Part shown: one piece after another, positions 1 through 64,000 of the stretch
How the letters are laid out: the number at the start of each line of letters is the position of its first letter
How positions within the stretch are numbered: position 1 is the first letter of the stretch
Assembly: GCA_008933995.1 (NCBI GenBank)
Contig: WARS01000071.1
Coordinates: 1,437,780-1,501,779 of the forward strand
Length of the DNA: 64,000 nucleotides
Direction: 5' to 3'
Source: Datnioides undecimradiatus
Lineage: Eukaryota; Chordata; Actinopteri; Lobotiformes; Datnioididae
Notes under the pieces: generated by a model
Seen by the model: only the letters and a program-made list of their open reading frames with translations
What the model was told of the DNA's origin: nothing
Database searches by the model: none
Translations under genes and position numbers: made by a program

Positions 1-3000
1 GCTGAGGACTTCCTGTTTGACGACTCGCCTCGCCTCTTTGTTTGTCGTCAGTAACTTTGGTTCAGATCAAACCGAAAAGCCCGGATCATGGGCAGCGGCT
101 CAGAGTCCGGCTCCTCTTTAAAGGACAAGTTCACACTTTTCCTGCGCTCACAGCTGTTCGCTGTAACGGCCGTAATCGTCCCTCACTACAAAGGAAAGCC
201 CAGAGTTCAGCCGAAGCTTCAGTGAGACGAAGCTGCGTCTCCCGTGGGTGTCTCCTTGTGTTCCTGTGGACCAGCGTCGTCCTGCTGAGCTGCAGCTGAG
301 GCGAAAAGGGAATTTTATATGAAAAAGAAGAAAGGCGCTGGATCTGCCCTGAGGAGGTTTGGTCTGAAATGTATTTGTGCACAGAACGAGCTTCTGAAAT
401 CCTCTAAAGTCGCATTGAATCTGCGTATTTCACACATGAGAGTGTTGTTCAAGGCAGATTTGACAAAACGTGAACCTACGGTGTCCTTTAAAGGTCAAAT
501 ACTGGAGGTTTATGAGCAGCAGAGTGCGTTCGCTCCCTGTTAAAGCTCCTTTATTTGCCTTTTTACACCAAAATTAGCACAAACATGCAGATTTTAAACG
601 TGTACACCTGTAAAAACAGCTGATCGACTCCTTTCACATCGTCAGCAGACGTGTTTAACTTCCTGTTGTTTTCCCACTGCGTCACGTCTGTAACCGAGTG
701 TTAACACGCCAACATGGCCGCCCTGCCGTCGCTGCGTCCTGCAGGATACGAAGTCCAGACTCAGTCTACCCAGGTGTTTCTATTTACATCGCTGCTGATC
801 GGAGCCGGGACTGCTGCAGAGTCATGTGACGCAGGTTTGAATCCTGATTGGACGCTGAAGACAGGAGCCAGGTGTTCTCAGCTGGTGCACTCATTTGTAT
901 TGATCGTTTATCAGCAGTCGCTCCGCTCAGTGAGAGGATGCTCATGGAGTGGAACAAACTTCAGGAACGTCACTGGGAAAAGCCAAACTCTGTGTGTATC
1001 TTCCTGTCTGTGCAGGAAGTGATGTCACATAAGTTTAAATCTGTTGTTGTGGCATTAGTCAGACTCCTGCAGCCGAGACGAGGAGCGGCTAAATGCTACG
1101 TTAGCTGCTACTAGCATAAAACCTGAGTCTAATGCAGAACTGGCAATGTTAGCATTGCATTGTGGGAGATGTAGGTCCATCGTGATAGACGTGCAACGCC
1201 AACTCGGTGCAGAAACTGTGAAATGAGCATGTGAAATGTGTTAAAGCTGCAGCTTGTTAGCAGCTCTGCCTGCTTTAGAGCGATGCTGCACCACCTGCAC
1301 ATCTGAAACCAGCGTCCATTCGCTTTGGCTTTAATCGTCTGCCTGCTCAGATGCAGCCGTCGGTTAGCTCGGCCACAGGCGGCTCATCAGCGTGAGTGAC
1401 AAGTGTGGTGGCAGGGGCTTGGCCAACTGAGCACAAAAGGGGGGCGGGGCTAACAACACACCTTTTATCTCAGGGAGAAACGTGTTTATTTAGCACTGCA
1501 CGTGCTAAATCGAACATTTCAACCTTCAAATGACGCCAGGTTTCAGTAAAAGAATCAATATTTTAGTTTTAAACTGAGTACTTGTGTAGAAAGACCACTG
1601 ACTCCAACTTAATATCAATTATTCCAACAAAAGCTGCAATCTTTTCATGCAACTGAAGCTTTTTCTGATTGTTTTTTGCAAATCGGGGGGAAGTGTTGTG
1701 GATTTTGCTGAGATAGGCGAGGGGAAGGATGAAAGACGGGAAGAGGGACTATAATTGAAAGATGGAGAAATCAGGGGAAGGAGAGAGCGACGACAAAGGA
1801 GGAGACGGAGGCGGAGGAAGGAGTGAGGCACAGGGACGGGTTCCTCTGAACCTTTGTGTTTTAATGGAGATGCAGAGACAGAAAAACAGGAGGGAGAGGA
1901 TTTTACGTGCTTCTTCGCCGGGATTGGACTTGAATTTCATGCCAACAGGGCTGAATTTAATTAAACTGAATCAAGTGAGTGAAGAAAGAGAAGAGAAGAG
2001 AGAATCATCTGAAAACAGAGGCTGAATTCAGCCGATCTGCTTTCATCTGCTGTGATTGTGTGATCATACGCTGCTCGTTAGTGAAATTAAAAAGGCCGGG
2101 ACTGTGAGCGTGCTGCACTTTAACGCTGCACAACTGAGAAAACTCCAGAAGCATACCCTTCAATCCTTTCTGATGGTTTGCAGTGAGCAGTGTGCTTTTT
2201 GTCCTCACAGACACTTACAGAGCAGCGCCGTACTCAGAATACATTACGCACTGACAGAAAACATTACTTCCTATTTCCACCAGGGTTTTATTAAAACTCT
2301 TATCCAGCATGTTTGTGACTAAGTAAAGTTATAACTGTGGTTTTAATTCCTGCTGGCTGCAGGAGATAAAGGTCATAAAGTGCAAAACACTCACACACAC
2401 AACAGGTTCTCGTATACTATGCTCGGTTCGATGTGCTGCAACAGAAAAGGTAAAATGAATAAGTTTTTATGTTCACGTGAGGAGGTTTGTGCCTTAATGA
2501 TGAGAAGAAGAAGAAGAAGTGACCTCAAGATGCAAATAAACTTGTTCTTAATTGGACCAGTAAACATTTGCATCTTCTAACTGACTTTGCAGGTGTGTGT
2601 GATGTCTTATTGTGTGTGTGTCCTGTGTGTTTTTGCTTCATGCTGTCTGTTGTTGTGCTGCTCTACGCAGATGAAAGTTAGCAACAAGCTAACTCTGCTG
2701 CAGGGCATCTCGTGGTGACATGTAGGTTTACCACCGTCCCTTACAAACAAACAAACAAATGAATGAATATATTAAATTAAAACCCTCCCTAAGTCACTCA
2801 CTCTTTGCACAACAGAGACACTGTCATCAGTGACAGGAGTGTGCATCTATAAACTCTGGTGAACTGCATTGTGGGAAGTTAGAAGCAGGTTTAAACACAG
2901 GTTTTCCAGGTTTTCCATGACTGTGTGGGCCCGTCTACAATGATTACAGCTCAGCTACACCCTAATGGGACAGAGGAGGGTGCAGCCAGATCATCCGCTG

Positions 3001-3021
3001 ACAGTAGCAAAGCGCCCGTAC
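1..3021. other. Non-coding DNA downstream of nol4l exon B
   Basis: No exon or recognisable mobile element was found on either strand. The stretch contains mixed unique sequence, a purine-rich patch around 1730-1830 and a small (AAAC)n/(GAAT)n patch near 2745-2770. If the gene continues to the left, this is nol4l intron (inference). Open frames here lack codon structure or any family resemblance. Confidence 0.6.
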
Positions 3022-3133
3022 CTTTGCTGTCCTGCCCCGTGGTGCTGATGTGCATCCTCTTCTGACACTCTCCGCAGCTCATCAGGAAGCGAGTCACCGC
3101 CTCTCGGGGCAGGAAGGCGTACGTCTCTGCTAT
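3022..3133 (-). CDS. nol4l: nol4l internal exon B (zinc-finger-like Cys motif segment)
   Basis: This is an internal coding exon of a nucleolar protein 4 family gene, read on the minus strand. The exon is 112 nt, 37 codons plus one base, and starts in phase 0 with IAETYAF. It contains LPREAVTRFLMSCGECQKR, a signature that I recognise as highly conserved in NOL4 and NOL4L proteins. The acceptor has a long pyrimidine tract ending in cag, and the donor is AAAG|gtacgg. The family is vertebrate, nuclear/nucleolar and poorly characterised; molecular function is not established. Exon A lies 1.76 kb upstream and ends in the matching phase, so A and B splice together cleanly. The next family exon, which carries the YNMP..MKHMKLQ segment, was not seen in 1-3000 and should lie beyond the left edge. 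I favour NOL4L over NOL4 on residue similarity from memory; a fish a/b paralogue label cannot be given. Confidence 0.9.
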
Positions 3134-3585
3134 CTGAGAGAGGGAGACAGCGAGAGGGCGAGAATTAACATATAATATTAAACAGCTGATTTAATTCAAC
3201 ACCTTATCATCCAAGTTATGATATGAATGTGATAAAAGTGCAAATATATTATCAAACAGCTTGTTAATGAAGGCTAAATGCATTCAGGCTCTGCACAGCT
3301 TCGTGCATCTTCAGCTACTCTGCAGACAAAGACGCTGAGCTCTTCTCTCACACTTCGTCCAGTTTCAGTTTATCTGTTGTTAAAAAACAACTTTATTGTT
3401 CTGAAGAGAAGGACAGGCTCCTGTTTCCTGCATCAAACGGTCTCAGAGCGTTTAAAGACGCTGGAGACACGACGTCTGTGCGTTTGTGGGTCTGTTTGAA
3501 TGTGAGTGTGCATAATCAAACATTTATTCTGGAGGCACAAAGACACAAATGAAGAGAGGATGGATGGATGGGGGTTGCTGTGCAG

Positions 3586-3588
<3 letters not shown>

Positions 3589-3626
<38 letters not shown>
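3589..3626. repeat. (GT)19 microsatellite
   Basis: Pure dinucleotide array inside the A-B intron of nol4l, preceded by a short TGGA repeat near 3560. Confidence 0.95.
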
Positions 3627-3628
<2 letters not shown>

Positions 3629-3938
3629 GAGGGAGGGGGTAAAGCAAAGGCAAATGTCACTCACAGCCTTTGGAGGCGCTCTGACCTGAAGCTATGTGGC
3701 ATATAGACCAACATAGATGTACATATACTAGATATACGTCTCTATATATGCTACAGCGATGAGGGACAGATGGACAGAGTCTGACGGATCAAACTTAATG
3801 TGCAAAGGTTTAAAGATGTTTAATGAATCCAGAATACAAAGAGCAGCTGAGAGAAAATGTGAAGATGAGTCGTCTGAGCCTCGTCCCGCCGTCATGAGCT
3901 GCACTTCCTCCGCTTCACCAGAAGAGGGCAGTGTCAGC

Positions 3939-4008
3939 AGCTGAGACAGCAGAGCAGCAGCTGAGACAGCAGAGCAGCAGCTGAGACAGCAGAGCAGCAG
4001 CAGCAGCA
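3939..4008. repeat. 20-bp tandem repeat, about 3 copies
   Basis: The unit CAGCTGAGACAGCAGAGCAG is repeated three times back to back and is followed by a short CAG run. It lies in the A-B intron of nol4l. Confidence 0.9.
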
Positions 4009-4889
4009 CAGGACGGTTTGAGCTCCCTCAACTCCAAAACTCACAGTTAGAAGACAAAAGGAACAAAAGTCATCATTTATAATAATTAAAACAGAGCAGC
4101 TCTCTAATTACTGGAAACATGTTCAGGACACAGGGCCACAGGTTTTGTGGTTGGATGGTGGGATAAAGGAAAATGAAAAGAAAGGATAATGTTTGAGGAT
4201 ATTCCATTTTTAACTGTAGGGCACTAATGCGGAGATAACGATTATGTCCTTAATTCATTCATTCATCAATCGTTCGATCAGAAAAGCGTCTCACAGGCTT
4301 TCAGGTTCAGAGGAGCAGCGAATCCTCACAAATCAGAAACAGGATGGAGGGAACGTTTGCTAACTTTGTCAAATGACTTTTAAACACTTGACGATTCTTT
4401 CTGTGTTGATCAGCTGCTTAATTAATCATCTGATCCACCTCGAGAACATGTGACGGCTAAATGGAAGCGTCCGTCGTCCAGCAGGTGGAAACCAGTTTAG
4501 TTTCTGATCCGAAACTGGAACCAGAGCGACGGAGGCTGTTAGAAAACACTTGTTTCGTCAGAGACGGTAAAAGAGGAATGAAGCCCAGAGAGAAGAGGAA
4601 GAGGAAGAGGGAGAGGGAGCGAGGTCGCAGTGTCTTAGGCAACAGATGACACAAGTTATGAAAGACAGATAAGACCGTGTGGGTCAGAGGTTGGAGGCTG
4701 GCGTGAGACGGACACACACACACGAGCAACAGAGGTGGAAACAACAGAAGGGTTCAGATAATTAGATTAAAGTATAAACTACTTCTAAATATAAACAATT
4801 ATAAAGTGATTTGTTAGAGAGAGCAAGTGTTTGACATCAGCTGAGCGTGAAAACAAATGGAGAAAGCAGCAACACGGCGGCGTTCTTAC

Positions 4890-5042
4890 AGCTTTGTAGG
4901 TCTTCTTCTGCCCGGCGTGTTTCGGGGCTTTGCCGGGGTCGGCGCTGATCTCCACATGCATGGCGTAGATGATGTCGAAGAAGTCCTCCACCACTGCCAC
5001 GCGCTTCAGGGACGAGTCGGCGCCCGACACGCTGTCCACGCA
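4890..5042 (-). CDS. nol4l: nol4l internal exon A (conserved N-terminal domain segment)
   Basis: This is an internal coding exon of a nucleolar protein 4 family gene on the minus strand, 153 nt or exactly 51 codons. It starts CVDSVSGADSSLKR and contains VAVVEDFFDIIYAMHVE followed by KHAGQKKTYKA, a segment diagnostic of NOL4/NOL4L. The acceptor is tctctgtttccag|TGC and the donor is GCT|gtaagaa. Both ends are in phase 0, matching the phase-0 start of exon B at 3133. There is no initiator methionine, so the first coding exon is elsewhere and was not found. GC content is clearly higher than in the flanking intron. About 130 bp upstream of the acceptor the intron becomes an 820-bp minisatellite. 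A plus-strand open frame runs across this exon, but it continues into the minisatellite and is a shadow of the minus-strand coding sequence. Confidence 0.92.
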
Positions 5043-5169
5043 CTGGAAACAGAGACAGACTTTACTTCAGAGACAGAGAGACGCACAGGTTGTTCCCCGG
5101 CCGGAGTCAAAGCCGGGACGATGCAACACTCAGATCGCTCTGCAGCACCTGGAACTGGTCTCAGCAAGA

Positions 5170-5990
5170 CCACAGAGTGGTTCACTGACTGGTTCACTGA
5201 CTGGTTCTGTCACAGACTGGTTCACAGACTGGTTCACAGACTGGTTCACAGACTGGTTCACTGACTGGTTCTGTCACAGACTGGTTCACTGACTGGTTCA
5301 CTGACTGGTTCACTGACTGGTTCACTGACTGGTTCTGTCACAGACTGGTTCTGTCACAGACTGGTTCACAGACTGGTTCACAGACTGGTTCACTGACTGG
5401 TTCACTGACTGGTTCTGTCACAGACTGGTTCTGTCAGACTGGTTCACAGACTGGTTCACTGACTGGTTCACTGACTGGTTCACAGACTGGTTCTGTCACA
5501 GACTGGTTCACTGACTGGTTCACTGACTGGTTCTGTCACAGACTGGTTCACAGACTGGTTCTGTCACAGACTGATTCACAGACTGGTTCTGTCACAGACT
5601 GGTTCTGTCACTGACTGGTTCAGTCACAGACTGGTTCACTGACTGGTTCACAGACTGATTCACAGACTGGTTCTGTCACAGACTGGTTCTGTCACAGACT
5701 GGTTCACAGACTGGTTCACAGACTGGTTCTGTCACAGACTGATTCACTGACTGGTTCTGTCACAGACTGGTTCACAGACTGGTTCACAGACTGGTTCACT
5801 GACTGGTTCTGTCACAGACTGGTTCACAGACTGGTTCTGTCACAGACTGATTCACAGACTGGTTCTGTCACAGACTGGTTCTGTCACTGACTGGTTCAGT
5901 CACAGACTGGTTCACTGACTGGTTCACAGACTGATTCTGTCACAGACTGGTTCTGTCACAGACTGGTTCACAGACTGGTTCACAGACGCA
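5170..5990. repeat. Minisatellite of 12- and 16-bp CTGGTT units
   Basis: About 820 bp of tandem units built on GACTGGTTC. Three unit types alternate: CTGGTTCACTGA, CTGGTTCACAGA and the longer CTGGTTCTGTCACAGA, with a few CTGATT variants. A higher-order block starting near 5573 is repeated almost identically from about 5849, a 276-bp shift. The array starts about 130 bp from the acceptor of exon A. Plus-strand translation gives WFTDWFTD-type peptides, which are a repeat artefact. Confidence 0.95.
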
Positions 5991-7180
5991 TTCACCGGAT
6001 CATCAACCAAATCAAATCATTGTGTGAATCATCTGAAGTTATCTATCAAGTGAAAACTCATGATGCGACGACTCGCTGCTGTTTTCTCTGTTTATCGAGC
6101 ATCTAATCAAACAGAACGGCGTGATGATGTCACATGTTTCTGACATTTTACTATCAAAACGATTAAAACAGTAATTAGCAACTTAATAGATAGTGAACTT
6201 GTTCACTGCAGCACTGCATCTGTCCAATCAGAGCTGTCAATCATCCACTGCTGTATTAATAATAATGAATCTCAATGTTCAATAACAGTCAATAACAATG
6301 ATAAATCCTCTGTTTGGTGACTCCAGAGGATCACACACAGAGCTCTTCCTCAGTCGGTTCCTTGATTGGACAGGACCTGACCACGTACCTGTCCCTCAGA
6401 GACATCCAAACACCGATGCAGCAGGTGGGCAGCACACCTGGCTTTTACAGACAGCACTCTGATTGGTTTAAAAACATGATGAGACCATCGGAGCTCTGAC
6501 GCCAGAGTTCACTCAGTTCAGAAAAAATAAAAAGTGATCAGACGGCAGGATGATGAAGCGATTATAGGACACGTCGGGGCATCTTGGGCTTCTTACAAAG
6601 CAGAGATGAAGCTTTTCTGGCTTCAGTTTGAATCTAAACATGAACTCTTCACCTCCAGAGTGTAAATAAATCACTTTCTGTTTGAAAACCAGCAGCAGTG
6701 AGGAAGACGGACGCTGCAGGAACCTCGTCTGAGCTCCCTGAGACTTCCACAGCAGCTGAGATCCATTTACACTTTGCATACTGATTAATTGCTTTTAATT
6801 GCTGCCCATATATAAAAAATCAGAAGATGCATGGAGTGCGAGTGGCGCCAGTGCACGAACGTCCCGCCTGTCGATATTTAAAACGTAATGAAATGTTTCA
6901 GTGTTGCCAACGTCCCAATTTCCTCGGATGTTTAATGGCGTGAAATAAATGAATGATGTACAATTAAACGGCAGAGAGTGAGACAAAGACTCCGACACCG
7001 GGTCTATGTTAACCAAACTTCCCAGAGGATGGAGCGCTCCCTCTGCATCTGTCCCTCACACACACACACACATGCACACACAGGATGTCTTGGGAACGAC
7101 TGGGAACGACCCTTTTTCCCACAGGGCTGTGGGAGTGTGAGGTGTGATTCTGGAAAGAGGGACAAGAAAGGGTGGGAATA
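5991..7180. other. Unique AT-rich intronic/intergenic DNA
   Basis: No coding exon was recognised. The stretch is ordinary AT-rich sequence ending in a short interrupted CA run at 7058-7082. Confidence 0.5.
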
Positions 7181-7188
7181 GTGTGTGT

Positions 7189-7238
<50 letters not shown>
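7181..7238. repeat. (GT)n microsatellite, one interruption
   Basis: About 58 bp of GT broken once near 7189. It is the first arm of a complementary pair with the (CA)n array at 7363-7420. Confidence 0.95.
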
Positions 7239-7241
<3 letters not shown>

Positions 7242-7359
7242 AGGGTGTGTGTTCGAGACAAAGAAACAGAGAGAAAAGGAAGGAGAGAGAGAGACAGACA
7301 GAAGGACTGATGGAGGGAGAAAGAGGGAGAGCTGTGCCAGTGGATTACAACAGGTGGTG

Positions 7360-7362
<3 letters not shown>

Positions 7363-7420
<58 letters not shown>
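7363..7420. repeat. (CA)29 microsatellite
   Basis: A pure 58-bp CA array, reverse-complementary to the GT array 125 bp upstream. Confidence 0.95.
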
Positions 7421-7422
<2 letters not shown>

Positions 7423-7537
7423 TCCCAGCTGCAAACTAGTAGCAGCATGTGGCGAGGCCTGCAACTACCATGGTAACGAACAAGACCTGAGCTGACAGGT
7501 GAGTGTGTGTCTTTGTATACTTTGTGTGTGCGTGTGA

Positions 7538-7541
<4 letters not shown>

Positions 7542-7589
<48 letters not shown>
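7542..7589. repeat. (GA)24 microsatellite
   Basis: A pure polypurine GA array of about 48 bp, a mirror-repeat sequence type that can adopt triplex (H-DNA) structure. Confidence 0.95.
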
Positions 7590-7593
<4 letters not shown>

Positions 7594-7612
7594 AGCCTAT
7601 ATACTGCAACAG

Positions 7613-7791
7613 GTTGTGTGTGTGTGTGTGTGCAGAAAAAGGTTTCTAACAGTGATTGACACAAACACACACACACACACACACACAGACCAGAGTCATT
7701 CACAGAAGGACTGTGCTGCAGCTCTCATTGTGTGCAGAGACAACAGTTTCATGTTGTCTGTTGCTTGGTGTGTGTGTGTGTGTGTGTGTGT
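7613..7791. repeat. Cluster of three short GT/CA arrays
   Basis: GT at 7613-7632, CA at 7665-7687 and GT at 7768-7791 lie within 180 bp, separated by non-repetitive spacers. Confidence 0.9.
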
Positions 7792-8374
7792 AAAGCATTC
7801 TGAACAAAGTCCTGTGGTCTTCAGCTGATCTGTGTTATCTCCATGTCAGCTGTTGGAAACAGGCTCATCACAGCAGAGTGCCTTTAATCACTCACCTCGC
7901 TGCAAAGTCAGCGTTAAAATGTGAATTCCAGCGTAAACGTTCGTTTAATGAGCCGCCATGCTGGTAAAAACATTAATGGGGTCAAAAATCGGACAAAAAC
8001 CTCTGAGAATTGACTAATTATTTCAAAATCTGATCAGCCATGACATCAGAACAACTCCACGACAACCACCACAACATTAGCAATATTTTATATTTGTTTG
8101 TGTGTTTGTTTACATCTGGAGAGGTAAAGCTAACATTAACTCCTTTTAGCTCTGTTTTGGTCTCCACACACTCCTCTTCTTCAAATACAAGTCTCAAACT
8201 GAGTGACGGCGCCACAGTCACATGACACAACCTGTTACATGTGTGTGAACTATCCAGCACAGGAAGTGGGACGCCTGTCTACCTGCCAGTGTAAGAGGAC
8301 CGTGGTGACAGGTGTGCTGATACGTGGAAGGACGAGGGGGGGTTATGGGTGAGCATGGGTATTGGGACAGGTGG

Positions 8375-8378
<4 letters not shown>

Positions 8379-8410
<32 letters not shown>
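8379..8410. repeat. (GT)16 microsatellite
   Basis: Pure GT array in the 7.2-8.9 kb microsatellite cluster. Confidence 0.95.
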
Positions 8411-8413
<3 letters not shown>

Positions 8414-8489
8414 CATTATCCTTAAGAGATGTTCCCAGTGTGGCCTTTACCAGATGTGGAGCATCTAATGAAGCTCATGAACTGAAGAG

Positions 8490-8533
<44 letters not shown>
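8490..8533. repeat. (AC)22 microsatellite
   Basis: Pure 44-bp AC array, complementary to the GT array 80 bp upstream. Confidence 0.95.
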
Positions 8534-8535
<2 letters not shown>

Positions 8536-8735
8536 ACACGATCTCCTGACCCACTGCCGCTCTCCTCCCTGTCGCTCTCTCTCCACCCCTCGGTCTCAGG
8601 GTGCAGGTACTGTAATAAGCGTTGCTATGGTAACCGTGCTGCAGCTTATCACAGAGGGGATGTTTCTAATGTGGCCCATACCCCCCTCCTCCACAAACCA
8701 CCCCATCCCTGATGCCATTATAACTGGCAGGCGAA

Positions 8736-8766
8736 GAGGAGGAGGAGGAGGAGGAGGGGGAGGGTG
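8736..8766. repeat. (GGA)n tract with G-runs
   Basis: Purine-only GGA repeats ending in a run of five G, 45 bp before the CTG tract. Confidence 0.85.
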
Positions 8767-8806
8767 GTGGTGTGAAAGAGGAAAAGAAAGGCAGGCAGCA
8801 GGATGG

Positions 8807-8810
<4 letters not shown>

Positions 8811-8876
<66 letters not shown>
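8811..8876. repeat. Pure (CTG/CAG)22 trinucleotide repeat
   Basis: Sixty-six uninterrupted bases of TGC repeat, 22 units. Frames through it read poly-Leu, poly-Ala or poly-Gln depending on strand and frame. The flanks show no splice sites or coding signal, so I treat it as non-coding. Pure CTG/CAG tracts of this length are prone to length change (established knowledge). Confidence 0.97.
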
Positions 8877-8879
8877 GAG

Positions 8880-10100
8880 AGGGGTGGGAGTGGGAAGGAG
8901 GAGTAAACAGAGGATGGAGGAGAGGAGCCCTCTCTGAGGAGACAAAAGAGGAAACACAGGAGATAAAAAAGGGTGGAGGAAGACGAGGTTGGTGCAGATG
9001 ATGAGGTGAAGCCGGTGAAACTGCACGGGACAGGAAACGCGTTCAGAACAACATGAGTTTGCATTAGTTATAATCAGGAAACGTCCTAAATGTTGTGATG
9101 TTACTCCATAAACAGTCCAGGCTGAGAGGCTCAGGAGGTTCAGTGTTGATGAGTTTCTGTAGCCAGTTTGTTTCTTTGTCAGTGCTAACGCTAAGCTCGA
9201 CTAGCTCTCTTTGTGCCAAACAAACAATAAAAATAACAAAATACAACCAAAAACATGCACATTTGTGTAAATAAAATCATGTTTAGCCTCTCTGAAAAAC
9301 ACCTTAATGATAAATAATGTTTAATTTCCGTTTTTGCATTTTTTGTAAATAAAACCAGAAGCTAAACGATGGTTTTCTCTGTGCAACACATGCAGAGGAG
9401 GTGGAAGGGCTTTTGTCCGCCTCTAGCTTTGCCTGCAGTCGTCCTCGAGGTGTTTACAACCCCAACACCCTCCTTGCAACAAGGCAGGTCAACTTCTGAG
9501 AGGCGACGCTCAGGGCTAAACGGTTCGTGGAGCTGACGGCTCACAGAGACGATGGGAGAGAGGTCGCCGACTGGATCAGACATCCAATGAGAAACACAAG
9601 AATACAGAGTTCTTTCAAACCAGGCGTGCAGGCGTTTGTATCTGCTGGGAGGACGTAACCCTCATTGCCTTTTACACTGCACCCTTTGCATGGAAAGTCA
9701 AAGTCTGTTTAGTACATTGCCATGGTAACGCACTACTTTCTTTAGCAAGGTCGGCAACTGTAACGCAACTCAGGGTAAAACACATTTAACGAGAGGGCGT
9801 TTCTGTTTTTTCATGCCTGAATGAGACATCGACAGCGTCAACGAACTCAGCACTTGTACAAAAGGTTATGATGACATCACTCAGACGTCCGCTGACTGAT
9901 CTGAGTGCAGAGTGTGAGACGGACGCGGCCCGAGCGTGAGTTACACCTCAGTGTTGTATTCGTCCCGCTGCGACACCTCCAACAAGATACTGCTGTTGCT
10001 TTTCTCTCTCGTGTGTGTGTGTTTACAGCGAGCCGGGCCAGCAGTGCCCTTTCCCTCTGCCTGGCACATCACAGGAGGGCCGGGCCGCCACACAACACCG
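8880..10100. other. Non-coding stretch, nothing recognised
   Basis: Contains a purine-rich stretch just after the CTG tract and then mixed sequence. No exon, RNA gene or repeat family was identified. Confidence 0.5.
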
Positions 10101-10105
10101 CTCCA

Positions 10106-10277
10106 GGACACACACACACACACACGGATAAACACACACACACACACACACACAGATAAACACACAAAGAACCGAGAGGCGAGATGGGAGGAGAGGACAT
10201 GTTTGTCCTCCACTGTCTGCTCCCATGCTTGTTGTCCCTGATACTGGGACCGAATGTGACGTAAAACCAGCTCACAC

Positions 10278-10313
<36 letters not shown>

Positions 10314-10430
10314 TCATGCAAACACACACAATATATAACAAGTAATAAAACATCAACATGCAAGAATAAAATGTGCACAAACACACACAGATACAATTAC
10401 ACACACGCACGCGCGCACACACACACCACA

Positions 10431-10468
<38 letters not shown>

Positions 10469-10681
10469 ACCTCCCCCACCTCTCCTCCTTACGGTTGTAG
10501 GGCACATCACTGGCCCGGGACTGTAGCTTATGTGACAGCATTAACCCACACACATAGACACAGACACCACACACACACAGACATACATCTATGTGGGCCA
10601 TGCAGTGGGGGGTGTGTGTGCGCAAGTGTGTGTTCAGGGGACACCTTAAGGCACAGCAGACAGGACAGCACAGCATGCGTC

Positions 10682-10712
<31 letters not shown>

Positions 10713-10900
10713 GCAACCCCCCACTTCCTACTGGCCAAACAGAAGGGTCAAAGTCAGAGAGAGAGAGAGAGAGGGCAGAGCTGTCCATCTGCAGGACACA
10801 CTTGACTGAACATACAAACACACAGAGCTGCATGTATGTGTGTCTCATGAGACTGGACACACACACACATGTCCGTCCTGCGTGTTTGCCTCCACGACAA
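10106..10900. repeat. CA/GT-rich domain with several arrays
   Basis: Separate arrays lie at 10110-10155 (interrupted CA), 10272-10310 (CA), 10400-10465 (CA with CG steps) and 10684-10712 (CA), with short GA at 10757-10773. Spacers are also CA-biased. The many cysteine/valine or threonine/histidine open frames here come from these arrays. Confidence 0.9.
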
Positions 10901-11505
10901 AGACTCGTCCACTGAAACACTGAAGACCGGACTATTTTTAGGCTTTGTTCCCGTCGCCGAGCAGGGAGCGTGGGTGCGTCGCGTGGCGTCTCCCTCTCTC
11001 TCTCGGGGGGTCGGGCTCATTAAAACATATCGGTGTCTCCGCTCACCAGCAGCTGAACCACGACCCATTTTCAGCTCTGGCGGCACAGTTTGAAGACACA
11101 GCCTGGTATTTACCCACATTTCATTCTCCAGCTTGTATCCTCACATCCAGTCAGCTGGTTGCATCTGCACAGATGTGTGTAAACATTTAAATAACTAAAT
11201 ACACACGAGAGTACCTGTGTGGATTCATCCGCCGCTGAAAATAGTCCCCAACTAAAGAACAGCTGTTTGAGGAAATAACATCATTTGTTTAACATCACCG
11301 TTCTCGGTTTGCTCGACGATGAAAAAGAGCAGCAGATTAATCAGCGAGCATCTCGTACATGACATAGAGCTAATTAAATTAATTAACATTCAGTGTGTTT
11401 GATATCAGTGAGTATATTTGATATTATTCACCCAGGGACACTGTTGACAATGAATATTCATGAAGCTGATGTATGAAAATAAGTCTGTGCAGAATAAAAA
11501 TATAA
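10901..11505. other. Non-coding stretch, nothing recognised
   Basis: Moderately GC-rich to about 11100, then AT-rich. No splice-flanked exon or repeat family was identified. Confidence 0.5.
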
Positions 11506-11507
11506 AG

Positions 11508-11978
11508 ATAGAAGGAGAAAGATGGCCGACATGACAGCTGCTCCAGATCGCCCCCTGGTGTCTGGCTGCAGCACAGCTCATAAGCCCCGCCCCCTGGTGT
11601 CTGGCTGCAGCACAGCTCATAAGCCCCGCCCCCTGGTGTCTGGCTGCAGCACAGCTCATAAGCCCCGCCTCCTCCATGTCAGCAGATGGTTCCTCATCTC
11701 AGCTCGTTCTCATCACACTGATGTTTGTTCAACTGATCATTTCTCTGATCAGTTTGGGTTGAATCAGTTATTGATGCTGTGAAAAGGGGGCGTGGTGTCA
11801 CGACTGACAGCTAAAGTGGGTGGGACCTCAATAGCATGGCTGAACACCCCCGAGCACTGCTTCACAGACTCCAAGAGACACCCCCAGAGCAAGATGGCGG
11901 CGCCTGTGGGAATATTTTAACTTCCTGTTTGTCACAGTGCGTGGAAGCGGGACGTGTCGGCCATCTTTGTTTACAGTC
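11508..11978 (-). mobile_element. Short inverted-repeat element (MITE-like) with internal 39-bp minisatellite, copy 1
   Basis: The ends are inverted copies of AAAGATGGCCGACA (11518-11531) and TGTCGGCCATCTTT (11955-11968), with partial similarity extending several bases further out. Between them lie three 39-bp units (about 11552-11668), then sequence found again at 49.5 kb and 57.4 kb (ATCAGAGAAATGATCAGTTG and AACAAACATCAG..TGATGAGAACGAGCTG in the element's forward sense). The length of about 460 bp, terminal inverted repeats and absence of coding potential fit a non-autonomous DNA transposon. The superfamily cannot be assigned. A further copy of the end motif at 12070-12083 may mark a second insertion or a tandem end. 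Confidence 0.7.
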
Positions 11979-14900
11979 TTTAAGCACTTGGCATTAGAAA
12001 TTAAAATCTGAGCTCTAACTTGCTTTTTAAAAGTTATTTAGTAGAGATAAAACTATATTTTTATAGAAGTGTCGGCCATCTTTATGTTGACTCAACAAGA
12101 TCCCTATTTTCTTATTAAGTAAACTGGACAACACGGATGTTAATCATTTCTATTTGCTGAACGTTTCAGTGAAGTGACTAAGAGATTATTTTGGTGTAGC
12201 CTCAGACGTTAAAACCTCTTTTGTTCTTTTATTCAGTGACATTTCACAGGTTTTATGTAAATCTGTCTGGCTGCTTGTTTTCCTCTCCATACGTATCGAT
12301 TCCATTTCCACAGCATCGAACTCTTTCTATCTGACCTTGCATCTCTCTCCTCTGACCTGCTGCACCTCCGCTGCCTCCACCACACATTATTAGCAGCCTC
12401 TCTCTCTCTCTCTCTCATTTCCTCTGTTTTTTGTGGGCTCTCTCCCTCTGTTCATCGCTCCATCCCCTTTCCAAACCAGCCTGTTGCTAGGATACACATG
12501 GGGTCCATTCAGCGAAAGCTAACAGCCCTCCACATCCCCTGCTCTTCATCCTCCTCCTCCTCCTCCACCCCTCTTCATCCAATACACTGGGACAGACACA
12601 CATGCACACACACACATGCACACACAGCTCCAGCAGGATAAAGTGTGTGTGTGCAGAGCCGCGAGGAGCAGCAGCAGCCGACCTGCATCACGACAGCCAC
12701 ACACATGCAAACGCACTCTGACACAAATACAGTTTGTGCAGTTAGACAGTAGAAACACACACGTGCATGACAAATTTGCACGCACACACACACACACTCA
12801 CATGCACTTATGCTGGCTAACATAAACACACAAAGCAGCCCAGAAACACACATCTCCTCAGCCCTGAGGTGCAGCACAGTAGGAAAAGCTTCAGTTCCCA
12901 CTTTGGACATCGTGAGACAACAGGCAGCAACACTGACCATCAGTCCAGTGTGTATTAATATTTCATGCATGTGTCACATCAGGAACATCTGAGGTAATAA
13001 CACACCACAAACAGCGTAAAATGACAATGAAACGAGCAGGAAATGTCAAAGTTTCTTCAGTTTGACTTCATACAAACAGATAAACATAAAACGCTGGAAA
13101 ACGACTGCACGGCATCAACAAAGAGCAACAACGGAGAGATGCTGCCTGCAGATTCACTCTGAAGGAAGCTGCGATTCATGAGCAACACAACTGATTTCAG
13201 TCCAGACAAGTTTCTACAGTTAAACACCAACAACCTCTCACATTCCCACAGCTTAAAGCTTAAAAACATGTTGGAAAGACAACGAAACCTGCTCAGTTCA
13301 GACCAGGTAGAAATCAGTTTCTGGTCTCAGAGTGAGAAGCTCTGCAGGTCGAACTCACCACCTGACCAGAGACAAGAGAACTCAACTGCTGTGGGACTTT
13401 TTCAGAAGGAAACATTCACAGATTACCAACACGTCGGCTGATAAAGCGACAGTCTTTGTGCACTGAGCTGATTTTGAATTGATCCGACTGTGCGAAGTGA
13501 AGCTGAGCAACATCGCTTCAAATCAGTCACAATTACTAATAACTTCTCCCTTAATTATGATTAATGAACAATTAATTAAAAAAAGGTAATAAATAATTAA
13601 AAATGTCCACAGACAGATAATCGGCAGATGCTAGAATTTACTGACGCTCTTAAACGCCTCGTGCAGGCTGCTGCTGCTAGTCTTGCTCAAACACACAGCT
13701 TTTGACACCGGAGACACTGGGAAATGTGTTTAGCTGCTGCATCGCAGGTAGTTTTGAATGAGTAAATCACAAATAACCAAGATGAGCAAGACAAAGCTGG
13801 TTAGAAATGTTGGTCTAAATACATTTCTATTGATTACACAGGTGAACAGGACTCTAATGCTGCTTTCTTATACAAATAATATTAAAGAACATATTTTAAT
13901 TCAATATTGTTCACTAAATAACTTTGTAGTGAAATCACTATAATAAATCCTTTTTTTCTTTATTATAATCCTAAAATGCATTAAATAGCGTATCAATGGG
14001 TGCATATCCTGAACATACACGTCTGCACAACAACCTGTGTGAGGTCGGTGATGATCCCGCCTTCGGCCTTCACATTCAGCAGCATGCAGGAGAGGCTGCA
14101 GCTAAATGGGCCATGACATAAACCAACACACTCCCCTCCTCCGCCTCCCCTCATGCATCCATCCATCCATCCATCCACCTGGCTCACTGTGACCTGCTTC
14201 TATCCCTCGCTCTACAGCAGCATCATATCGCTCTGTCCTGCTGCATCGCTCCATCCGTCATCTCTGCTCCGTCTCCATCTCTCTCCACGTTTCACACCAC
14301 GGTCCGAACCCTTGGGCCCAGACGCCTCACATCCTCCATCCTCCCTCCCTGCTAGGCATTTCTCTCCTTCTCTGCCCACAAAGTCCTTCCTTCCCTTCAT
14401 CCCTCACCCTCTGCTCCTCAGGTTGATTCAGATTAAACTGTGGGTGAATGTCCTGTCCTCGTGACCTTGATTACGTCTCTCTGGACGACAGCATTAACTG
14501 AATCAGACGATGTTATGAAAAGAGATTACCCAAACACCACTGTGGTAGGCGTACTGCACTGGTGAGACGGGGGGACAGTTTAGCCTGTTGTTCATCAACT
14601 TTAAGCAAAACCATTTGATGCACGGCTCTACAGACATTTACCGTCAGTGAAATAAACCAATAAAGCTTTAACAAGCTGTGAAATCACATGTTTTACAGCA
14701 GTTTTGCACAGATTCTCTAATTTTCTCAGCTCAGCCCACAGGCCCAGTTTTAATCTGAGACATTTTCACTCTTAAACTGAACCTTTGATGACTTTTATCT
14801 CTTCAACTTTGCCTTTTTTTTAGTGGATGTTAAGCTAAAGTGCCTCAAACCTGCATTCTCTGTAACGTCATCTATGCATCTATAAGCAAATATCCTGATT

Positions 14901-15010
14901 TCTTACTTGATTGTTTGTGGGTTTATGGTCTCAGTCGCTTGTTCCAAGGCTTCTTCAACACAACACGTGTTCATTTTCTCCAATTTAGAGGAAAAACAAA
15001 TGATAATGTA
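11979..15010. other. Unique non-coding DNA
   Basis: Includes CA-rich scraps at 12596-12640 and 12783-12800, a short (CT)n at 12398-12416, a (CCAT)5 at 14155-14176 and a pyrimidine-rich block at 14150-14410. No exon was supported. An open minus-strand patch at about 14030-14110 lacks a pyrimidine tract and was not accepted. Confidence 0.5.
12070..12083. repeat. Extra copy of the MITE terminal motif
   Basis: TGTCGGCCATCTTT occurs again 115 bp beyond the right end of copy 1, in the same orientation as that end. Confidence 0.6.
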
Positions 15011-15019
15011 TGCTTTAGG

Positions 15020-15240
15020 GTGTCATGGCGACCTTTTGATTGACAGGTCGGTACCTCAAGATGCCAGGATGGAGGATCTACGGCAGCTACACCTTCTCCT
15101 CCAAATATGGACACCCCTGTCTCTGTAAAAGCAACATGTCGGTGACCAAAATCCAAAACGTGAAGCATTAAAGCAGTGGTCCACTGATCGATGGGCTCTA
15201 ATATGTATTTTATACAGTTTATGGATTTTCCCCTGTATGG
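15020..15240 (+). repeat. Probable fragment of a common fish interspersed repeat
   Basis: The order GTCATGGCGACC, ATTGACAGGTCGGTACC and then TTTATACAGTTTATGG resembles the end of a widespread teleost repeat that finishes in TATACAGTCTATGG. This rests on memory of the pattern, and the class is not certain. Confidence 0.4.
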
Positions 15241-15889
15241 AACTAACTCAGGAGGAGACGTGCAGCGATAAGAGAGGAAACTGAGATAAATGTCAGTTTT
15301 TTGGGGCATGTCAGAAAATGTGCACATCACTGCTTCAGCTGAGAAACTATAAACCACCATGCATCAGAAAAACAGCATCAAAGCCTGAGATTCACTGATA
15401 AACAGCTGCAGAAGCACAATATTAAACCTGTCCACAGCGCGTCTGCTCCAGTTCAGTGTTTACACACTTCTTTAAGTGTTTTATGTCAACGTTTCAGCAG
15501 CTGACAGACAATTAATCATCTCCAGCCGCTCTATCCTCTGACAGCTCCTTCTCAACACTGTCACGCTGGAGCTTGTCACATCAGAAATACATATCACTAA
15601 TTATGGTTATTAATATTATGATATTAATGATGATCGGGGCCTGGTTTGGGGGACCGGTGGTGTTCCTGAGTCCAGCCTCAGGTGGACTGATCCACATCAG
15701 TTTCATGAGCTTCTGTGTGTAAAAAACACTGATCAGACCAAAAAGATGAGACGAAAGCAATTATTGTGATAACGATAACTGCAATAAGGGTGACGGGTGG
15801 TGACGGTGTATGCTGTTGTGACGGCTGCACACGCACAAACGCAGACGAATCTGAGGAGCAGGGAGCTAATTATCCGGCAGTGTTGGCAG

Positions 15890-16115
15890 CGGGGCAGAGA
15901 AAGGGGCATTGTGGGAAAAGGAGGAAGGGTTTGAACGGGGGGGAGGGATGGGGGAGACGAGGAGGAAAGGTGGGAGGAGGGATGTCTGTGGGGAGATGGT
16001 GAGAATGGAAGAGGAGGGATGCTGGAGGGAGGTGGGATGTGTTTTGGAGGGGGGGAGGTGGAGAAGGGAGAGGAAAGCGCGGAGGGGGAGGAGGGGGAGA
16101 CGTGATAATGAGAAG
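15890..16115 (+). other. G-rich purine tract with quadruplex potential
   Basis: Over about 220 bp the plus strand is mostly A and G, with many runs of three to seven G, for example near 15940, 16050 and 16085. No splice-flanked exon is present. The runs satisfy the usual G3+N1-7 spacing in several places. Confidence 0.7.
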
Positions 16116-16119
16116 CCCA

Positions 16120-19100
16120 TTGTCCCATAAGAACATCTCCCCCCTCCTCTTCCTCCTCCTCCCTCCAGAGACCAGCCTGGTCTACACCATCAGACACACT
16201 GAGAAGGTGAATCCTGCTGAAGCTGTTTCAGCAGCAGCGACAGCGTGTGGACGGGAGCGTTAGCGTCCGTTTGGAGCGACAGCTAGCCGCGACTTCAGCG
16301 CGTCCTGACCCGACAGAGGCGGCCTGTGAGAGCTGAGCTGTGTGTTGTGTGACGTGTTGCTGCCACAGGTCAGAGATGTGCAGCTATGAACCGTTTGGTT
16401 TCTGATCTTTTAGAGACGCTGAGCTACGGTTTCTGTCCTCCACAGCAACAAACTCTGCACGGCTCCTCTCTCCAACGCTCACTCACGTCTCCACAGACGT
16501 CGTCCTGCAGCACAGCAGCTCTCACAGCTGTCTCCAGGTTTCAGACACACACAGACTCTGGTTCATCACGTTAACGCACAATTCTAACAATCTGAGTCTG
16601 TCAGAGACTAAAACAAACACTTTTAGTTGACGAACATTGACCGGGTGCAGTTATTGGACATCGTAGCATGTTTCCTGGGGGTCCAGGTTGAACAATAAAG
16701 TTCCCCTTTCACTCCAACCACCTCCACCAGCGCCTCTCCTGCATTGTTAACATATCTTCCTGTTAAATCCTTATCAAAGACACATCAGGTCCAATTTTAT
16801 GTGGTCAAAGACCCACAAGCAGTTTGCATGCTCAGATCACAATGAATCTTGGTGTTCACTTATATCTAGCACCATCCAGTCAAGACAAAGATGCATTTTA
16901 AAGCCAAGAGTAGCAGATTAACCTCAGCTGCAGGTCTTCAGGCAGTGGGACGAAGCCCAAATCAGCCTGTTCTAACACTGTTAACACAAAACCTTCTTGC
17001 ACTGAGGCTCAAAACATGACACGTGACATAAGGATTAGGTGCAACTTAATGTCACGGTTCTCTTTTTAGTGATATTAGCGTCTTTCGTCTTTTAACTGAC
17101 AAACAGGTCAGTTTTAACAGCTGCTATTTGCACTGTCTGTTGCTAAAACTGGATGAAACTGTCTCTTTGATTCCTTCTTCAGAAGCTGCTTTGCTGAGGT
17201 ATCATTGCCCCTGAATCAGGTCTGATTATGATTGGTTGATGCAGTGGAAAGCAGGCTGTACTGAGCCAATCAATCATCTTTGTGGGGCAGGGGGAGGGCG
17301 TGGCCTGTTGTATGCCGACCTGATCAGTGCAGTGATTACCCAGCTGCTGGAGATGTGCACAGGATGTAGATTCATGGAGACAGAAAGAAAAACTGTTTGA
17401 CATAGTTTTTGATACATTTGACTTGGAAACTGTAGTTTTTATTTATAAAAAGCTGCAAACCTCCTGTTAAAGTGTGAGTTATGTGTCAAACAGCACAAGT
17501 TGTGCAGGCTGAGCGCGTTATTTGATTCACTGTGTGAAGAAACCGGGTTGTTTGGCTTTTACCGATCACAACACAACTGCAGAAACTTCAGTGAACTCGT
17601 TACCAACCGAGCAGATTAAACTCCACCGCTGCTTTTCGGAGCTGTTTATTTCAGCGCGTAGACGGATCCTGACAGCGTGGGAGGAGACTTTTCATTTCTT
17701 AATGCTTCTCTTGTTGAACTCGACTGACGACAGAGTAAACTGCCCTTCGCTCCTCGGTTCACAGCAGCTTCATTCTCGGCTGCAGGAAACTCATTTCAGC
17801 GCACAATGAAACAAAGTGTCTCGACAAGTCATCTGGCGTCGCTTTCGACCTTCAAATCGTATTTGTCCTAAATGTAATTAAAACTCTTAACAAACACAGA
17901 GACCCCGTGTGTCAGGGTGCAGCTCCTGAGCTTTGCTGTCTGCAAATAAAGGATCAGCAAAGATCAGAGAGCGGCTGATTCTTGGTGTTTTGGTCTGTGG
18001 AAACAGCTTTTAATCATATAAAAAATGCAGAAAACGTCAAAACGTGACCCACAAACTCAATAAAATGTTTATATTTGTCGCATTAGTGATTTTCAAATAC
18101 TGTTTGCACATGTTTGCATGCACACAGGCATCTGTGTTAAAGGCTCTGTTTGACTGATTCGACTGACAGTTGCAGGTAGACGAACAGCTGTGATGAAGCG
18201 GAGGCTACAGGAGCTGACACACCCATTAATGACATAATAACCTTTAAACATTAATATATGTCACGTGGTCACTAATAAGATTGTGTTTAACTGCGTTGAC
18301 TCATAATATAAACAGTCATTCACCCATATCTCCAGAAGCCTGGTTGCCAGGTTTGAGTCCACTGTTAAAAGCGTGATCACGTCCTGGTTCATGTAGAAAT
18401 ACAAACGATGACGTGGGCGATCATTCACATTCAGTACGTATGTATGTTCAACCTTTACACAGCAAACCTTTGATCTGATGCGGCAGGAAAAGGAAAAGGA
18501 AAAGTGTCATTTTGCTCTGTTCAAATGTCGCAATAATAATAATAATAATAGTAATAATAATAATAATATTCAGCCTAGACTGAAACCAAAACCGATAAAT
18601 TCAATCTAAGTTAATTAATTTTATTGCTTTCCCACTGAAACGTCTCAAAATGTCGGTTAAAAGCCGATCGGACTAGTTTCATTGGACTGAACTGAACTGA
18701 CGAATCTGTGAATGAACCAACACTTGGCTGATCTCAGTCACACGGCGCTGTCAGCAGCAATAACCCGCCAGGAGCGCAGGCAGCAGAGCAGCGACACAGG
18801 CCGCTGGCCGTCTGCTGCGGGACAGAAAGTACCAATATGACAACGCAAACATGAAACTCACACCTATCAGAGCCGTCTAACACTCGTCCCTCGCACATTA
18901 GCAGGAGCCGCTCGCCGGGGTTTGACTCAGTTCTCGTTTCCTAAAGCAGAAAAAAGTGAAATCAAGTAAAGAAGCAGGTGAATTTCAAATCGAGACGTAT
19001 TTAATATGTGAAATCTGCAGAGAGACGTCTGAACTGAGCTACAATCAGAGACACAGGAGAGTAACGCAGCTTCTAAATGTCAGGTGCTGAGAGATAACTG

Positions 19101-19540
19101 GTGCAAGTGTTGAACTGAGGCGGTTGAAACAACGAAGGAAACTGAAACTGTGGTTCAGAGTGAAGTGTGTGTAACAGTGAAAGTAACTGGTGGGACGGCA
19201 GCTCAACCTTCAGTCGAAGAGTCAAAGTGTTGCTTGACGTGTCTATGTGATGCATTCAAGATGTAATCAGTAAGATCCCTGTGTTGGTCGTGCTCCTGAA
19301 CGCAGCACGGTAACAGGCATGCAGCAGGTGCGTGATTGGCGCCTGTGTTACAAGCTTTTCTGTGACCATATGAAAGTGTGTTTGCACGGGATCAAACTTA
19401 AGCACGAAGCAAACATCAAACAGCTACGACTCTGACACTCTGAGCGTCTTTGCTGCGTTTCACTCTTTGTTCCCTGCCTTCACACACGTTTGCAGCAACA
19501 GATTAAAAAACAATCCTCTCTTCTTGGGTTTTTACACATA
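16120..19540. other. Unique non-coding DNA
   Basis: No exon was recognised. A (AAT)n run lies at 18534-18570. A GC-richer patch occurs at 18760-18930. Open frames at 17179-17403 and 17522-17809 show no family resemblance. Confidence 0.5.
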
Positions 19541-19544
19541 ATTA

Positions 19545-19775
19545 CACAAAGCGGGAGCAGGGTGTGTTTTTGGAAGTTGGAACTGTTCATAATCTCGGAG
19601 GGCCGACTGTGACTGACTGGTCTCATTAATTATGCCTGGTGGCTGGTGTTAATATGCCAGGCTGCCTTTCAGGTGGGAGAGGGGAGTGATGAGAGGGAGG
19701 AGAAGGTCAGGCGAGGAGGAGGAGGGATGAAGGTGGAAATTGAAGCCTTGCAGTCTAATTAAGACTGGTGTTAAT
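19545..19775. other. Candidate conserved non-coding element
   Basis: Non-repetitive block with several TAAT/ATTA homeodomain-type cores (CTCATTAATTATGCC, GTCTAATTAAGACTGG). It lacks coding signal, and its composition resembles deeply conserved vertebrate enhancers. This is inference from composition only. Confidence 0.3.
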
Positions 19776-20775
19776 TTCTTTTCACCATTGCTGCGGCCAA
19801 AAGGAGCTGTTCACCATGGCAACAGGAGCGCACCGATGGGGGAAGTGAGCCGAGGGCTGTCTGAAAATACACGGTGCGTGTGCGCGTTGCAAAAAAATAC
19901 CAGCGCCATTTCAAACTCAAGGTAACCGACCGAAAGGTGTTTCAGTGATCCAGTCTCCGGCAGCGCTTCACCACAGCGGGGTTTCCACGTTTGACCCAAA
20001 TAAAATGAACCATCGCCATCAGCGGCCAAGTGTTTCACAGAGTCCCTCCTCCTGCTGCAGCCATTTGCCAATTAGCAGCTAGTTTGTCTCCGTTTATCCT
20101 CCGATTTTTATGGTTTGCCACAAAAACCGAACGCTTGCACGGCCTTCTGCATGATATACGGTGTGTTAAAACTTTTTAAACATGCAGGATTAATTAAATA
20201 AATGTGCAAACACAGATCGGGCAAAAGATCTGAATGATCGGCTACAGAAACAACCATCAAGCACTTAAAAATAAGTAATTTTAGTTAAATTAAACAGTTT
20301 TTGACACAAATCAAAATATTCACAACAAACAGCAAAGGTAGTTGATGAATCTGAATCTGCTTTAACTGACATTTTTAATATCTGCAACACTTTTGTCACA
20401 TGTTATTGTGTATATTCCAACCCCCTCAAATGAATGTAAAACGCTTCAAACTGAAAGAGCAAAGTGGAAAACATGTATTCATGTCAAAGTTTATTACTTT
20501 TAATTAGTCCGGGGTTCGCAGCGAGTGACAGAGTTCATTATTTTGAACACAAAGGAGCTCAGACGCCGTATCTGCAGCGCGGAGAACAAGCTGTGTTTAC
20601 TGCTAAATCTTTGAAGGCATGGCAACCGACTAAATTCAGCCTCAGCAATTAAGAGTTTGAGCGTGATTCGTGCGAGTGATCACGTTCTGCTGTCGCCTTC
20701 CTACTCGAGCAATTAAAGGAGAAAAGTTTTTTTTCCCATTTTCAAACTTTTTCTTACTTTGTTTGCTGGAGACAG
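19776..20775. other. Unique non-coding DNA
   Basis: No exon or recognised repeat. A short open frame at 20464-20652 has no recognisable relatives or splice context. Confidence 0.45.
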
Positions 20776-20777
20776 AA

Positions 20778-20779
<2 letters not shown>

Positions 20780-20825
<46 letters not shown>
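20780..20825. repeat. (TG)23 microsatellite
   Basis: Pure 46-bp TG array. Confidence 0.95.
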
Positions 20826-20826
<1 letters not shown>

Positions 20827-20945
20827 ACAGGCCTAATGTCACAATACTGCAGATGTGGATATCATGTTAAGGCGACTAAAAGCGGAGGTGGTGAGTCTGT
20901 GCAGGTGTCATCAGACATGGCTTTGTCTTCTGCGTATGTGTGCAC

Positions 20946-20953
20946 GTGTGTGT

Positions 20954-20991
<38 letters not shown>
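20946..20991. repeat. (GT)n microsatellite
   Basis: About 46 bp of GT with one CT interruption, followed 30 bp later by a short CA array, so complementary arms are again close together. Confidence 0.93.
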
Positions 20992-20993
<2 letters not shown>

Positions 20994-21127
20994 ATGGCAG
21001 CTATTTCTCACTATTTAACACAAACACAAACACACACACACACACATCCTCTCACTCATTACAAACTTTACATCTCCTCATGAAACTGTTCAAAGAGGAC
21101 CAGGAGGCAATGACAGGAAAACAATAT

Positions 21128-21240
21128 GAGGAACAACACAGCTGCAACTAATGACTGATGTAAATATCTGATCATTTTCTGGATCAATCAGTTAATTGAT
21201 TAATTAGAAAGTTTCTGAAAAGAGTGAAAAAATCTCAGAA
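21128..21240 (+). repeat. Fragment of an abundant teleost interspersed repeat
   Basis: The sequence AGCTGCAACTAATGACTGAT is followed by TCTGGATCAATCAGTTAATTGATTAATTAGAAAGT. This is a degraded form of a very common fish repeat that starts GCTGCAACTAATGATTATT and carries repeated GATTAAT motifs. Its class is uncertain to me. Confidence 0.55.
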
Positions 21241-21917
21241 ATGTAGTTTTTGTATGCTACAAAGCAGAGAAAGGGAAGGGAGTTTCATACTTCTGTTTTT
21301 CTGCATAATTCTCTCCATGTCATTTCGCTGCATCTGTAAACAACGTGCTGACAACAGGAAACATTAACCGTCAATTATGAAGTGACAGCGATTAAATACC
21401 AAAAACAAATCGTCACTGACTCGAGGTCAGAAACGGTGATGAAACGTCAATCACATATTGTCGTCGTCTCCAGGTGAGACAAAGACGGCAGGGTGGTGTG
21501 TTTTTATACTTTTACTGACATGTTATAACAGTTTACATCTGTAAAAGCATAATTTATAAGCATATTTATATTAATTAAGCATAATTTATATTGATTTATT
21601 TAAAGAAACTGGTTCAATTCTGCACATTAGATCCCATCTTTCTCCTGTTTCCACATGTCCAGCTGTCAAATAAAGGCAAAACATACTGTGAATATAAAAG
21701 AAATAAATAAAAATATGAAAATATATCTCATATTTAGTTTTATAACAATTATTTTATGTGTTTACACACATAGACATGAATCTGGGGGCGGGAACAGGAA
21801 GAGAGAACACGCAGCAGAGTTCACGTGAACGAATGAGACGCCGTTTACAAACACCTTGTCCAGGCTCGAATGGACCTGCTGCACTTTGTGTTCAAGTGCT
21901 TCTGTAACATGTCTATG

Positions 21918-21919
<2 letters not shown>

Positions 21920-21972
<53 letters not shown>
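21920..21972. repeat. (AC)26 microsatellite
   Basis: Pure 53-bp AC array followed by a short ACGC run. Confidence 0.95.
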
Positions 21973-21976
<4 letters not shown>

Positions 21977-22116
21977 GCACGCGGACTGAAGACTGAACCT
22001 GTCACACCTGGATTACACACAACCGCCCCATACAGTGACACTAAACAGAGACGTTACACACATGGTATTATTCTGTGGAACGAGCCTTTAATGGAGTTTC
22101 CAGCTTCTTCTTATCC

Positions 22117-22440
22117 CACACACACACACACACAGACACACACACACACACTCTCTCTTTGGACTCTCAGTAACATAATTACACCACCAGTCAACAACAT
22201 ACAGCTGCTCAGCAAGAGCCTTTGTACACACTTCTACACACACACACACACAGATACACACACTCTGTCGCCTTCTGTCCTCGAGCAGCGACACACACTC
22301 TCAAACAGTGGGGGTCTGCCTCCATTGTGCTCCAAGACATCTGACACTTGCACTGATCCACCAAACAAAGACATCTAGCTGAATGTGTGTGTGTGTGTGT
22401 GTGTGTGTACATGTGTGTGTCCACCACACACACACACAGA
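22117..22440. repeat. CA and GT short arrays
   Basis: CA at 22117-22151, CA at 22235-22262, GT at 22384-22408 and CA at 22424-22438, interrupted by unique spacers. Confidence 0.88.
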
Positions 22441-23795
22441 AGTGCAAACAACAACAAAGCTGCAGCAGTCTGCAGACACAACCATCATCTGCGACCGCTG
22501 CGCGTCCTCTGGCAGAGTGTCAACCTGCTGGAGTTCACCGTGTTTCCTGCAGCTCAGGTTGAGTTGTTGAGATGTTTTGGAGGAAAACAAACAACAAACA
22601 AGTGAAAACAACAGGAAAGACACAACCAGCAGACGGGGACGCCACAGAATCGTCTGTCCAGAGGCCAAGAAATACCATGTGATGGAAGAAACGAACAGAA
22701 CAGGCACAGAAAAGCCACCTGACGATTGTAACACACCTGTACAGCTCTGCTCAGCCTGAGATCAACGAGGATCCATCGACGAGCGCAAAGATTAGCTTAT
22801 TTTGTTTATTATTAATTATAATGTAAACAATTAAAAACACTCTGTTTACATGTGATGAAACACCAACCAACAACCAGAAACACAAACATAAACTGACATA
22901 AGTAAAATCTAACCTGACAACTCCTCTGTGCAGGTGTGTAACAACAACGAAAACAACAACAACAACAACAAACTAATAAAAATGAAATAGCAGCACAAAC
23001 TACTACTATCAGGTACATTGAGCTAATGAGGTAACTGACATATTACACAGAGATTAAAGCATAAAAGCATCTCTCTGCAGGACCACAGTGTTGCTTTCTC
23101 TGCAGGCTGCAGGGTGAACATGCACGCTTTAAACATCAATGCACACACAAAGGGTTAAAATGTGAATTAATCAGTTAAAATCACTTTTAAAAGGCTGTGA
23201 TTTGTGATTTTAAGGCTGATTTTGGATAAACAGCTGTAGCCTGGGACATAAACCGAGCAAAGAGGCAAACTTCTCGTGCTGAGGGACACAAACAGTAAAG
23301 TTTCCTGTGGGAAGGTTGACGAAGGGTCACGTTACCCAGCAGGCACTGCTGCTCAGAGATGTTCAAGATATTCTGCAAAAGCCTGCGCTGTCACCGGAGC
23401 AGCTCCACCACGTTTTCTCTCGAAGACATCACAGACGTGAGCTTTAGCTTCTCTATTGTTTTGCAGCGGTTTTGCCCGCTGCTTCACCCAAGATCTGGCC
23501 CTCGCATAACCTCTGGCACAGATGAACAGTTGCTTACTCACATACACACACACACACACAGGCCTATGATAGGTTAGGGTCAAAGGGAGGGTAGGACACA
23601 CACACAAACACACACACACCAGAGTCAGATCAATTCCTGTCAATTTAGGGGTTTTATAATGACAGAAGAAGGGATTCTTTGAGATTGTAGAGATCGCTGA
23701 GGCCTGATAGAGGGGGCCACCCCAATTAAACAGTCCGTCCTACAACAGACACACACAAGCTATCAGACCCCCAGCTGCACAGGACAGTGCTCTTA
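22441..23795. other. Non-coding stretch, small simple repeats only
   Basis: Contains an (AAC)n run at 22939-22972 and short CA patches near 23543-23560 and 23596-23620. No exon was recognised. Confidence 0.5.

Positions 23796-23798
<3 letters not shown>

Positions 23799-23838
<40 letters not shown>
23799..23838. repeat. (TG)20 microsatellite
   Basis: Pure TG array; a CA array at 23920-23943 follows 80 bp later as its complement. Confidence 0.95.
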
Positions 23839-23840
<2 letters not shown>

Positions 23841-23920
23841 AGCCATCCTTCCCTCCTCCAGTTCTCATGATTCTACATTGGGACAAATTGTCTCTGTCGT
23901 CGCTAATAGAGGACAGACAG

Positions 23921-23943
<23 letters not shown>

Positions 23944-23954
<11 letters not shown>

Positions 23955-26900
23955 CATCCGTCTGTTTTACCTAAACACACCATTTTCCATCCCGCTGCAG
24001 TGCTGATAAGAGCGGGCAGGCCTGCTTTATTGGAGTCATTTCCAAGTCAACACAGCTCCGCATATCAGCTGCATCCGATTCTCCCAGAGTGACGCAGCAG
24101 CGACGTCACTGTTTGCATTTCAGACGTTTGAGTGCAACCAAACTAACCGTGAGGGCAGCGTGGTGGTGGTGTGTGTGTGTGCGTGCGTGCATATGTGCGC
24201 GTGTGTGTGCGGGTGCATTAAGCGTGAATTTGCAGGTATCAGTAAACATGGGCTGAGTCACAGTGACACAAACTCAACAGGAAGTGCTCTGCAGCGCTGC
24301 ACTGTGGGTAAAGTGAATAAAATACAGTCACATTATCACTGAATACAGAAGCAGAACTAATTAACACAAAGAGATAACGAGATGTTCAGACAGGAAGTGA
24401 CATATTAGCAGGGCTGTAACCGTCTCCAATCAGAATTATTCCTTATTTCCCCAATTCAGCATCACTTAGCTTGTACATTAGCAAACATTAGCTTCATATC
24501 AAAGTGGCTACATCACCTTTTTACGTCATTTGTCGTCAGCGATGTAAACGCAAGGTGAAAGTGTGCACCCTGCTCTAAAGCCGGACTGCTGGCAGAGCTG
24601 GAGTCAGCCACAGAGGACGACATTGGACGAGGTTTGATTATAAGTTGCTATTAAAGTGATTTAGCGAAACAGACGGACTGATGCCGCCTGTCGTCACTGT
24701 GAGACTCTGTACGACTCTGTGTGTACGATGATGCAGCTAAAAAGCAAATGTGCACTGGTTTCACTGATCAAATGCCTGATGACAGCATTGGTTGTTTTTT
24801 AGCAGCAGGTCTATATATCAGCCAGCAAAACACACGAACTCATAAACTGGTAAAACCAGTTTAGTGAGGCAGCAGCATGGTTCCAGTTGCTCCAGCTGCT
24901 CTGGATCAAACGAAGACGCCTGCTGAAGGATCTGATCTCACAGGTTCTCCCTAATATCATCAATAATACAAAAGATGGCTGCCGGGCAAGTCGAGAACAA
25001 CACTCCTCATTCATCTCCACATCTTCTGCATGGATCATAAACTGGTGAGGAGCTCTGGTCAGAGCTGATGCCCCTGCTCTTCTGAGTTGAAGCATGTAGT
25101 GCTGACAAAAGGAGATCACATGGGTCCGAATGTGAATTGTGCAGGTGGTCAAAAGCTAAACTGCAGGAGTTCACAAGTCCAGGACACAGACAGCGTGAAC
25201 AGATCAGACATGTCCTCCTGCATGACCGATCGACCGATGCTGAGCATGTTCATTGGTTTGATCTGTTAGCATCGTTTTCAGATCTCAGAGCTGTCATTTC
25301 AGTGAGTGGAAGCTGTATTTTGCAGGAGATAAACGCGGCCCCTGAACACAGCACCAGACTTTACTGATTTGGTGCAGATCTCGGTGACGTGCGAGGATGC
25401 AAACAGAAACGTTGTGAGAGAGGAAACAGACAACTGGAAACCATTTTGCATAGAAAAGTCCACAAAGTCACTGATGACGGCTGCAAAACACACTTCCCAC
25501 CCCTTCAGTCAAACACTGGAGATTCACAGCATTTTGAACTAACCTGTTGTCAGGAAACAGCAGCTGCTGACGGACTTTGACTGAATCGGAGTGAAACGAG
25601 TCGACAGTTCAGTCCGATATCAGCCAAGTGCACTGGAGGGAGGAGCTAACAGCGTCACGTCGTGCTGCTCTGGTTTGAGCTGCTGCTGTCAGACATTGTG
25701 CGTGTTTAGTAGAAGGAAAAATTGCTTTCGAGTCTTATTTTGGTGCAAAGTCACTAAAGTTTTTAAGTGTTTTTAATCAAATTCAAATGCAGATTCGTTT
25801 TGATAGAGATCTGCTGTCGTTAGCATGAAATAACTGCTTGGAGCTGTTTCCAAGATGGCTGCCGAGCACGTATAAGAACCTTAATTCAAAAGGTCTGACA
25901 CTGGATTTGAATTGACTCAATAATTTGTTCCAAACTTTTGATTTTGCAGTGTTTTAATAACGGAGGAGCTGTGCCTGATCTGTTGGACACTCACAGGAAA
26001 CACCAACGCGCCATGGTGCAACCCTCTCTATGCAAGGCTCTGCTGAGACCAGTGAAGATGCGGGGGGAAGCAGTCATCACATGCACTTGACACTACTGTC
26101 TAGATAGCAGCTATTATTAGTCCGGACAAACCACTCAGCACTTCCTCCTTCAGCTGGAACCTCAGACTGTTCATGGCTTCGTACAGAGACTGTTATTGAA
26201 AATAAATAAATAAATAATAAACTGTCACATTAATGCTTAGGCATTACCGTAATTACTGTAACAGCTGGCACCTTCACTGCAAAGTGGCCTGCACACTGCA
26301 GCTCATACTGAGAGTCAGTAAGAGATGAAAGTGAGATATAAAGAGAATAAAGAGGATGCAGAAGGCGGGGGCTTCCTGTGTCTGAGGGGTTAATGTGGAC
26401 ATGTGGGGGAAAACGTGATTATTGACCTTATACTAAATAATTAGATCACAGAGTTTGTTCAGGTTGTGAACTGGACCTCTCTCTGCTTACACAGCCAACG
26501 TGTGACTTGGTTTAAGGTCAAAGCTACCCACAGAAACACGACACAGAGGCGTCAGCTCCAATACGACCTCAGTTGTTAATTAATCTTCATTCCACAGCAT
26601 CAAACCTGATGTCTGCGGATGCTACGAACAACATAAGAGGCTGAATCCAGCGGCACAGCTCCTGAATTAACCTGATAAAAATCAATCATCAAATAAAGTA
26701 TTTAATATTTGCCTTTTACAGGATTATTAGAGTGGAACAAGGCTGTGCTGCACAGAAGATTATTTTAGTTTATTATTTTATTATTATTTTATTTTATTTT
26801 TTGACAAACATTTCTATTCATAACACACTTTCTATTATCTGCACTGTGTGTGTGCTCAGATATAATTAGGAGCCACATAATAACGACCACAATTAATACC

Positions 26901-27040
26901 TGTGTTCATTTTGTAATTAGCAGGATGTGTCTTTTCATCCTCTAACAGCAGGACGACGCATGACTGCGAGGGACGATCACAGCACAAACCAAACGTTCAA
27001 CAGAAACTGATCAGACACGGAACCTGTGATAGGTGGTGAT
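23944..27040. other. Unique non-coding DNA
   Basis: No exon or mobile element identified. AT-rich blocks occur at 26190-26220 and 26690-26830. A CG/GT-alternating patch occurs at 24168-24212. Confidence 0.5.
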
Positions 27041-27042
27041 GT

Positions 27043-27043
<1 letters not shown>

Positions 27044-27082
<39 letters not shown>
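27044..27082. repeat. (CA)n microsatellite
   Basis: Pure 39-bp CA array. Confidence 0.95.
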
Positions 27083-27084
<2 letters not shown>

Positions 27085-27603
27085 TCCCTGCATGCTTTAT
27101 GAGTATTCCACATTAATAAGGACTGTGCGTGTGCCCTGTGGCCATATTCACTTCCAAGTCTTAAACCAAAGGCTCCCACCAGTAAGATGGGCGGATACAT
27201 GACTAATTAAGCTAATTAAAAAGTGCCTGCTTGAATTAACTGAGGTTTCTTTTTTTAAGTCAGTTGAACGAACTTGCATTACGCACACCCTCATTCTGAA
27301 CAACTGGAGCTTGGAGGATGCTGAAACGTACACACAGCAGAGGCTGAAACCGTAAAGTTTCTGAAGCAGCGCGCTGCAGGCGCTTCACCTCGAGGTGAGT
27401 AATCAAAGGAAAACACACAAAAAAGTTTTGTTTGTAGTGAGTTTTACCTGACTGTAGGATGAGGTGCTGTTTCCATGGTTACCACAGGTCCTCTGCACTG
27501 ATTTAGAAGTCTAATTAAACTGTTGACATCTCCTAACGATGAAATGTTTTACATTAATTGTCTTTTTGTTTTTTTACGTCACTAAAAAGATGAAATATAT
27601 TTA

Positions 27604-27631
27604 CACTACTCACAATAAGTTAGGGATCTTG
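27604..27631 (+). repeat. Left terminal inverted repeat of the Tc1-like element
   Basis: Reads CACTACTCACAATAAG.. and pairs with the right end. Confidence 0.93.
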
Positions 27632-27897
27632 TGAGAGACTCAGTGGATGTCATACATACGGTGTTTGTTTCACTTCAGAGATTTTTGGGATAGGGAGGCA
27701 ATTGTATTGGGGTGATAGACACACCTCATTTTGTGTTTTCCACGTAATGGTCTCACTGTGTACAGTGTGCCTTACATATTGGGGCCAATACCAAAAAAAA
27801 GACAACCCTTTTCAATGTGGCATCAATTTCAACATTCTGTGGGTATAAAAAGCTGGTACTGTCAGTAAGTCATTCCAAGTTCATCGTTCAAACAGCC

Positions 27898-28926
27898 ATG
27901 AACACACAACGTCACTTAACGGGCGAGCAGCACCACCTGGCCATAGCGCACCTTCGGGTCGGTGGCAGGCAGTCAGATGTTGCTCGTGAACTTGGTGTGT
28001 CTCAAAGTGTCATCAGCAGACTTGCATCAAGACACAGAACTACTGGCAGAGTTCGTGACAGACCCAGGAGTGGAGCCCCACGAGTGACAGACCGCAACGA
28101 TGACCAGTACCTAAGGACCTATGCACTCAGACATCGTTATGCAACTGCCACACAGCTGCAAGCCCGTTTACAAGATGTGAGGGGTACTAGGGTTTCCAGA
28201 CAAACCATTCGCAACCGACTCCACCGCTTTGGCTTGAATGCCAGACGACCGTTGCAGGTGACTCCACTGACACCAAGACACCGCCGTGAACGTTTGCAGT
28301 GGGCACAAGACCATGTGACCTGGACAATGCAGCAGTGGTCTACCGTCCTGTTCACTGATGAGTGTCGGGTCACCTTGCACAGAAATGATGGTCGTCAGCG
28401 TTGCTGGAGAAGGCGAGGTGAGTGATACGCCGAGGTCAACATGGTTCCCAGGGTTCGCTTTGGTGGAGGAGGTGCAACAGTCTGGGCAGGCATCACCAGT
28501 CAGCGCAAAACAGATTTGATTATTGTAGACGGCTCAGTCACTGCACGTTCTTACCTCAGAGACATCATAGAACCCATCATCATCCCCCAATTCCACCAGC
28601 ACACCCCCAACTTTCTGTTCATGGATGATAATGCTCCACCACATCGTGCCAGAATTGTCACAGCTCGACTTCAGGAAGTCGGAGTGCCTCATATGGTATG
28701 GCCAGCAATGTGCCCTGACCTGAACCCCATAGAGCACGTCTGGGACCAGCTGAAGCAGAGACTGGATGATCGTACCCCACCCCCACGTGACCTGGCAGAA
28801 CTGCGTGTAGCACTTGTGGAAGAGTGGAACGCATTGCCTCAGAACAACATCATGAGGCTAGTGAGGAGCATGACACGTCGCTGTCAAGCTGTCATTGCGG
28901 CAAATGGTGGAAACACCCGCTACTGA
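27898..28926 (+). pseudogene. Tc1-like transposase, interrupted by one in-frame stop
   Basis: The frame encodes a Tc1/mariner transposase of about 342 codons, which would bind the terminal repeats and catalyse cut-and-paste transposition in the nucleus. The start at MNTQRHLT is chosen because this N-terminus begins the DNA-binding region; an upstream ATG at 27817 would add 27 residues. The N-terminal half has paired helix-turn-helix features (SDVARELGVSQSVISRL and VSRQTIRNRLHRFG) around a basic GRVRDRPRSGAPR linker. The catalytic triad is visible: Asp in LFTDECR, Asp in FMDDNAPPH and Glu in DLNPIEHVW, with 34 residues between the last two (DD34E). A TGA at 28423-28425 (codon 176) stops the frame between GE and YAEVN. 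The frame then continues without any shift to TAC-TGA at 28926. Because the stop lies between the first and second Asp, this copy cannot make an active enzyme without readthrough. Confidence 0.95.
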
Positions 28927-29102
28927 CATTGTCAGTTTTTGTTATTTGGGGCTATCCTTGTTATTGTCTAAATTTTTGAGGTAATAAATATTAAACTAAT
29001 GAAAATGGTGTTTCTTCTTATTCATTATTAGTAATATCAAAGGGAACTTTTACTTATTTCATTAAAATTCAGACCAAATAGGAAAAGCACTCGTGTAAAT
29101 AA

Positions 29103-29130
29103 CAATATCCCTAAATTATTGTGAGTAGTG
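29103..29130 (-). repeat. Right terminal inverted repeat of the Tc1-like element
   Basis: On the minus strand it reads CACTACTCACAATAATTTAG.., differing from the left end at two positions. Confidence 0.93.
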
Positions 29131-29132
29131 TA

Positions 29133-29504
29133 TATATCCAGCAGCCTTCAGGTCGGCCATGTTTGTTTCCCGACATCGAACCTTGAGCTCACGTCAGCAG
29201 TAACGTTTCTAACATTATCCAAGTTTCCATCCACATGCAGAGAAAAATGTAACTGAATTTACAGAAAATTTGCCCAAAAAAGCAAATTAATTCATCAATG
29301 ACATGAAAGAAGTTAAACCACTTGAGCTGTGGGTGCATTAAATGTCTGACATGTCTCATTATAATATTCTAACAGCCAATCAGAAGCAAAAACACAAGGA
29401 TTGTTGCTTTGTCCTGTCCTACAGTGACGAGGCGTACAGATGTTTCGGCTGTGTGACACCTGCCTGAGGTGATCAAACAAGGAGTATTGTAAATGTATGT
29501 GGAC
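29133..29504. other. Non-coding stretch, nothing recognised
   Basis: Flank of the Tc1-like element. AT-rich, no exon or repeat family identified. Confidence 0.5.
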
Positions 29505-29605
29505 TGTGCAGCGATTTAGCAGCGATGTGACTCTGCAAACATCCTCAAAAGGCTGCTTTCTTAAACCAATCACTTTATTAAAGAAGAGATTTCACCATCT
29601 GTAAC
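29505..29605 (+). repeat. Dispersed repeat family B, copy without tandem units
   Basis: The order AGCAGCGATGTGACTCTGCAAA, GGCTGCTTTCTTAAACC and ATCACTTTATTAAAGAAGAG matches 51258-51335, where the same sequence runs into a 65-bp tandem array. Here the array is absent. Confidence 0.6.
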
Positions 29606-29609
29606 AGGA

Positions 29610-32200
29610 AGCGCTAAAAATGGTTTATATATTGCAGCATATTAAACATTACTCGTGTAATCAGTGGATTTGAGGCCTTGGGTCTGGTTTGAATGGGAAA
29701 GCGTGGTCCATGCTACAATCTAGCGAGCGCGCACACAGTTCACTAAAACAACATCCGTGACGTAAGCGGTGCAGTGACAGAATCTGCATCCTTTCATTGA
29801 GTAAACGAACATCGGACATGCAGTGGACTGCAGCTTTAGGGGCCAGAGCTGCTGTGCAAACACGTCATTTCAGGATTTTCTGAAGCACTTTTAAATTCTA
29901 AAGTTTATCCCACAGAGATTCAGATGAAAACATGAAAAATAAAGCTAAAAATGATAAAGCAGAGGAGCATCGCTGCATGAAAGGCCTTAAAATGGGTTCA
30001 GAGCCAAGACAGATGAAAACTGATGGATGCAAACAAACGTTATCGAAGATCAGCTGAGCACTTATTGTCGCTCTCTCTCTCTCTCGCTCTCTCACACACA
30101 CACACACACACACACTCTCTCTCTCTCTGTATAAACACAGTTGCAGTCTGATCAGCTGTTGCTGTAGTCGGGTCATACCCCGCTCAGCATGGCACAGACG
30201 GAGAGAAAGCAGGATGCTGATTGGAGCCATAAACAGAGCATTAAGATCCTGTGCAGCTCAGCATATCCAGGCGTGTGTGTCTCACCTCGCTCCACAGGTG
30301 AGAGATGAGCCAACTTCTACTGCAGACGCTCATTTTAATGACAAGGCCTGTGTTATATCTGTTGTTGAGTCGAGTCGTTACAGTATTTTAGATGTTTTCA
30401 ATAGTTATTAAGATCAGGCTCTGTTACCAGCTTCACTTCCTGTCTATGGCGTCACCGCCTGCTCTCTGTGCCTGTGTCAGTGTTGTGTCTGTGTGTCAGC
30501 AGCTTGATAAACTGACTCTGGATCAGCTGTAAGACACATTTCTGTGCTCCTCTTTTCAGCCGCTGCTTGTTTTTAACTCTGTATCTGAAGCAGATGAAGG
30601 ATTTCAGTCGTCGGACGTCTGGATCTGAAGTTATCAGAGAAACAAGCTGAGCAAACGTTAGCAGCAGCTCGGCTCGCTGCCCCTCCAGGACGTCCCGTGT
30701 GCGGCCGACAGCGTGGGAGAAACAGTGGTTTTTAAGGTGGAACTGCTTTATTCAGTGTTTCTCTGGGTTTGAATCAGCGGCTCTGTTTGTTTTGGAGAGG
30801 AGGAGACCTCTGTGGAGAATTCAGCTCCCAGTAAAAACCTCCTGAACCATCAACACTGAAGGAATCCCAGCTGACAGGAAGACAACAACTCCCAGCATCC
30901 CACGCTGCTGCACCACGTCACATGACTGCAGCTTTGTGTGGCTGAATATCACATACTGAAGACTGCTGACACACGTTGTCTCTCCTCACTCTCATTTATC
31001 ATCATCTGATGTTTACTTCCTGTATTGCTACAAACATGAAGCCTGTTTTTATTTAGAGGTTTTGTTTAAATGGGGAACAGCGTGGTGTGTACAGGACATA
31101 AAGTAAAAAGCTGTAATGTTCTTTTTACTTCTTTACCTAAAACAAAGGAAATGCTCAGCATGTCCTGCTGTTTGTGTGTTAACAGGACAAATGACTGCGT
31201 ATTTATTAAAAATGGAAGCAAAGTTTATTAAGGTTGCACCTGTTTTTAAAGAGTTATATGAGTTTTACAGCAGAGAAAAAAGTCTTTTAATGTACAAAAT
31301 AACTTCAGCGTGTCGTGTTCAGATTCATTTCAGTGTGTCTGGTGGGAGGCGAGATTAACGTGTTAACGGGTTAGAGAAGTTTTTGAGTCTTAAACTCTGA
31401 GTTTTCAGTGAAACACGTCTTTTGACCTGGCTACATCACCACAGTAACAGATGACGCCATGCAGTTACGGTTACACAAGCCAAATGCATCGCGTTGCCAT
31501 GGAAACACAAACCCAGAACATGCATATTTGGGTTTTTTCATGCAAACAGATTATTAAAATTACTAATCAATTACCAATTATCACAGAGAATATTCAATCA
31601 GTAACATTAACTTCACTTTGGACACAAACTTAACAGATTTCCGTTTGTCCGTCAAGAAGAGACGAACCTGAATGAACTTCTTCTCTCATGTTTAAATGGA
31701 CCCAGGTTAAAGTTCTGCAGCTGTCTCCTTTGAATGAAACGCCATCGAGATGCAAAATAAATATATCAACTGACAAACCAACATCACTCTCTCACCTTAT
31801 TTTGAATAACAGTGTTGCTTTGTGCTGTTAAGTGATGAAAAAGAGTCAAATGGTGCATAAAACACATAAAACAACCCATTTCAGTGAGAACGCTTACACA
31901 TCCCAAAGAAAGCTGAAGACAAAGAAAGCTGAACACCGTCGTCCTGTTCTGTCGCGTACACACAGCCTGAGGAACCACAACATCGTGCCAAGGTGCAGGC
32001 AGAGTTTCTCCAAACCTTCACGACTCAAAGCAAACCTGGCTGCACTGTGTCACTGCAGCGCAGACGGGGGAGAATGTGTTTTCTGTGATTAGACCGAACC
32101 AAACTGTTAAAACTCGTCTGTGCTGAGCCGCAGCACGACGTCATCTCACGGACTCAACGGTCGAACTAAAGGTTCACACTTTTTCTAATGTCACTGACAT
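29610..32200. other. Unique non-coding DNA
   Basis: Contains a (CT)n-(CA)n-(CT)n composite microsatellite at 30070-30129. No exon was recognised; open frames at 31116-31358 and 31832-32092 are unsupported. Confidence 0.5.
30070..30129. repeat. Composite (CT)n(CA)n(CT)n microsatellite
   Basis: CT repeats flank a central CA array of about 22 bp, in a 60-bp block. Confidence 0.9.
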
Positions 32201-32514
32201 ACACTGTCTCTCTCTCTCTGTCTCTCTCTCCAGTGTAAACAGCCCAATCATCAGATACTAACCAGACTCAACAGACCTGCTGCTGCCACGACACAAACAG
32301 TTTGCCTCTTGTTTAAATCAAGTTATTTGAATATTTCTTTATTTTTTATCTGAACTCGATTATTTAAATTACTCATGTTTCTGCTGGTGTGCAGTTATGT
32401 GTATATATCTATTATCTACTGTGCTGCCAAAACATATGTTATTCAAAATAATTATCAACATAATTGTGATTGTGCTTTGGCAAAACAAGTGAAATGTCAA
32501 TGAGAATAAAACAC

Positions 32515-33056
32515 AGCTGAACAGAGACACAGAGGGAGAGACAGAGAGAGAGACAGAGAGACACAGACAGAGAGACAGAGAGGGAGAGACAGAGAGACAG
32601 AGAGGGAGAGACAGACAGAGAGACAGAGGGAGAGACAGAGAGAGACAGAGACACAGAGAGAGAGACAGAGAGAGAGACAGAGGGAGACAGACAGAGATGC
32701 AGAGAGACAGGCTGAGAAAAACAGACAAAGGGAGTGAGAAAGAGAGAGAGAGATGAACAGACAGACAGAGACAGACAAAGGAGGGGACACACAAATAGAC
32801 AGAGACAGATACAGAGACAGAAGTGGGGGCAGAGAGGCAGACAGACAAAGGGAGTGAGACAGAGAGAGAGACAGACAGACACACACAAAGAAAAGAGAGA
32901 GACAAAGGAAGAGACACACAGAGACAGAAAGAGAGACACAGAGAGACAGACAAGTGATGGAGAAAGACAGGCAGACAGAGACAGAAAGACAGATAGACAG
33001 ACAGAGACAGACAGACAGGGACAGACAGACAGGGACAGACAGACAGACTCAGAGAA
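32515..33056. repeat. GACA/GAGA-rich simple-sequence tract (~540 bp)
   Basis: The plus strand consists almost wholly of A, G and C in GAGACAGAGA and GACAGACA patterns, with few T residues. Both strands are open in several frames, giving serine/leucine/cysteine-rich or arginine/glutamine/threonine-rich peptides, which I regard as artefacts. A related array lies at 56090-56390. Confidence 0.92.
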
Positions 33057-33296
33057 GAAGACCTCTGCTGGACTCCCCTTCCTGACCGCGACGCTCCTAA
33101 TGCTTCACCTGAATCCGAGATGACATGGGACGGGGGTGAAATCAGCCAAGCAGTTGCCATGACAACCGGCACCTCAAACCTCTCTCCTCATCTCCACAGC
33201 AATTCCACACGACATCAACCTGTCTGTTCGGCCAACCTGAGTGGCCTGAGTGGAGCACCACTCTGCAGAGACGATCAGGTTACGGACTGAAGAACG

Positions 33297-33299
<3 letters not shown>

Positions 33300-33349
<50 letters not shown>
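33300..33349. repeat. (CA)25 microsatellite
   Basis: Pure 50-bp CA array. Confidence 0.95.
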
Positions 33350-33351
<2 letters not shown>

Positions 33352-33769
33352 TTTCTCTCTGTTCATTCATATCTTTGAGTCATCCCACTCCAACATGCTC
33401 TGCTGTCAACAAGTGCTCTCTGGTGTGAGAGCACCATCATCACTACGCAGGGCGGCTGCAGACAGATGTAGAGTATTTAATCATTCTGCAGCAAAAGTCA
33501 TGAGGGGAGCTGACCTCAGAGCAGGAAAACCACAGTCATGTCACTAACACACCAATCAACAATTAGAGTTTCTCACTGGTGCTGCAACTAGTGCAGAAAA
33601 GTGAAGGAACTGATTTTAAAAAAGGCAAAAATCTGGATGAAACGATGGGCGAAGAGAGACGTGGACGAGGACTGTCAGCTCTTTCTGCAGCTGCAAAGCC
33701 CAAATCTACTGCAGAGCTGCAGGAAACTATGCTTTTCCTCACTACTCAACCTATCAATTGGTTTTTTAA

Positions 33770-34095
33770 ATAAAAACGTGGTCTATAAAAGATAGAGAAA
33801 GGTAAAAACAGTCTGTCAGGTGACGTTTTCACCAACCAACAGTCCAAAACTCATGCATGCAGCCCAAAGTGCATCACAAAGAAAAACTCAAACACAGAAA
33901 GTAAATAATAAATATATTAAGATTAGTAATCTAATAAAACTCTGCCGGACTGACACAGACACAGAAAGTGGCAGCCTTGCCTGATAAATACTGTGAATAA
34001 TTGATTAAAAGTCACAATTATCGACGATTCACTTTCTGCTGATCCACCGATAAGTTAAACAACTAAAGTCCAACAATAATAGATGATTCTGACAA
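33770..34095 (-). repeat. Abundant teleost interspersed repeat (GATTAAT-type)
   Basis: Contains GGTCTATAAAAGATAGAGAAAGG, then GGTGACGTTTTCACCAACCAACAGTCCAAAACTC, and at the far end AATTGATTAAAAGTCACAATTATCGACGATTC. This combination is typical of a very common fish repeat; the same family appears at 21128 and 38320. The class is uncertain. Confidence 0.55.
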
Positions 34096-34429
34096 AAAAC
34101 CACAAAGTGCTTTACTTGACTTTATGAGTCAAGTGTTTCTGATGCTTGCATGTGTTTTACATTTCATTACTAAACCACAAAGTGAGTAAAGATCAAATTC
34201 AGCATCAGAGCTTCATGTTGAGGATCATCAGCAGCTGAGCTGTTCTGCTCCATTCAGAGGCGTCTGAGGGAGGAAATTCAGTGCAAAACACCTGAAGTGT
34301 GTTGGTTCTCCATCATGCAGAAGCCGAACAGTCGCTGCTTTGACACAATGGAGGAGGTTCAGCTTCATGCACTCACCAAACAGGACATCCAGAGAACGAA
34401 TAGAGCTAAGCAGAGTATCACTGCACAAG

Positions 34430-34605
34430 GTTACTACTCTGACTGCGTGATGTGTTGCTGTGACTCCAGAGTCTCTGCAGAGCATTGAAGCTGAGTCTCT
34501 GCTTTAATACAGTGATCTGCTGCTGTGACTCCAGAGTCTCTGCAGAGCATTGACTGCTTCTGACCTTTGCGGAGTCACATCGCTGCTGAGTCAAAAAATT
34601 GCTAA
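34430..34605 (-). repeat. Dispersed repeat family B with about two 65-bp units
   Basis: On the minus strand this carries TCAATGCTCTGCAGAGACTC and GGAGTCACAGCA units twice, followed (on the plus strand) by TTTGCGGAGTCACATCGCTGCTGAGTC. This is the same unit and flank as the larger array at 51310-51665, inverted. Confidence 0.75.
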
Positions 34606-35055
34606 CAGCGTGTTATAATGACATAATGTACACTGTCTTCATCTGTTGCTGCAGACTGACGCTGTATAGATCCTGTAGATTGCTGTGTATCGTCTTTATG
34701 AAGGTTAATGTTTGCGTTAATGATGCAGGGTGTGTGTCTGTGTGTAGACAGTCAGAGCCCTGAGGAACACCACATCCACTCATGTCCAGTCCAGTTTGTG
34801 ATTCTGCGCCGCGGCGCTGCCATGGTGACGGGAGGGCCAGCATGCATCATCCTGCACCCACCAGGTTGATGATGCATATAACAGCATATTGGCAATTAAA
34901 CCCTGAGCTGTGGGATTATTGATCCTGATTTTAGAGCTTTAATTGACAGATGATCAATCTGTGAATGAATGTTTGCTGTTCTATGTTGTTTATCTCTATT
35001 CCCTTTAATGCAAAGTGCGTGCAGTCATTCATTCACAATGCAGCGTGTAGACATC
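34606..35055. other. Non-coding stretch, nothing firm
   Basis: Mixed sequence with AT-rich, ATTGATCC/TTAATTGACAG-type motifs at 34860-35000. No exon identified. Confidence 0.4.
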
Positions 35056-35059
35056 TTGG

Positions 35060-35245
35060 ATCCCAGTAAAAGGTTTTATTTGGGATTAGCTGCGCACACG
35101 TCTCAGTTTCCCAGATAACAGGAAGATCCCTCATGTTTTTCTGTGACGGAGATAATCCGGCTTATTGTAACTGGGACAATTTATTCAATCTGCCGGCTGA
35201 AGACTTCTGAATAATGCCGTGATAATGATTCGAATCTAAGAGGAG
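35060..35245. other. Candidate conserved non-coding element
   Basis: Non-repetitive block with GGATTAGC, GATAATCCGGCTTATTG and GAATAATGCC motifs resembling homeodomain sites. It is bordered by purine-rich simple sequence. No coding signal. Inference from composition only. Confidence 0.3.
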
Positions 35246-36500
35246 GAGAAATTAAGCAGCGACACGGATGAAAGGGTGGAAAATGGACCCGGAGCCTGGG
35301 ATCTGGCAAGTTGAGTCACTTTAGGGACCTGAGTCTGATCTGCACATGGGGTCGGAGGAAAGGGAGGGAGAGTGGCGAGAGCGAGGGTGTTAAACAATGG
35401 ATGGACGGAGACGGACAGGAGGAGGAGGAGGAGGAGGAGGAGACGAGAGGATGTCGGGATGAGAGTCCACTAATCTGTTTGACCCACTGCCTCCTTCTCT
35501 CCCCCATCTCCTCTCCTCACTCCCCCGTTAGTTTTCCTGGAACATCTGGAATATCAGCGGTCACAGACGATGCCGAGCTCAGCGTGTCAGCAGATCAATA
35601 TATTGGTCCATCTACCCCCCCACACCATTTTGTTCTCCTTGTTTCCACACTCCTCCTCCTCCTCCCTCTCGTCCTTTCCCCATTTCCCTTCCCCTCTCTT
35701 CAGTTTATCCCCTGTGGAGGGGACCTGTAATGTCAGCTCCATCTCCTGACAAGCCCTCTTTATCGCTTCGCCTTTCTCTGCTGCACAAGAGGCTCCGGGA
35801 GGAGGCGGCCTCGGCACTCGGCTGCTCGGCTGCAGCAGACAGGAGCCTCTCAGGCGGGCGGGTCAGTAGCGTGGAGGGGATCTGCTGTGGATGTGTCTCT
35901 GCAGCCTCGGGGGTGAGGAGGGGGATGAGAGGATGCTCGCTGGCCAGGATGGAGAGGTGGTGGAGGGGGCTCTTCTAAAGAGCGCGGCCCCTTGGAGCCA
36001 GAGTGATGTGGAGAGGAGTGGAGTGCACACTCACTCACACACACTCACTCACACACACACCCGCAGACCTCTCAGAGAGCGGAGGAACAGTGGTGAAATG
36101 AGTCTGTTTGCAGTTGCAGGCAGATCTGGTGACCCAGCTCCTGTCCAAGGTCCTGGATCCTGTAGCACTGGCTGAATAAATCCACACTGACAGCTGGAGT
36201 CAAGGTTAACCCGGCTGCAGAGCGCCGCTTTGCCACCAGCTCTTCATTCTGCAGCTGTCGGCTGAAAAACACACATCTCTGACGAGAAAAGGAAGACTCT
36301 CTGAGAGGAGCGCGACGATCGCTCTCACAGCGACGCAGCGGAGAGGCTGCAACATCTGAACTGCAGCTGCTTTACATCAAGACGAAAAGGCACAGAAACA
36401 GACGTTCATGAGCTGCAACGACTGAGGAGACCAGAACAAAAGCTGTGCTTCAAAACGTAAAGCTGCACCGCTCTTCTACTACTGCAGCCAAATCAGTAAA
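35246..36500. other. Non-coding GC- and pyrimidine-rich stretch
   Basis: Contains (GGA)n at 35419-35442, pyrimidine-rich sequence at 35490-35710 and a GC-rich patch at 35780-35980 with several CpGs. Open frames are present on both strands, but I see no family resemblance or convincing splice pair. Confidence 0.45.
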
Positions 36501-36504
36501 GCAG

Positions 36505-36560
36505 GGGGCCCAAACTGGGGTCCGTGGGCTGAAAATGGCCCTAGACAAGGTTAGAGTTTT
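36505..36560 (+). mobile_element. Possible hAT-type element end
   Basis: CAGGGGGCCCAAACTGGGGTCCGTGGGCTG resembles the CAGGGGT(N)CCAAACT..GGCCCGTGGGCC ends of hAT-type non-autonomous elements. No matching opposite end was located. Confidence 0.35.
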
Positions 36561-36950
36561 GAGTTTTCTGGCAAAAAACCAAAATATTACTGAAATAAAT
36601 TGTTAAATGTCTATATAATATTTCTGCTATTTGACTTTTGTGTGAGGTGAAAACGCTCTTTAATTATTTATTTATAAATATTACATATAATGGATGCATA
36701 ATTATCCATTATTTTGCAGAGGTTTGCACAGGAAGTTGAGCAATTAAGAAAACATGGTGCCAGTTTTTGCATCTTAAAACAGAACATATGATAAAAAGTT
36801 AATTACTGTTCGGTTTTGGTCGGGAAATGGAAAACGTTGGTTTCCCAGAAGTAAAAGCTGCAAGTTTCAGTCGTTTGAAGCTGCTCGTGCGTTTCCATCT
36901 CTGCAGGAGATGGTTTGGTTAAGATCAGAAGGTGACCTCAGATTTTATGC

Positions 36951-37174
36951 ATCTTCATCATCGTCATCATCATCTTCATCATCTTCATCATCATCATCAT
37001 CATCTTCATCATCATTATCATCATCATCTTCATCATCGTCATCATCATCATTTTCATCATCATCATCATCATCTTCATCATCGTCATCATCATCTTCATC
37101 ATCGTCATCATCATCATTTTCATCATCATCTTCATCATCTTCATCATCGTCATCATCATCATCTTCATCATCAT
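36951..37174. repeat. (TCA)n tract with TCG and TCT variants (~220 bp)
   Basis: A trinucleotide array, mostly TCATCATCTTCATCATCG-type, open in every frame. It reads poly-Ser/Phe, poly-His/Leu, poly-Met/Lys or poly-Asp/Glu by frame, so the long open frames are compositional. Confidence 0.95.
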
Positions 37175-37860
37175 CTCTGGACTCGGCCGTGAGGTTTTGG
37201 TCTGAGGTTCTCAGCTGAGTGGAGCAGAAAGGAGGAACAGCGCGGTGGTGGTCAGAAGCTCTTAAAAGTGATTTACTAGCTGCTCCTGAGCTGGACACTG
37301 GTGTGTGTGTGTGTGTGTGTGTGTGCGTGTGTGTGTGCGTGCGTGCAGGACCATCTGCTCTGCTCAATTGAGCTGCCTCCTCCAGTTAAATGCCCTGACA
37401 GCCTGCTGGTCAGGAAAACACCCACCTGATATTAACTCTGGGAGTCGTATCAACCTCGAGCTCTCGGAGCAGCAGCAGCTTCCTCGCCGTCGGAGGAAGC
37501 GCGGTCGCTCTCGGCATCGGCAGAAACACTAATAAAAGTTAAAAATACTCCGGCTTTCACATTCCTGAGCGCCGCGCTTCACGCAGGCTTTATTAAGTCT
37601 CATAGCAACAGCAGCAGCCGTGAAGCAGCGCTGCTCTGAAGGAGGCGAGGAAACATGGCCGCCTCACAGAGAGGGCTGCCCGCTTCCCGTCAGCGCAGCT
37701 GAGATATAAGAATCAGACGCAAACACCACACTGAGACAACCATCTCCTGTCCTCTGCAGAGCGATGCACAGATATCTAAACTTCCTGAAAACACAAGATT
37801 TCCTTTAATCTTTGTGTTGAAGCAAGCACAGTTCGTGATTTTGCAGGGATGCAGTCCTGC
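37175..37860. other. Non-coding stretch between two arrays
   Basis: GC-richer at 37430-37700 with some CpGs (for example 37480-37530). I see no exon that I can support. Confidence 0.4.
37303..37346. repeat. (GT)n microsatellite with CG interruptions
   Basis: GT array of about 22 bp followed by interrupted GTGC steps. Confidence 0.9.
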
Positions 37861-38105
37861 CTGCACTGTCCTGCACCGTCCTGCACTGTTCTGTGCCGTC
37901 CTGCGCCACCCTGCACCGTCCTGCACCACCCTGCACTGTTCTGCGCCGTCCTGCGCCGCCCTGCACTGTTCTGCACCGTCCTGCACCGCCCTGCACTGTC
38001 CTGCACTGTCCTGCACCGCCCTGCACCGTCCTGCACCGTCCTGCACCGCCCTGCACCGTCCTGCACCGTCCTGCACTGTTCTGCACCGTCCTGCACCGTC
38101 CTGCG
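37851..38105. repeat. 10-bp minisatellite, 24 units in exact register
   Basis: From 37861 to 38100 there are 24 consecutive 10-bp units with consensus CTGCACCGTC and variation only at a few positions (C/T at position 7, G/A at 8, T/C at 9, C/T at 10). No indel breaks the register. Because 10 is not a multiple of 3, three units make a 10-codon cycle, and several frames on both strands stay open through the array. Confidence 0.97.
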
Positions 38106-38310
38106 TCCACCAGGCAGATGATGCAGAACAACAGCTTATTATCTGTTAGACCCTGACTGACTCGGGTTGAAATCAAGCTTTTCTGTGGCCTGTGTGTGAA
38201 GATGTTGAGTTTGGTGAGGTGCTGAAGGCGCCGAGGGCTGTTTTTTAATTTGTGATTCATCTTAAATTTACGCCATCGTCTGCCATCAGATAAAAGTGTA
38301 TTTTAACTAT
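38106..38310. other. Unique non-coding spacer
   Basis: Nothing recognised. Confidence 0.4.
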
Positions 38311-38314
38311 TTTA

Positions 38315-38535
38315 GGCCTGAAATTAATCCATTAATTTGTTAATTATTATTGATTAATCATCTAATCTATCAAACACCAGACTTCACAGCGATGTCCCGT
38401 CTTTTTACTAAATAATGACATTTTTCATTTTTCAGGCTTCAGTTTCCAACATTTCACTGAGTGAAATCAGAGCTTACATCTTTAGTAAAGAAGAGATTTA
38501 CCTTCAGTGTTGTTTAGAGACACAGTAAATATATT
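38315..38535 (+). repeat. Teleost interspersed repeat related to 51100-51250
   Basis: ATTATTATTGATTAATCATCTAATC is followed by TTCACAGCGATGTCCCGTC, TTTTCAGGCTTCAGTTTCCAACATTTCACTGA and TTTAGTAAAGAAGAGATTTACC. The same order is found at 51105-51335. Confidence 0.6.
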
Positions 38536-38890
38536 ATAATCACCTGAAATGTTTATGTTTATGTACAATAACACCTCCCTGAGAGTTTAAAACAGACAAG
38601 ACTCCGGGGACCCCTGAGTGCGACTCTCACAGATCCATCAGTCAGAGCAGTACCGGGCCCACCGGGTCGACCCCCGGTGTTACACCGCTGAGGCTGGTGA
38701 TGGGAGGAGGCTGCGCTGCCGGGCTGCGTCCTCGCTCTGAGGTCTAACTGAGCCGGAGCGCTGCCTCTCAGCTCCTCTGAGTGTTGTGGCATTTGGACGC
38801 CTACAACCGTCCTCTGGCTTCTATACGAGGTGCAGGGAACACGGTGACCTTTTAATGACAAGGCCTTATACACCATGCCACCTACTGCAG

Positions 38891-38891
<1 letters not shown>

Positions 38892-38940
<49 letters not shown>
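38892..38940. repeat. (CA)24 microsatellite
   Basis: Pure 49-bp CA array. Confidence 0.95.
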
Positions 38941-38942
<2 letters not shown>

Positions 38943-39790
38943 CAGCTGGCCCTCTCCAACCGTCTCATCTCCTGCCAGTTTCTTTCATTCAACCTCTTAC
39001 AGCCTGATCAGATATGCAGCCCGTCACCTCCTGCTGCAGCACTCAAAGCCTCAAAGCAGCGGTGCAAACGTGCTGATGTGCTTTAATGAAGGGTTTCTAT
39101 CAAAGCTACAAACAGCACAAATATATGTTAAAGCAAACAACTCATGATGTGTTATTGTGAGTTATGATTTCATTAGTTTAGCAGATTTAGCTGCATATAA
39201 AATCATTCTGCACATAAATATTTATAATAATTTAAGTTTCTACACAATCGCTGCTTGTTGGAAACATTAATCGGTGAAAGCTGAAGTTTGCTGACGAGCT
39301 CAGTCAGACAGAAACCGTTTCGATCCAGCTGCTGTTTTATTTTATTTTATCTGCAGCTTTTTGAGTGTTTGCAGAAGATAAACAGGTTTTCTTTACCTGT
39401 GACGACAGTTTAACAATAAAGAAGTTGGTGTGTAATCAGAATGAATGCAGCAAAGCAGTAAACTGGTGTAAACCTTCATGTGTGTGAGGATTTAATGTTT
39501 GTCTCTGCATTGTGTTGCAGCAAAATGCAAATCTTTGTATTCCTGGGGTTGACTGAACATCAGTTGAAGTGTTTTGCTATATTTAGAAAACATTTACAGT
39601 CAGACACGCCCCTGCTCTCCTTCAATAAAAGCAGTAACTTTACTTTAGAGACAGATCGGTGAGTGTGTTTGTGTTTATGTGTGGCTTTGGATCCAAACAA
39701 ACAACAACAACAACAACACAAAGACTTGATGGAGATTGGTTGGAGCACTTCCTCCCTCCTGCCACTGAACCGTCAACCCCCACTCACATC
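38941..39790. other. Unique AT-rich non-coding DNA
   Basis: No exon recognised. A small (AAC)n run lies at 39698-39717. Confidence 0.5.

Positions 39791-39791
<1 letters not shown>

Positions 39792-39847
<56 letters not shown>
39792..39847. repeat. (AC)28 microsatellite
   Basis: Pure 56-bp array; a second 26-bp CA array follows at 39902-39927. Confidence 0.95.
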
Positions 39848-39850
<3 letters not shown>

Positions 39851-40248
39851 GTCGCTCAGTTCTGGGTACGGTGCATTACAGTACCATTCATGGCCAAGGC
39901 CTCACACACACACACACACACACACACTTTTTCATATTTTTTACAGCGGCAGGTAATCGCTGTATCTGTACAACATTATGAAACAATACGTCTGTCTTCA
40001 AGGTGAGCGCTCATCACCGCAGGAAGCCTTTCAGCGCAGAGAGAGGGAGCAGAGTGGTGAAGCAGGCAGGAGAGAGGAAGGTGGGAGGAGGAGAGAGAGA
40101 CAAAGAGAAGCAGAGTGACAGCCGAGCGATGAGACGGAGGAAGAGTTAACGACCTCCAGTAACAGAACACGACCGGTTTCATCTCCTCTGACTTGATTTT
40201 TGTGGTTTTGTCAAAGATCAAACTGCTGCAAAGAGCTGAGACACCAGC

Positions 40249-40251
<3 letters not shown>

Positions 40252-40297
<46 letters not shown>
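40252..40297. repeat. (AC)23 microsatellite
   Basis: Pure 46-bp array about 670 bp downstream (in minus-strand sense) of exon X. Confidence 0.95.
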
Positions 40298-40299
<2 letters not shown>

Positions 40300-40970
40300 T
40301 CAGCCTCTCCTGCGCTGTGTGGGAATCCTCAAAATGCACCGATGCTGAGACGCTGACAGCAGAGTGCTCCTGTGAGAGCGTTCACAGAAGCCCAAGCTGC
40401 AGCATTCGATGTATACACACACAGATACTCAAATATAACCACTGCATCGCTCTGACTGTGTCAGATCACGGCGGTCTGACACAGTCCACAGAAACCCCTC
40501 TGCCCTCCACTGTCGCTGTCTGCATCCACCGATGATTCAGCCTCTGCAGACAACGACCCATGTTTCAGGGCTTCGGGTGCAGCCAGGTTGAGTCTTCCCC
40601 TCCGGTGCACGGGTGAACTCCATCTGAACTCACATTTTAACAAAGCTGCATTTTAGACTGATGGATTCTGGGATTGCATTCCCCCTCAATCCCGCCTGCT
40701 CAAACGTGATTGGTCAACACTACACGGACTAAAGCTGGAACACGGTGTAAGACACAGTAACTGATGCATCTCTGCAGAGCTGCGGCGCTGAAGCACTTAA
40801 ATAAAACTCTGACACACAGGCTCACACTCCCTCTGATGTGACGGCGCTGCTCGTAAACACCTGTCCGCCCTGGAGATGATCCAATCTCCAAAACGAAATC
40901 TTCAAACATTGGAGCAGCGACAACGTGACAATGGCGAGCAGATCGGATCGAAGCGGCGCCGCCTCCTTAC

Positions 40971-41124
40971 CGTCATCCTCCTTGCTGTGTGTGTTCTGGG
41001 GACTGTGGCGCATCCTGTCCCCTCGGCTCGCCGGGCTCAGGTCAGACGCTGCTCCCAGATCAGCCGCTAGCCATGTGGGCTCGCTCATGTCTGCCTCCTC
41101 CTCGCTGCTCAGTGAACTGTCATC
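40971..41124 (-). CDS. nol4l: nol4l-like exon X (acidic, MSEPTW segment), out of expected order
   Basis: This is a coding exon on the minus strand, 154 nt or 51 codons plus one base. It starts in phase 0 with DDSSLSSEEEADMSEPTW and ends RMRHSPQNTHSKEDD. The acceptor is tctcttgtgcccag|GAT and the donor is GACG|gtaagga. The acidic stretch, the MS-x-x-TW motif and the RM-x-SPQN-x-H motif match the central part of NOL4-family proteins. The Trp after Thr fits NOL4L better than NOL4. In human NOL4L a short isoform begins at the Met inside this segment, so the same Met here (after EEAD) could be a start in some transcripts (established knowledge, from memory). The oddity is position: in the protein this segment follows exons A and B, but here it is about 36 kb transcriptionally upstream of them. 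It could be a misplaced assembly block, a duplicated exon or part of another gene copy. Confidence 0.85.
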
Positions 41125-42870
41125 CTGGGCACAAGAGACCAAACGAGACATTTCACACGTTAGCTGCTAATTATTTACTGTGCGTTTGACGAAGACAAGC
41201 TGGATCTCAGAGACAGAGAAACATTCTGCGTGCAGAAGCCTTTAAACATCAGCGAGGCACTTTAAAATGTGTTGCTGCAGGTCACAGGTGACAGAAAAAC
41301 TAAAATAAAGCCAAAGTTACTGAAGAGTTGTTCATGCAGCCAACAGGTGGACGATTCACTGATTACACCTGTAAAACCTGCTTCTGCTCATCTCCAGGCA
41401 GCCTCCAGCCTCCATATTGCCTCTTTACAACATTAACAACAGATGCAGGACCAAACAATGCACACGTCTGCTTCGAACCTCAGAGCTGCAACGAATTCAC
41501 TGCAGGAACAAAACATCATGGCACACGTTTGTCTGCAAAGACCTAAATAACAGGAGCAACTGAACACAAAGGTGTGCCACAGAAACTCAAACTTCTGTTG
41601 TAACGTAATATGATCCAAAGCTCCTGTAACTGACCAACTTCAGCTCAGGAGTCGAACTTTGTTCTGCTTTGTGCCCAATAACCAACATCCTGCTTCACCT
41701 CCTTCACTCTTCAGTGACTTCAGGTCATTAAACAGGTGAAATTCATGAAAAGCATCAGGACCTTTAAATGGAAATGCCCCCCGCAGCAGCTTTAAGTGCT
41801 GGAGATACAGATATTTCCTCACTCGCAGGTGCTGAACATGACAAACTCTTCTCCAAACGACTGAGTGAGTGACATTAGTGTGATGCATCCTCTCGCTGGG
41901 AGCCAATCAGCCAAACCCTGCTTCCAAAACCACGTCTCTCGTCTGTAAACGTGCCTGCTCTGCCTGCAGCGCCGCAGAAATCCTCCTAAACTCAGATTAG
42001 CCACTTTTCCCATGAATGAAGCGGTTTTAAGCCATTTTGTAATCTCTCCATTCATCGCTTTGTCGGTGTCGGCATCCACGGGAGCAGCCGTGGCAGCTGC
42101 TCCGCCGCTTTAACCCAAACATCAGAGGGAAGAAGAAGCGCGAGGCAGGCAGGCGAATCAAACACAACATGCCAACTGCTGCTCGGTGTGTGTAGCACCT
42201 GCAGGCCTCGCTGGCAGCACCAACATCACACTGAGACGCTTTCCCTCTCAACTCCACGCCGCCTTCCTTCCGCCTCACAGACTTTTCCTCCGTTCAATCC
42301 AAAAACATGTTGGAAATGAACAAGCACAACCCTCCCCGCAGGTAACGAGACACTCTGCAGCTCCCAAAAGCTCAGAGTTTACATGAAAGGGAGATTGAAC
42401 TGCTGCTGGAGGAGCTGCTGACTGACAGAAGCAGAGCGGGAAGACCTCTGAGTGAAAATGGGACGGGGGAAGACGTGATGCAACTGCAAAGACACAAAAC
42501 GGTAAAAGTGCTTCGTCATGAGCCAAAGAGCCGTGCTCATCCTGAAGCTGCGGGACTCGATTTCATGAGCACAAGAGATAAAAGTCCAGGCTGTCACACC
42601 AATAGGTGAGGGAGCTACAAGCTAACGCTAACACGTTAACTGGCTGTCGTTGGTGGAGCAACAGAAACATTTCAGCGCAGGTCAGAGATGAAGTCTACAA
42701 CATGCAGCTCTGCAGAGATTTAGCTGCAGGGGTTTAATTTGACTTTATCTGCGACTAATCAGCTGATTAGTTCACCTCCAACCAAACCAGCTCCCACCTC
42801 TCTGCAGAAGCTGTCCAACACAGACGTGATTTCAGGGGAAACTGTTAAAACATTTGAATGTCCCAGTCTC
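41125..42870. other. Non-coding DNA upstream of exon X
   Basis: The minus-strand acceptor of exon X abuts this region. I searched it for the preceding NOL4-family exon (DYNMP..MKHMKLQ type) on both strands and did not find it. No repeat family recognised. Confidence 0.5.
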
Positions 42871-42873
42871 CAC

Positions 42874-42874
<1 letters not shown>

Positions 42875-42914
<40 letters not shown>
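42875..42914. repeat. (AC)20 microsatellite
   Basis: Pure 40-bp array, with a second short CA run at 42992-43008. Confidence 0.95.
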
Positions 42915-42916
<2 letters not shown>

Positions 42917-43014
42917 CCATAGCTGTTATCAGCATCTAAGGAGACCTGCACATTCAGTAATGAGGTCCTGAGTGCTACCACTGCCTTTTATCACACACAC
43001 ACACACACGGTTTG

Positions 43015-43880
43015 CAAACACTTGCAAACACTGCACAGATTAATGAAAGAGCACAGACCTCGATGACACTGACGCTGCGACGCAGTCAGCGGCTCTTTTA
43101 ATTCCTGCCGTCGCTCTAAAATCGGAGGCGGGCGGGTGAACGCGCCGACTTTCCCCGAGAATTCCCACGTCAGATTTTACATCCATGTCGGCCGCCGCTC
43201 GGAGCAGGGATACGATGCATAATTCAACAGTACACATGTGATGTTGGAAAATAAATTTAAAAAATAAAAATGCACAGCTCGTCATGAGAGCGGCTGTGCA
43301 ACAGAAGTGGATGAAGGGAGCGGAACAGAAAAGCACATTTAAAGATAAAATGTGTAACACTGCTGCATTAACATGTCTAAAAATGACCTTTACTGCACTG
43401 AGTGACGTGGATCAAATGAAATATCACAGTTCACGTGGGTAAAATCAAATAAAAGAGGAGCTAGAAATTCAGAAAGTCACATCATTTTAGTGTAACGCAG
43501 CTTTAAAACCCAGGAATAGACGACAGTTACTGGTACATCACAGTAATAATACATTATATTGTTCAAGGTGCGTTTGATTTAGTCACCTGTTGATGCCGTC
43601 ATTTAACTTCCAGGGACGGACGGTAAGTGATCAATGAGACTTTACGTTAACGGGGATTAAACTTAATGCATCGTCTGGTCTGTGCACCTTTCTGCCTGCA
43701 TCACATCAAGTTTGCATCTGCAGCAGCAGCTGACTACAACTCCCATGATCCCACGCTACCCTGTGACATCATCAACCTACATTTTCTTGTTTTTGTTTGG
43801 ATTGGGAGACCCGCAGCTGCAGACATCGCAAACTGTGCCTTTAAAGGCAAAACACGTAGACACGTCTGTTACATTTGTAT
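43015..43880. other. Non-coding DNA with a CpG-containing block
   Basis: A CpG-richer non-repetitive block at 43060-43215 stands out from the AT-rich surroundings. I see no supported exon. Confidence 0.4.
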
Positions 43881-43888
43881 TTACATTT

Positions 43889-43985
43889 ACAGCCTATACC
43901 AGGGTTGCTCAAACTGCGGCCCATGGGCCAATGTTGGTCCCAACATAACTCTGATTAGGCCCGCCAGATATTTCTTCCAAAAAAC
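43889..43985 (+). mobile_element. Possible hAT-type element end
   Basis: ACCAGGGTTGCTCAAACTGCGGCCCATGGGCCAATG and then AGGCCCGCCAGATATTTC closely resemble the ends of hAT-type elements, which begin CAGGGGTGCTCAAACTGCGGCCC. The opposite end was not located. Confidence 0.5.
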
Positions 43986-43989
43986 AATA

Positions 43990-44635
43990 AAGATATATTA
44001 GAAAATATAAAATGACAGGGAGAATGTGTGCAGGTGGTGATGGAGGTGGTGATGGTGGTGGAGGGTTGCAGTGGCCTCTGGGAGGTCATTCGGTTCATGG
44101 AGAGGTTTGGGGGTGGGGCAGACGAAGCCCAATCTGTTCCTGTGAATGTTTCCAGCTTTAAAATAAGAAGCTTTCCCGCTTCGCAGAGAAACAACAGCGA
44201 CTTTGAAAGAATCTCAAACTTTACCTTAAACTCTCTGCTGACGTGTGAAGCGACACAGACGCTGATTCACCAGCAGGAAAAGGGTTTCGCAGCCTCTCAG
44301 ATTCTTATTAATGACATCTTTGACAATGCTGTGAGATCAGTGTCGCCCATCATAACTATTTATTCCTCATGCAATCCTTCTGTAAACATCACACGACCCT
44401 TCAATGCAAACAAAACTCTGAAGGATCGTTCCCAACCTGGTGAAAGGCTCAACGTTAACTGAGTCTGTTAATGTAAATGTAAACATCCTCTTCTCTTAAA
44501 GCAACAAGACCGTCTGAAAGTTAACCTGGACGCTCAGTAAACGTTGATCTGAGCTCTATCTGCTGTCGCTGCACAATCAGTTAATAAACAAACTGCTGCA
44601 CAGGACTCCACAGTTTCTATTTAATGAAAAAAAAT
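43990..44635. other. Non-coding stretch, unsupported long open frame
   Basis: A 144-codon open frame on the plus strand (44028-44462) has no recognised domain and no splice context. It is probably chance or an old element remnant next to the hAT-like end. Confidence 0.4.

Positions 44636-44638
<3 letters not shown>

Positions 44639-44690
<52 letters not shown>
44639..44690. repeat. (GT)26 microsatellite
   Basis: Pure 52-bp array. Confidence 0.95.
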
Positions 44691-44691
<1 letters not shown>

Positions 44692-45960
44692 ATGCACAGC
44701 TACTGATGCAGCTCCTGCAGTGAGTCCATGTGGCAGCACTGACCCACATCTGTCCATTAGAGAGCTCTCTGAGGGGGTGTTTCCCCGGGTTCGTCACGCT
44801 GGATTAGCTTCCTCTCTGCAGCCAGGCAGCAGCCAGGCAGTGCGGCCGCACACGCCGACTGTAACTGGTAGCATCCAGGCGGGTCTGCAAACAGCAGAGC
44901 CACGCAGGGAGCTGTGTCATTACATTAGAGGGGCTTCAGTCCACAATGGAAGTCACTGTGTCACCCACACACACTCCTGCACAGTCGTCACGTGGTGCAG
45001 TTTCATGCGTCGACAAAAGGCAGCTGCTGCATAAAGAGGCGGTTTCTGCACCAAACACGGACTCATCTGAGTTCAGCAGTGTCTTCAGATCTGCGTTTTG
45101 TGACATCCAGAGCGTCTCGTTTGTTCTCTGACTCGTGTCCGTGTGTGTTGTGTTGATGTTGGAGGCTGGCAGCTTGTCAGGAGCACGGTTTCCTGAGGGA
45201 CAGGAGTCAGTTTCACTGCTCAGTCGACGTGAGTGAGTGGGCCGGGTTGGAATCATACTCAGGTCGGTTTTGCAGATAAAAAAACACTTTCTGTATTTTG
45301 AGCCTGTCGCTCAGTTTCTGTTTCAGACGCTGCCCATGTCTGTGCCACCATGAGGTCCATCCAGGACGTGTCTGTCATCTCCCTGGGTTCTGGTGAAACC
45401 TGCCTCCACAGCTTGACGACAACAAAAGCATCTTGGAATAAAACAGCAATACTGAGAGCACAGCTCTGCTGCTGCATTCACTGATTTTGCTGATGGTGGA
45501 CAGATCGATGCTATAGTAGCTGCTAACAGCTGCAAACGGTTGCCGTTAGCTAGTTAGCTCAGTTAGCTTCGCAGCCTCTACACTCGAGTTAAACTGTTGT
45601 ATCTGTCCATTCATGTTCTGTCGACACCAACAGAACATTAATTCTGATTTATGTCAAATAAATTATAATAGAAATAATAATAAATGGATTCGCTCAAGAT
45701 GTTTGAAGGACAGGCGGCTGAAAACGTTCCCATCATCAAACAGCTAAACACAGCCATCGACTGAAGGAAGGCAGGGTTTGAATTTTCATGAATTGTTATT
45801 GTTTCATTTGTTAGTGCATCGTCCTCGTGCTGCAGGAACTCTGTCACCTGATCAACACGCAGACACCTCAGGACCCAGTTTTATTTAACAGGTTTAAAAT
45901 AAAGCAATCGTGTGCACGGCGAATACTAATCACCGCGATCATCGTCTGTGAAGACAAATA
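44691..45960. other. Unique non-coding DNA
   Basis: No exon or repeat family was recognised. Confidence 0.45.
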
Positions 45961-46039
45961 ATCAGAGTTGGGACTTCTGCAGCTTCAGACGTGTTCATTT
46001 AAAAGATTCAAACCAACTTTAGCTCCTGGAATCAGAAAA

Positions 46040-46425
46040 ACAGCAGCAGCTCCTCGTTCCTCCCTGAAACAATGCTCAGGGAGCGAACAGAGCCGTGGAA
46101 CAAAGGCTCACAGGCCTCACAGCGAAACGCAATTAAAGAAATTAAAAAACTCAAGGAAACACTCCAGGTTTTTCAAGGCCTCCAATTCCAGGCTGCTCAA
46201 TTTCAAAACGGTGAACCTCCCGCTCGGCATGTTAATCAGCTCGGAGACTATTCTGAGGCCGTTTAATTCACCGCGGCCGAGCGCGAGAATCAACTCTGAC
46301 AAATGATCAAATGAGACCTTATTTTAATCTGCTCTTAATTCCTTTTCAATTACTATCATCACCAGCCCACATTAGCTCATTTTCAATTACCACATAATCT
46401 CAGCGCAATAATCACCGCCTGTTAG
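46040..46425. other. Candidate conserved non-coding element
   Basis: Non-repetitive block dense in TAAT/ATTA cores (CAATTAAAGAAATTAAAAAAC, CATGTTAATCAGC, GTTTAATTCACCGCGG, CTCTTAATTCC, TTTCAATTACC). It has no coding signal. This composition is typical of developmental enhancers; inference only. Confidence 0.35.
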
Positions 46426-46449
46426 CCTGCACCTCTTTGTCGTGGCGTC

Positions 46450-46800
46450 GGAGGGCCGAAGAACAGACGATTCATCTGACGGTAAATCTGTCAGATTTCA
46501 CTTTTCATAAAGACTGGGAAGAAGAAAGCGAGCGCCGATGAAGTCGCCAGGGCGCTCATCTCTCTTCGCCCTGTGAAAGCGAGAGCGAGCGGCGCTCCCG
46601 TTCTCGTTTAATCGGCTCCGACTGGAAATCCAGCGGCTGATTTTCTCTGAGTGGAGAGGAATTTCTGGGCTTTGTGAAGTTGTCAAGTGCTTTGAGCTCG
46701 TGCAGAGCTGAGCCGACATGAACAACCTGAAATTGCAGGTAAATTATGAAAATAGCTGGTGACTCAATGCGGCACAATGAAGTCAGTAAAATGTGCCAAA
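46450..46800. other. Candidate conserved non-coding element
   Basis: Non-repetitive, mixed GC block with GTTTAATCGGCTCCGAC, TTGTCAAGTGCTTTGAGC and GGTAAATTATGAAAATAGC. No splice-flanked exon was found. Inference from composition. Confidence 0.3.
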
Positions 46801-48190
46801 TTTAATCTTTTTCACCAAATTACACTCTTTTGTTTGTTTGATTACATGCTAAGGAAGTGGAAAGTACAATTCAAGCTCAAACTGCCAGAGCAGAACAATG
46901 AAAACCCTCAAAAACAATGGCTTCATCATAATATTGTCATTATAAGCTTGGTTTTAACATATAAAGCTACTGAAAACACACAAATGTTCCAGGAAACGGC
47001 GAGAAATTCTACAAAAACACCAACACGAGGAGCAAAACACAAGCTTCACCCTGCTCCCTGCCCATCAGAAGAGATCTGAGGTGCTTTCACAAGCCTCTGC
47101 TGATTGTTCCACTTGTCTCGAGCGCCGCGTTCAAGTTTCTTAATCGCAGGACGAACGAGGCGATGATCTTCGAGGACAAAATGGTTTTAAGTATGTTTAA
47201 AGTAAGAAAGCAGGGCGCTCATCACTTCTCTCGATCTCAGCTTTCACTGAAACAGCTCGTTTTGTTTTATCAGAGTTTAACTGATTTATTATCAATTTAA
47301 AAGTTTTCTGAGCATCAGAGAAAATAAAATCCAAGTGCTGAGCAGACTAAGGAGCAGGGGGCGCTGTTCTGCAGAGGAAAGAGTCAGCACAGTAAAGATG
47401 AACTGTTTCTAACTGTTAAACAGAAGCGGTCCCAGGATACGACCCTGCGGCACACCTTCAGTGCAGCTTCTACAACAGAGATGGTTTCGTTAAATCCAAT
47501 AACTTCAGTGTCAGAAGCTTTGGATGAATCATAAACAGCAGGAGAATCCATCCTGTTTGTCAGTGAACACACCAGCAGCAGCGTTTCAGACGTTTAAGGC
47601 CAAAAAACATTCAAACCCAGAGTCAAACTGAACAATCGATCGATCGTTATAACAAACACGTGCACCGAATGCTGTTATTAAAGGACAAATAATCACTAAA
47701 CTGCCAAATGTGGATGAATCCGCCACTGAAAATAGTCCCAAACTGACCCACTGTGTCCTCCTGCAACATCTGCACCAAACTACAGTGAGTCTGAGTGCTG
47801 AGCTGCAGGGATGTACTGACGGAGCAAAGCACAGAACATAAAGTATAAACCGGCACCGGCAGCCGGATCACACTGACCAGTTATTACAGCTGAAATGTTT
47901 AGCATGGTGGAGTAATACCTGTTCAACAGCCCACCTGTTGGAGACCCACCACTAAACTCCTCTCTGTCCTCTCCATTTCCTCCCAATGAGCAGAGCTAAA
48001 CATCTCTTCAGTGTGTTGTTGTTGTTGTTTATCAGCGGTGTCGGTAATGAGCCGTCCTAATCTGCATACAGATGAACGGCAGCGATAAACAGGGTTCAGG
48101 GCGATCGCAGTGACTCAGTAACACACACTTATCTGTCTCCTCCCTCTCTGGTGTTTGGATGTAAAGAAGAGAATCAGTTATAGTGTGTGT
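46801..48190. other. Unique non-coding DNA
   Basis: No exon recognised. A CGATCGATCG patch lies near 47636 and a (GTT)n run at 48016-48028. Confidence 0.45.
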
Positions 48191-48195
48191 TGAAT

Positions 48196-48196
<1 letters not shown>

Positions 48197-48238
<42 letters not shown>
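48197..48238. repeat. (CA)21 microsatellite
   Basis: Pure 42-bp array. Confidence 0.95.
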
Positions 48239-48239
<1 letters not shown>

Positions 48240-48619
48240 CTTAAAAGTTCATTTACATTGCCAGTGATCTTAAACCTGCTGTTTCAGCCACTTTCATTTC
48301 AGAGTTCATTGGTTTTTATGATTTAAAATACAGATTTTAGCCACTTTAGCTTGTAAAATACCATCTTTTATGTATTTGTTAGTTGATGATATGATAAACA
48401 CAACATGTTTTGAGCATAATTAGACAGTTTTTGTTAATCCAGCAGCACTTTCCTGCATTACATGCTGCAGGACTGTCAGTTTGTTTTGTCTGAATGATGA
48501 AAAATGAATGAAAAGCGTTAAAAAGGTGTTTTACTGTGAGCTGCCAGAGCAATAACAGTCGGGTGGGTGAGTCTGATGCTCTCAGCTGATGGAGCCACGC
48601 CGCACAGACTGACAGCGAT

Positions 48620-48644
48620 CATGATGATGATGATGATGATGATG
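48620..48644. repeat. (ATG)8 microsatellite
   Basis: Short trinucleotide array. Confidence 0.9.
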
Positions 48645-48801
48645 ACTGTGGTGAAGATTATGAGAGGTGCAAAGCAGTAAAGTGCACCCAGGATGAATAA
48701 TTAACAGCCTCTTTCATCTATTGTCTATTTTTACCAGAGTGGAGGTGAGAGGAGCAGCTAATGTTTCAACTTTCATCCAAGAACAAAGGAGCTTGTAGAG
48801 C

Positions 48802-48881
48802 AGGAGGAGGAGGAGGAAGAGGTGGAGGTGGAGGAGGAAGAGGAGGAGGAGGAAGAGGTGGAGGAGGAGGAGGAGGAGGAG
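48802..48881. repeat. (GGA)n purine tract
   Basis: About 80 bp of GGA with GGT and AGA variants; purine-only on the plus strand except for three GGT units. Further purine-rich DNA continues to about 49280. Confidence 0.93.
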
Positions 48882-49489
48882 TCCATAATCAGGCTTTTGG
48901 GGTAAAACCTCATAAACACAGTGTTCTTCCTGAGGCCATGAGGGCAGATGGTTAATGGGAGCAGGGGAGGAGGTGCCAGGAGGGCAGGGGAAGAGGAAGA
49001 GGAGGAGAAGCTCATTTTACAGACAACCGAGAGGAGGCAGGAGGTGATGGGGAATGGCAGATGTGAAGAGCAGACAGTGGAGAAAAAAAAACAAGCGGCG
49101 AGATTTGAGAAATGAGGGCCTCTTGTGCCACGGCTGATGGAGAAGGAACAGTCAAGACGTGGACGGTGGAGCAGAAGAAGGAACAAGAGATTGGACGGGA
49201 GGGAGGGAGCGCGGGAGGGAGAGGAGCAATGAGCAGAAAATGGAAGAAGAGGGACGAGGAGAGGAGCAGCAGGTGGAAAGTATGAGGAGGAGTAAATGAG
49301 GTGGATAAACACAGGAGGGGAATCGCCGTAGAGTCATTCGCCTGGAAGGCAGCAGGAAACTCTCGGATCAATTCTGCATCACAGCCAAAGGTTTCCTTAC
49401 TCCCAACACATCAACCGAGCGACCAATCGTCACGCAGCAGCAGCTCGGACGCCTGTTCTGTAGATTAGAACATCTGAAACCAAAGATGT

Positions 49490-50000
49490 TGTCTTAACTT
49501 CCTCTAACTGTAACTAAAATGAAGCCCGGCGTGACAAGGCGCCGCCATCTTGCTCAGGTGGAGTCTGTGCAGGAGTGTTCGAAGTCCCGCCCACTTTAGC
49601 TGTCAATCATGAGACCCCGCCCCCTTGTCACATCATCAATAACTGATTAAAACCAAACTGATCAGAGAAATGATGAGCTGAACAAACATCAGCGTGATGA
49701 GAACGAGCTGATGACAGGAACCATCAGCTGACATGGAGGGGGCGGGGCTTATGAGCTGTACTGCAGCCAGACACCAGGGGGCGGGGCTTATGAGCTGTAC
49801 TGCAGCCAGACACCAGGGGCGGGCGCAGGAGCTGTAGTGCAGCCAGACACCAGGGGCGGGCTATAAGCCGTGCTGCAGCCAGACACCAGGGGGCGGGGCT
49901 TATGAGCTGTAGTGCAGCCAGACACCAGGGGCGGGCTTACGAAAGCTGCACTGCTGCAGACACCAGGGGGCGGGGCTTTCGAGCTGTGCTGCAGGTGTTT
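49490..50000 (+). mobile_element. MITE-like element with 39-bp minisatellite, copy 2 (about 7 units)
   Basis: Homologous to 11508-11978 in opposite orientation. Shared landmarks in order are GGCGCCGCCATCTTGCTC (about 49540), CCCGCCCACTTTAGCTGTCA, CATCAATAACTGATT, ACTGATCAGAGAAATGA, AACAAACATCAGCGTGATGA and CATCAGCTGACATGGAGG. Then about seven variable units follow (49737-49995), built on AGGGGGCGGGGCTTATGAGC plus GCAGCCAGACACC. The left terminal repeat is degenerate, and I do not see the right one. Confidence 0.75.
49737..49995 (+). repeat. 39-bp minisatellite, about 7 units
   Basis: Units vary from 36 to 39 bp; three of them carry a shorter AGGGGCGGGC start. The array is internal to the element above. 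Confidence 0.9.
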
Positions 50001-50279
50001 TTCTAGTTTTCCTGCGCTCTCCGCCACAGATTAATAAGCGGCGTGACAATAAACACACTACAGATCATCTTCAAACCACAAATAACCTGATTTCTGTTTT
50101 TATTTTCATCCTAAACACAAACTTGTGGATGCATATTTCTTCTCCAGCTGCAGCAGCATCGATCTGCAGCTCATTGCTCTACATTATCTGCACACAGACA
50201 GCAGTGTGTTACAACGCAGCGCAGCACACTAGTCTGTAACTGAGTGTGTATAGAAGTGCATCGATTGCTGCTGCTGCTT

Positions 50280-50280
<1 letters not shown>
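50001..50280. other. Unique spacer
   Basis: Nothing recognised. Confidence 0.4.

Positions 50281-50281
<1 letters not shown>

Positions 50282-50317
<36 letters not shown>
50282..50317. repeat. (GT)18 microsatellite
   Basis: Pure 36-bp array followed by pyrimidine-rich DNA to about 50650. Confidence 0.95.
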
Positions 50318-50319
<2 letters not shown>

Positions 50320-50669
50320 CCAGAGCCTAGCAGATGGATCTGGTCCTGTGGCGATGCTAAGCTAATCAGGTTAGCCACCGGACGGACGGAAGGAAACATT
50401 TCGTCCTCTCTCTGCGCCATCTCCTCGCTTCCTTTCACACCTTCCTCCCATCTCCTCACTTCCTTCTCCTGCTCTCTCTCCATCACCCTCCTCCACAGTC
50501 ACTTCCTTCCTCCTGAATCTCCTCAGCTGTCCCTCCCTCCCTCACTGAGCATCACATCTCTGACACAACAGGAGGCCATTTCAAATCAATGGCTTTTCCC
50601 TCCTTCCAGCCGCCTTTCCATCATCTCCCGCGGTTCCACATCTTCCCACAAATAAACACAATCCTGCAA

Positions 50670-51070
50670 ACGCCCATCTCAAGATGTCGACAGGGACACA
50701 TTTCCAGACTTTTCAGCTTCATACACGCCACTGCTTCAAACTCCTGCACAGAGTAATAATTCCCCGGCTTGTTCCGCACGCCATCGCGCTGCATCCTCGC
50801 GAGACGGAGTCACGGAGTGGCTGGCGGCCTTCTGCAAACACCAATTATACACCGAGAAATGGATAAGCTTTTACTTAAAAGGAGCTCCAGAGCAGCGGAG
50901 AATCACTGTCGGCAACGTAAATCAGTCAACCGTGGTTATTATTATTGCTACGGGGAAACGCCAAAATACAGCGCTTGGTGAAGAATGAAGGCGTGAGAGC
51001 TGACGACAATCCAGAGAGTGTTTTCATTCCTCGCTCAACTTAAATTAACTGAATATTTGTAGTCATGCCA
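50670..51070. other. Candidate conserved non-coding element
   Basis: Non-repetitive block with CAGAGTAATAATTCCCCGGC, AACACCAATTATACACCG and TCAACTTAAATTAACTG. No supported exon. Inference from composition. Confidence 0.3.
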
Positions 51071-51099
51071 GACGGCAGGGTATTTCACCTATTTTAGTC

Positions 51100-51310
51100 C
51101 GTCTGCTGATTATTATTGAAATGAATCACTTAGTCAAATATCAGAAAACAGTGAAGAAACAGATTTCACAGCGACGCCCGGCCTGTTTTTATATTTTTAC
51201 TAAAATCTTTCAGGTTTCAACATTTTACTGAAACAGAGCTTCTCTCTGTGACTGAGCAGCGACTCAGCAGTGATGTGACTCTGCAAAGGTCAGAAGCTGC
51301 TTTCTGAAAC
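51100..51310 (+). repeat. Interspersed repeat leading into family B array
   Basis: GATTATTATTGAAATGAATCACTTAG, then TTTCACAGCGACGCCCGGCC and CAGGTTTCAACATTTTACTGA are paralleled at 38315-38535. Then AGCAGTGATGTGACTCTGCAAAGG is paralleled at 29505 and, inverted, at 34560-34600. Confidence 0.65.
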
Positions 51311-51670
51311 ACATCACTGTATTAAAGCAGAGACTCAGCTTCAATGCTCTGCAGAGACTCTCTGGAGTCACAGCAACACATCACTGTATTAAAGCAGAGA
51401 CTCAGCTTCAATGCTCTGCAGAGACTCTGGAGTCACAGCAACACATCACTGTATTAAAGCAGAGACTCAGCCTCAATGCTCTGCAGAGACTCTGGAGTCA
51501 CAGCAACACATGACTGTATTAAAGCAGAGACTCAGTTTCACGTGTTTCAGAGATTCTGGAGCTGCAGCAACACATGACTGTGCTAGCAGGATCAGCTTCA
51601 ATGCTCTTTGCAGAGACTTGGAGTCACAGCAACACATGACTGTATTAAAGCAGTGACTGCGCTTCAGTGC
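51310..51670 (+). repeat. 65-bp tandem repeat, about 5-6 units (family B)
   Basis: Each unit runs CACATCACTGTATTAAAGCA, GAGACTCAGCTTCAATGCTC, TGCAGAGACTCTGGAGTCAC, AGCAA. The first three units are nearly identical and later ones are more diverged, one carrying CACGTGTTTCAGAGATTC. The inverted two-unit copy at 34430 shares the unit. Confidence 0.92.
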
Positions 51671-51674
51671 TTCA

Positions 51675-53195
51675 TTATAAGCAAACTGTCTGTCTCTGAG
51701 TTATACAACACCACAAGGCCATCAAACATCAGTACAATATGATGATGAGACACCGCGAGTGTGTGTGGCGCATGTTTGCCTCGGCACAGGTGAGGTGTGT
51801 CACAGGTTTCTGGCTATTGAGGTAACACAGCTTAAACCCAGATGTTCGCGCTTTCAGACCCAATCAGACAACGTTTAGCCACAACTTCCTGTGTGTGATG
51901 TCACGCGACCAAAGCATATGGTCGCCAATAGCAACGCTGAACCCACAGCAAACCTCCCTCTGCTGGGCGGAGGACACCACGTCTTGGTGTAGTTTCGACA
52001 GGAGCAACGTCAGGTAAGTGAGCCGGACAGGAAGTCGGTCGCACTTTCAAAATAAAACACCCAGTGCAGACCTCTGACCGACAGAGAACCCACAGCAGGA
52101 GACGAAAACAAAGGAAGAACACAGGAAGTCAACAACACGCCCGGCTTGCGTGCAGGAGCCGCCTGCTTGCGGAAACTAAGTCATTAGTTGCTTCAGGCGA
52201 CTCGCCACGGGCGCGGCGCTTGTTTTAGTGACTCACACTTCACGGAAAGGCCCTCAGCCAAAGATGAATGAGAAAATCCACCAAGGTGGACACGCGGAGG
52301 AGTTTGGTGGTGGAGGCGGAGGTGGTGCTACTTGCTCTGCCTTTTTGTTCTTTTGAAATGAGCAGCCGTGGAGGTGGTGGTGGTGCAGAGCCGGACCCTG
52401 AAGCCTCCCTCGCTGTTAAATTGGCATCCTTCCACCCACCTACCTCCCCCACCCATCACTCTCCCGCATCACCCCACCTGCTCCTTGTTTATCTGCCCTC
52501 CCCTTCCCCCTCCTCCCCCAACAAGAACTTCCTTCACCCTGCCAACTCCATCCCCCGCCTGCCGCTGCCCTCTCTCGCCTCCACTCCCATTGGGCCTGCC
52601 ACTCCCCCAATCAGTCTGCCTCCCCACACTCTCCTCCCCACACTCAGCTCCTCCCACCTCCACCCTCCCAGCATGCGCTCACATGTTTCTATTCTACACC
52701 CATCAGAGCAAGAACCGCCTCTCTCTCTCTCTGCCTTTCTTCTGCCGCTGGCCTCCGGCCCGCGAGTCATGGTTTGTTGGTTTCATGGAAACTGATCCAG
52801 GTTGGGATGTCCGCTAGAGAGATAAAGTTGATTTGATGGAATTCTACCAGGATGGAAAAGGAGGAGGGAGTAGGACAAGACAGGGATTGCTGGTCGCCGC
52901 CATCCACAACATCACAGCGCTTAAAGTGGTTTGTTCTGTGAGGAGCTGTGATTGGTTGTGATTGGCCAGAGGGACAAACAGGCAACGAGGCCGCAGCACA
53001 GCGCCGAACCGCCGCACTGTGCACGCACGAGGAACCATTTCATGACGAGAGACAAAAATGTCTCTAGGCCCTGTATTTCATAAAACTCATACAGAAATAT
53101 GGCAAATCATTGATTCCTAATCACAACGCCTGTCGTTACTATGGATACCAAGTTAAGTTTAATTTGAATGATTTTCAGCATTTATTCAAAAGAAA
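51675..53195. other. Non-coding stretch with pyrimidine-rich block
   Basis: A C-rich, purine-poor block lies at 52430-52680 with many CCC runs. A 175-codon open frame covers it but is Pro/Ser/Leu-rich and has no recognisable domain. No exon is supported. Confidence 0.5.
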
Positions 53196-53200
53196 ACTGT

Positions 53201-53222
53201 AAAAAAAAAAAAAAAAAAAAAA
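53201..53222. repeat. (A)22 homopolymer
   Basis: An adenine run that could be a retroelement tail, but no element body is recognisable upstream. Confidence 0.9.
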
Positions 53223-53444
53223 GGAGAAAGGAGAAAAATAGGCCGAAGTTTGTGCAACAGGCATAATTCGATCCTGTGAGTTATCGCCCCAGAGCATCCG
53301 TGCATAGAATAAAGGATAAATATCAGGACGAAGACGCTGCAGCTGAAGAGAAACAGGCGACGCTCAGTCGATGGAGACAAACATGAGTCCAGGCAGAGCG
53401 CCGGGTTCAGACGTGCAGCGAAGAGGTGCCGCATGTTGCAACAG

Positions 53445-53480
<36 letters not shown>

Positions 53481-53762
53481 CAGAGCGGTGATGCTGCTGA
53501 TGCGGCAGATGGTGCACAGGACAACTGACCACTCGCAGTGAAGCATCACAATCAGCAACAACCCACATTAAAGGAGCAGGTGACGGGTGTTGTCATGTGA
53601 CCAGAAAGGAAGCGAGTAAACTTCCAAAGAGAGAAGGTAAACACAGGAAATAATAAATAAACAAACAACCTGTTAGCAGGATGCTGCCATAGTAGACGCT
53701 GACAGACAGATCTACATTTCTAGGAACCTGTCTGTTGGGTCAACGTGATACAACATGAGATT

Positions 53763-53763
<1 letters not shown>

Positions 53764-53793
<30 letters not shown>
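53764..53793. repeat. (ATT)10 microsatellite
   Basis: Pure trinucleotide array followed by (GTT)n. Confidence 0.92.
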
Positions 53794-53794
<1 letters not shown>

Positions 53795-53990
53795 GTTGTT
53801 GTTGTATTTTTTTATCTTTTATTATTTTATTTATAATGACCCGCTTTCTCTACTGATTCCCCAATAAACTTCACAGTATTCATCACAGATGACTGCGTCG
53901 TCTGAGCGCTGGACCTCCGGCGCATCTTTTCTGATGAGTCATCTGCGCGGCCATGGCTGTGATTTCCACGGGTTGGTGCAGCGTAATGGG

Positions 53991-53991
<1 letters not shown>

Positions 53992-54026
<35 letters not shown>
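53992..54026. repeat. (CA)n microsatellite
   Basis: Pure array of about 35 bp. Confidence 0.93.
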
Positions 54027-54030
<4 letters not shown>

Positions 54031-54269
54031 ATCATTCTGACCTGCGCCTGATAAACACAGCGAGGGAACATTTAAGGCACAGACGCGTCAGACGGGCAAA
54101 CATGGCGGCCACTCAGCAATCAGACCGACGACCACGAGGACGAAGACGTCTCAGGTCTGATTGCAGCCGCGCTCCTGCAGAGATCGATGAGCGGCTGGAG
54201 GGAAGAGGAGAGGATCATTTCTGAACTGAGAGAGGGGTGAAGATATTGATAAGAGGCAGGCTGGCTGGA

Positions 54270-54304
54270 CACACACACACACACTCACACACACACACAC
54301 ACAC
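54270..54304. repeat. (AC)n microsatellite with one interruption
   Basis: CA array complementary to the GT array starting 83 bp downstream. Confidence 0.9.
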
Positions 54305-54384
54305 AAAGGATTAATGGGGCGCAGGCCGAGGAGCTCCACTGCAGAATATTGATTGCTGAGAAAAACGACATGAACAGGAGGAGG

Positions 54385-54386
<2 letters not shown>

Positions 54387-54454
<68 letters not shown>
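54387..54454. repeat. (GT)34 microsatellite
   Basis: Longest pure dinucleotide array in the window, 68 bp. Confidence 0.96.
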
Positions 54455-54458
<4 letters not shown>

Positions 54459-54962
54459 GGGTGGGGGGTATCGCCACTGAAACACACACATGAACTAATA
54501 ACACTTGATGCAGCAGCTTCAAGATAAAGGCAACGAATCGGCTGGCAGATCGACGGCGCGAGGACAAAATGGTCAACAAACACGAGGAAATAAACCCGGT
54601 GCAGGCAGGTAGACAGACAGCTATAAAGCCTGTCTGTCAGCACGCCGGGGTCCTGTCTGTGTGTGTGTGTGTGGGGGGGTTATAAAAAGCCTCGCACAGT
54701 TCACAGCACAGAGGAGACGACGGCTATAATCTCTGGGCCACGCTTGCCACTGACTCGGCCAAGCAGAGACACAGAGAGGATAACTACTGCTGGTCACGTG
54801 ATTAGAAGTTCCCCGGCGATAGACCTGCCTTCGCCCGCTTTCACGTGGCACCCACTAACCTGATTTCACCCTCCGGTGGGATTCAACGCCGTAAAGACCG
54901 GGAGGGAAACAGAGCGAGCCTGATGTGTCGGTTTCACAGCAGCTGACTGATGGTGTGTTATC

Positions 54963-54965
<3 letters not shown>

Positions 54966-55000
<35 letters not shown>
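54966..55000. repeat. (CA)n microsatellite
   Basis: Pure array of about 35 bp. Confidence 0.94.
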
Positions 55001-55003
<3 letters not shown>

Positions 55004-55875
55004 AACAGTTCCTGAGCTCAGTAGCCGCCTCAGCAGACAGCGCCAAGGTGTCAAGCCTGCCTGAATTCAGAGACGCTTCATGCAGTCGAGCCTCAGACGA
55101 TGCATCGCCTCTTCGGCTGGAGGCGACTCTCAGCAGCTGACGACCAGATAAAGCGTGTTTTTAAACACGCTACAAACAGGGGGCGTTCAGGAGCCAGGCG
55201 GGTTTGTTGTACAGAGACTGTTTCTGTGCCTATCAGCTGATGCTACAACAACAACCTGCAGCTCGCCATCAGCTGAACCAAGCTTCCTGCTGGACAGCAA
55301 CAATTCAAACATGGTCACGCCGCAGAGACGCTATGACTCTGGACGTGATTCTCTGCAACATCACTGTCACCAGTTCAGCCAAGTCTACGCTAGGATCCCG
55401 ATCTGCCTTTCATTATGACATCACAGCAAAGTCGACCATTGACCTTTTCGGATGTAAATGATGTCAATTCATTTTATCCAATGAGATGCTTCTGTGAAAT
55501 GATGCCATAATTATCGTTTAACAGCCAAAGCAACATGATTTGTGACATCGCTACAGGTTTGAGGCATAAAATGATCCACGTGAGTCACAACTCGATGTTA
55601 AAAGGCACATTTCACAAAATAAACAACTGAACACTACAGAAGAAGAGAGATCAGACGCTCCATCGTGACCTTTCTATCCTCATGAAGGAAACCAGATGCT
55701 CCAGAACTATTTAGGTGTTCGCAGGAAATAAAATAATCATTTCATGAATAATAAATAATAAACGTCTAGTTGTAAATTAAATTTTAACTCTGGAGGCCAC
55801 AGAACATCTTATCTGCCCTGAGCTGCAAGGAAGTGCAGGCAGAGATCCAACCACAGACAGACGGGCACCGCTACA
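55001..55875. other. Unique non-coding DNA
   Basis: No exon or repeat family recognised. Confidence 0.45.
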
Positions 55876-55879
55876 GCTA

Positions 55880-55894
55880 CACACACACACACAG

Positions 55895-55951
<57 letters not shown>
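55880..55951. repeat. (AC)n microsatellite, interrupted once
   Basis: About 72 bp of AC with a GACGC break near 55893; a (GT)n array of about 31 bp follows at 56022-56052 as its complement. Confidence 0.95.
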
Positions 55952-55953
<2 letters not shown>

Positions 55954-56016
55954 GGGTTGAACATATTCTGATTATTCTAAACCACAAGAGGAGGTCGCCT
56001 GTTCATGCTGTTCGTC

Positions 56017-56058
<42 letters not shown>

Positions 56059-56089
56059 TGATGAGCCAAGAACAAAATGACCAGGCAGA

Positions 56090-56390
56090 CGGCAGAGAGA
56101 GACAGGCAGACAGAGAGAGAGACAGGCAGACAGAGATAGAGACAGACAGACAGAGAGAGACAGGCAGACAGAGATAGAGACAGACAGAGAGAGACAGGCA
56201 GACGGCAGAGACAGGCAGACAGAGAGAGAGACAGGCAGACAGAGAGAGAGACAGACAGACAGAGAGAGACAGGCAGACAGAGATAGAGACAGACAGACAG
56301 AGATAGAGACAGACAGACAGAGAGAGACAGGCAGACAGAGATAGAGACAGACAGACAGAGAGAGACAGGCAGACAGAGATAGAGACATGT
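56090..56390. repeat. GACA/GATA-containing minisatellite (~300 bp)
   Basis: Built from GACAGACAGAGAGAGACAGG and CAGACAGAGATAGAGA blocks arranged in repeating combinations of roughly 30-36 bp. Serine/leucine/cysteine-rich open frames on the minus strand come from it. Confidence 0.93.
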
Positions 56391-56399
56391 GACAGAGCA

Positions 56400-57385
56400 C
56401 TACTACTCTTCTCCACACAGGTACTGACCTTGTCTTGATATTAGATAAGCACTGTGTGTGTGCGGTGCGCGCAAGGCAAGGCAGCGTGTCTGAGAGATGA
56501 CATGTCCTCTGTCAGTAATATGAATCACATCTGTTACCGACGGCTCGTTAAAACTTTACGCGTTTGTTAACTCGGGATTTGACGACTCATCGAATTCCTG
56601 AGTCAGGTAGTATTCCGTAAAACACACAAAGTGAACAGGAGCTGAAGTCACATCATTGTATTTGTGTGTTTTGCTACGTGCACGCGGCTCCAAACACCGT
56701 TTAAAGCTAAACCAGCTGACATTTGAGGAAAGCTCCAGAACGACAGATCTTTACTCATCCTGGAGGAGATGATCCAGCAGCCGCTGCCGCAAAGACAGAT
56801 AAGATTAGATATTAATGAAAAAGAAATATAAAAATCCAGAACAACCTAAAGGAAAGTTTCCCCACTTTTGCATCACTGCAGCAGACATGTCTTAGTGTTG
56901 AAACCAGACGTCTGGCGCTGTTTAAATTCGCCGCCTCGGTGATCATCACAAACCACATGAAACAGTCAGACGCATTACCTATCGCCGTATACAGACCACG
57001 TCTACAGATAGTCCCAGACACGAGGACGCCGGAGTCATAAATACATCCCTCTGTCCTTTCACTCTTGCCATTAGTGTGAAACCATATATCCACTGGAAGC
57101 AAGGAAATCTAATTTCACAGGTCAAACAGTGCAAGGCCGCAGAAAGCGAAAGTGAAGGAACAGGAGCCCAGCATCCACTCCGCCATGTCAACAATCCGCT
57201 TGTCAGAGACACAAACAAACGTCTTCCCTACCTGTGACACTCCAAAGGAAGCAGAGGAAACAAAGATGGTCACACGCCTGCACTTATCAACACAAATATC
57301 ACACATACAGGCGGCTAATTTGTTTCTGGTGATGTCACTTGCAGTGGTGACTGGAGCATGGAGTTGCTGTATCAGGTCAACTGGT
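56400..57385. other. Unique non-coding DNA
   Basis: No exon supported. A 96-codon minus-strand open frame at 57115-57405 shows no recognised domain. Confidence 0.45.
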
Positions 57386-57389
57386 ATTA

Positions 57390-57612
57390 ACACGCCCCTT
57401 TTCACAGCATCAACAACTGATTCAACCCAAACTGATCAGAGAAATGATCAGTTGAACAAACATCAGCGTGATGACTGCAGCCAGACACCAGGGGGCGGGG
57501 CTTATGAGCTGTACTGCAGCCAGACACCAGGGGGCGGGGCTTATGATCCCTCCGCCAACAGGGCATACTTTTGGCCAACTGTCATGTCGGCCATCTTTCT
57601 GTACAATCTTTG
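57390..57612 (+). mobile_element. MITE-like element with 39-bp minisatellite, copy 3 (about 2 units)
   Basis: Carries CGCCCCTTTTCACAGCATCAACAACTGATT, ACTGATCAGAGAAATGATCAGTTG and AACAAACATCAGCGTGATGA. It then has two 39-bp units (57476-57548) and the right terminal motif CATGTCGGCCATCTTTCTGTACAATC. The left part is missing, so this copy is truncated or deleted. Confidence 0.75.
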
Positions 57613-59430
57613 GTAGAGCTACTGTTGGACTTTACGCCTCTTCTGGCAGTGACAGCAACAACACTGGCCGAATTCTGCTGATGACTCCCACGCCTCCTCT
57701 GGGCGCCCTATTCGCTGTATTTTACTCTGAAGCTGTTGGTTGCTCCTTAAAACACAGGCCAACAGAAGCCATAAGAAGTAGTGAAAAGACAATAAATAAA
57801 TAATAATAATAACATACGCGGTGTAGCTACTTGTGAAAACAAGCAACACTAGAGTTGTTGGTATCTGTGCATCGTTAGAGAGACGCGCTTTAACATCGAC
57901 AAGAGCATCGGCGGGCGTCCGCCTGCAAACCTGGACAGGAAATATCAATGTCCACTTATGCTCTCTGGAGAGCTGGGTTATCCATCTCATAGCCTGTGGG
58001 TCTCTGGAGCCTCTGAGAGGGGGGAGTGTCTTTAGCTTGCATGTGGACGTGCGGAGGCCTTGTGGCCTCTGCGTGCGCTGTAGCTGCAGGCTATGAGCAC
58101 ACCATCTCTCCATAGAGCTCATTTGGCGAAGTCCCGGCTGCTCTGGAGAGCTTAACTCTGGTTTTAAAGATCACAGCAGCTCCTTCATCGCCCACGGCAC
58201 AAACACACACTGACACGATGAGCAACAAGATCGAAGAGTTTACATGCAGAGTGAGGGAACAGTAAAAATCAACAAAATAAAGATGCTGCAGATCGCTTGG
58301 CGTGTTCCGCAAGGACTGCATCATGCAGAGACTGAAGCCAACTGTGCACCGCTTTTGTTCGCAAAACCAATTCTTGCTCGTGAGAGAATGAGCCAAATTC
58401 GACTGAATCTGGAGTTCAGCCAGCGAAGACAATGCCAACATGAAGCTGGAACAAGAGGGTGTTTTAAAATGCAGGAAAATGTGTTTTTCACACCTGAATT
58501 TATCACTTCGGCAGCAACAACGACAAAGAGGCTACTTTTATCCTTTTGACAGTCGGATAATGCAAATCGTTTACGTCGCTTATCGAGTAAAAAAGGACAA
58601 AGATCTCCAGTTTGAGCTGCTCAGCTGTGTGAAAATGCTGCTTTTCTATGTTTCTGTCATTATAAACTGATTTTCAAGCATAGACGGACATTTTTCTTTA
58701 TATTCAGACACAACATAGACTAAAAAATGAATCACTAGACGAGAATTTGAGGAACAAGCGCTCGTGTTTAATCGTAGTCTGACTCTCTGGCTGCAAGCAT
58801 TGCCTGTTTATCCATCTGGCTGACAGGACGACACATGCCGAAGTGTTAAGATGCACAAAAAATAAAAAGTGAAATTCAAGAGGAACGATTAACACAGAGC
58901 TGACTGAGACAGACACACAAACGTGTCTAGCAGCCAGCGAGAGGAAGCACGATCATCAGGTGTTAGCGGTGTGGAGCTGCAGCCAGAGCTGAGTTCGATC
59001 TCCACTGAAGTAGAGGCTGAAGCAAACCCTCCAAACGCAGAAGAGATGCTCGTCTCTGATCAGGACAAACTGCAGAAAGCTGAAGGTTTAAACTGACGTG
59101 CTGGCAGTCATTCAGCTGCAAACAGGACGCAGCACTCGCGCTGCGGGGACGTGAACCTGCTCATGCAGTCGCACTCTGAGGACAAGCTGCAAGAACCCGA
59201 AAGATAAATAATTAAATTTTAGTGTAAAGACTCGTGTAAAGGGCAGCGGCTCAACGCGAAGTCGCCTGGAAGTGATTTATGTTCATTATTTATGTTTTTA
59301 GTCACTCAGTCTATTATTGTTCTTGGTGCCACGGCGGAGGGGAAGGTACCTGAGCAGGTGTGGTGCACAGCCGACTGTTAAAAAGCAGTTTTAATTAAAA
59401 AACACACACAAATAGAGAGGCAGCTGATTC
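57613..59430. other. Non-coding stretch, possible unassigned repeats
   Basis: The 57850-58300 block is GC-richer and could be part of an interspersed repeat I cannot name. No splice-flanked exon was supported. Confidence 0.4.
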
Positions 59431-59432
59431 AG

Positions 59433-59435
<3 letters not shown>

Positions 59436-59493
<58 letters not shown>
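59436..59493. repeat. (GT)29 microsatellite
   Basis: Pure 58-bp array. Confidence 0.95.
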
Positions 59494-59495
<2 letters not shown>

Positions 59496-60395
59496 AAAGA
59501 GGTCAGGCTTCCAATGACCTTTATCACCCATCTGTTAAATCCACCAGCAACCTGGTTAGTGCCTGTCTATGTGTGTTTATGAGTGTGTATGTGTGTGTGT
59601 GTCCACCTGCATCTGCAACAACATATGGTGAGTTATCGCCATGGAAACTGAACTTTCAGGGACCACGCGATATAGAGTTACGCGTCTCATCCATCCGGCG
59701 GCTGAGGTCACGTCACTGACGCAGTGAGGGTTCGCTGTTTGGTTTGGTTGCTGCAGATGAAGACTGATGGAGCATGTGGAGCGACGCCTAAACGCATGAA
59801 CTGAAACTTTCTACAGGATGAGCGGTCTAAGGTGATAATTAGGAAGCATTTCACATGTTTTTTGCTTCATCGTGATTGATTTTCATGATTATTGAGCAGT
59901 GGGGACTGTTTCTGGATCAGTGCTGTGATGAAATCTCTCATTTATCACCTGAAAACAATAATAAACTGCAATAACTCCCCCAAAAACCTGGCGCCTGGTT
60001 TCAAACTCTTCAAACCACTCTAACACACCATTCAAAAGCCGCTAAGCAGCGTATCAAAGTGAGGAACAGCACGACATCCCTGAGTTACGATGAGAGAACG
60101 CCACCTGCATCAAAACAGTAAAGAGAAAACTGAATCTGAGGAGGAACCTGAGCTGCAACGCGACGCCCAATCACAGACAAAGAGTCCAGTTCAGGCCTGA
60201 GAACACAGAGCAGCTAATCATTGACTCTCACAAAGGGATGAGGGAGTGGAACTGTTGCAAAGTGTTAAATCAACACAGAGACTGAAATATAACAAAGGTT
60301 TCCCTACTGGTTTCTTCCATAAAAAGGCGGGTGTGGAGCAAAAAGGTGAAGCGACGCACGGAGGAGCTGGACTCTGCAGAGAAGCAGCAGCACTG
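59494..60395. other. Unique non-coding DNA
   Basis: Nothing recognised besides a short GT run near 59583-59602. Confidence 0.45.
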
Positions 60396-60399
60396 AGCG

Positions 60400-60745
60400 A
60401 GGTTGATCAGCCGCCCGTCCACTTACATGAGTCAGGCAGCCTGAGAATAAACCAGTCGGTTGAAATGTCCGTCTGGCCCCCAACAGGCATCAGGGGCACG
60501 GATAATGAGACATTGGAGCGCTCCAACACTCTGGAGCCCTGCTTAATCCAGTCACAAATCTGCCCCAAGCACAACGATTAACCCCTTTCCCCTGCAGGAA
60601 GCAATCCGAGGGAAACACAGCGCGGATTAGTCCAGGCAAAGGTCACCGCTGGACCAGGCTAGTTTCAGACACACGCAGCTCTGGCCGAGCTACAAACCGG
60701 AGATCCAACTTTGAAGCCGGCAGGTTTCACCTCAAAGCAACAGCA
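60400..60745. other. Candidate conserved non-coding element
   Basis: Long non-repetitive block with balanced composition (GAGAATAAACCAGTCGG, GGATAATGAGACATTGG, AACGATTAACCCC, GCGGATTAGTCC). No exon with splice sites was identified. Inference only. Confidence 0.3.
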
Positions 60746-60749
60746 ATGG

Positions 60750-61840
60750 CGAGCCCGCGGAGCTGAGCTGTTCTTTTAAAGATGCAACAGCCCTGAAACC
60801 TGCAACAGCAACAGGAATCAAAGGGCACAAACAGCTTTTTAGCCTCTTTTATCTATTTGTTTCGGCTTCGTGGTTTGATCAGTCATCATATGGAACTGGT
60901 TCTACCCAAAGATGAACTTTTTAACTGTGGCCAGATCAAACTTGAACATCAGGGTCTGAACTCAGCTGGTCATGTGACCTCGCTTGCCTTTGATGCTCTG
61001 CAAAAATTCAGACTTAAGACACTGAAAAAATCCAGCCAAACGAAATAAACTGATATCTTTCACGACTGACGAAACTCGTTTTAATTCATCATCAGCCACC
61101 AGAACCCGAATTAAAATGGTTCTTGTCTGAGGAACGTGAGTGCTACTACATAACATGTTAGCTGCTAATCTTGTTGACTTAGCCAAGCAAGCAAAACACA
61201 ACTGATTAAGTGGGTCCTCAAGAAAGTATGGCAGCTCCTTTCATTACTTTGCAGAGGCACTGGACTGCCCACAGAGATGCTTCTACAACTCCAAACACAA
61301 AAAGCTCCTAAGGATGAGTTTTGATCCTGAACTTCTGCGACAGCTTTTTTAATTCTTCGTGTGACAATCAAACACTTATTTAATCATTTGAATGTTCTGG
61401 AAAATGAATCCAGGCTTTTATTGGACAACAGAAACTCATCGCAGGGGGGTCAGCTGGGGTCTGCAGCTGCAGGTTCTAATGGGGATTCTGTCAGTTTAAA
61501 GGTTTTAATATCTGTTTTTAAAGCGCGGTCATGCTCTGTCTATTCCCTAACTTTGTGAGCTGTACCTTCTGCTCATCGACGCCATGGATAAAAGTTTTTT
61601 AAAGCTGCTTCAGGGTCTTGTCCATCATTTGATCTTAAATGTCTCAGGTTCTTTGGTGACTCGCAGGATGGATCCACAAACATTCAGGCAAATCGCACAA
61701 AAGCAGAATCAGAGTCATTTTCAGCGATGAGTGGTGCATGATGTTGACCTATGGGCATGACTGGTTAATGATGACACGCAGCTGGAGCTCTGTTTATGAG
61801 AGTGTACAAAAACACATTCAATCCAGTTGTTTTTCATCTG
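60750..61840. other. Unique non-coding DNA
   Basis: No exon or repeat family recognised. Confidence 0.45.
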
Positions 61841-61843
61841 AAA

Positions 61844-61844
<1 letters not shown>

Positions 61845-61875
<31 letters not shown>

Positions 61876-61885
61876 TAATAATAAT
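61845..61885. repeat. (AAT)n microsatellite
   Basis: About 41 bp with one GAT variant. Confidence 0.92.
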
Positions 61886-61889
61886 TAAC

Positions 61890-62435
61890 TTTTTCCTCTC
61901 AGTGTTTGTTTTATTAGATTGTGTTAAAGACTGAACCAGGCTGACATCTGCATTGTTGAGTGTGTAGGTTTTCAGTCATTTGACTTGACCAGCTCTGACC
62001 TTCCTGCTTGTTTCGCTATCATCGTTTTAATTAAAGTGTTTTAGCTTCATTGTTTTAACTGCACACCTTCAGTTTTCCTAATGAATCCTTGATCTCGATC
62101 GTTGCTGCAGCATTTACCCCTTATTTTCCCTGCGTACCGTTTTATTTTCCAGGCAAGTAACTCCTCTGACTTCTGGCGATAATCAGCACTCAGGTTCGGC
62201 GGATTGAGCTGTACGGCTGGGCTCCCTCGTGAGCGGGGGTCAGCTTCTAGTTTAGACTGCTAGAGATGAGAAACTCGCCTGGAGGAAGAGGAGAGGGTGA
62301 GGGCTTCAGGGAGCGGTGGAGGAGCAGCAGAGGAGGAGCAGAGGCTGGGAGTTCAGCTCCAGCTTTATTATATAGCTGATCTCTGCAGGGACTCTCTGGT
62401 TCCAGTGGTTGAGCACTGAGCACACACGGCAGCGT
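61890..62435. other. Unique non-coding DNA
   Basis: No exon recognised. A purine-rich patch with GAG/GGA runs lies at 62270-62345. Confidence 0.45.
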
Positions 62436-62439
62436 GGCC

Positions 62440-62665
62440 GCCAGGCAGCACCGGTCTGCCGCAGACAGCCGAGGTAATTACATGGAAACGTTTCCCGTGC
62501 ACCTCGCTGCAGAATCACATACACGGGGCTTTATGATTGGCACTTCTCTCCCGAGGACCTTCGAAGCTGACAACTTTAGTTTGGGCTGTGTGTGGGAGGC
62601 AAACCTGAGCAGCTTTAAAGGCCCTGGAACACATTTCCTCAATCAGCCCCGAGTATGAATGATGG
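62440..62665. other. Candidate conserved non-coding element
   Basis: Non-repetitive block with GAGGTAATTACATGG and GGGCTTTATGATTGGC. No coding signal. Inference from composition only. Confidence 0.3.
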
Positions 62666-64000
62666 GTGGGAGGGCGGGGTTGGCGTCCATTAACTCGCCA
62701 TTTTCTACCGAAGTTAGAACTGCTCTGCTTCTTGCACGACAGATTCGTTTATGTTTTGAGGCTTGTTACAGAGTGATGTCACATCTTCCTGCACCAATCA
62801 GGATCCAGATCTTATTATACATTTAGTTATGGGGCTTTCTGCTCATGTCTCCAGGACATCTGGAGCCATCTCCTGAAACACACAGGGCTCAGCAGGAAAT
62901 TACAGCAAAGTCGGCACAAACACTTTTACCTGCTTCCTGCCACAGCGCAGTCAGACCCTGGACATGTGAAAGGTAAACCCCCTACACCACTCACACAGAC
63001 AGACAGTGGTTTATTGTTGTTGTTTTGCATCTTGTGGTTGTTTTGCATGTATTTGTAGCTGTACTGCTTCTTATTGTTCTTATTGTTGTTGTTTAGTGCC
63101 TCAGTGTCGTTGTCGTGTGTCTCTTTGTTGTTGTTTTGCATCTTATTGTGGCTTTTCAGCATCTCTTCGTGGTTTCTTTGCGTCTTTGTATTTGTTGTGC
63201 AGCTGCAGCTGTTCTGCATCTCTTCGTAACCATCTTGTGTCTCTTTGTAGTTGGACCATTGAGCCTCTGACTGAACGATGACTTGATATTTTATTATTGA
63301 CAGTGAGGATGAACGAGCAGTTTGTTCATTACAACCATTGTGAAATCCGATAAATCTTTTTCACTTATCACTCTGACCCTGCAGCATCAGGCCGGTCTAC
63401 CTTACGTATTTTTATTCAGACTCCATGTAAAGGCAGGCGGTGTTATCACGAGACCTTTCTGAGGACTGAACTCTTCTCGTCTCCGCAGAGCTGCTGAATG
63501 GCTTCATCCTCGGAGAGCTGCTGCGAACTCTGAGAAGACTTTAACCCACGAGTGCTCGACAAAACCCCACCTCTGTCAACTTTCAACCACCCACGTCTGC
63601 CTGGAGGTTTGGGTTTTGTTGAGTCTCTCTTAAACAAATAAGATGAAAACCTTGCGAAGACAAAAGAGAAACAAACAGTGTAGGAGAACTAAAGGAACCG
63701 CAGGGAGCTTTGACGCCGTTTGACTAAAGGAGCAGAAAGAAAGAAAATATATGAAGTAAACAAATGAAATGAGCAACAAATAACAAGGACTTTTGTCCTT
63801 TTGCAGTTTGTGCAAACATCAGCCTTCGATCAGGAGCAAAGAGGCCTGGATGAGTCTTCAGGAGGAAGCTACCTGAGAGCAGCCATCCTCCTCTCACCTG
63901 CAGCCACATGTGAGCGATCAGACCCTAAACCTGGTGAACTCGCTCTCTATCTGCCGCCCGGATGTGTTTACGTTCACAAAGCGTTTAGCTTGACCTCTCC
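62666..64000. other. Unique non-coding DNA with GTT-rich patch
   Basis: The 63005-63255 block carries repeated TTGTTGTTTTGCATCT-like motifs, apparently a degenerate tandem pattern of roughly 20-50 bp spacing. No exon was recognised up to the window end. Confidence 0.45.

What the first reader, a model, noticed from the sequence alone, without database searches (positions are those of the whole stretch)
3022..41124. nol4l exons in non-colinear order on one strand
Exons A (4890-5042), B (3022-3133) and X (40971-41124) all have good splice sites on the minus strand and all match the NOL4/NOL4L family. In the protein, X follows A and B with one short exon between. In the window, X is transcriptionally upstream of A by 36 kb. 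Candidate explanations are a scrambled contig join, a real intra-gene rearrangement, a duplicated exon X, or two nol4l copies in tandem. The absence of the exon normally between B and X, on both strands, argues that the neighbouring exons are outside the window.
Basis: partly seen in the sequence, partly recalled or inferred. Interest (0 to 1): 0.75.

Follow-up and report, generated by a model that had tools for sequence, protein, structure and literature searches.

The report
Misassembled fish nol4lb gene contig
Three exons of an ordinary fish gene (nol4lb) look scrambled, most likely because a 75-kb piece of the genome assembly, lying between two large gaps, was joined wrongly and put in backwards, so this is probably an assembly error and not biology.

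Summary
Exons A, B and X are intact, correctly spliced exons of percomorph nol4lb, all on the minus strand, with X transcriptionally upstream of A. They lie in a 74,814-base N-free contig between N runs of 23,829 and 37,453 bases. Beyond those gaps the same gene runs on the PLUS strand: exon 1 at window coordinate -25.7 kb, exons D to I at 144-155 kb. So the contig's exons oppose both ends of their gene and are also swapped among themselves. Cutting between A and X and reversing each piece in place restores 1-A-B-(C)-X-D to I. X joins D in frame; X to A would not. Exon C of this copy was not found in the assembly, although the same query finds it in the colinear paralogue nol4la. No second nol4lb copy of A or X was found. 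The exons show no decay. A contig wrongly joined at a repeat and placed backwards is the best explanation; a high-copy 446-base repeat (30488-30933) is a candidate join site but is unproven. KCTD15 in an old zebra finch assembly is a close precedent. Only reads can exclude a real rearrangement. Interest is low.

The parts
3022..3133 (-). nol4lb exon B, 112 nt, starts phase 0, ends phase 1
   Evidence: 97% aa identity to Dicentrarchus P0125 residues 197-233; AG/GT sites
4890..5042 (-). nol4lb exon A, 153 nt, phase 0 at both ends
   Evidence: 96% aa identity to P0125 residues 146-197; AG/GT sites; only other genomic match is nol4la, 87% DNA identity
40971..41124 (-). nol4lb exon X, 154 nt, starts phase 0, ends phase 1
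   Evidence: 90% aa identity to P0125 residues 269-320; AG/GT sites; joins exon D in frame as KEDD-EDSSSES; one match in the assembly
1..64000 (.). N-free contig holding A, B and X; it continues to window coordinate 74814, with 23,829 N before it and 37,453 N after it
30488..30933 (.). 446-base high-copy dispersed repeat R; a 99.55% copy lies inverted at window coordinates 124318-124763 in the right flank. Candidate site of the false X-to-A join (inference, unproven)
   Evidence: 40 of 1435 candidate places scored, 95-100% identity
27597..29137 (+). Tc1/mariner transposon with 36-nt inverted ends, high copy; another possible join site (unproven)
   Evidence: PF01498 and PF13358, inverted ends, 39 other places among the 40 of 301 candidates scored
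5171..5987 (.). 817-base degenerate 12-nt tandem array, 128 bases from exon A on its upstream side; another possible join site (unproven)

Best explanation
The exon order is an assembly artefact. The gene is a normal, colinear nol4lb on the plus strand. The 74.8-kb contig from its introns contains one false join between exon A (5.0 kb) and exon X (41.0 kb) and was placed between two gaps in the wrong orientation. A single slip could do both: if the join lies at repeat R (30488-30933), the true order would be exon 1 - gap - [112268 to 124317] - R - [30487 to 1, with A and B] - C - [74814 to 30934, with X] - R' - [124764 onward, with D]. R and R' are then direct repeats. Reading straight from 124317 to 124764 skips the loop, and the loop closes X-side to A-side and is opened at C, which gives exactly this contig, with no fixed orientation. 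Shown: the strand conflict, the gaps, the frames, the copy numbers found, the missing C, the colinear paralogue and the R pair. Inferred: that the fault is in the assembly and not in the chromosome, and that R is the site.
For: N runs on both sides. Exon 1 and D-I on plus, A, B and X on minus. Splice phases fit the canonical order and not X to A. C is not found although the same query finds it in nol4la. nol4la in the same genome is colinear, 1 through I, in 18.5 kb without N. 91 of 91 and 114 of 114 proteins holding A, B, C and X have that order. A, B and X differ from Enoplosus at 7 of 139 residues without a stop. Of the repeat pairs of 150 bases or more at 97% or more in the 264 kb (6 printed), R is the only one bracketing X between A and D, and the longest. 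Other assembly faults: scaffold pairs sharing repeat hits at near-equal coordinates and a last exon split over two frames. Precedent: KCTD15, a gap-flanked inverted contig with two exons (PMC9516821, passages). Map- and Hi-C-anchored assemblies often keep misordered and misoriented contigs (PMC6877557, passage).
Against: B to X is free of N, so a false join inside a contig is required. R is a high-copy family (1435 candidate places), so a pair of copies here may be coincidence; at 446 bases it is short for a long-read misjoin. No comparable inverted pair brackets A and B alone (0 at E 1e-5 or better). Each strand switch lies in an interval that contains an N run, but the switch itself is not shown to be in the N run. 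The frameshifted last exon could be real decay. No reads, Hi-C or optical map could be consulted, and the base rate of inverted contigs in this assembly was not measured.
Confidence: 0.93

Rival explanations
1. A real, recent rearrangement in this fish: either two adjacent inversions inside nol4lb, or excision of the A-B-C-X segment as a circle and its reinsertion in reverse.
For: The B-to-X stretch has no N. The permuted order (ends of the ancestral segment joined inside, opened in the middle) is the pattern described for circular intermediates (PMC7450558, passages). R and R' could have recombined. The contig ends carry inverted copies of a dispersed repeat, 565-844 and 73491-73804, 77%. The last exon is frameshifted. 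X has 3 changes from Enoplosus where the eight other species have 0-2.
Against: A, B and X are intact and conserved. Both the long isoform and the short isoform starting in X (516-aa Larimichthys P0205) would be broken. N runs lie in both intervals where the strand switches, and C is missing.
Confidence: 0.04
2. A real tandem duplication of the A-X segment, collapsed by the assembler into one rotated contig, so that the X-to-A junction is genuine.
For: A rotated contig with an N-free X-to-A junction and breaks on both sides is what a collapsed tandem repeat would give; unequal crossing-over between R and R' would make one; the gaps hold 61,282 N.
Against: No second nol4lb copy of A or X was found. 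C is not in the contig, though a whole unit should include it. The contig ends show no overlap with each other or the flanks beyond the 77% repeat and a 29-base match of the left flank elsewhere.
Confidence: 0.02
3. X belongs to another paralogue or is a duplicated exon.
For: It is far from and out of order with A and B.
Against: X joins nol4lb exon D in frame and is 90% identical to Dicentrarchus nol4lb; nol4la has its own, more diverged X at C496:5406186-5406347.
Confidence: 0.01

Closest known systems
teleost nol4lb (nucleolar protein 4-like b), e.g. Enoplosus P0124, Dicentrarchus P0125
   Same: Exons 1, A, B, X, D-H read intact; composite protein 91% and 90% identical; a short isoform starting in X is annotated in Larimichthys (P0205)
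   Different: In this assembly A, B and X oppose the rest, X is out of order, C was not found and the last exon is frameshifted
nol4la in the same genome, C496:5391197-5409663
   Same: Same exon series, including C and X
   Different: Colinear on one strand in 18.5 kb without N
KCTD15 in the earlier zebra finch assembly (PMC9516821, passages only)
   Same: A gap-flanked contig carrying exons was inverted, so the gene could not be annotated properly
   Different: There the text describes inversion only; here there is also an internal swap
Rearrangement through circular DNA intermediates (PMC7450558, passages only; cattle KIT case seen there as a citation)
   Same: Same rotated order: outer ends joined inside, opened in the middle
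   Different: Those are duplications or translocations to other places with reported breakpoints; here the block sits in its own gene between gaps

Membership tests
nol4lb (NOL4-like b) | Protein closest to annotated nol4l b of percomorphs | tested here: met
   Top of 1340 matches are Enoplosus (91%) and Dicentrarchus nol4l (90%, one record named nol4l b); the second locus matches nol4la records
nol4lb (NOL4-like b) | Conserved exon F segment (MFVRLFVDENLDRMVP...) | tested here: met
   63 of 63 residues identical to each of nine orthologues chosen from the 120 listed; Pfam was not run on exon F
nol4lb (NOL4-like b) | Colinear exons 1-A-B-C-X-D on one strand | tested here: not met
   Strand conflict, X before A, C not found in this assembly; attributed to the assembly, not the gene
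Misoriented or mis-joined contig (assembly artefact) | N-flanked block whose exons oppose the same gene on both sides | tested here: met
   that the switch occurs exactly at the N runs is not shown
Misoriented or mis-joined contig (assembly artefact) | Expected sequence missing at the boundaries | tested here: met
   Exon C not found while the same query finds it in nol4la
Misoriented or mis-joined contig (assembly artefact) | Near-identical repeat at the false join | tested here: inconclusive
   R pair fits but R is high copy, and Tc1 and arrays also lie between A and X
Misoriented or mis-joined contig (assembly artefact) | Reads, Hi-C or optical map contradict the order | not testable with these tools
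   No raw data held
Tandem duplication of nol4l | Second copy of A or X nearby | tested here: not met
   a collapsed copy cannot be seen without read depth
Circular-intermediate rearrangement | Rotated order with joined outer ends | tested here: met
   X before A with opening between B and X, pattern as in PMC7450558 (passages); a mis-joined contig gives the same order
Circular-intermediate rearrangement | Junctions present in the animal's DNA | not testable with these tools
   Needs reads or PCR

The most novel reading that the evidence does not exclude
The order is real. In this fish the A-B-C-X segment of nol4lb was cut out between two copies of a dispersed repeat as a circle, opened at exon C and put back in reverse (or the segment is tandemly duplicated and collapsed in the assembly), breaking both the long and the short isoform, perhaps tolerated because nol4la lies on the same scaffold.
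Probability: 0.06. Interest if true: 0.4.

Novelty: not a real feature. Interest (0 to 1): 0.07.

Why it matters
It matters mainly as a warning: an N-free stretch can still be out of order, and gene predictors run on this assembly may report nol4lb as truncated, split or lost. Studies of exon shuffling, gene loss or inversion that use this assembly should check this contig first. If the order were real, it would be a case of a rotated, reinserted segment inside a conserved gene.

Tried and rejected
Chance similarity: rejected, E 2e-16 to 9e-25. Tandem copies or duplicated X: no second copy found; the DNA search for X did not pick up the more diverged nol4la X, so only close copies are excluded. 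X from nol4la: rejected. Scaffold C496 as a false join of two chromosomes because it carries both nol4la and nol4lb: made unlikely, since both proteins list the same longest-contig length in Dicentrarchus (29885359), Thunnus albacares (36935597), Acanthopagrus latus (31194941), Siniperca (31412928), Mastacembelus (26713207) and Takifugu (17484280). Lengths differ in Gadus, Chanos, Scophthalmus, Larimichthys, Triplophysa dalaica, Salvelinus fontinalis, Cyprinodon variegatus and Gymnodraco; the column is per protein cluster and may mix assemblies. Another copy of the contig ends: only dispersed repeats matched the first 2,900 bases and bases 71000-74000; the last 814 bases were compared only within the 264 kb. 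Placing the false join from intron similarity to nol4la or CpG content gave nothing; the R pair is a candidate only. Self-comparison showed 60 of 224 rows; one search covers all rows at E 1e-5 for the bracketing test. Pfam on 10 of 58 higher-complexity window ORFs put only the two transposon ORFs above cut-off; on exons 1, A, B and X nothing reached cut-off. Rfam, PHROGs, PADLOC and structure tools were not used. Paper searches: (listings only); passages seen in PMC6877557, PMC9516821, PMC8081667, PMC6976628 and PMC7450558.

Full report
What was checked. Exon A (5042-4890), exon B (3133-3022) and exon X (41124-40971) are on the minus strand with AG acceptors and GT donors, and their translations are open. 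They match Dicentrarchus nol4lb at 96%, 97% and 90%.

The window in its genome. The window is C496:1437780-1501779 of a 581-Mb genome held in 497 contigs. That the animal is a percomorph fish rests on its closest protein matches. I fetched 100 kb on each side. The window begins exactly where a run of 23,829 N ends, and the N-free stretch runs to window coordinate 74814, where 37,453 N begin. Such odd gap sizes suggest estimated gaps; that is inference, and I did not establish how the assembly was made.

The rest of the gene. In window coordinates exon 1 lies at -25736 to -25308 on the plus strand. Exons D (144303-144784), E (146814-146999), F (147524-147712), G (151136-151249), H (152003-152234) and the last exon I (about 154925-155161) also lie on plus. 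The exons of the window contig therefore oppose both ends of their own gene. Reversing the contig alone gives X-A-B, still wrong. Cutting between A and X and reversing each piece in place gives the canonical order.

Reading frames. Exon 1 to A and A to B join in phase 0. X starts in phase 0 and ends in phase 1, D starts in phase 1, and X-D reads KEDD-EDSSSES. X to A would be out of frame, and so would B to X without C.

The missing exon and its control. Exon C ([36 protein letters not shown] in P0125) gives no credible match in the 264 kb. The whole-genome search with P0125 (20 matches, 37 of 37 candidates scored) finds it only in a second locus, C496:5391197-5409663. Its protein matches nol4la records best. 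It carries 1-A-B-C-X-D-E-F-G-H-I in order on plus in 18.5 kb without N. So the method finds C where it exists.

Order in other species. Of the 120 proteins listed, 91 carry A, B, C and X by my score cut-off, all in that order; of the 120, 114 carry them, all in that order. The other 29 and 6 lacked at least one segment and were not counted. The lists are the best 120 of 1340 and of 1936 matches.

Copy number and constraint. X matches once; A matches itself and nol4la. A, B and X differ from Enoplosus at 3 of 51, 1 of 37 and 3 of 51 residues, with no stop. X has somewhat more changes from Enoplosus than the eight other species have (3 against 0-2) (nine orthologues chosen from the 120). A gene scrambled long ago should have decayed more.

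A candidate site for the fault. A 446-base repeat R at 30488-30933 has a 99.55% copy, inverted as assembled, at 124318-124763 in the right flank. It is the longest of six printed pairs of at least 150 bases and 97% identity in the 264 kb, and the only one of these that brackets X between A and D; no pair brackets A and B alone. In the corrected order the two copies would be direct repeats. One slip between them would then skip the segment and leave it as a loop with X joined to A through R, opened at C and free to be put back either way round. This explains order, strand, the N-free X-A junction and the missing C at once. Against it, R is a high-copy family: 1435 candidate places, of which 40 were scored at 95-100% identity. 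At roughly one candidate per 400 kb, two copies in this region are not remarkable (my estimate). The Tc1 element (27597-29137) and tandem arrays are other possible sites. I treat R as a lead.

Against my reading. The B-to-X stretch has no N. The repeats found between A and X are 1.5 kb or shorter, short for a long-read misjoin. The last exon is split over two frames in the assembly, which could be poor consensus or decay. The contig ends share an inverted dispersed repeat at 77%. The same rotated order is known from real circular-DNA intermediates (PMC7450558, passages). None of these needs a real rearrangement here, and none excludes one.

Signs of assembly trouble. Scaffold pairs such as C471/C472, C473/C474, C342/C343, C197/C198, C215/C218 and C205/C207 give the same repeat hits at nearly the same coordinates, which looks like retained haplotype duplicates; I did not align them. 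[quoted passage not shown] PMC6877557 (passage) says that anchoring with genetic maps or Hi-C often leaves misordered and misoriented contigs.

Verdict. The scrambled order is most likely an assembly artefact of an ordinary nol4lb gene (0.93); a real rearrangement (0.04) or a collapsed duplication (0.02) needs raw reads to exclude.

Noticed in passing
window coordinates about 154925-155161 (+), right flank: The last exon of nol4lb is split across two reading frames relative to the orthologues printed; the end [20 protein letters not shown] is intact but in another frame. It may be poor local consensus or real decay.
   Followed up: partly
PMC6976628 (passages) puts them in two different conserved gene neighbourhoods.
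   Followed up: partly
whole genome G000: A search with human NOL4 (P0004) gave 14 matches, all in the nol4la and nol4lb loci (20 of 20 candidates scored); no separate NOL4 gene was seen.
   Followed up: no
scaffold pairs C471/C472, C473/C474, C342/C343, C197/C198, C215/C218, C205/C207: The same repeat copies occur at nearly the same coordinates in both members of each pair, as if haplotype duplicates were kept in the assembly.
   Followed up: no
window 27597-29137 (+): Tc1/mariner element with 36-nt inverted ends and a reading frame interrupted by a stop. Of 39 other places scored, 6 match nearly the full length (96-98%) and 33 lack the same stretch of about 300 bases (98% elsewhere).
   Followed up: partly
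window 30488-30933; partial copies at window coordinates 154271-154736: Young high-copy dispersed repeat R (40 of 1435 candidates scored, 95-100%); pieces of it form a tandem array in the last nol4lb intron.
   Followed up: partly
contig coordinates 68901-69700, beyond the window end: CpG-rich stretch (GC 0.57-0.61, observed/expected 1.0-1.3), about 28 kb upstream of X on the minus strand; possibly the promoter of the short isoform that starts in X.
   Followed up: no
window 11546-11829 and 49555-49994; also 133637-133918: A repeat containing a 39-base minisatellite occurs in inverted orientation at the two window sites and again in the right flank.
   Followed up: no
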